Shown piece after piece: positions 1 to 30,502 of a stretch of 30,502 bases of DNA. The position numbers and the translations under genes were made by a program. The DNA is from a virus, in the IMG/VR virus record IMGVR_UViG_3300001450_000040, positions 4,037 to 34,538 of that record, one strand, 5' to 3'. Positions within the stretch are counted from its first letter, which is position 1. Every line of letters begins with the position of its first letter. A model generated the notes under the pieces. It was not told the DNA's origin. It was given only the letters and a program-made list of their open reading frames with translations, and did no database searches.

Positions 1-3000
1 ACAAAGGAACTAATCAGTCCGTAGGTGCGACCTATGATGCCTCATTTACAGATGTTTCGATTGCAGGAGTTACCTATACAAATATACCGAATTCTTTTCA
101 AATAAACAAATTACAGGAGAACTATTCAACGGCAAATATAGGCTTTTCATCGGAAGTTGAAAATTCATTTGTAGGTAAGGTAAATATGTTCTTTAAAACG
201 GGAGCAACTAAAGTTCAAATAGGAGAAGTATTTTTATTTGTAGATACAGTAGCAGAAGATACAAGATTGCCCTTGATGTTAGAAACATTAGGACATACTT
301 TGAATACTAAAGATTTCTTGATATTTGATTCTACTAATGTAAACGAAGAAGATATTGATTTTGCAGTTGTCAACAAAAAAAGAAAAGAACTTTTATTAGA
401 ATTTCACAATATTTTTCCGTATCTTGGTTCATATAAAGCACTTATTAATGTAATTAAGTATTTCGGTTATGAATCAGTTACTATAAAAGAATATTGGAAA
501 AATGTAAAAGCTGATTCAGAAAATTTTGGTAAACTAAGACCGGTTGATATAGAAAGTGTGTTATTGAATTCTAATAATACAAAAGAACTTTCTGACTTGT
601 TTCCATCAAAGGTATATTCAAAGACTAATAAATTTGGTATGTACTATCAAATCACAGAAGAAACTGGAAAATACGATGAAGACGGTTTACCTATAACTAA
701 AGAATCTTTTGAATTTACAATTGACGAAATATTAGTTAAATTGTATGCACTTAAAGACAAGTTAAAAAAGTATTTCTTACCACTAAACAGTAGGATAATT
801 GATATTGTAGGTGAAGCGCTTTATTATACAAAAGTAGAAATAAATTATTGGAATTCAGTTAATAGGATTGATGATATAGATATAAACATAAATCCGACCT
901 TTGACGTATTTCCACGCAAACACGGATTCATAGAAGATTTGAGACCACTGCAATGGTTAGGTGTAAAAATAAGTCCTGACTTATTATTAGATGGGTCAGC
1001 AAATTTAAAAGTTCGAGAATTTACTCTTACGGATTCATTTTTTCGAAATAAACTAAAAATATTTGATAGTGTTTCTGGTGTAGGTTTCGAAATAATAGCT
1101 GACTATAAAAGTACAAACAAAACAAATGCATTGAAATTATATGAAGGTCTTATTAAATTAGGAGCACCTTTCGATGAATTTTACATAACGGTAGATGATA
1201 ATAAAATACTTTTTGTTGAAAAAGAAGATACTGGTGCTGTTTTAGAATCTTATGTAGAACAAGGGGCATATGCCTCATCAGTTCCTGTGCTTGGTTTCCA
1301 AGATTATCTAAACGGAGTTCAACCAATAAGTACTTATGCAAAAGCATATTTACAATTCTTTTTTGATAGAGATTTTAAATTGTCAGAATTAGACAACAAT
1401 GAAAATATTCCTGTTGGATATCCTATAATTTTAAAAAATACAAGTTTTGATATTAATTGGTCAGACGCAAATGTTACTTGGAATAGTGTAGATGAAAAAA
1501 GACAATACAACGATTTCAATTTTTCAAGTGCATCAGGATTCCCGAGTGGACCAACTGCATATAACAATGGCAATGACCCACTTAGTGGACTTTCTTGGGA
1601 TGATTTTGGCAATGCTAATTTCTACGAAATACAATGGTACATTTACAAAAAAGCAAATTCAGTTTCACCTTTTTGGTCAAGTACCGTAAAAGGGTCACTA
1701 TCTGATTTTAAAGAATGGGCCGTTAATTTACCACATCCAGGAGATTATACAGTTGAATTGACTTTATTTGATATGTACGGTTCTTATAGTAAAAATACTG
1801 AAATAAATCATATTACGGTTGAACAAAAGAATCCTAACTTTACGGCTTGGAAAATAAAAGATTTGAATTACATTAAATGGGATGATTTAGAAGACCTAAC
1901 TTGGGATGAAATGGGAAGTTCGTGGGATTTACCTTTCTTACCAAATACAAATACAGACGATGCTATTTTAGCATGGCATAGTATAGACAGGGTAGAATTT
2001 TATCAAAATCTTGTAAAACAAAATGCTATACTAAGAAGCGAAGGAGATATAAATTCAAAGACTTGGAAAAACATTGGAGATAATGTTACTTGGGATGATG
2101 TTGACCACTTATATTGGGATGATTTAAGTAGTACTTATACGAAATTCTATATCAAAGATTTGAATACAGGAGCTGCAGGAGCAACCGCAAATATTGTAGT
2201 AAAAGATAGTATAGGAAATACATTAGAAACTTTCGATGAAATTGTGTTGAATCTAACGGGAAATGCATATGTCGATTTAGTTCAACAATTAAGTTCTTTA
2301 GATGAAACTACCTATCCTATTTTATCAAGTTTTATTTATGAATATAGACCAATAGTGGACTACACCGTCGCAACTATTCATCAAATAATTGCAGTATCTA
2401 AAAAATTAGAAAAGCCAAAACGATATTTCTTTAGTAGTTATTATATCAACGATATATCAAATTACAACACACCAATGAATGGATTCGGTGCTGTTGGTGA
2501 TGCTGGTTCTAGTTTTGATATTTACGGATTTGACAATTATTTTAATGGTACAACAGTAGCAGACCAATCTATAACTATTGATAATATATCTTATACTATT
2601 CCATCGAGCATTCAAACACTATCAGCATTGGCTACGGATTTGAATACGAATTCTCCGTTTGGTGAATGGGGATTTAATATAGTACAATCTTATCAAGGGG
2701 TAGGAGTGGCAAACAACGATGAAAAAATATTAGCATTTAAGAAAATATTGTCAAGTGATGAAATTAATATTATTAAATACAATAAGGTTTACGGGACTAA
2801 ATATGCAAGAAGTATTACAACTAATGCAACTTGGAATAGTTTAGATGTTCTTTATTATCAACGAGATGTAAAGCCGTTTACTCAAATTTATTTTAATTAC
2901 GACATTTCGTGGATGCCTGGATATAAAAATCCTAAATGGAAAATAACGAAAGTTGGAACAGGAGAAGAAGTATTTACTTGGTTGAATAAATATATGGTAT

Positions 3001-3113
3001 ATCTATTTACAGACGAAGGAGAATATAACATTTCTTTAGAATTAGAAGATACAAATGGTAATATAAAAACAATAACTAAAAACGGATTGATTAGAGTAAA
3101 ATCATATAAATAA
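1..3113 (+). CDS. Large baseplate/tail structural protein, 5' end outside the window
   Basis: The reading frame is open from base 3 to the TAA at 3111-3113, with no stop before the first internal ATG at 186, so the gene almost certainly begins left of the window and that ATG is not its start. Around 240-500 the product has an LP..L..LG pattern, then a KR.LL segment, a GSYKALINVIKYFGY segment and EYW. This resembles tail protein I (P2 gpI-like) baseplate proteins, but only weakly. Bases 1623-1850 and 2930-3110 encode two Ig/PKD-like beta modules (HPGDYTVELTLFD and DEGEYNISLELEDTNGN). Between and before them are tryptophan repeats of the type TWDDVDHLYWDD. A second ITIDNISYTIPSS-type module near 2570 echoes the SIAGVTYTNIPNS segment at about 57-96. 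A virion, probably baseplate, role is inferred from these folds and the structural neighbours; the exact subunit is unknown. Confidence 0.75.
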   Translation, partial: KGTNQSVGATYDASFTDVSIAGVTYTNIPNSFQINKLQENYSTANIGFSSEVENSFVGKVNMFFKTGATKVQIGEVFLFVDTVAEDTRLPLMLETLGHTLNTKDFLIFDSTNVNEEDIDFAVVNKKRKELLLEFHNIFPYLGSYKALINVIKYFGYESVTIKEYWKNVKADSENFGKLRPVDIESVLLNSNNTKELSDLFPSKVYSKTNKFGMYYQITEETGKYDEDGLPITKESFEFTIDEILVKLYALKDKLKKYFLPLNSRIIDIVGEALYYTKVEINYWNSVNRIDDIDININPTFDVFPRKHGFIEDLRPLQWLGVKISPDLLLDGSANLKVREFTLTDSFFRNKLKIFDSVSGVGFEIIADYKSTNKTNALKLYEGLIKLGAPFDEFYITVDDNKILFVEKEDTGAVLESYVEQGAYASSVPVLGFQDYLNGVQPISTYAKAYLQFFFDRDFKLSELDNNENIPVGYPIILKNTSFDINWSDANVTWNSVDEKRQYNDFNFSSASGFPSGPTAYNNGNDPLSGLSWDDFGNANFYEIQWYIYKKANSVSPFWSSTVKGSLSDFKEWAVNLPHPGDYTVELTLFDMYGSYSKNTEINHITVEQKNPNFTAWKIKDLNYIKWDDLEDLTWDEMGSSWDLPFLPNTNTDDAILAWHSIDRVEFYQNLVKQNAILRSEGDINSKTWKNIGDNVTWDDVDHLYWDDLSSTYTKFYIKDLNTGAAGATANIVVKDSIGNTLETFDEIVLNLTGNAYVDLVQQLSSLDETTYPILSSFIYEYRPIVDYTVATIHQIIAVSKKLEKPKRYFFSSYYINDISNYNTPMNGFGAVGDAGSSFDIYGFDNYFNGTTVADQSITIDNISYTIPSSIQTLSALATDLNTNSPFGEWGFNIVQSYQGVGVANNDEKILAFKKILSSDEINIIKYNKVYGTKYARSITTNATWNSLDVLYYQRDVKPFTQIYFNYDISWMPGYKNPKWKITKVGTGEEVFTWLNKYMVYLFTDEGEYNISLELEDTNGNIKTITKNGLIRVKSYK
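3105..3112 (+). promoter_or_regulatory. Possible late promoter element TATAAATA
   Basis: This is an exact match to the T4 late-promoter core. It overlaps the stop codon of the upstream gene and lies 19 bp before the ATG at 3132, the same spacing as the other late-promoter-like motifs here. TATAAATA also occurs by chance inside genes of this AT-rich genome, so the call rests on position. Confidence 0.4.
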
Positions 3114-3131
3114 AAATTAAAAACAAAAAAG

Positions 3132-3662
3132 ATGGCTATAACTATTACAACATTACAAGGTACAAGTTCATTATCAGCAGACAGAATAACTCTGAATGAT
3201 AACTTTAAGATAAATACAGATGCTATTAATAATATTTTAGGTGTTGTTGATACAACAACAGGAACAATTGACAATACCGGAGTTGGTACAAACAATGTTA
3301 TTAAAACCGAAGGTCTTACTACTTCAGGAACGGCCAATAATGGAATTGAGGTTCAAACTGGAAATATAAATATTACATCAGGAAGTTTTAGAGCAACAAC
3401 AAATGGTTCTTTTTTAGAATTAGGTGCTGATGGTTCTAAAATTATTGATACTGTTGTTACCGTTAGTAGTGTAAATAAACACATTCTTGGTACAACTGGA
3501 TTTGTAGGGACTCAAATTTCAGAAATGACAACTGCAGAAATTACTGCAATAACAAGTTTATTAACAACAACTAGTCCAAAAATACTTACTTTCGATTCAA
3601 CACTTAAAAAATTGAAGTTCTGGAATGGTACTGCTTTTGAAACTATTACAAGTGTTGTTTAG
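3132..3662 (+). CDS. Small virion protein, fibre- or baseplate-associated (unknown)
   Basis: The 176-aa product is rich in Thr, Ser, Asn and Ile and looks like an extended beta-structured virion protein. Its N-terminus contains ITLNDNFKINTDAIN, similar to the LTEKVNFNFDQLI segment at the N-terminus of the large fibre protein beginning at 14762. NDNF-type motifs are common at the base of phage fibre proteins, so I infer an attachment or fibre-like role. The C-terminus (LKKLKFWNGTAFETIT) resembles the short beta-hairpin that ends many phage fibre or head-decoration proteins. It starts 18 bases after the upstream stop with no Shine-Dalgarno sequence, only an A-rich leader. No catalytic motif, signal peptide or membrane segment is visible. 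The function is a guess. Confidence 0.65.
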   Translation: MAITITTLQGTSSLSADRITLNDNFKINTDAINNILGVVDTTTGTIDNTGVGTNNVIKTEGLTTSGTANNGIEVQTGNINITSGSFRATTNGSFLELGADGSKIIDTVVTVSSVNKHILGTTGFVGTQISEMTTAEITAITSLLTTTSPKILTFDSTLKKLKFWNGTAFETITSVV

Positions 3663-3750
3663 AATGATTATAAATAACGACCTATTTTTAAAATAACTTG
3701 CAATTGTCGAATATTATTAGTATATTGTGTATATATAATAAAGTTTTAAA

Positions 3751-3760
3751 ATATTAAATA
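3751..3760 (+). promoter_or_regulatory. Putative late promoter element ATATTAAATA
   Basis: The same ten bases occur at 6333-6342, and the last seven (TTAAATA) are shared with the TGATTAAATA copies. It ends 19 bp before the ATG at 3780 in a non-coding stretch. A TATAAATA at 3669-3676, just after the previous stop, could be a second start site for the same gene. Confidence 0.5.
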
Positions 3761-3779
3761 TAGAAAATAAAAAATAAAA

Positions 3780-4103
3780 ATGAAAAACTTAGAACAATTT
3801 GAAAACCTTAATGAAAATAAAGAATCTGTTAACGAAGATTTTTCAGTAGATATAGGTGGTGGTGTTGATACATCAAATCCATTTTACGATGAATCTGGTA
3901 GACAGTATTCAGAAAAATTATCTCCTAAAGCAATGAAAGCACTAAAAGGAACTGAATTAGGTAGAGCAATTCTTGCTTTTGAAGATATAGTAGATGAATA
4001 TATGGATTGGAAACAATCAGCTCCAGGTGGAGAAGAAGATGATTATTTAGATGTAAGAATAAAAGGATTAAAAGATTCAATCAAATATCTTAATAGCATT
4101 TAA
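3780..4103 (+). CDS. Small acidic protein with capsid-targeting-like N-terminus; candidate head-internal protein
   Basis: The product is 107 aa. It opens with MKNLEQFENLNE, close in pattern to the ~10-residue capsid-targeting peptides of T4 internal proteins (MKTYQEFIAE type), which the prohead protease gp21 removes after (L/I)-x-E. Here LNE at residues 10-12 would fit that cleavage rule. The rest is mostly helical and acidic (EDIVDEYMDWK, GGEEDDYLDVR), with no recognised domain. It stands alone between two structural genes, has its own putative late promoter, and is followed by an intrinsic terminator, so it is probably a single-gene late transcript. The comparison with T4 internal proteins is established knowledge; packaging of this protein is inference. 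It could instead be a scaffold or decoration component. Confidence 0.6.
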   Translation: MKNLEQFENLNENKESVNEDFSVDIGGGVDTSNPFYDESGRQYSEKLSPKAMKALKGTELGRAILAFEDIVDEYMDWKQSAPGGEEDDYLDVRIKGLKDSIKYLNSI

Positions 4104-4175
4104 GTAAAGCTATTTTTTACATTAATGATACTTTTTGTAAAATATAGTTTACAAAAACAACTAATTTTAAATTTT

Positions 4176-4204
4176 AAAACCTACTACAATTAGTAGGTTT
4201 TTTT
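4176..4204 (+). terminator. Intrinsic terminator
   Basis: A perfect 11-bp stem (AAAACCTACTA / TAGTAGGTTTT) with loop CAAT is followed by a run of T. It lies 72 bases after the stop of the 107-aa gene and 3 bases before a late-promoter-like motif. The stem is nearly identical to the terminator at 9869-9896. Confidence 0.85.
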
Positions 4205-4207
4205 CTT

Positions 4208-4217
4208 TGATTAAATA
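4208..4217 (+). promoter_or_regulatory. Putative late promoter element TGATTAAATA
   Basis: This is an exact copy of the motif at 9899, 14709 and 22403. It ends 22 bp before the ATG at 4240 and directly follows the terminator, as expected for a new transcription unit. Confidence 0.6.
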
Positions 4218-4239
4218 AATAAAACTAATATAAAATAAT

Positions 4240-6333
4240 ATGGCTACACCACTATTAAGACCTTTACGCACACAAGGTGGAACAATTTATGTTTTTAACA
4301 GTGCAGCAAATGATATTGCAAAAACTTTTAGTGATGACAATGTTAGATTTACATTTAGTAAATTTGCGGCTTTAGATTTACCTAAAGTTAATCAACCAAG
4401 TAGTAATTCTAATAACATAGTTTGGCAAGCATTAGGAAATAGAGCAAACACTACAACATCAACAACTTGGAGTAGTAATTCTGTTATTACGGATTTACTC
4501 GGTTCAAATCAACAACAAAATACTTATATAGCAAATAGTTTTCAAAATTACGTTTTGAATTGGGAAAACTTAGTTCTCAATAAAACTAATTCAGATGGTA
4601 ATTTATACAATACAAGTACTAATCAAACCGTAACCGAAAGGATATTTTGGAAATGGTTATCCGATTTAGGTGCAATAAGATTTGATGATGCTACTTTAAA
4701 TGTAGATTCAAATGTTCCTAGTATGTACATAGAAGAACCAGAAAACCTTTCTGATTCCAGTAAAGATACGTATAATAGAGTAGTAAAATATTTAGGTGAT
4801 ATTGACTTAATCAACAATGTCAACAGAGGAGGAGAAGCATATACACAAGTTTACTTACATATGCCATCAGAACACGGAAACACACCTACGGTTTTGTTCA
4901 ATACACTCTCTGATAATAATTACAATCCTTCTTTGAAATGGACAGGGACAGGAGAAGATATTGAAGGTAGGACTGCAGCTGCAGACCCGAGAATGTCAAT
5001 CAAAGCATATTATGCTAATGATACTTCCGGTCAGAATTATTATACAACAGAAAATACATTTGGTGCGATATCTAATAAAGAAGTAAGGGTTGCATCCGAT
5101 TTAGGTTTTAGTAATAGATTCAATGTAAAATTGTCTAATATGGATGGTGCTGTCATTGATTGGGATAGTGCAAAATATACTAAAGTAACAAACAATGCTA
5201 ATGTAAATTCTATTTCAGAATTGAATTCAACGGCAGAAGCCGAAAACTTTTCTTTCAATACCGTATTACTTTATTATGATGTATTCAACGTATCAGACGG
5301 TTCGTTAGTAAAAAGAAATCTTTATGGGGTTTTATTTATTGATGACTTTGAACAAACTATAAGTGCAGGTTCAGATTTAAAATCATTTTCTAAATTTAAA
5401 CCTAATGCAATAACTAAATTAAATGGTAATGCATATTCATTAAAAACAAACATAAAATTTGATACAAGTGCCGATAACGTAGGTGTTGAAAGAAGTATAA
5501 ATGAGTTTTCGACATTTTCAATGGATTTGTTTTCGGATGCAATGGTTCAATTACAGGATGCAACAGAAAATTTTGTTACACAAGAACTTTCAATACTAGG
5601 TTTAAATACCAAAGTAGATAATTTAGAAAAGTTTTATTTCAATCAAGCAACTATTGATGAATTGAATGCAAAAATTAGTACATTACAAACTTCTGTACAA
5701 AATGCATTGATTGCCTTAGAAAGTCCTACTACTATAATAGAATTAATTAGAAATAATAGTACAAGACTAAACAAACTTGCAGCCGGAGAATTGTCAAGTG
5801 ATTTATCTTATGATTTAAGTCCTTTCGTACAAGGGGCTGGTTTGAAATTAGACAAGTCTGTTCCCGGAAAGGTAATAGCTAGTAATATAGTTCAAAAATA
5901 TAATTTTTTCCCTATATGTTTTAATAATTCGACAAATTTGAATTATAATGCTAATAATGGAACAGTTCCAAACGTAGGAACAAACCCGGTTAATAACAAT
6001 ATTATTAATTTAGGTCAATTTACAAATTACTTTAAAAACTATTCGACTGAAAAATTAAACATAGATAACGATGTCATTATAAATATAGATGATAGTATTG
6101 AAAAGTTTAAAACCGGACAAGTTTTTAGAATTGTTTTCGATACTAATTTTTCACTAGCGGACACTAGAAATCTTTACATATATACCGATGGTGAAAATAA
6201 AAGACAATTAGGTGCATACAAATGGTTAATTGCTAAATTAAATAATGTCAATTTATCCGGAACAAAACCTATAATTGAAATAATTTGTACAAACGCCAAT
6301 ACGTATTCATTTACGATTGATGTTTTAAGATAA
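4240..6333 (+). CDS. Tail/baseplate structural protein with central coiled coil (unknown)
   Basis: The 697-aa product starts MATPLLRPLRTQGGTIY and is rich in Asn, Ser and Thr. The first ~420 residues look globular and beta-rich. Residues ~430-520 form a probable coiled coil (DAMVQLQDATENFVTQELS, TKVDNLEKF, ELNAKISTLQTSVQNALIAL). The last ~170 residues are beta-rich again and end in SFTIDVLR. This globular-coil-globular arrangement is typical of trimeric baseplate or fibre-connector proteins such as the T4 wedge and whisker proteins, but I see no specific homologue. It is preceded by a terminator and a late-promoter-like motif and followed by the 1158-aa structural gene after 33 bases. There is no Shine-Dalgarno sequence. 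The assignment to the tail rests on composition and neighbourhood. Confidence 0.7.
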   Translation: MATPLLRPLRTQGGTIYVFNSAANDIAKTFSDDNVRFTFSKFAALDLPKVNQPSSNSNNIVWQALGNRANTTTSTTWSSNSVITDLLGSNQQQNTYIANSFQNYVLNWENLVLNKTNSDGNLYNTSTNQTVTERIFWKWLSDLGAIRFDDATLNVDSNVPSMYIEEPENLSDSSKDTYNRVVKYLGDIDLINNVNRGGEAYTQVYLHMPSEHGNTPTVLFNTLSDNNYNPSLKWTGTGEDIEGRTAAADPRMSIKAYYANDTSGQNYYTTENTFGAISNKEVRVASDLGFSNRFNVKLSNMDGAVIDWDSAKYTKVTNNANVNSISELNSTAEAENFSFNTVLLYYDVFNVSDGSLVKRNLYGVLFIDDFEQTISAGSDLKSFSKFKPNAITKLNGNAYSLKTNIKFDTSADNVGVERSINEFSTFSMDLFSDAMVQLQDATENFVTQELSILGLNTKVDNLEKFYFNQATIDELNAKISTLQTSVQNALIALESPTTIIELIRNNSTRLNKLAAGELSSDLSYDLSPFVQGAGLKLDKSVPGKVIASNIVQKYNFFPICFNNSTNLNYNANNGTVPNVGTNPVNNNIINLGQFTNYFKNYSTEKLNIDNDVIINIDDSIEKFKTGQVFRIVFDTNFSLADTRNLYIYTDGENKRQLGAYKWLIAKLNNVNLSGTKPIIEIICTNANTYSFTIDVLR

Positions 6334-6342
6334 TATTAAATA
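6333..6342 (+). promoter_or_regulatory. Putative late promoter element ATATTAAATA
   Basis: It is identical to 3751-3760. It begins on the last base of the upstream stop codon and ends 24 bp before the ATG at 6367. Confidence 0.5.
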
Positions 6343-6366
6343 AATAAAGAAAATACAATAAACGAT

Positions 6367-9300
6367 ATGTCAGACGTAAAGAATAGTTTAAGTTCAATTG
6401 TGGACAATCTTATAAAACTACAAAGAAATAATACTGAAATTTTAACAAAACTTTCATCAGTTGTTAATAGTGATTCAGATGTAGTAACATTAACTTTAGA
6501 AGATATTGCAAATGACAATATCAAAACAGTAACTATTCCAAGTTTCGGTGCCCTTAAAAAAGATATCGAAAGACTTGATGAAAACATAACTCAAATATCA
6601 GCATTGAATAATAAAGATGCTAGTGTTCAATTACCAGACGGTACTTTTAGAACTATTGTAAAATCTACACTAAAGAAAAGTGCTGAAGATATTACAAGCG
6701 TTCAAATACCTACTGGTTTTCAATCTAAAAGTAATTGGTTTTTCGAATCTTTCTTGAATCCTCTATTGTATGTTGGATTGAATTTTCCAGCACAATTGAA
6801 CCCTGATACAACAAAGGTTAAGATGCAAAAGTTTATTTTGAACCTAGATTCAGATGCAAAATTAAATATTTTCAATTCGCAAATTAAAAATAATCCTGAC
6901 TTAACGTATTCTAACTTTTTAGACATTATCAATTCAAATGGCATTTTATACACTATTGACGATGACATATTAGATTTACCACCAGTAGAACCTAGATTTT
7001 TTGGTAACTTTTCTGTACTAAGAGTATTCGAATCAACAGAAAATATCGTAGTTGATGGTGTCGATTCTACAAAGAAAACACAAAAATTTCAATTAGACAA
7101 ATTAACATATAACGATAAAAATTCTAGTACATTAGAAACTCAACAATTAAAGATAGGTGATTCTTTATTAGTTAATAAGAACGATAAAAGTACAAGATAT
7201 AAAGTTACTGGAATTGATTTTGAAACATTTACTATTTCTGTTATTTTGGCAGAAGGTTACGATTCAGTTAATATAGGAGCTGATAATTTATCTTTTTATC
7301 CTGTTGAGGCAATATCACCAGAAATTAGAGTTGGTATTGGATTCAATGAATATCTTTCGGTATTTTTAAAACCTATAAATCCAGATTCAAATAGACCAGC
7401 TGATAACTATTCTCCCGGGATTAGTTTCTATTCTAATGAATTGACAATAAAAGACACGGATAGCATAATTAAAACATTAGATACATATTACCAAGAAAAG
7501 GTAGTTGATTTTGGAGCTGTTTTATTTTCTATGACACAGGAAAATATTCCACCAGTTTCAAAAGCAATTGTTCCTAATGTTCCTGAGGCTGTAGCAAACG
7601 ATTTTAAAGTTGTTCAAATAAACAAACACGCAACGGATGGACAATCTAACGAAGATATCAAATCACTTAATAAAGAAAAGTTATCACTAAAAAGTGAACT
7701 AGGAGATTTAGATAAGGCGATTTCTACTAAAAGACAATCAATTTCTACTAAGAACTATAAATCAGATATTCAAAGAGATTCTGATGCCAATCAATTAAAA
7801 ACATTAATAGAAAAAAGAGCCGCAACCGAATCACTTTACAATTCAGTTGTTTCAGATATTCTAACTAAAGCAGAAGATAAAACAACATCAACCGCCAATG
7901 CAAAATATAGAGTTAGAGGTTTTTGGCCTTTACCTACAAATAGGATTGCATCGGATGGTTCAGAACAAAGTGTAATTCAATTTAAGATTGAATATAGATA
8001 TCTTACTAAAGGAGGGGCTGCAAATAATTTACAAGAATTTGACTTTACGGATGCAGACGGAAATACACAAAAAGGTGTTTATTCTAATTGGGTTTGCATG
8101 AAGTCTTCTTTAAGAGAAAGATTCTTTGATATAAATACTGGTAGGTATTATTGGAAAGAACAAAGTACAGAAAACGGAGAACAAGTTAATATAAATCAAC
8201 TTGACATTCCAATTAGACCAAACGAAACAGTTGAAATAAGAATAAAATCACTTTCGGAGGCTGGATATCCAGCTAATCCTATTGAATCTGAATTTTGTAA
8301 TATAGTTTCTATTGAATTTCCGGACGATTTAGGTATTTCAAAGGACATTTTATCAATTATTGATGAAACTAACAACGAAAAAGTAAAGGTTAGATTAAAC
8401 GAAGATTTAACTGAAAGAGGTGTATATACGCATATTGATGACCAATTCGTTCAAAATAGCATAACTTGGAAACATCAATCGGCAAATATTGCTTCTGGTT
8501 TTCTTTCTGAAGAAAGAAACATAATTAGTTTATTAGATTATCTAAAAAGTTTAGAAGATAAGATTTCATCTTTAGAAGCTCAAATAAATAAGACCGTTGG
8601 TATTTTACTTGTAAAAGTAGAAGACGAAGCTGGTAATCAAAAAATTATCCAAAATAATACTAGCACTTCAATTTTTGCTGGGAACTATAAAGATGAAGTT
8701 TCGTCTTTAGATGAACCTAAAGGAACTATAATAACTAAAAACTATTTTATTAGAATAGAAAATGAAGCTGCAACCCCTATTCAATTGTCGGCTGCACTAG
8801 TAGACAATAATGCATCAAATGATGATTTCGGTAGTAAGTTTGAAAGACCCACATCACAATATCGGAATCCGAGTTTAGGATTAAGTAATCCTTCAATAGA
8901 TGATTTGACTGCAACAGATAAATTGGCACAAAATTTACCTTATCAAAGTGCTCAAGTAAAAGGACAATTTATATATTCTAGAAATCAAGATATTACTGCG
9001 GTAAAAACTCTTTATAAGACTAATGGTTCGTTAACCAATGATTTTTACACATTCGATACTGCCTTAGTTACTGGAGCTGGAAATTATAAAACAGACAATA
9101 AGTTTTTTATATGGGATGGTACACTACCGACAGTTAGTGATATACAAGGGGAAGAGGTTGATGGTTTTACTTTCGCATCAAACCAAGTTTATGTTCATTG
9201 TCAGCATCCTGATTTATCCAATATCCCTTTTACTATAAGTCCAAGTGGGACATATCAAACAGTTGACGATTGGATATTTAAAAATGCAACAGTTTCAAGA

Positions 9301-9843
9301 AATGCTAACGAAAAAGTTGGTGACACAACAACAGCAACATCCTTTTTTGCACAAACTGAATATGCTAGAGGAACACTAGGTTCATATTCTGACATTACTA
9401 ACAAAATATCTTTTCAAGAAAATGATAAATATTTATTAGGTAAACGTTCTTGTGGAAGTTATTTATATCTAAGTCCTTTAAATTATGATGACATCAGAGT
9501 TGATGGGAATGATAAAAAAAGTAAAAAAGAATTACCTACTGGTTCTTCAAGTGCTGTTGTTTTACAAGTTGTATATCAATATAGAATGACTGATTATTTT
9601 GGACCTGGTAAGTTAGGTATAGGTAAAATATCAGGTGAAGATGGAGTTACTCAATTACAATATACAAAAATTTTAGGATTGGATATATATTATGATGAAA
9701 GTAAATTTTCTTTTGACCTTGAAGTAACATCAAGATATAAATCTAATTCTATTGGTACATCAGACGTACCAAGTTCATCGTTTCAAAATACTATAAATCA
9801 AACTACTAATAGTGTAAGTCAAATTACACCTACTATTTCGTAG
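6367..9843 (+). CDS. Large baseplate wedge-like structural protein with coiled coils and an FN3-like domain
   Basis: The product is 1158 aa. The N-terminal ~80 residues are a heptad-type coiled coil (SLSSIVDNLIKLQRNN, LKKDIERLDENITQIS). A second helical segment lies at ~430-500 (SLNKEKLSLKSELGDLDKAI) and a third at ~720-745 (LLDYLKSLEDKISSLEAQI). Residues ~515-655 contain a beta domain with fibronectin-III character (VIQFKIEYRYLT, then VEIRIKSLSEAGYPANPIES). The C-terminal third is beta-rich and ends in a Ser/Thr/Asn-rich tail. Size and mix of coiled coils with beta domains are as expected for a baseplate wedge component of a myovirus. A precise T4 counterpart (gp7 or gp10, for example) cannot be assigned by eye. 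It lies in an uninterrupted run of plus-strand tail genes and is followed by an intrinsic terminator at 9869. Confidence 0.7.
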   Translation: MSDVKNSLSSIVDNLIKLQRNNTEILTKLSSVVNSDSDVVTLTLEDIANDNIKTVTIPSFGALKKDIERLDENITQISALNNKDASVQLPDGTFRTIVKSTLKKSAEDITSVQIPTGFQSKSNWFFESFLNPLLYVGLNFPAQLNPDTTKVKMQKFILNLDSDAKLNIFNSQIKNNPDLTYSNFLDIINSNGILYTIDDDILDLPPVEPRFFGNFSVLRVFESTENIVVDGVDSTKKTQKFQLDKLTYNDKNSSTLETQQLKIGDSLLVNKNDKSTRYKVTGIDFETFTISVILAEGYDSVNIGADNLSFYPVEAISPEIRVGIGFNEYLSVFLKPINPDSNRPADNYSPGISFYSNELTIKDTDSIIKTLDTYYQEKVVDFGAVLFSMTQENIPPVSKAIVPNVPEAVANDFKVVQINKHATDGQSNEDIKSLNKEKLSLKSELGDLDKAISTKRQSISTKNYKSDIQRDSDANQLKTLIEKRAATESLYNSVVSDILTKAEDKTTSTANAKYRVRGFWPLPTNRIASDGSEQSVIQFKIEYRYLTKGGAANNLQEFDFTDADGNTQKGVYSNWVCMKSSLRERFFDINTGRYYWKEQSTENGEQVNINQLDIPIRPNETVEIRIKSLSEAGYPANPIESEFCNIVSIEFPDDLGISKDILSIIDETNNEKVKVRLNEDLTERGVYTHIDDQFVQNSITWKHQSANIASGFLSEERNIISLLDYLKSLEDKISSLEAQINKTVGILLVKVEDEAGNQKIIQNNTSTSIFAGNYKDEVSSLDEPKGTIITKNYFIRIENEAATPIQLSAALVDNNASNDDFGSKFERPTSQYRNPSLGLSNPSIDDLTATDKLAQNLPYQSAQVKGQFIYSRNQDITAVKTLYKTNGSLTNDFYTFDTALVTGAGNYKTDNKFFIWDGTLPTVSDIQGEEVDGFTFASNQVYVHCQHPDLSNIPFTISPSGTYQTVDDWIFKNATVSRNANEKVGDTTTATSFFAQTEYARGTLGSYSDITNKISFQENDKYLLGKRSCGSYLYLSPLNYDDIRVDGNDKKSKKELPTGSSSAVVLQVVYQYRMTDYFGPGKLGIGKISGEDGVTQLQYTKILGLDIYYDESKFSFDLEVTSRYKSNSIGTSDVPSSSFQNTINQTTNSVSQITPTIS

Positions 9844-9868
9844 ATGTACTTTACTAAAATTATTTTAG

Positions 9869-9896
9869 AAAACCTACTATTTCAGTAGGTTTTTTA
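9869..9896 (+). terminator. Intrinsic terminator
   Basis: A 10-bp perfect stem (AAAACCTACT / AGTAGGTTTT) with a five-base loop (ATTTC) is followed by a T run. It is 25 bases after the stop of the 1158-aa gene and 2 bases before the next promoter-like motif. It shares its stem with the terminator at 4176. Confidence 0.85.
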
Positions 9897-9898
9897 TT

Positions 9899-9908
9899 TG
9901 ATTAAATA
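9899..9908 (+). promoter_or_regulatory. Putative late promoter element TGATTAAATA
   Basis: This is an exact copy of the recurrent motif. It ends 20 bp before the ATG at 9929 and sits directly after an intrinsic terminator. Confidence 0.6.
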
Positions 9909-9928
9909 TTGAAAATAGATACATTGGA

Positions 9929-12900
9929 ATGGCAAAGGTATTCACAAATAAAACATCATATTCTTTATTAAAAACTAATCCTAAACTTACAGGAAATATC
10001 AAAATGGTAGTTGATAGTAAAGGTGATATTTTTATTGAAACTATTGATGCTAAACCAGAACTTACAAGAAACAAATACAAAAAAGTTAAATTAGACTTAG
10101 AAAATACTTGGTCTAGTTCAATTTATAATTTTTTCAATAAAGGTTCGATACCTAAATCACTTTTTTATGCAATAAAAGACGATGAAGATTTCTATTCTAT
10201 AAAAACTGATTTTAGTAAACAATATTATACGGATTATCAACAGGGAGTTAAGCCAAAAATTTCTAAACTGTACGATGAGCAAATTTCTTACTTAGCGCCA
10301 ATATGGTTAGAACCTAACGACATTCCGGAACATTTTGCAATTTTCAAGATACCCGAACCGGTTTCAGTTTCTACGAAAAATCAAGATAAAGATAAACCTT
10401 TCGATGAAGATACTGAAAAACAAATTTACAATGCAAACTATTTCGATACTTTCCCTGATGGAACAGGAGTAACGGGGGCAACTGCCAGTGATTATTTTTT
10501 CAATACTGTACTTTCTAAAGCAAAACTACATAAAGTTTTTGACTTGGATTCAGATTCTACATTAGGTAAGTATTTAAGAAATCACATAAATGATGCAGAA
10601 ATGCCAGAAAGTTCTTTAGATATTGATTGGAATATAAATTCTAATAGTACAGTAAATGGCATATCATTAGAACAAAGTGGTTTCGTAAAAAAAGCATTAG
10701 ATGTATTCGGTGAATCTTTTCCAATAGATAAAACAGTAACTGAATTTGATAATTTTGTTACAAATCAATTTCAAAATAAAGGAGTTGTGCATCCTAATAT
10801 AATAAACTTAGAATTTTTATTCGATGATGAAGAAGATGATGATTTTACAGTCAACAGATATTTTGGTGTGTATTTTAATAAAAATGACATATCTAAATTT
10901 AATTTAGATAGTAAAGCATTCTATGATAAAAAATACGATAATATAGAACAGAATAAAGATATCGAATCTATTTTTTCGGTTGATGCGCTTTCAGATTCTA
11001 ATATTGTATTAGAAAATAAAAAAGGCGTAAAACTATTTGTAGATTACGGTTCCGAATATAGCGTACCCAGTTCCGACATAAAAGGAGGTAGTTTTTTACC
11101 TTACGTATATTCAATAAGTGCCGGAGGTTCTGGAAATAATAGATTTTACGATTTAGAAAATAACTACGATTGGCAAAGTAATGAATTAATATTAAAAGAT
11201 AAATTTATAAACACAAGAGATTTCAAAGGATTTAAAAAAGATAGTGTAGGTATAATTCCTTCTACAAAAACAAATAAATCTGGTAGGTCTTATTTTGAAT
11301 TTAAAATTACAGGAACTATAACTTCATTTGAATTAAGAATAAAAGATGTAGATGAATACAAAGCAGATTTCAATCTAAATCAAGTTTTCGTAGGTGATGT
11401 AGGATTACCTAAAGGAACGTTTGTTGATAACAAGTTTTCTTTACAAGGGGCACCTGATGAAGTTGCAAATGCAATAGTTACTGCGATAAATTCATATTCA
11501 GATTCTGACGAAGATTTCAATATGTATGCAATTACTAAGTTTGATAAGGTTATTGTTTTTACTAGGGGAATTAACGAATATTGGAATAAATACAAATACT
11601 TGATTTATAGTGATGATATTAATTTTCCTAATGCTATTGAAGTACCTTATAAAACTTTCGGCAATCTTACAGATTTCAATACAAAAAGAGCAACACCTGG
11701 ACCACAAGGTTCAACAGGACCTGCATTTTTAGATTACGATGCCATTGTTTCAAGTGCTGCATCTATGTTTATTAGTTCAGATTTTAGTATCTTAGAAAGT
11801 AATTTAACAAACGGAAATAATGTAAGTGAAAATAAAATAAGAATTCCTATTGAATTTAGTAGTTATTTTAATACATCTTTATTTTTGAAAACTAAATTTT
11901 GGTATTCTAAAATAGTATCAATTGATGGATATTTAGATGAACCCGTTTATGAAAATGGTAGAATCGTAGATTTTAAAAATTTCAATAGTTATAAAACTAT
12001 AAATTGCACAGATGATATTTGGGTCTCTCCGGGAACATATTCAGAATTATATGAAATAGAAACTAACAAAGTAGGATTAATGTCTATGTATCCAATTAAA
12101 CAATTTGATGTTGACCAATTTAGAAGTGAATACGGAAAAGATGGTGATGGTAATATTGAAAAATTGAATAAACAGTATATTGCCAAAGCTGGAAGTAGTG
12201 CATCACCGTTTATAACTTATTATCCTAATGCTGCTAATATAGCACCTAATATAACTAATTTTAAAGATACTGGATTTAAAAGATTAACAGGAAAAATAGA
12301 TGAAGTAACTGGTGATATTCCAACTATTGATAATGAATACGATAGACTTTCAGAAAACGAATTGCCTCAATTGTCTATAAAAGGTAGAATTATACCTTAT
12401 ATTAATAAATGGGTTTATGATGATGACGGAAAAGATGTTAGAGAAAATAATTATAGAATGACTAGCAATAGTGCTTTTAGTTATGATAATTTTTCTCCTT
12501 CATCTAAAAATATTTTACCTGATTTTAGATTCTTTACTCACGAATGGTACTACCTACAAAAATATCCATATTACTTAACAACAAAAGAAAAGATTGAATC
12601 ATTTTCTTATTTTGAAAATTTGATAGAAAAAGGTAGTTATGAACTCGGAGCTACGAGCAATTTAGGTATAAAAGATATAACAGAAGATAAGTTTATAGAA
12701 TACTTTACCGAATATAAAGTAGGAAATTACTATTTTCCAGCAAAAAGAAAATATTCTATAATAAGTGGAGGTAACGAAGATTCGTTTGGTGAAACTTTTT
12801 TTAGAGGTTCAAAAATAAAATTCAAAAGAAGAGTTGAAAGTGATGTTGTATTAGATTCTAATATAGAAAACATAGGAGTTTTTAAAAGTGATGAATTCAA

Positions 12901-14704
12901 TGGATATAAATTTAGTGCTATCTTAACTAACAATACAGATAATGCATTAAAATATTCTGTAATTGAAAATAAGAAATATAAAACTATAACTATGATTATA
13001 GAAGCCAAGTTGCAAGACTATTGGTTGAACTATGATGAAAGCAATACTTTCGGTGCAACGGCCTTACTTTTAGATAGAAGTTCATTGTATATTTTAGAAG
13101 ATAAATTTGAGACTACTATCGGGTCCCGGGATAAGTATGCCGACATAAATTTGAATGGTTCAATTTCTCCTTTTTTAGAAATCTCAGGAGCTATTGTTAG
13201 CAACTTTACGAAAGATGCCTCTTCTGGTTTTTATACGATAAAGGGAATTCAAAATAAGGTAAACGGTTCTATACCTAATTTCATAAATCAAATTGTACCA
13301 TTAGATGATGGTACTTATTCTAAAATAAGAATAGATGTAGATGCTGTTAGATACTTAGAAATAGATGACATTATTTCCGTAACAAAAAATACTATATTAG
13401 CCAAAAAATTTAACACAGTAACATATTTTACATTAAGTGGAATTGAAAACATAGTAAATACAATTCCTATAAATACGACCTTTCTTCCATTTTATCCAGC
13501 ACCTAGTATTTGTGTAGATAAAATACCTACATATATAGGGGGTGGGTTTAATGCATATAAAGGTCTAATAAATGAACTAAGTTTTGCAACTATATTTGAC
13601 AAAATAAATACAGGAAGTCCTGATATTAATTATCTTACTGTAGATGAAATAGGTGCGACTGCAGTAGAAACTAAAAATACATTCTTAATAGAATTTGAAG
13701 ACTATTCTACTAATGTAAAAGCAGATTACTTGACAACCGAACCGATTATATTTAACGGATTGGCAAATACTGATTTTCAACCAATAGGTTCTAAAACAGT
13801 AGGTATGAACAATACTTATTTTTCAACTATGTTTAGATTCAATGGAAAGTTTAATCCAAAGGTCAATGATGTAATATATTTTAGTGAAGATTTTGGTACA
13901 AAATTTACAGATACAATAAGAAAGCAATTAAGATTTACAAATACAAATTTCTTTAGTACTTATCCAGATTTTGGTTTGTACAAGCAATTGTATATAAATA
14001 AAGTTAACGAACAAAATCCGTTAACAATTCTTACATTGAACAAAGAAAGTTCACTAAGACCAGAATTTTGGAAACCAAAAGAAATTTCCCTTGATAAACA
14101 AGATTCCTATATTTTTAGGAGTTGTTGGGACCACAATTTTCATAAAAGATACGAAACTAAATCTACTTTTACAAGTTTTCCGGGATATATCGAACCTAAA
14201 GAAGTAGGAAGTTTTTTAGCGTCTACGATTATGAACATAACAGATGATATTAAAATTGAAAAGTATGGTTCTTTAAATATTGTTATTGATAGAAATCAAA
14301 GCAATGTTATTTCAGGACAAATAAAAAATACACAAGAATTAATTGATACTATTAATCCAAGTTTAAAACCCTTGTTTGAAAAATACGTAAATAGTTCTTA
14401 TAACTTTCAAAAATTAGATACCTTAGATGATGATATTGAAAGATATACAAAAGCAAATATTTTACCTAGATATTCTTCAAAAGAAATATATGCGTATGTA
14501 AAGTATAGTTCTAAATTATCAAACGAACCTATTTTAGAAACTAGTAAAACCGAACAAGAATTGATATTAGATGGATTTATAAAATTAAGAAACATAAGTT
14601 TTGTTCAACAGAAATTTAATGATTTTGATTTTAACTTTACTTATAACAAACCGAGTGATAGAAATGTAACCCTAGCTTTTATAACTAAAGTAACTACGGT
14701 TTAG
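9929..14704 (+). CDS. Very large (1591 aa) tail/baseplate structural protein, unknown subunit
   Basis: This is the largest gene in the window. The product is beta-rich with many Asp, Asn, Lys and Tyr residues and no signal peptide or membrane segment. Near residues 495-560 is a segment (EVANAIVTAINSY, then KVIVFTRG) of a kind seen in tail-sheath and other phage virion proteins. Just after it, near 590, comes a short collagen-like patch (TPGPQGSTGPAF). Around 1190-1235 the pattern YIGGGFNAYKGLINELSFAT resembles the end of a LamG/concanavalin-like beta sandwich, a fold that binds glycans in many phage tail proteins. These are visual resemblances only. The gene has its own terminator-plus-late-promoter arrangement upstream and is followed by the receptor-binding fibre gene, so a baseplate-to-fibre linking role is plausible. 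No enzymatic motif was recognised. Confidence 0.7.
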   Translation: MAKVFTNKTSYSLLKTNPKLTGNIKMVVDSKGDIFIETIDAKPELTRNKYKKVKLDLENTWSSSIYNFFNKGSIPKSLFYAIKDDEDFYSIKTDFSKQYYTDYQQGVKPKISKLYDEQISYLAPIWLEPNDIPEHFAIFKIPEPVSVSTKNQDKDKPFDEDTEKQIYNANYFDTFPDGTGVTGATASDYFFNTVLSKAKLHKVFDLDSDSTLGKYLRNHINDAEMPESSLDIDWNINSNSTVNGISLEQSGFVKKALDVFGESFPIDKTVTEFDNFVTNQFQNKGVVHPNIINLEFLFDDEEDDDFTVNRYFGVYFNKNDISKFNLDSKAFYDKKYDNIEQNKDIESIFSVDALSDSNIVLENKKGVKLFVDYGSEYSVPSSDIKGGSFLPYVYSISAGGSGNNRFYDLENNYDWQSNELILKDKFINTRDFKGFKKDSVGIIPSTKTNKSGRSYFEFKITGTITSFELRIKDVDEYKADFNLNQVFVGDVGLPKGTFVDNKFSLQGAPDEVANAIVTAINSYSDSDEDFNMYAITKFDKVIVFTRGINEYWNKYKYLIYSDDINFPNAIEVPYKTFGNLTDFNTKRATPGPQGSTGPAFLDYDAIVSSAASMFISSDFSILESNLTNGNNVSENKIRIPIEFSSYFNTSLFLKTKFWYSKIVSIDGYLDEPVYENGRIVDFKNFNSYKTINCTDDIWVSPGTYSELYEIETNKVGLMSMYPIKQFDVDQFRSEYGKDGDGNIEKLNKQYIAKAGSSASPFITYYPNAANIAPNITNFKDTGFKRLTGKIDEVTGDIPTIDNEYDRLSENELPQLSIKGRIIPYINKWVYDDDGKDVRENNYRMTSNSAFSYDNFSPSSKNILPDFRFFTHEWYYLQKYPYYLTTKEKIESFSYFENLIEKGSYELGATSNLGIKDITEDKFIEYFTEYKVGNYYFPAKRKYSIISGGNEDSFGETFFRGSKIKFKRRVESDVVLDSNIENIGVFKSDEFNGYKFSAILTNNTDNALKYSVIENKKYKTITMIIEAKLQDYWLNYDESNTFGATALLLDRSSLYILEDKFETTIGSRDKYADINLNGSISPFLEISGAIVSNFTKDASSGFYTIKGIQNKVNGSIPNFINQIVPLDDGTYSKIRIDVDAVRYLEIDDIISVTKNTILAKKFNTVTYFTLSGIENIVNTIPINTTFLPFYPAPSICVDKIPTYIGGGFNAYKGLINELSFATIFDKINTGSPDINYLTVDEIGATAVETKNTFLIEFEDYSTNVKADYLTTEPIIFNGLANTDFQPIGSKTVGMNNTYFSTMFRFNGKFNPKVNDVIYFSEDFGTKFTDTIRKQLRFTNTNFFSTYPDFGLYKQLYINKVNEQNPLTILTLNKESSLRPEFWKPKEISLDKQDSYIFRSCWDHNFHKRYETKSTFTSFPGYIEPKEVGSFLASTIMNITDDIKIEKYGSLNIVIDRNQSNVISGQIKNTQELIDTINPSLKPLFEKYVNSSYNFQKLDTLDDDIERYTKANILPRYSSKEIYAYVKYSSKLSNEPILETSKTEQELILDGFIKLRNISFVQQKFNDFDFNFTYNKPSDRNVTLAFITKVTTV

Positions 14705-14708
14705 TTAT

Positions 14709-14718
14709 TGATTAAATA
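14709..14718 (+). promoter_or_regulatory. Putative late promoter element TGATTAAATA
   Basis: This is an exact copy of the recurrent motif, 5 bases after the stop of the 1591-aa gene. Its distance to the ATG at 14762 is 43 bp, longer than at the other sites, leaving room for the hairpin at 14729-14741. Confidence 0.6.
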
Positions 14719-14728
14719 TTCTAAGTTC

Positions 14729-14741
14729 GGGTATAATACCC
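14729..14741 (+). promoter_or_regulatory. Small hairpin in the leader of the fibre gene
   Basis: GGGTA-TAA-TACCC forms a 5-bp GC-containing stem in a leader otherwise almost entirely A/T. It lies between the promoter-like motif and the ATG. No T run follows it directly, so it is more likely an mRNA leader structure than a terminator. No function is shown. Confidence 0.35.
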
Positions 14742-14761
14742 CTTAAAATAAAGTTTATTGC

Positions 14762-17700
14762 ATGGCAAATATACACATAAAAGAATTATTCGGTTCTGAT
14801 AATATCACAGCTTTAACAGAAAAAGTTAATTTTAATTTTGACCAATTAATACTAGCCGGAGGTGGACCCGAAGGCCCAATTGGACCAACAGGAAATACTG
14901 GAGTTGCAGGTCCGGACGGAAGAAGAGGTTCACAATGGGTGGCCGGTTTTGGTCCTACTACAATTAATTTACCAACAGATGGTGTTTATAGAAAGAATGA
15001 CTTTTTATTAAACGATGGTGGTAGTTTTGTAGGTGGTGCAACTGGTCAAGTATGGTACTATAATTCTACTACTTGGGTTGATTCCGGAATAAATTTAAGA
15101 GGACCAAAAGGAGACCAAGGAGTAAGAGGAATGGGTGCAATAGAATTCTTACCTGGACTTTTACAAGGTAGTAGTTTCGTTCCTAATTATACAAACACTA
15201 CCACTACATCATTACAACCAACAATTAGTGATTATATTACTCAAATAATACCAGAAAACGACCAAGATGATTATGACAAAGGGGGTGTTGGTTTTATTAA
15301 TGCCGGTGTAGATTTTGCAGCAATAGGATATGGTAACAATTCACTTGTTTTAGGTAGATATGCAACTCTTTTTCCAACCGGAACAAGTGGTACTCATTTA
15401 GAACCTCCAACAGGAGTTTTACCATTGATTGGTTTTCCAATTCAAGAGTCTAATGTTCCTATGCTTTTAGTTTCACAAAATGACTACCAAGACCCGAGTG
15501 GTTTAAACAATACTTATACTAATGGTATTTCAATAGGTTTAACTAAATCACATCCAGATGCTGATTATACATTAAATGATGGAATGAGAGGGATTCCTGC
15601 AAATTATTCTAGGTATTCAAATATTAGTATAGAAAATAAACATGATGATTTAAAGATAGCAACCGGATACCAATCATTATTAACTTTGTCTGCATCAAGT
15701 AATTCAACTTTCTTTAGACTTGGAAATACTATTGCAAGGACTGGACAAACTTTAGATGCTAGGAGTACTAAATTACAAACAGAACAATATACAAATTTTA
15801 AAATCGAAAATACTTTTTTTACAGACTTATCTGATATTAGTAATAATACTAGTGGAAAGGAATTCATAACTAATGCTCAAACTACTTTCTTTCAAAATAA
15901 GAAATTTTATGCATCAGATATAGATGGTAGTACAAATAACGATACTAGAAAATTAATTGCAAAAACTTTTATCGGTTCAGAAGATGAGTTAGATGGGGGA
16001 GCTAATGAATTAGTATTTGTTAATGGTGATTCACTTACAACTGACGCTGATGGTAAAAAGATTTCAAGGTCAATTGACCCAACTACAACTGGGACTACCC
16101 CTTCCGATTTTAATAAACGTTCTATGTTTGATTCAAATAATAGAGATTTTGCATTTAGAATTGGACAAACTACCGTACAACCAGGAAGAATGATTGGAGT
16201 TAATTCGAATGGAACACCTAATATAGATTCAAATTTTGCTAATAAAATAAACATAACCTATCAAGGTCAAGGATACGATACACCTTTTATACAGTATTCG
16301 GGTATAGATTTAACCAACACATATAACGGTTCGATATCAAGTGGAACATATGAAGGTTATGCGGCTTATGCTGTTATTCCAAATGATAGTGCATTAGAAA
16401 AAGTATTAGGTTACGACATAAAAGACCCAATAGGATTTTCATCAACAGAAAATAAAAGTGGTTCTAGGTCAATGTCGAGAATGGGTATATATCCAGGATT
16501 TTTTAGAAAAGACAAGACCGGTAATGTGTATATTGGTGATGCCGATGCAAGACAAAAGAAATTCTTTGATGTTGCACACAGAATGATGCCAACCGGTTCA
16601 CTAGATGTATTCGGAACAGTAAGAATAAGAGAACAAGAAACAACAGATAACGGTGCAAAAGATGGATGGATAGTAGTAAACAAAAAAGATGGTATCTTAG
16701 GATTTCAAGACCCTAATGCGGCTTCAGGAACAGTTGGAACTGCTCTTTTTTCTATTATTATGTTTCCAGAAATGGCATCAAATAAGTTTAGTTTTTATGT
16801 AGAATCCAGACAAAAATTCGGAGCCTCTTCAACAGCTGTTGGAGACGGAAAAGCATATAACTATACAAATACAGTTGTTCCACTACCAACAGGAGGTACT
16901 GGTAGGAACTACCCATTTGCAGCATTTCCTGGAAAAGGTTCTGATGAATTGCAAGATTATTATATGTGTAACGGTGCAGTACTTGCCGATTCTAGAGATA
17001 TAGTTGCAACGGGGCCTTTTTCAAAAATGAAAGGTATGAACATTTCTGCACAAAATGGAAGTTCAAAAATTCAAAATGGGACACCAGTACCGACTTCGGG
17101 AATTACAGATTTCGATTATGAAGTGAATCCAGATTTTATAGGAATTGCTGGTCAAACGCACATTACATCACCACAAATACCAGCAAGTGCAGGAACTTGG
17201 TCTGATTTTGTAGTTAAGTATTTTAACGATAAAGGTTCTTTACGTAATAGTGGAGGTGCTTGGGGATATAGTGTTTTAGCGGGTGCAGATGCAGATTCTA
17301 AATTTAGAGTTGTTCTACCTAATTATTTTGGTAGGGTTGCAAAAATGCAATTCCCAGATTCTGATTTAGTAGTAAGAGCAATTTCAGGCCACAAATTAAG
17401 TCAAGACCCGGGAATAGCCGGTGCTTATAATGCTACCGGTTATGCTAATGGACAAGCAAGAAATAATGGGTATGTTTATTACGGAACTAATAATAAATAC
17501 AATGCATCTTGGATGATGAAAGGTATGTTTGATTCCACAGGATTTCCTTATCTTAGTGGTTCACAAACACCTAAGATGGCAATGCCAAAACATAGACACA
17601 CTACTGGAGGTGATGACCCGCTAATAACAGATTCACATCTTGAGCCAAACCATTCTCATGGATACAGAGGGTTTAATGATGTTAGAAAAGACAATAGTAA

Positions 17701-18544
17701 CAATGACCAAATTGGTGTAAAAAGTAGGGGTAATATTTCAACTGACCCTATTGATTATGCCGGTGATGCTGCTGGTGGATTTACACATTCTCACTCGGTT
17801 TCTGGTAAGACTAACTATACTGGCGATTTGGCTGGAGGTAATCCAGATGTTAATGACTATGATATAGACCATTACTATATAACAGGAACAGGATTCTCTA
17901 ATGCTACATTTGTATTGGCCCCACATTTTGCATATGATGTTGATGGAATAACAGGTGGTGGTACTTATTCTAATTTTAGTAACTGGATAAAATACTCACC
18001 GAACGATAACGTAGATAGTTCTGCCGGAGCTGTTAATGGTGGTAAAGCTGATATATCAGGACAAAAATTTATTACACCACCATTTAAGGGTACTATAATG
18101 GCAATTTACCTAAAGGGATTAAGAAATCCAAATAGAGGAAATAGCATAATAACTGATTTACATTTTGTCGGTGGTGTTCCGACATGTGGAGAACCAACAA
18201 GTGCTATCACAAACGCAGATATGTCTTGGTATTCCGATGCCAACAGCAAAAGGTATTCAAAAGTACATTCGACATCAGCAATATATTCTGATGGTAAATT
18301 TAATACTACAACAGGAGCGAAAACGAATGAATGGTGGGTTGATAATTTCTACGAATATGGATATCAAGATATGTCAAGAAATGATGATACTATGCATCCG
18401 TATTCATTTGTAGATGCAATAGGACAGAGAAACACATCACGATTAGATTATAATACGTATAGTAACACAGATTCAAGAAAATATACAAATATGCTATATA
18501 AATCTAACATAACAAAAGAAAATGATTTCGATGTATATTCGTAA
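14762..18544 (+). CDS. Receptor-binding tail fibre with collagen-like repeats and gp12/gp37-like HxH tip motifs
   Basis: The product is 1260 aa. Residues ~36-60 are Gly-x-Y collagen-like repeats (GPEGPIGPTGNTGVAGPDG), and a second short run is at ~112-125 (GPKGDQGVRG). The N-terminus (LTEKVNFNFDQLI) looks like a fibre-base attachment motif. Around residues 730-740 is a collar-like motif (YYMCNGAVL). Three HxH motifs follow: H944-R-H946, H964-S-H966 and H1009-S-H1011. In T4, gp12 binds zinc through a collar histidine pair and the gp37 tip binds iron through HxH repeats, so a metal-stabilised trimeric receptor-binding tip is likely. A conserved-looking LPNYFGRV segment lies before the histidine region. 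It is followed 3 bases later by the spanin-like gene. Host specificity probably resides in the C-terminal half; the receptor is unknown. Confidence 0.8.
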   Translation: MANIHIKELFGSDNITALTEKVNFNFDQLILAGGGPEGPIGPTGNTGVAGPDGRRGSQWVAGFGPTTINLPTDGVYRKNDFLLNDGGSFVGGATGQVWYYNSTTWVDSGINLRGPKGDQGVRGMGAIEFLPGLLQGSSFVPNYTNTTTTSLQPTISDYITQIIPENDQDDYDKGGVGFINAGVDFAAIGYGNNSLVLGRYATLFPTGTSGTHLEPPTGVLPLIGFPIQESNVPMLLVSQNDYQDPSGLNNTYTNGISIGLTKSHPDADYTLNDGMRGIPANYSRYSNISIENKHDDLKIATGYQSLLTLSASSNSTFFRLGNTIARTGQTLDARSTKLQTEQYTNFKIENTFFTDLSDISNNTSGKEFITNAQTTFFQNKKFYASDIDGSTNNDTRKLIAKTFIGSEDELDGGANELVFVNGDSLTTDADGKKISRSIDPTTTGTTPSDFNKRSMFDSNNRDFAFRIGQTTVQPGRMIGVNSNGTPNIDSNFANKINITYQGQGYDTPFIQYSGIDLTNTYNGSISSGTYEGYAAYAVIPNDSALEKVLGYDIKDPIGFSSTENKSGSRSMSRMGIYPGFFRKDKTGNVYIGDADARQKKFFDVAHRMMPTGSLDVFGTVRIREQETTDNGAKDGWIVVNKKDGILGFQDPNAASGTVGTALFSIIMFPEMASNKFSFYVESRQKFGASSTAVGDGKAYNYTNTVVPLPTGGTGRNYPFAAFPGKGSDELQDYYMCNGAVLADSRDIVATGPFSKMKGMNISAQNGSSKIQNGTPVPTSGITDFDYEVNPDFIGIAGQTHITSPQIPASAGTWSDFVVKYFNDKGSLRNSGGAWGYSVLAGADADSKFRVVLPNYFGRVAKMQFPDSDLVVRAISGHKLSQDPGIAGAYNATGYANGQARNNGYVYYGTNNKYNASWMMKGMFDSTGFPYLSGSQTPKMAMPKHRHTTGGDDPLITDSHLEPNHSHGYRGFNDVRKDNSNNDQIGVKSRGNISTDPIDYAGDAAGGFTHSHSVSGKTNYTGDLAGGNPDVNDYDIDHYYITGTGFSNATFVLAPHFAYDVDGITGGGTYSNFSNWIKYSPNDNVDSSAGAVNGGKADISGQKFITPPFKGTIMAIYLKGLRNPNRGNSIITDLHFVGGVPTCGEPTSAITNADMSWYSDANSKRYSKVHSTSAIYSDGKFNTTTGAKTNEWWVDNFYEYGYQDMSRNDDTMHPYSFVDAIGQRNTSRLDYNTYSNTDSRKYTNMLYKSNITKENDFDVYS

Positions 18545-18547
18545 CAT

Positions 18548-19336
18548 ATGAAAATAGGTAAATTAGAAATATCGACAAATACATTTATTATTGCTTTACT
18601 AGTAGGGGTTATTCTCCTATTAGTAAAATGCAATAATGATTCAAGAAATAATTTAGAAGCTCAAAGTATAATAAGTAAAAATAATATACAAGTACTTAAT
18701 GATTCAGTAAATTACTTGAAAGGAAAAAATGGTCAATTTATTGCAGAAAGAGGTGTTCTTATTGCCGATAAAAAAGATTTAAAAGAATTAAATTCTGAAT
18801 TGTATAATAAAATAAATGATTTAGAAGAATCTATTCCTAATCTTAAACCAAAAGTAGTAATTGATTATAAAACTAAAATAGAACACGATACAATTTATAT
18901 AAGTTCTGATTTAGAATTGATTAATGATAGTTCATATATTGTAAACTTTAAAAAAGATACAGTATATGATGAAAATAATTCTAGAAGTTTAGAAGGGGAA
19001 ATATCTATTGGATTACTTGTTGATAGTATTTCTAAATATAATAACGTAAAAGTTAGTAATGTAAAATTGACTAAAGACATAATAGATATGAATGCAACTT
19101 TAGTTTTAGGTACAAAGGATAAAGAATTGAAAGTTTGGTTAGAAAGTAAGTATCCTGGTTTTGAAGCTAGTAAAATAGAAGCTGTAACTTTAGACCCATC
19201 AATTCATCCTGAATTAAAGAAATTAAATAATAAAAAGTACAGTGTTGGTCCTTACTTTGGATTGGGAATAGGTCAGAATTTATATATCTTACCCACATTC
19301 GGAATCGGAATACAATATAGTATTTTCAAATTTTAA
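18548..19336 (+). CDS. Membrane-anchored coiled-coil protein with OMP-like C-terminus; candidate unimolecular spanin
   Basis: The product is 262 aa. Residues ~13-28 are one strong membrane segment (FIIALLVGVILLLVKC) after a short positive N-terminus, so an inner-membrane anchor with the rest in the periplasm is expected. Residues ~35-95 are a likely coiled coil (SIISKNNIQVLNDSVNYLK, LKELNSELYNKINDLEES). The middle is mixed beta. The last ~30 residues form alternating strands (YSVGPYFGLGIG, ILPTFGIGIQYSIFKF) ending in a terminal Phe, the usual end signature of outer-membrane beta-barrel proteins. Inner-membrane anchor, periplasmic coil and outer-membrane-directed end together suggest a lysis spanin bridging the envelope. 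This is inference. Cys28 is not in a good lipobox (Lys precedes it). It could instead be a cell-surface or superinfection-exclusion protein. It starts 3 bases after the fibre gene's stop. Confidence 0.55.
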   Translation: MKIGKLEISTNTFIIALLVGVILLLVKCNNDSRNNLEAQSIISKNNIQVLNDSVNYLKGKNGQFIAERGVLIADKKDLKELNSELYNKINDLEESIPNLKPKVVIDYKTKIEHDTIYISSDLELINDSSYIVNFKKDTVYDENNSRSLEGEISIGLLVDSISKYNNVKVSNVKLTKDIIDMNATLVLGTKDKELKVWLESKYPGFEASKIEAVTLDPSIHPELKKLNNKKYSVGPYFGLGIGQNLYILPTFGIGIQYSIFKF

Positions 19337-19345
19337 CAAAAGACA

Positions 19346-21763
19346 ATGAACGTATTTCTAAATTTAGACAGTTCTGATTTCTTACTCGAGTATATTTATA
19401 CAGATTCGGCAAGTCCAGAAATAATAAACACAACCAATGCACCTTTTTACTTGATGCAAAACGGTCACGATGGGAGTTCATTGTTGATGAATCAAGATGC
19501 TTATGGTGCGACCTCAAATAATACAAGAAGTCGTTCTGTTGTTCAAATTGATACACCATCAAAAGAATTTGCTCTTTTAACACCTAATAAATTAGGTGCA
19601 GTATATAATGACTACGATAGTAAATTAACAAGTACAGCTTCGTTACCAGTAACATATGCAGTTGGTAATACAGAAGGAATTCAATACGATACTGTTAGAT
19701 TACATTTTATTCAAGGATTTACCTTTAATGATTTTTTCTCTGGAATAAACATTGATATTAGTATCAAAGATAAAGCAGATAAAAAAATAAGTTTATTGAG
19801 TGCTATTTATAGAAGAGAAGATAATTTTGAAATAATGAATCCTAATCCGTTCTTATATTCGGGTAGACAATATTCATCTTATGTTGAATTTAAAATTCCA
19901 TCATTAAGATTCTTAATTAATAGTTACAAAGTTGATTATGTTCAAGGTGCGGATAGTGATATACTTGCATATAAAATTACAAACGGAGTAGGTTTTACTG
20001 ACAATACTCTATTAGATGTTAGTGCTGGTAAATTTTCAGATTTAAGAAAATTAGATAATCAAATTTATACTAAAAGAATTTCGGGTTCATCTACATCTAT
20101 ATCATCAAAAGATGATTTTGGTGATGTTGGAGTTTATGTTAATGAAAGCACAAGTGGAGATTTTATAGAATTTTATGGAACTTATAATGGTATCATATTT
20201 GGTGATTACATACAAAGTTTAAATAATAGTGGAATAGGTAATCATATTGCAGTACACAAATTGAGCATAACCGAACAATTACCTAATACGGTAGGAAGTT
20301 ATAATATTGTAGGTAGATATAATCCATTAACAAATGTGCCAAATTTAAGTGATAATACTTTCTTAGCAAATTTTACAACTGGAGATTACTGGGTAGCAAC
20401 AGAAACTGGATATTCTTCTCAGATAAATGCAAATGTAAAAAAAGGTAATTTTATTGTATATGACCCAAGTTTAGCATCGGCAATAAAAGTCACCGTTATT
20501 GATTCTTACGATATTCAAAATTATGCAAACATTTCTCAAATAATCAGAACAGGAGAACAAGAATTTATACAAGATAGTGATTTCGGAGAAGCAAATACAT
20601 TTAGACCGGTATTAAAATTCGGAGGTAGTGCATTATCTTATAAATTGAATTATACATTACAAATATTCAATACAACTACTAATTCTACTATTGAAAAATC
20701 AGGTTCATATGTTAGTTTCGAACCTCAAAAATATGGAAAAGAATTATTGAAATTGAATACTAGAGATAATATTCAAGTATTTAATGTGTTCAATAAAAAA
20801 CCAATAACAACAATAGTAAACACAAGTTCTGCAACTATTAGTAATGGCATAGAAAGTACAGATTTATATAGTAAAAACTTAACTGCATTCAAACAAGTTA
20901 AAAGTGTACATTCAGGAGTTACTGAAGTTAATATAGATTCGGAAGGTAAAATAACACCGAGTGTGAATCCAGATTCGGTAACAAATATACGAGGTCAAGG
21001 AACAGCAACCGTTTATATTTCACCCTTTGATACATTTTTACAGTTTTCATTATACGAACAAATTGAAGATAAATCTTTTAGAAGTATTGACTTGAATAAA
21101 GTAGGTACAATTTTTATGAATTTTACTAATAAGAAAGGTGAAATTATAAAAATAGAAAGTACAAAAAATAAAAATGTAGATGAATCAAAAGGTCAAGTTC
21201 TCTTTAGAATTAAATCTGATTTATACAATCAAGTTATAAATTCTGGAAATGATATATTTTTTATAACTTGTAAAGTTGGTAAAAATAGTCCAGAAAGTCC
21301 GCTATATACGGGTAGATATAAAGACTATGCAAAAATGATAGAAGATGAAATAGAATTATTAATAAATCAACAAAGGCAAGTGATAAGCGATTTGAATGAA
21401 AACGTATCAGATTTAGATAAAAGATTATTGATTTCAATAAAAGAAAACTTGGCTGCAAGTGCATCCAATGAAGAATTAGAAGCAAAGTTAATGAAAGTAA
21501 TAAAATCAAATCTTACTAAAAGCTCGACAAATAAAGAATTAGAAAGAAAATTATTAGAAGCATTATCATTAACTAAAATTACAAAAAAACCTGGTTCGAC
21601 AGCTAACGATAAAGCAATTGATGATAATTCAATGAATATAAAATCTAGTACATTTAATCCATATGGCCCAACAAGTATTAAAGGACCAACTAGTAGAATG
21701 CTCACACCGGTAACTGGACCGACAAGTAGAAGAGTTTCGGGACCAACTAGTAGAAATAGATAA
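19346..21763 (+). CDS. Structural tail protein with coiled coil and GPTSR-repeat basic C-terminus (unknown)
   Basis: The product is 805 aa. Residues 1-~640 are beta-rich, with the Asn/Ser/Thr-heavy composition of the neighbouring tail proteins. Residues ~655-750 are helical (IEDEIELLINQQRQVISDL) and contain an imperfect ~21-residue repeat (ENLAASASNEELEAKL, then SNLTKSSTNKELERKL). The last ~35 residues carry four GPTS units, three of them GPTSR (codons at 21665, 21683, 21716 and 21740), and end in RNR, giving a disordered, positively charged tail. No membrane segment or enzyme motif is seen. It is transcribed with the tail genes, starting 9 bases after the spanin-like gene. The position between the fibre and a tube-like protein suggests a baseplate or tail-tip role. 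The charged repeat tail might bind another virion protein or nucleic acid; that is a guess. Confidence 0.65.
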   Translation: MNVFLNLDSSDFLLEYIYTDSASPEIINTTNAPFYLMQNGHDGSSLLMNQDAYGATSNNTRSRSVVQIDTPSKEFALLTPNKLGAVYNDYDSKLTSTASLPVTYAVGNTEGIQYDTVRLHFIQGFTFNDFFSGINIDISIKDKADKKISLLSAIYRREDNFEIMNPNPFLYSGRQYSSYVEFKIPSLRFLINSYKVDYVQGADSDILAYKITNGVGFTDNTLLDVSAGKFSDLRKLDNQIYTKRISGSSTSISSKDDFGDVGVYVNESTSGDFIEFYGTYNGIIFGDYIQSLNNSGIGNHIAVHKLSITEQLPNTVGSYNIVGRYNPLTNVPNLSDNTFLANFTTGDYWVATETGYSSQINANVKKGNFIVYDPSLASAIKVTVIDSYDIQNYANISQIIRTGEQEFIQDSDFGEANTFRPVLKFGGSALSYKLNYTLQIFNTTTNSTIEKSGSYVSFEPQKYGKELLKLNTRDNIQVFNVFNKKPITTIVNTSSATISNGIESTDLYSKNLTAFKQVKSVHSGVTEVNIDSEGKITPSVNPDSVTNIRGQGTATVYISPFDTFLQFSLYEQIEDKSFRSIDLNKVGTIFMNFTNKKGEIIKIESTKNKNVDESKGQVLFRIKSDLYNQVINSGNDIFFITCKVGKNSPESPLYTGRYKDYAKMIEDEIELLINQQRQVISDLNENVSDLDKRLLISIKENLAASASNEELEAKLMKVIKSNLTKSSTNKELERKLLEALSLTKITKKPGSTANDKAIDDNSMNIKSSTFNPYGPTSIKGPTSRMLTPVTGPTSRRVSGPTSRNR
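21665..21754 (+). repeat. Tandem GPTS(R)-coding repeats
   Basis: Four copies of a GGnCCnACnAGT-type unit, three followed by AGA, encode GPTS, GPTSR, GPTSR and GPTSR at the extreme 3' end of the 805-aa gene. Spacers are 2, 6 and 3 codons. Codon choice varies between copies, so the protein repeat seems to be maintained. Confidence 0.8.
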
Positions 21764-21787
21764 GTTTATTAAAAAGTATTTAGTTAT

Positions 21788-22405
21788 ATGAGACACCTTG
21801 CAAGAAAAGATTTATTTTATATTGAATTTACTAAAAAGTTTATTCCAGATAAAATTGAAGAATTCTATAAACCATATGTAAAGAATATGCCAACTCAGTT
21901 GGAAAGTCCTAGAACTTTAGTAGAAAGTACTTTACAAGGTGTTACTATTCCTAGTTATCAATTTGACGGAGTTGAACAAGGTTTTGTTGATACTCTTAAT
22001 AAGAACGAAATAAAAACAACTTGGCGAAGTACTTTAAATGCACAAGATTTAACAGAAAAAAATCTTACGTTAACTTTTAAATTAATAAATGGATATGTAA
22101 ACTATTGGATTCTTTTAGATACTTTTTTCTTTCATTATGATATGAAAAATCCTGAAGCGTTTATTGGTGATATCACTTTAAGAATGTTAGATAATCAAGA
22201 AAACATAATGTTTAGTAGAGTATATCGAGATTGCATCTTAACAGGAATTAGTGATTTCGAACTTAGTTATTCTGAAAATATTCAGACATTTGAAACTTTC
22301 AACATTACTTTGCAATATAGTAAAGTTGAATCAACTTTTGCCAATCCAGGAAATCCCAATACATTTACCAGCAATCCCAGTAATTTTACAGGAAAGATAA
22401 CTTGA
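21788..22405 (+). CDS. Tail-tube-fold protein (tube or baseplate-tube junction), probable
   Basis: The product is 205 aa. The N-terminal part (FTKKFIPDKIEEFYKPYVKN) is helical. The core has the alternating hydrophobic pattern of a beta barrel. Near residues 125-180 the pattern ITLRMLDNQ, then MFSRVYRDCILTGISDFELS and QTFETFNITLQYSKVE matches the end of Hcp/gp19-type tube proteins, where a D.....Y.DC/N....G...LSY.....T.D.T..Y pattern is usual. The protein is close in size to T4 gp19 (about 163 aa), though somewhat longer, so it may be a tube protein or a gp48/gp54-like baseplate-tube junction protein. The C-terminal ~25 residues are Asn/Pro/Thr-rich and probably flexible. Its stop codon TGA forms the first three bases of the next promoter-like motif. 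No Shine-Dalgarno sequence precedes it. Confidence 0.55.
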   Translation: MRHLARKDLFYIEFTKKFIPDKIEEFYKPYVKNMPTQLESPRTLVESTLQGVTIPSYQFDGVEQGFVDTLNKNEIKTTWRSTLNAQDLTEKNLTLTFKLINGYVNYWILLDTFFFHYDMKNPEAFIGDITLRMLDNQENIMFSRVYRDCILTGISDFELSYSENIQTFETFNITLQYSKVESTFANPGNPNTFTSNPSNFTGKIT

Positions 22406-22412
22406 TTAAATA
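22403..22412 (+). promoter_or_regulatory. Putative late promoter element TGATTAAATA
   Basis: This exact motif copy overlaps the stop codon of the tube-like gene and ends 16 bp before the GTG start at 22429. It would drive the five-gene run that follows. Confidence 0.55.
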
Positions 22413-22428
22413 AAAAAAAGGATACTAA

Positions 22429-23457
22429 GTGAAGAAGTTTAAAAATATACGCAATCTGTTACCATTCGATACTTTGAATGAGGAAAAGAAAATGTCTTTA
22501 GGTAGGTATTTACAAGGTTTAAGAGATTTAGAAAGTGCGGCAAGGGATGAAAAGAATCCATTAGTTACAAGTAGAGCTACTAAAGAATATTATAATAGAG
22601 CTATGCAAATAGGTAATAAATCGAATCTTTTCGGTAATAAACTCAGGAGAAAGATAAACAAAATTAACAAAGAATTTGCTGTTTTGGGTAGAGGTAAAAA
22701 AACAAATATAATTGTTGCTGATAATATTGCGCTAATTCTAAAAGAAATTGAAAATCAAGAAAAATTAGGAATTTTTAATGAAAATGAATTTGCGGCAACA
22801 CTCGGTTCTGTTAATGGAATGGGTGCTGTTGAAATACCGGAAGTAGGTGGTAAATTAGGTAGTGGTGATGTGTTCGGTGGAACAGCTGATGATGGCGTTT
22901 CGGTTCAAGAACCAGAAAAGACTATTTCAATGAAAAAATTCAAAAAAGTTAAAGAAGATAAAAACATTTCAGAAAAGGAAATTTATATACCATTAAACGA
23001 TTTCGGAGACCCAGCTTCTTTAGTACAAATTTTAGCAACTGAATTATCAAAAGGAAATTCTGAAGACTTTTCATCTATCGTACCAGAATTAACTAAATTA
23101 GAAGTTAGTTACAACGGACTAGTAGATATAAAATCTTTAGATACTATTTCAAGAATATTAGATACTGATAAAAAAGTTCTAAAAAAGAAAATGGATAAAA
23201 TAATATCTAAGAATATTGAAGTATTAGAAAATTTACAAGTAGAATTGTTAATAAAAGTAATATCAGACCCAGAATCTTTAAACGAAGGAATAGTAGGTAG
23301 AGCATTGGGAGGTATAGCTGGTTTTGCATTAGGACCAAAAATTGGAAGAGCAATTGCAAGAGTTCTTGGTATAGAAAAAGGACCACTTTTTAATGTTCTT
23401 ACTTCAAGAATAGTTAGTGCGGCATTAGCTCAAGAATTGACAAAAAAATTATTTTAA
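22429..23457 (+). CDS. Candidate head-internal/prohead protein with targeting-like N-terminus and glycine-zipper C-terminus
   Basis: The product is 342 aa with a GTG start. An in-frame TAA lies immediately upstream, and AAGGA about 8 bases before the GTG is one of the few Shine-Dalgarno-like sequences here. Starting at the ATG at 22492 would remove the N-terminal peptide ending FDTLNE (residues 13-18), which resembles a capsid-targeting sequence cleaved after L-x-E. Residues 128-150 carry GMGAVEIPEVGGKLGSGDVF, recalling a GMG-V-P...GSGD motif I associate with small virion proteins of T4-like marine phages. Residues ~165-280 are helical and charged. After SLNE comes a hydrophobic Gly-rich segment (GIVGRALGGIAGFALGP, then KIGRAIARVLG) with GxxxG spacing that could insert in membranes. 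It could be an internal head, scaffold-related or pilot protein. The function is unproven. Confidence 0.6.
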   Translation: MKKFKNIRNLLPFDTLNEEKKMSLGRYLQGLRDLESAARDEKNPLVTSRATKEYYNRAMQIGNKSNLFGNKLRRKINKINKEFAVLGRGKKTNIIVADNIALILKEIENQEKLGIFNENEFAATLGSVNGMGAVEIPEVGGKLGSGDVFGGTADDGVSVQEPEKTISMKKFKKVKEDKNISEKEIYIPLNDFGDPASLVQILATELSKGNSEDFSSIVPELTKLEVSYNGLVDIKSLDTISRILDTDKKVLKKKMDKIISKNIEVLENLQVELLIKVISDPESLNEGIVGRALGGIAGFALGPKIGRAIARVLGIEKGPLFNVLTSRIVSAALAQELTKKLF

Positions 23458-23459
23458 TT

Positions 23460-23843
23460 ATGAAACCATTAAACGAATTCCTAAATGAATACAGAGACTA
23501 TGTTGGGGAAAGAAACATAGAAAGAAAAAAGGAACTTTTGTCTGCTGAAAGAACAATAAATGATAATAAACTTCTTAGTAAAAAACTTAAAGAAAAAGGA
23601 TATGTTGTTAGGGTTGATGGCCCTCTTTTTAGCAAAAGTGCAAGTGGTATGGACCGTATATCGGTTATTAACAAAGGAAAAGACATTTTCAGAATATTTC
23701 CACCAACGGTTCATAGCAAAGAATGGTCTATAATTTTGATGGAGGTAAAAAATGGATATATGTCGTATAAAAGGCAAAAAGACACTTATAATGAAAAAGG
23801 ATTATCTTCAGTAATAAACAGACTTATAAACTTATTAGAATAA
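23460..23843 (+). CDS. Small basic protein with capsid-targeting-like N-terminus; candidate internal protein
   Basis: The product is 127 aa and begins MKPLNEFLNEYRDY. The first ten residues match the layout of T4 internal-protein targeting peptides (MKTYQEFIAE type), with LNE at residues 8-10 fitting the (L/I)-x-E rule of the prohead protease. Mature residues are strongly basic (ERNIERKKELL, KKLKEKG, YKRQKDTY), as expected for a DNA-associated packaged protein. The central part (YVVRVDGPLFSKSASGMDRISVINKGKDIFRIFP) looks like a small alpha/beta domain with no recognised family. It starts 2 bases after the previous stop and is 10 bases before the next start, so it is cotranscribed with the 342-aa gene and the zincin. 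Packaging and any effect in the host are inferred. Confidence 0.6.
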   Translation: MKPLNEFLNEYRDYVGERNIERKKELLSAERTINDNKLLSKKLKEKGYVVRVDGPLFSKSASGMDRISVINKGKDIFRIFPPTVHSKEWSIILMEVKNGYMSYKRQKDTYNEKGLSSVINRLINLLE

Positions 23844-23853
23844 ATTAATTATA

Positions 23854-24375
23854 ATGCAATACTTATTTGAATTTTTTAAAGAGGATAAAAAGATTAAAAA
23901 ACACGAAAAACTTTTAATTGATTCTGTTATTGAATTTATGCAAGATAAATTAAAATTCAAACCTAATAGAATAACAGTAAAGAAAAAGTTTTCTGATACA
24001 CATATCGGTGATGTTGTACTTAGTGATGCATCTATAAATAAAGGTAAATTTACATTACATTTTAATCCAAATCAAGGTTATAGAATGATAATAGGTGCAT
24101 TGATACACGAATTAACACATGTTAAACAAATATCAAATGGTGAACTTAGACCATCCGAAGATTGGAAATCTGTCTTATGGAAAGATGATACAGAACTTTC
24201 AGTTAAAGATTATAAAAAAGCACAAAAAAACTACGATAACTATAAAAACCTTGCTTGGGAAAAGGAAGCATACGATAATCAAAACAATCTAAAAAACGAA
24301 TACATTTCTTCTAAGTATTTTAAAAATCTTAAAGGACAAGACGATACTTTAGATTTCATAATTGATAATATATGA
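23854..24375 (+). CDS. HExxH zinc metallopeptidase-like protein
   Basis: The product is 173 aa. Residues 82-91 (ALIHELTHVK) contain the zincin motif H85-E86-L-T-H89, with hydrophobic residues before it as usual for the active-site helix. Residues 135-140 (WEKEAY) look like the downstream glutamate motif of gluzincins, with E138 as probable third zinc ligand about 50 residues on. The spacing and the WExEAY pattern recall short SprT-like or M48-like phage and bacterial peptidases. The N-terminus MQYLFEFFKE resembles the targeting-like starts of its neighbours but lacks the Leu/Ile of the cleavage rule. There is no signal peptide, so it acts in the cytoplasm, in the prohead or after injection. 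Its last codons overlap the next gene by ATGA. The substrate is unknown; it could be a maturation protease accessory or a host-directed enzyme. Confidence 0.7.
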   Translation: MQYLFEFFKEDKKIKKHEKLLIDSVIEFMQDKLKFKPNRITVKKKFSDTHIGDVVLSDASINKGKFTLHFNPNQGYRMIIGALIHELTHVKQISNGELRPSEDWKSVLWKDDTELSVKDYKKAQKNYDNYKNLAWEKEAYDNQNNLKNEYISSKYFKNLKGQDDTLDFIIDNI

Positions 24376-24881
24376 AACAACTAAAACAAACAGACTTAAA
24401 AATTATAAGAGAAAAATGGTACAAGGAACAAAATGGTATTTGTCCTATACTTGGAAACTATTATGATATTTCGGAATTTTGTATAGACCATCAACATAAA
24501 CTTGTAAAAGAAGTTGCTGATGAAACAGGGAAAGGATTATGCAGAGGTGCAATTCAATTTCAAGCAAATGCATTAGAAGGAAAAATTACAAATTCATTCA
24601 ATAGATTAGGTTTAAGTAAACACATAGATATGATTACATTTCTTAGAAACCTTGCTGACTATTTAGAAAGTAATAAGATTCATACAGATGAAAAATTGAT
24701 ACACCCAAATGAAGCACCAAGAAAACCTATTTTAATGAAATCAAGTTACAATAAGTTAGTAAAAGAAATTAATGGTAAACAAAAAGTTCCTGAATTTAAA
24801 CAAAAGAAAGGTAACTTAACAGCACCATTAAAAAAACTATTTGAAAAATATAACATAGAACCACAATTTAAAAAGTCATGA
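24372..24881 (+). CDS. Recombination endonuclease VII-like (His-Me finger) nuclease lacking most zinc cysteines
   Basis: The product is 169 aa, near the 157 of T4 gp49. The T4 endonuclease VII landmarks are recognisable: D39-H40-x-H42 followed by K/L (T4 DHDHEL), N66-x-x-E69-G70 (T4 N62, E65, G66), and FNRLGL at 76-81 (T4 FNRSGL). The enzyme resolves branched DNA and Holliday junctions before packaging. The four zinc ligands of T4 (C23, C26, C58, C61) align with C24, L27, Q62 and A65, so only one remains, although other cysteines (C37, C57) are nearby. The catalytic residues are kept, so activity is plausible without the classical zinc site, or with a different one. It overlaps both neighbours by ATGA, suggesting translational coupling in the late cluster. 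A homing HNH role seems less likely because it is embedded in a compact operon. Confidence 0.8.
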   Translation: MKQLKQTDLKIIREKWYKEQNGICPILGNYYDISEFCIDHQHKLVKEVADETGKGLCRGAIQFQANALEGKITNSFNRLGLSKHIDMITFLRNLADYLESNKIHTDEKLIHPNEAPRKPILMKSSYNKLVKEINGKQKVPEFKQKKGNLTAPLKKLFEKYNIEPQFKKS

Positions 24882-25126
24882 AAAAACTATTTAGATATAT
24901 GTTTAGGTGGCAAATGAGCACACCTATATTAGCAATTATTCCTTTTATACTATCCAAGTATAACATTTCAAATTTCTGGATAACAGCTTTTATTGCTAAT
25001 GCAATAGGTTCTTTAATATTTTTTAAAGTAGATGAATATATCTTTTCTAAAGAAATGACAAGATTTCAAAGGTTAAGATTGAAAGTTCTCAAAAGAAAAA
25101 AGAAAAAACTAAAAATCAGGTTTTGA
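24878..25126 (+). CDS. Small two-helix membrane protein with basic C-terminus (unknown)
   Basis: The product is 82 aa. Residues ~12-28 (STPILAIIPFILSKY) and ~33-50 (FWITAFIANAIGSLIFF) are likely membrane segments, followed by VDEYIF and a strongly positive tail (RLRLKVLKRKKKKLKIRF). The RWQ-STP...IAN-IGSLIFF pattern seems familiar from small proteins in large T4-like phages, but I know no function. Two membrane helices plus a basic tail would fit a holin or antiholin, and its place near the end of a late cluster does not contradict that; this is speculation. It overlaps the nuclease gene by ATGA. Its 3' end overlaps the convergent guanylate-kinase-like gene by 18 bases. Confidence 0.6.
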   Translation: MKKLFRYMFRWQMSTPILAIIPFILSKYNISNFWITAFIANAIGSLIFFKVDEYIFSKEMTRFQRLRLKVLKRKKKKLKIRF

Positions 25127-25585
25127 TATTCGCAAATCGTAATCGTTAAAATTTTCAAACATTTCTTTATCGGCTTTTAATCTTCTATCAACTGAATCAG
25201 CATCGTTTCTATTTGATAATCTTATTTTTCGAATTCTTTCTTCAATATCTAAATAAATAATAAACGAATTCTTTCTATCTTTTTTTGCTAATTCTAATAT
25301 TGCCGGTGGTGTCATTATGAATATTTCAGCACTATTGAATTCCTTTAAAGATGTTCCATAAAACCATCCTCTGAATTCTTTATATTCGTATAGTTCTTGA
25401 TTTTTAATCATTGAACTAAATTTTTCAGAACTACAATAGTAATAATCTATTCCTTCAATTTCACCAACTCTTGGTTTTCTTGTTGTAAAAGAAACACTTG
25501 GATTAAATCCTTTCTCTACGAACTTATTTTTAAGATAATCCTTTCCAGAACCACCAGCACCTACGATTATGATTTTTTTGCCCAT
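25109..25585 (-). CDS. Guanylate kinase-family nucleotide kinase
   Basis: The product is 158 aa. A P-loop lies at residues 9-16 (GAGGSGKD). A GMP-binding signature follows at ~33-50 (SFTTRKPRVGEIEGIDYYY), matching the S.TTR.PR.GE..G.DYYF pattern of guanylate kinases. Near residues 115-150 comes IIYLDIEERIRKIRLSNR and RRLKADKEMF, the usual lid and R...D arrangement. Bacterial enzymes are about 200 aa and continue ~20-30 residues beyond DYDL; this one stops shortly after, so the C-terminal helix is missing. It would phosphorylate (d)GMP to (d)GDP for phage DNA synthesis in the cytoplasm. Gly at position 12 and Asp at position 16 of the P-loop differ from the common GPSGxGKST. It starts with a 1-base overlap (TAATG) with the upstream gene, so the two are cotranscribed on the minus strand. 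Confidence 0.8.
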   Translation of the reverse strand: MGKKIIIVGAGGSGKDYLKNKFVEKGFNPSVSFTTRKPRVGEIEGIDYYYCSSEKFSSMIKNQELYEYKEFRGWFYGTSLKEFNSAEIFIMTPPAILELAKKDRKNSFIIYLDIEERIRKIRLSNRNDADSVDRRLKADKEMFENFNDYDLRISKPDF

Positions 25586-25854
25586 TATTGAAAAACTACT
25601 TCTATTTCTAAATCTTTTAGTTTTAATTCAACCATTAAGATTGTTTCTTCTTTATTTACGAAATGACAAATAACTTTGTCTATCTTTACTCTTTCAGGAA
25701 CAACTATGATTTCTTCTAATAGATAATCAGTAACTACTATTTTGTAATCACTACGAACATATACATCTAAATCTTCTCTTTTAAAATTATAGGTATTGAC
25801 TAAACAGCGATATGTATCATGTTTTTTTGAATATTGAAAATTATTAAATTGCAT
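25585..25854 (-). CDS. Small Hsp20/alpha-crystallin-like protein, probable
   Basis: The product is 89 aa. The pattern matches the alpha-crystallin core: DTYRCLVNTYNFKREDLDVYV followed by YKIVV, EEIIVVPERVKIDKVICHF, KEETILMVELKL. This parallels the Hsp20 plan Y.l.v..pgf.kedi.V.v....L.I, then F.LPe.vd.dkI.A.y.ngvL.i.lp. A C-terminal IEV (residues 84-86) could be the I-x-I/V motif that drives oligomerisation. Small heat-shock proteins occur in T4-like cyanophages, where a chaperone role in virion assembly has been proposed. Differences are its short length and the absence of the GVL triad. It is the first gene of the minus-strand pair and is read away from the AT-rich region. The Hsp20 call is by eye and uncertain; otherwise it is a small beta-rich protein of unknown role. 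Confidence 0.5.
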   Translation of the reverse strand: MQFNNFQYSKKHDTYRCLVNTYNFKREDLDVYVRSDYKIVVTDYLLEEIIVVPERVKIDKVICHFVNKEETILMVELKLKDLEIEVVFQ

Positions 25855-25932
25855 TTGTTTTACTTTAAGTTCTTATGTATATTAAAGACAAATATCTATA
25901 TAAATCTTTCTTTACATATCTATTATTATTAA

Positions 25933-26007
25933 TATATTATCATTAATTTAATAATACTTATATGTATATTATCATTAGTTTAATAATACTTATATGTATA
26001 TTATAAT
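25933..26007. repeat. 32-bp tandem direct repeat, two full copies plus a partial third
   Basis: Copy 1 is 25933-25964 and copy 2 is 25965-25996; they differ by one base (A at 25946, G at 25978). Each begins TATATTATCATTA and ends ATAATACTTATATG. A third, degenerate copy starts at 25997 (TATATTAT) and fades out. The copies abut directly without spacer. Confidence 0.9.
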
Positions 26008-26116
26008 TAATAATATCTTTAATTAAACTAATATTAATAGATATTTTAGCATCTATATATTTTCCCCTGGAGAATTATACAATTATTAAATGCATAGCCA
26101 TCAGGTTTTATTTTAT

Positions 26117-26151
26117 TTTACCCTAACTATTTTTGATTTACCCCTCTATTT
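26117..26151. repeat. Imperfect direct repeat with C tracts
   Basis: TTTACCCTAACTATTT at 26117-26132 and TTTACCCCTCTATTT at 26137-26151 share the TTTACCCy..CTATTT frame and start 20 bp apart. The C runs stand out in the surrounding A/T sequence. Confidence 0.5.
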
Positions 26152-26166
26152 AGAATCATTCTAAAT
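26148..26166. repeat. Perfect inverted repeat, 9-bp arms
   Basis: ATTTAGAAT-C-ATTCTAAAT is a dyad with a single central base. It could be an operator for a dimeric protein; the absence of a following T run argues against a terminator for the gp32 strand. Confidence 0.7.
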
Positions 26167-26301
26167 AACAAAATAATAAAAATAAATTGATATTGATAAA
26201 ATATTTTAATGTTTAATGTGCTTAACTATATAAGTAATACAAAAGGTAGCTACTGAGTATGAAAGTAAATTTATAAAAACAAAGTAAAAAAAAGTAAAAT
26301 T

Positions 26302-27294
26302 ATGGTAGACATATTTGATTTATCCGTAGATGATTTAGACAAAGACGTAAAGAAATCATACGTAAACAACGAGTTCAAACCGAACCCTAAAGAAGCAAAA
26401 GATGGTGTTTATAGAGCACTAGTAAGACCAGTTTATTGGTTAGAAAATCACAAAAAATCCTTTATTCCAAAAACAACATTTTATTTCGATAAAAATGATG
26501 GTAACGACACAGGAAATAATTTCTTTGATTCAGCCTTTTCAATAGGTGATGAATGCTTAGCAATGAACACTTTCTTTGATTTAAAAAGAGAAGGAAAAAC
26601 AGATGCAAGAGCTGAGCAATTAGCAAAGGATATTAGACCTAAAAGTTCATTCTTCTACTTAGTATTAGTAGAATCAGATGCTGTTAATCCGGATAACGAA
26701 GGAAAACTAATGGTTTATAAAGCACCTATTCAAGTGCATAAAATCTTACAAGGTGCAATCAATGTATCTGACGAAGATAAATCAATAGGAATCAAACCTT
26801 GTAATATCTTTGACCCGTTTAAAGGTAAATCCATAAGATTACAAATAAATACTGTTGGTAACAATTGGAACTACAATGGAACTGTTACATTATCAGAAGC
26901 AGGTCCTCTAATGTTCAACGGTTCTGAATTAACGACAGATAAGAAAGCAGAATTTGTAGAATTCTTACAAGAAGGAAACACCTTAATGGCACCGTATAAG
27001 TATAAGAAAAGTGCTGATGATAGATTGAAATTGTTATTATCTATCATTTCAGAAAAGACCGGAAAACAATTCGGTAATATCAAACCAGCACAAATTAGTG
27101 CTAATATTAACATAGAAGGTTTAGAAGATACCCCAGCTCCAAAAAAGAAAGCAAAGGTTGAAACAAAAACTGAAGTTGCTGAAGAAAGTGTTGTAGAAGA
27201 AGTACAAACTGACACTTTAAAAAATGCAAGACCTGACAATGCCCCCACGGATGATGATGTTTTCGATGACATCTTAGAAGGTTTAGATGTGTAA
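26302..27294 (+). CDS. 32: Single-stranded DNA-binding protein, T4 gp32-like
   Basis: The product is 330 aa (T4 gp32 is 301). It coats ssDNA and organises replication, recombination and repair proteins in the cytoplasm. Recognisable elements are an N-terminal helical/basic part, an OB-fold core starting VYRALVRPVYWLENHKKSFI, the segment SSFFYLVLVESD-(A)VNPDNEGKLMVYK that parallels T4 gp32 [20 protein letters not shown], and an acidic C-terminal tail (TDDDVFDDILEGLDV) that would recruit partner proteins. A Lys/Glu/Val/Thr-rich linker separates core and tail. The T4 zinc-binding His/Cys cluster is absent. Placement before primase, UvsY-like and UvsW-like genes supports the call. It has a long AT-rich leader and is followed by a strong terminator, so it is probably transcribed abundantly on its own. 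T4 gp32 represses its own translation; nothing here proves this. Confidence 0.9.
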   Translation: MVDIFDLSVDDLDKDVKKSYVNNEFKPNPKEAKDGVYRALVRPVYWLENHKKSFIPKTTFYFDKNDGNDTGNNFFDSAFSIGDECLAMNTFFDLKREGKTDARAEQLAKDIRPKSSFFYLVLVESDAVNPDNEGKLMVYKAPIQVHKILQGAINVSDEDKSIGIKPCNIFDPFKGKSIRLQINTVGNNWNYNGTVTLSEAGPLMFNGSELTTDKKAEFVEFLQEGNTLMAPYKYKKSADDRLKLLLSIISEKTGKQFGNIKPAQISANINIEGLEDTPAPKKKAKVETKTEVAEESVVEEVQTDTLKNARPDNAPTDDDVFDDILEGLDV

Positions 27295-27307
27295 TTAATA
27301 TTAGTTC

Positions 27308-27340
27308 AAAGGGGAATAAGTTTTTATTCCCCTTTTTTAT
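27308..27340 (+). terminator. Strong intrinsic terminator after gp32
   Basis: A perfect 12-bp stem (AAAGGGGAATAA / TTATTCCCCTTT) with loop GTTT is followed by further T residues. It starts 13 bases after the gp32 stop and separates the ssDNA-binding protein gene from the primase gene. Confidence 0.9.
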
Positions 27341-27355
27341 TTTTAAAAAGTTGTA

Positions 27356-28441
27356 ATGGGTGATATAAGAAAAGATATTGAAGAAATTTGCAAAGATATA
27401 TTATACAACGCACATACTGATTCTGAAAAAAGAAGATTGATAGACAATAAAGAAAATCAATTAGAAATGGCTTGTCCTTGCTGTGGAGATTCTAAAACTA
27501 ATCCATCTAAGAAAAGAGGTATATTATATTTAGATTCTTTTAAGTACTATTGTTGGAATGGTGATTGTAATGCAAAATATTGGTCTATATTTAAGTTCTT
27601 TGAACAATTTGGTAAAAAGATAAAAAATTTAGACCAAATTGTTGAAATTACAAAAGTAATTGAAAAATCAAAAAGATTAAGAAAACCTACAAAATTAATT
27701 GATTCAAGTGAATATTTCGAATTCTTGTATAACAATTCTATTTCAATTTTAGATTTAGAAAAACACTATGGTTTGTTTACTGCAGGTAGTTGTAAATGGG
27801 GAGCTCAATTTTTGAAAGGTAGATTGTTACATAGATTTCAAGATAGAATTAGATTTAGAAAAAATAAATTCGGCAATAGAGAAGTTTGGGTCCTGAACAA
27901 AATTGATGAAAATGAAAAGGTAGTAGGATTACAAATAAAGAATTTAGATTTTGGTATGAAATATAGTACTAAAACTTTTCCTGTTCTAGTAGAAGAAATG
28001 AGTAGAAATGTACAATATCCGGATGATGCACCTTTCGTAGAAAAACTTTCAACTTTATCAATAATTTTCAATTTATTCAATGTAGATATCGAAGATAAGG
28101 TAACTGTTTTTGAAGGACCATTCGATTCTTTCTTTGTTCCTAATTCAGTAGCAACTGCTGGTGCAAGTAAATTGAAGAACTTTTTTGATGGGTTAGATAA
28201 TATAAGGTATTGGTTTGATAACGATACTACCGGCAAAAACAGTGCAATAGATAAAATAAAAGGTAAAAATAATTGTTTTTTATGGAAAAGGTTTTTCAAA
28301 AATACTTCATTTAATAATAAGAAGGTTAAAGATTTAAACGAACTTGTAGTTTACATATACGAAAATAGAGAATATAAAAACTCATTAAGTTATATTAAAG
28401 ATTGCTTTAGTAAAAATAAATACGATATATACCATGTTTAA
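27356..28441 (+). CDS. 61: DNA primase, T4 gp61-like
   Basis: The product is 361 aa (T4 gp61 is about 342). It makes RNA primers for lagging-strand synthesis with the gp41-type helicase. The N-terminal zinc finger is clear: C40-P-C-C43-GDS with C66-WNGD-C71. The central TOPRIM catalytic core carries E253-G-P-F-D257 (VFEGPFDS) and D288-N-D290 (WFDNDTTGK), the acidic residues that bind metal. ATAGASKL between them is also typical of TOPRIM primases. The start 15 bases after the terminator is preceded only by an A/T-rich leader. Its last 8 bases overlap the start of the small downstream gene, so primase, the 64-aa protein and the UvsY-like gene are probably cotranscribed. No helicase domain is fused, unlike T7 gp4. 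Confidence 0.9.
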   Translation: MGDIRKDIEEICKDILYNAHTDSEKRRLIDNKENQLEMACPCCGDSKTNPSKKRGILYLDSFKYYCWNGDCNAKYWSIFKFFEQFGKKIKNLDQIVEITKVIEKSKRLRKPTKLIDSSEYFEFLYNNSISILDLEKHYGLFTAGSCKWGAQFLKGRLLHRFQDRIRFRKNKFGNREVWVLNKIDENEKVVGLQIKNLDFGMKYSTKTFPVLVEEMSRNVQYPDDAPFVEKLSTLSIIFNLFNVDIEDKVTVFEGPFDSFFVPNSVATAGASKLKNFFDGLDNIRYWFDNDTTGKNSAIDKIKGKNNCFLWKRFFKNTSFNNKKVKDLNELVVYIYENREYKNSLSYIKDCFSKNKYDIYHV

Positions 28442-28628
28442 TTTATACAAAAATACAAAGAAAATTGTAAAGAAAAACGGCAAGTTATTTATTGTAGATT
28501 TCGATAAAGAAATTATTCCAGAACCGAAAGGTAATGATATAATTATTGAACAAGAAAAACTAAAACCAACAATTAAAAAACCTACTATAAAAATTAAAGA
28601 CCCCAAAAAAGGAAAAAAACTATTTTAA
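28434..28628 (+). CDS. Small basic protein of unknown function between primase and uvsY-like genes
   Basis: The product is 64 aa and strongly basic. The first half (KKIVKKNGKLFIVDFDKEIIPEP) could form a short beta hairpin. The second half is low complexity, with a repeated KPTIKKPTIKIKDP segment and a KKGKKLF end. The start overlaps the primase end by 8 bases, and its stop shares one base (TAATG) with the next start, so translation is probably coupled. The tight packing argues it is real. The location suggests an accessory to replication or recombination, possibly nucleic-acid binding through its charge; no family is recognised. Confidence 0.6.
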   Translation: MFNLYKNTKKIVKKNGKLFIVDFDKEIIPEPKGNDIIIEQEKLKPTIKKPTIKIKDPKKGKKLF

Positions 28629-29083
28629 TGTCTGAAGAAAAAGAAATATCCAAGTCCGATAAATTAGATATGGCATTTGCAAAACAACGCTTTGAAATAT
28701 CTACATACTTAAAAGAAAATATTACTAATCCAATGGGAAGTATTAATAATGTTGCAGATATACAAGTTCATATATTATCACAAAGACAACTACTAGTAGA
28801 TAAATCAAACGAAATGAGAGTTTCGATTGTAAAAAGAAACAAATCTTTAGGTAGTACAAGAAAGCAAAAGTACAGGTTCTATAAATTAGAGTACGATATC
28901 AAATTAAATGATTACGAAATAAAAAACCATATCGAAGCAGACTTAGAAGATAGTTACAATGTAATTAAAATGATTGAAAATCAAATAACTTTTTATAAAG
29001 AAACAATCGAAACTTTAGATAAGAGTATTTGGATGATAAAATACCTAATAGATACTGAAAAATTCAAATCAGGTAGTTTTTAG
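28628..29083 (+). CDS. uvsY: UvsY-like recombination mediator
   Basis: The product is 151 aa (T4 UvsY is 137) and almost entirely helical. UvsY helps load UvsX recombinase on gp32-coated ssDNA. The C-terminal half (KYRFYKLEYDIKLNDYEIKN, HIEADLEDSYNVIKMIENQI, TLDKSIWMIKYLIDTEKF) parallels the T4 layout of a Y-x-K-S-E-type helix, an AD followed by V and two amphipathic helices ending near an F-x-x-G (here FKSG, T4 FEAG). Identity is low, so the strongest support is synteny: in T4 uvsY directly precedes uvsW, and here a clear UvsW-type helicase follows. The gene is coupled to the 64-aa gene by TAATG. There is no Cys-rich or catalytic motif, as expected for a mediator. Confidence 0.65.
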   Translation: MSEEKEISKSDKLDMAFAKQRFEISTYLKENITNPMGSINNVADIQVHILSQRQLLVDKSNEMRVSIVKRNKSLGSTRKQKYRFYKLEYDIKLNDYEIKNHIEADLEDSYNVIKMIENQITFYKETIETLDKSIWMIKYLIDTEKFKSGSF

Positions 29084-29085
29084 CA

Positions 29086-29095
29086 TAATTAAATA
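29086..29095 (+). promoter_or_regulatory. Putative late promoter element TAATTAAATA before the uvsW-like gene
   Basis: It differs from TGATTAAATA at one base. It starts 3 bases after the upstream stop and ends 22 bp before the ATG at 29118. T4 uvsW is transcribed late, so a late element inside the replication cluster makes sense. Confidence 0.5.
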
Positions 29096-29117
29096 ATATG
29101 TACTAAAGAAAGTAATT

Positions 29118-30502
29118 ATGAAATTTGAATGTACTCACGAAGGTAAGATTTTAACGCTAGTAGATGCTACCGAATTAGAAAGAAAACAACTAAGTTTATC
29201 CTTAACAAAAAAACTTGAAACTTATAATTTTTTACCTCCAGCGGTAAAGAGAAAATGGAATGGGATTATATCTTATTTTCATAAAGATAAATTCGTTCCT
29301 ATTGGATTATGGAAAGAAATTAAGTACGTAGCTGAAACTTATAAATTTCCTTTAGAAATAACAGGATTAGGTGAAGCACTTTTCTACAAAGATGTTTCCA
29401 GAGAAGAGTTTCAAGAATGGGTTGAAAATAAATTCGAAGGTTCAATTGATACAAAAGGTAAACCTTTTTTTCCTTATGACTATCAAATAAATACAGCATA
29501 TAAAATTTTAACTAATAAAATATGTATAAGTGAACTTACAACAGCTGCAGGTAAATCTTTGATTATATTTATTTGTATTGCTTATTTTCAAGAAAAGGAA
29601 TTAAGTAAAAAATTCTTAATGATTGTTCCATCAATTGACCTTGTAATTCAAGCATATGAAAATTTTCACGAATACAATTCTTTTCTAACGGAAGAAAATA
29701 AAATTCCTTTGAACATCAAACAGATTCACGGAGGAGAAAAGAAAGATTTTACGGCATCACAAAATATACATGTTAGTACATTTCAATCACTAGGTAAATT
29801 TCAAAATTCTTATTTTAAAGCATTTGATACTGTTATTGTTGATGAGTGTCACAGAACAAAATCTAATACTATTAGAGAATGTATAAGTAAATGTGTTAAT
29901 GTTGAAAGAAGATTTGGATTAACAGGAACAACACCTAAACAAGGCACACTTGATAGTTTAACACTTCAAGCTTATTTAGGACCGACTGTTATTGAAATTC
30001 GTGCAGAAGAATTGCAAGAAATGGGAACCATTGCTGAGGTAGAAATTGCAATTGTAGAATTCAATTATCCAGAAGAGGTACAAAAAAGATTTGATTTAAT
30101 TAGAAAAGAATTGACCGGAGAGGATAAAGGTAAACTACTAAAAATAGAACAAGATTTTGTTATTCAATACAAACCAAGAATTGAAACTATATCTAAAATT
30201 ATTTCTAAGGTACAAAAGAATCAATTAGTTTTATTTCATAGACAAGTATATGGTAAGGAATTAAAAAAATACTTAGAAGATAATACTGATAAAGAAGTTT
30301 ACTTTATATATGGTGAAATCAAAAAAGATGATAGGGTAGAAATAAAAAAATTGATGGAATCTGGTACTAATAAAGTTCTAGTAGCAAGTTATGGAACTCT
30401 TAGTACAGGAGTTAACATTAAAAATATACACAATATTCACTTTACTGAATCTTTCAAATCCGATGTTATAGTTAGACAATCAATAGGAAGAGGATTAAGA
30501 AC
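29118..30502 (+). CDS. uvsW: UvsW-like DNA/RNA-unwinding helicase, 3' end outside the window
   Basis: The visible 461 codons run to the right edge without a stop. It is a superfamily 2 helicase: motif I T142-A-A-G-K-S147, DECH box at 242-245 (VIVDECHRT), motif III LTGTTP, motif V YGTLSTGVNIKN and motif VI QSIGRGLR at 454-461. The N-terminal ~110 residues, with KRKWNGII and FVPIGLWKEI, resemble the T4 UvsW substrate-binding domain (the GNWDGRIRLLD type). UvsW unwinds R-loops and branched DNA and drives branch migration, switching replication from origin- to recombination-dependent mode. The order UvsY-like then UvsW-like matches T4. The Walker loop is TTAAGKS, with Ala where T4 has Ser, near the SAGKS of phage relatives. 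The C-terminal end is missing only because the window stops. Confidence 0.88.
   Translation, partial: MKFECTHEGKILTLVDATELERKQLSLSLTKKLETYNFLPPAVKRKWNGIISYFHKDKFVPIGLWKEIKYVAETYKFPLEITGLGEALFYKDVSREEFQEWVENKFEGSIDTKGKPFFPYDYQINTAYKILTNKICISELTTAAGKSLIIFICIAYFQEKELSKKFLMIVPSIDLVIQAYENFHEYNSFLTEENKIPLNIKQIHGGEKKDFTASQNIHVSTFQSLGKFQNSYFKAFDTVIVDECHRTKSNTIRECISKCVNVERRFGLTGTTPKQGTLDSLTLQAYLGPTVIEIRAEELQEMGTIAEVEIAIVEFNYPEEVQKRFDLIRKELTGEDKGKLLKIEQDFVIQYKPRIETISKIISKVQKNQLVLFHRQVYGKELKKYLEDNTDKEVYFIYGEIKKDDRVEIKKLMESGTNKVLVASYGTLSTGVNIKNIHNIHFTESFKSDVIVRQSIGRGLR

Follow-up and report, generated by a model that had tools for sequence, protein, structure and literature searches.

The window analysed here is a 30,502-nt stretch of viral DNA (positions 4,037 to 34,538 of the 58-kb IMG/VR record IMGVR_UViG_3300001450_000040), and coordinates refer to it unless the record is named. 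A sequence-only reading had proposed that three of its genes begin with T4-like capsid-targeting peptides and that a fourth, the zincin gene, has a similar-looking start; all four starts were confirmed in place: MKNLEQFENLNE at 3780, MKKFKNIRNLLPFDTLNE at 22429 (a GTG start), MKPLNEFLNE at 23460 and MQYLFEFFKE at 23854. The features concerned are the following (a slash marks a candidate cut):

3780..4103, plus strand: 107-aa protein with a variant tag and a second possible site, SVNE/D, at residue 19
3780..3815, plus strand: variant tag MKNLEQFENLNE, exceeding the consensus length (position matrix; weak in register)
21788..22405, plus strand: tail tube protein just upstream, given as context (phrog_45 tail tube, E 4e-9)
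22429..23457, plus strand: 342-aa probable head-core protein with candidate cuts FDTLNE/E, GIFNE/N and ESLNE/G
22429..22482, plus strand: candidate for a longer N-terminal propeptide ending in FDTLNE (FDxLNE conservation)
22726..22872, plus strand: segment of 22429 sharing homology with the major capsid protein's N-arm in the region of its expected cut (NENEFAATLGSVNGMGAVEIP..GSGD; BLASTP and motif scan)
23287..23454, plus strand: glycine-rich helical segment at the C-terminus, following a conserved LNE/GI site (5-sequence alignment)
23460..23489, plus strand: MKPLNEFLNE, a canonical tag for capsid targeting, with cleavage predicted behind E10 (position matrix; strict pattern match)
23460..23843, plus strand: tagged 127-aa protein, predicted alpha/beta cargo without assigned function (AlphaFold2 model)
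23854..24375, plus strand: metallopeptidase-like (zincin) protein with the doubtful tag MQYLFEFFKE (DUF6782, E 2.2e-4, below the curated cut-off; position matrix)

The four starts are unequal. With a position matrix for which 60 family representatives, all taken from other contigs, served as the training set (top possible score 27.9), 23460 scores 26.1, 3780 scores 1.7, 23854 scores -1.8 and 22429 scores -3.1. Only 23460 is a canonical copy within the window; 3780 and 22429 are variants, and 23854 remains doubtful, as the original proposal itself had held. The tag at 3780 is off-register, with extra residues ahead of LNE, and must be called weak in register because 5 of 694 genes of LR756500 score at least 1.7 under the same matrix; no homologue of this gene was found in the fetched contig set, and its protein gave no PHROG match and a single sub-threshold Pfam match (E 0.17). 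The homologues of the zincin at 23854 are 96.5-98.8% identical to it, too close to inform on its tag. The protein at 23460 matched nothing in Pfam up to E 1 and had a single weak PHROG match (E 0.11); AlphaFold2 (3 sequences) gave a best model with a mean pLDDT of 85, the five models spanning 54-85, and this fold had no PDB match at E 1e-3, the best being YkuJ (E 0.41), which at that value is not evidence of a fold relationship and was rejected. The 23460 gene is missing from a syntenic relative (G012), though the flanking genes there are 87% and 99% identical.

M-K-x-L-x-x-F-L-N-E or a close variant forms the N-terminus of 9 of the 59 genes called in the 58-kb record (strict pattern), against a mean of 0.04 tagged genes and a maximum of 1 in 200 shuffles of the N-termini. 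The search for more such starts elsewhere in the genome, suggested together with the original proposal, yielded nine further ones in the record outside the window (MKHLCYFLNE, MKSLNEFVNE, MKNLDEFLNE, MKNLTKFINE, MKQLNEFLNE, MKQLKEFLNE, MKQLNNFLNE, MKALNEFLNE and MNNLKHFLTENESLNE). Eight of them, together with 23460, make up the strict-pattern set, whose count is low by one because MKSLNEFVNE (L002:968) was missed by the gene caller. Without any motif selection, the strongest enrichments in the record are F7 (z 6.2), E10 (z 6.1) and L4 (z 6.0). The observation is confirmed and is larger in extent than first described.

Across related contigs, which were selected for carrying at least one tag, we observed 138 tagged genes on 16 contigs (the 58-kb record among them), and these represent 65 families unrelated beyond the tag. 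Because overlaps and near-duplicates occur among the contigs (G010/G014, G007/G009, G001/G004/G013), the fair count is 65 families, not 138 genes. Gene counts throughout come from a simple custom ORF caller; three of the 18 tag contigs (G003, G008 and G016, each below 10 kb and with one tag) were excluded from the census, which also omits the last 0.3-3.8 kb of G004, G005, G011, G013 and G017. The number of tagged genes per contig runs from one on some contigs up to 17, which G013 has within 39 kb. Position 8 is L or I in 63 of the 65 families (the pattern itself required E10 and a hydrophobic residue 8); among columns not selected by the pattern, N9 is found in 56 families and E6 in 47, and the residue after E10 is A, G or S in 41, against a background of 0.168. 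Across 1,067 genes from the relatives, again without selection, F7, L4, N9, E10 and L8 are the most enriched N-terminal residues. A short N-terminal peptide common to otherwise unrelated proteins, hydrophobic or aromatic residues at positions 4 and 7 plus 8 and 10 as in the T4 targeting sequence, and a terminal (L/I)-x-E followed by a small residue are all present. Few cargo proteins have a Pfam match, and these are enzyme-like rather than structural; an ADP-ribosyltransferase domain, ART-PolyVal (PF18760), occurs as tagged cargo, and most families have no known function. A scan for a version with Y4 (51 stretches) was left uncounted because a conserved protein of 62 aa (MKMYIPFLNE and similar) turned up there alongside real tags.

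Recent gene duplication, with the tagged genes as paralogues that have stayed most alike in their first ten codons, might explain why tagged genes are often in tandem (five are consecutive at 48361-50392 of the record) and why a single codon is often dominant at a tag position. However, the post-tag sequences fall into 65 groups, 32 of which have a single member, with no link between groups by BLASTP at E 1e-3, one cargo carries two different tags (MKGLDEYLNE at 30442 of G004, MKSYLDILNE at 11033 of G013), and some relatives in other lineages bear the tag version of that lineage, so that we consider duplication very improbable. Still less credible is a function of the stretch as DNA or RNA (a translation start enhancer or a regulatory site), the peptide being incidental: the stretch is placed exactly at the start codon and is dominated by the codons AAA, AAC and GAA, but Leu 4, Leu 8, Asn 9 and Glu 10 are each encoded by several synonymous codons, in other lineages the layout is kept with a different set of conserved residues, and the small residue right after E10 suits a protease site. 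Conservation is observed at the level of the amino acids.

For a head-targeting peptide a gp21-like prohead protease had been expected in the genome. Relatives encode one in their head gene cluster; in the record itself, which stops before the locus of the protease in the relatives, a PF03420 profile search gave no match. The control that accompanied this search matched in 0 of 14 genomes (later once, below the cut-off), so the missing match did not show that the protease is absent; in the positive control, the profile found gp21 of T4 (E 4e-113). PF03420 is above the cut-off in 7 of the 18 tag contigs and in LR756500, is unmatched in the other 11, which are possibly fragments, and is present in five of six named phages including T4, MaF61 being the one without a match. 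The gene adjoins the portal and major capsid genes in syntenic relatives; it was found in the syntenic G009 and G012, in G009 about 3.7 kb past the gene near which the record ends. No capsid gene was recognised in the 58-kb record. The capsid proteins of five relatives have LNE at the expected, aligned propeptide boundary, and that of LR756500 has HLNP, not LNE, at the aligned site. A relative (G015) encodes a major head protein (phrog_138, 2.9e-35), a portal (phrog_213, 3.4e-61) and a head maturation protease (phrog_207, 3.6e-40), and genes for tail tube, gp32 and primase lie inside the window; gp23-type capsid, gp20-type portal and contractile-tail genes, the marks of the T4 superfamily (gp23 capsid lineage), are all observed.

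Judged by its sequence, the protein encoded at 22429 is a better candidate for a processed core protein than for an effector. Its start draws support from FDxLNE, which is retained in 4 of 4 close homologues (83-89% identical; two are mutually identical, and 3 of the 4 entered the alignment) despite variable surrounding residues, and is absent in a distant homologue (42-47% identity; G014, with an identical sequence in G002). The N-arm segment matches the capsid proteins of 6 contigs (two identical) at BLASTP E 5e-7 to 1.7e-4. Residues L284, N285, E286, G287 and I288 are invariant across the 5 aligned sequences, and the match of the protein to LR756500 (E 7e-9), like its weak matches to Lak phages (E 0.01-0.1), falls in the C-terminal segment. 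An AlphaFold2 model of this protein was uninformative (pLDDT 38).

Other phage lineages possess tag versions of their own, in 19 of 315 genes of PAU, 20 of 694 of LR756500 and 11 of 307 of pT24 (shuffle means at most 0.2); these patterns were devised after the genomes had been viewed, and the shuffle nulls are uncorrected for that choice. PAU, PTm1 and pT24 were split into 20-kb stretches without overlap, and genes spanning the cuts were therefore lost. An apparent absence of the tag from LR756500 (strict pattern in 1 of 694 genes, null 0.51) was overturned by its own 13-residue version. MaF61 and PTm1 showed no tag version with the patterns tried, and the 100 kb examined of the 540 kb of Lak-C1 contained only an MKSYKYFLNK start and one doubtful pattern match. 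Some cargo families bear the local tag version in another lineage; untagged relatives of tagged proteins also occur in other lineages (LR_143130, LR_265261, PAU_L120_10052), and LR_254760 retains the targeting half and has lost L-x-E. The capsid protein of PAU is processed N-terminally to 520 of 585 residues (PMC5646251, Table 1), a cut at residue 65/66 that adjoins ALME64/N, the mature length being one residue off the prediction. Four of the five PAU proteins noted as 'internal capsid protein' carry the PAU tag (gp142, gp154, gp199 and gp270 of NC_019521; p=4.6e-5), gp70 being untagged; with the likewise untagged 'internal capsid vertex protein' subunits gp1 and gp10 counted, the ratio is 4/7 (p=3e-4). 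The tag layout is the same as here, with many carriers near the protease and capsid genes, but the PAU tag, for the most part M-K-(T/S)-(L/I)-x-x-L-(Y/F)-E, is shorter by one residue, and the protease frame of PAU has 254 aa and is followed by a gene noted as scaffolding.

The known passengers of the T4 head are three small internal proteins and Alt. Their tags (IPI, IPII, IPIII and Alt; Mullaney and Black 1996, via PMC9026906) likewise comprise about ten N-terminal residues, seven in Alt, with a hydrophobic or aromatic residue at 4 and 7 and (L/I)-x-E at 8-10; according to PMC9026906, positions 4 and 7 serve targeting, 8 and 10 serve processing, and the ten-residue tag alone is enough for head loading. 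T4 also resembles the present phages in its gp21-family (S77) protease, in its small and variable cargo and in an ADP-ribosyltransferase passenger (Alt there, ART-PolyVal here). The present phages differ from T4 by more carriers (9 in the 58-kb record, though a single one on some contigs), a lineage-specific sequence, internal candidate cut sites in the cargo and a protease fused to a coiled-coil-like region. As a control, the tag pattern recovered from 282 T4 ORFs two MKTYQEFIAE proteins (100 and 193 aa), gp61.1 and one likely false match. The inner-head and ejection proteins of phiKZ and SPN3US are likewise numerous, packaged and processed by a prohead protease, but their propeptides are mostly far longer (more than 100 residues in SPN3US gp50, gp53 and gp54), and phiKZ is cut at sites such as SQE (PMC5694885). 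Polyvalent proteins share the ADP-ribosyltransferase domain class (PF18760) that is tagged cargo here, but form one long polypeptide, whereas most domains here are separate tagged proteins.

The enzyme-like character of the few Pfam-matched cargo proteins would also suit an address for another compartment (e.g., a phage nucleus, a replication body or the membrane). We think this most unlikely, because the prohead protease motif closes the tag and recurs at the expected capsid-protein boundary, the PAU tag marks 4 of 5 noted internal capsid proteins, and the T4 tag suffices for head loading (PMC9026906, as above). The original claim of T4-style capsid-targeting peptides cut after (L/I)-x-E is supported by most computational tests, namely by the unrelated carriers, the amino-acid-level conservation, PF03420 in relatives, LNE in five capsid proteins and the PAU match. 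We are thus confident, short of certainty, that the shared starts are capsid-targeting propeptides of the T4 internal-protein type on fast-changing packaged cargo; for the present phage, targeting, cutting, packaging and injection are inferred, without virion data. About ten residues, M-K-x-hydrophobic-x-x-F-(L/I)-N-E, would bind the scaffold or core during prohead assembly and so load each tagged protein into the head; the head protease, a gp21-family enzyme probably fused in this lineage to its own scaffold, would cut after (L/I)-x-E and leave the mature cargo inside with the DNA. Each tag-bearing lineage would use its own version, and the cargo, dozens of fast-changing families, some apparently multidomain with internal cut sites linking the domains, would probably be delivered with the DNA and act early on host functions or defences.

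Since so many unrelated proteins start with a T4-like head-loading tag, these phages probably bring an extensive and variable set of proteins into the cells they infect. In T4, IPI inhibits a restriction enzyme; IPIII, without which one strain of E. coli cannot be infected, is believed to counter a defence (PMC9391042). A tag marking passengers in uncultured large phages makes injected virion proteins findable by sequence search, and the 65 families, most of no known function, are candidates for anti-defence or host-takeover proteins acting as a first response. That each lineage has its own version leads to a testable prediction, that tag, scaffold and protease co-evolve. A wider proposal, on which we are evenly divided, is that a T4-related branch of large phages has an open head-loading address code, with a short N-terminal version per lineage, by which any gene gaining the tag becomes virion cargo, and that turnover of this cargo outpaces that of the remaining genome. 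Its tens of families would include ADP-ribosyltransferase, ATP-grasp and acetyltransferase types as well as multidomain proteins cleaved apart within the head. Alongside, proteins copying the capsid N-arm (22429, T4 gp61.1 and perhaps BPT24_102 of pT24) would form an unrecognised head-core class. A scan of genome contigs returned four stretches, among them one on a Flavobacterium and one on a Prevotellaceae MAG contig, and as the genes on these contigs have only scattered matches to the tag group, no host was inferred. Among phages with names, the nearest have Prevotella, Tenacibaculum, Chryseobacterium, Flavobacterium and a strain labelled Sphingomonas as their hosts.

The starts of window genes that the sequence-only reading had likened, in three or four cases, to the targeting peptides of T4 internal proteins are all present as written, and the shared T4-like layout is confirmed. 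The gene at 23460 has the canonical start MKPLNEFLNE, the one at 3780 (MKNLEQFENLNE) carries extra length ahead of LNE, the GTG-started gene at 22429 reaches FDTLNE only at residue 18, and the zincin at 23854 (MQYLFEFFKE) has F instead of L/I ahead of x-E. A position matrix trained on 60 family representatives, all from other contigs, scored them 26.1, 1.7, -3.1 and -1.8, respectively (maximum 27.9). The window belongs to a virus record of 58,169 bases, and the proposed search for more such starts yielded nine further ones in its remainder (L001-L003). By the strict pattern, 9 of 59 record genes are tagged (a tagged gene at L002:968, missed by the gene caller, is left out) against a mean of 0.04 when residues 2-25 of every gene were permuted. 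A motif-free test of fixed N-terminal positions in the record found F7, E10 and L4 most over-represented.

An exact degenerate-DNA scan for M-K-x-L-x-E-F-L-N-E recovered 26 stretches from 18 other IMG/VR contigs, 15 of which, complete or nearly complete, entered a census. These contigs possess 1 to 17 strictly tagged genes each, the richest (G013) having 17 of 67 (null 0.03). With the record included, 138 tagged genes form 65 groups that are mutually dissimilar past residue 10 (BLASTP E 1e-3), 32 of them singletons. Positions left free by the pattern are still conserved (E6 in 47 and N9 in 56 of the 65 groups), synonymous codons vary within the tag, and A, G or S directly follows E10 in 41/65 (background 16.8%).

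Other lineages appear to have their own versions of the tag, judged by patterns that were devised post hoc, each after inspection of its own genome. In phage PAU (NC_019521) the version is mostly M-K-(T/S)-(L/I)-x-x-L-(Y/F)-E (19/315 ORFs; 18/289 among longer ORFs only, null 0.19), in LR756500 M-K-(Y/F)-(I/L)-x-x-Y-x-x-(F/H)-(L/I/V)-x-E (20/694, null 0.004), and in pT24 (I/L/V)-x-x-(Y/F)-(I/L/V)-x-E (11/307, null 0.19; at least one, MLLSYFLKE, doubtful). Some tagged (cargo) families span lineages and then carry the local version: an ATP-grasp family starts MKDYRQFLFE in contig G015 versus MKFIKPYEEF, without the terminal L-x-E, in LR756500 (40% over 318 aa), an ADP-ribosyltransferase starts MKGLDEYLNE in contigs G001/G013 versus MLGLERYIIE in pT24, and two more families have pT24 partners starting MVNISEYLEE and MDVIQYLTE. 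There are counter-cases: LR_143130, LR_265261 and PAU_L120_10052 are relatives without a tag, and for the family of record gene 35581 the similarity is confined to internal regions of longer proteins in LR756500 and pT24.

The evidence that comes nearest to an experiment lies in depositor notes in the PAU record, the grounds for which we have not seen. Four of the five PAU proteins noted as 'internal capsid protein' (gp70, gp142, gp154, gp199, gp270) are tagged (p=4.6e-5 given 19 tagged ORFs); adding gp1 and gp10, the two untagged subunits noted as 'internal capsid vertex protein', makes it 4/7 (p=3e-4). The protein noted as 'scaffolding', gp152, is also tagged.

The tag layout is identical to that of the T4 internal proteins, so a T4-type head-loading pathway is the best reading, although targeting, cleavage and ejection are inferred from sequence facts alone. 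According to the part of PMC9026906 available to us, the first ten residues of T4 IPIII are enough for head loading. Targeting depends on residues 4 and 7 and processing on 8 and 10; Asp at 10 stops processing, not targeting. By analogy, the tag would bind the scaffold, the tagged protein would co-assemble with the head, the tag would be cleaved to release the cargo within it, and the cargo might then be ejected together with the DNA. The capsid-targeting interpretation is supported, with packaging and injection only inferred. In T4, IPI acts as a block to a restriction enzyme, and one E. coli strain is a host on which IPIII is required (PMC9391042, in the portion available). Literature searches, limited to titles and abstract openings, yielded work on T4, P1 and phiKZ/SPN3US, among others; none of the entries listed described a comparable tag set from large phages of Bacteroidota type. 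Relative to the known T4-type system, the set is a new and much larger version.

The pathway had been expected to come with a gp21-like protease gene. A PF03420 (T4 gp21 family) search found none in the 58-kb record, but seven of the 18 tag contigs and LR756500 have one above cut-off, as do five of six named phages tested (no match in MaF61; T4 positive control E 4e-113). The record ends 0.7 kb past a gene whose counterpart in contig G009 precedes the protease gene by 3.7 kb. In G015, PHROGs name the portal, the protease and the major capsid protein in that order, which recurs by sequence in the other contigs compared (the G009 capsid gene is uncalled). Protease-scaffold-like frames with an N-terminal head protease domain include, among others, the following on fetched stretches:

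L079:6043-7674
L090:4907-6880
L009:30725-32623

In the relatives the protease domain forms the N-terminal portion of a protein of 541-657 aa (632 aa in LR756500). Since the remainder is repetitive, coiled-coil-like and located where T4 has gp21-gp22, we read it as a protease-scaffold fusion, the scaffold part being an inference. Protease frames of 531-597 aa also occur in PTm1, Lak-C1 and pT24, that of PAU being only 254. VNE followed by S or A is conserved after the catalytic domain (7/7 aligned). LR756500 shows one more PF03420 match, at LR756500.1 154951-155127 (L041) and below threshold (E 2.5e-4); it falls in a 135-aa frame that may be a diverged copy of the protease.

The capsid protein belongs to the gp23 type, and 74 phage records, cyanophages among them, contain matches to it. 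In five relatives, LNE opens its segment ENNx(Y/F)A..SVNGMGAV; LR756500 has HLNP, and no LNE, at the corresponding place. By N-terminal sequencing, the mature PAU capsid protein retains 520 of its 585 residues (Table 1 and footnote of PMC5646251, the part available); the sequence there is ALME64-N65-Y66, and the published length is one residue off the expected cut.

Residues 100-148 of gene 22429 (window 22726-22872) match this capsid N-arm from six contigs (E 5e-7 to 1.7e-4; two of the six are identical). The matching region takes in both the GSVNGMGAV..GSGD stretch and the candidate cleavage site, and a distant homologue (G014/G002) retains the VNGMG and GSGD part. T4 has a comparable gene, its start (MKTFKEFIKE) followed by a match to gp23 residues 57-93 (BLASTP E 1e-6, phmmer 1e-5; 282 T4 ORFs). 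The T4 gene and a further segment of 22429 lie at:

NC_000866.4 18966-19130 (L106), gp61.1, hypothetical T4 protein, tag start then gp23 N-arm copy
Window 23287-23454, C-terminal glycine-rich helical piece of 22429, behind a conserved LNE-GI site

In PMC3468402, gp61.1 is named in a table row, for a vibriophage protein 'gp61.1 conserved hypothetical', as far as the available part goes. The 61-aa BPT24_102 of pT24 is only a possible third case, because its match to the 22429 family is weak (E 0.002) and it has no match to pT24's own capsid protein (E 4.1). The arm copy could be a shell anchor for a core protein or a decoy substrate; this is undecided. The C-terminal piece of 22429 has a match in LR756500 too, and weak ones in Lak megaphages.

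Few of the 65 representatives match Pfam, each matched family by one member only:

ART-PolyVal, 3.1e-20
DUF5824
GNAT acetyltransferase, 2e-10
R2K ATP-grasp, 3.8e-6
HAD-like, weak, below cut-off

In the block common to the record and contig G012, tagged genes show lower conservation than the genes around them (one-sided rank test p=0.0015): identity times coverage is 0, 0, 0, 48, 51, 60, 83, 86 and 99 for nine tagged genes, and above 87 for 22/29 untagged ones. Internal phi-N-E sites number 2.31 per 1000 residues in tagged versus 0.83 in untagged proteins (shared ancestry uncorrected), an excess absent or much smaller for six control motifs. In two cases a domain behind an internal site in one phage stands directly behind the tag in another: GFESEGKSLK follows ..SINE in the record, G009 and G011 versus MKALNEFLNE in G012, and GKQ(K/R)DMNN follows ..EMNE in G001/G013 versus MKPLNEFLNE (as GKQRDMNN) in G004. 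Cut-delimited modules would be expected to look like this; deletion between repeats could yield it as well. Three longer proteins are of note:

L002:5503-8229 (record 39502-42228), 908-aa protein, cytidylyltransferase-like N-terminus (phrog_395 E 2e-6)
L070:17762-19114, 450-aa tagged protein, second complete in-frame tag MKALNEFLNE near residue 311
L092:3106-4455, 449-aa tagged protein, the same second tag

The second tag may mark a start within the gene or, alternatively, a cut site linking two cargo proteins. Read by eye, the 908-aa protein has several LNE/MNE/INE sites between apparent domains and is possibly a head-cargo polyprotein.

Directly after the zincin, window 24372-24881 encodes a protein of the recombination endonuclease VII family (phrog_423 E 5e-28). 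Window 25109-25585 (minus strand), amid plus-strand genes, encodes a guanylate-kinase-like P-loop protein, read by eye only without a family search.
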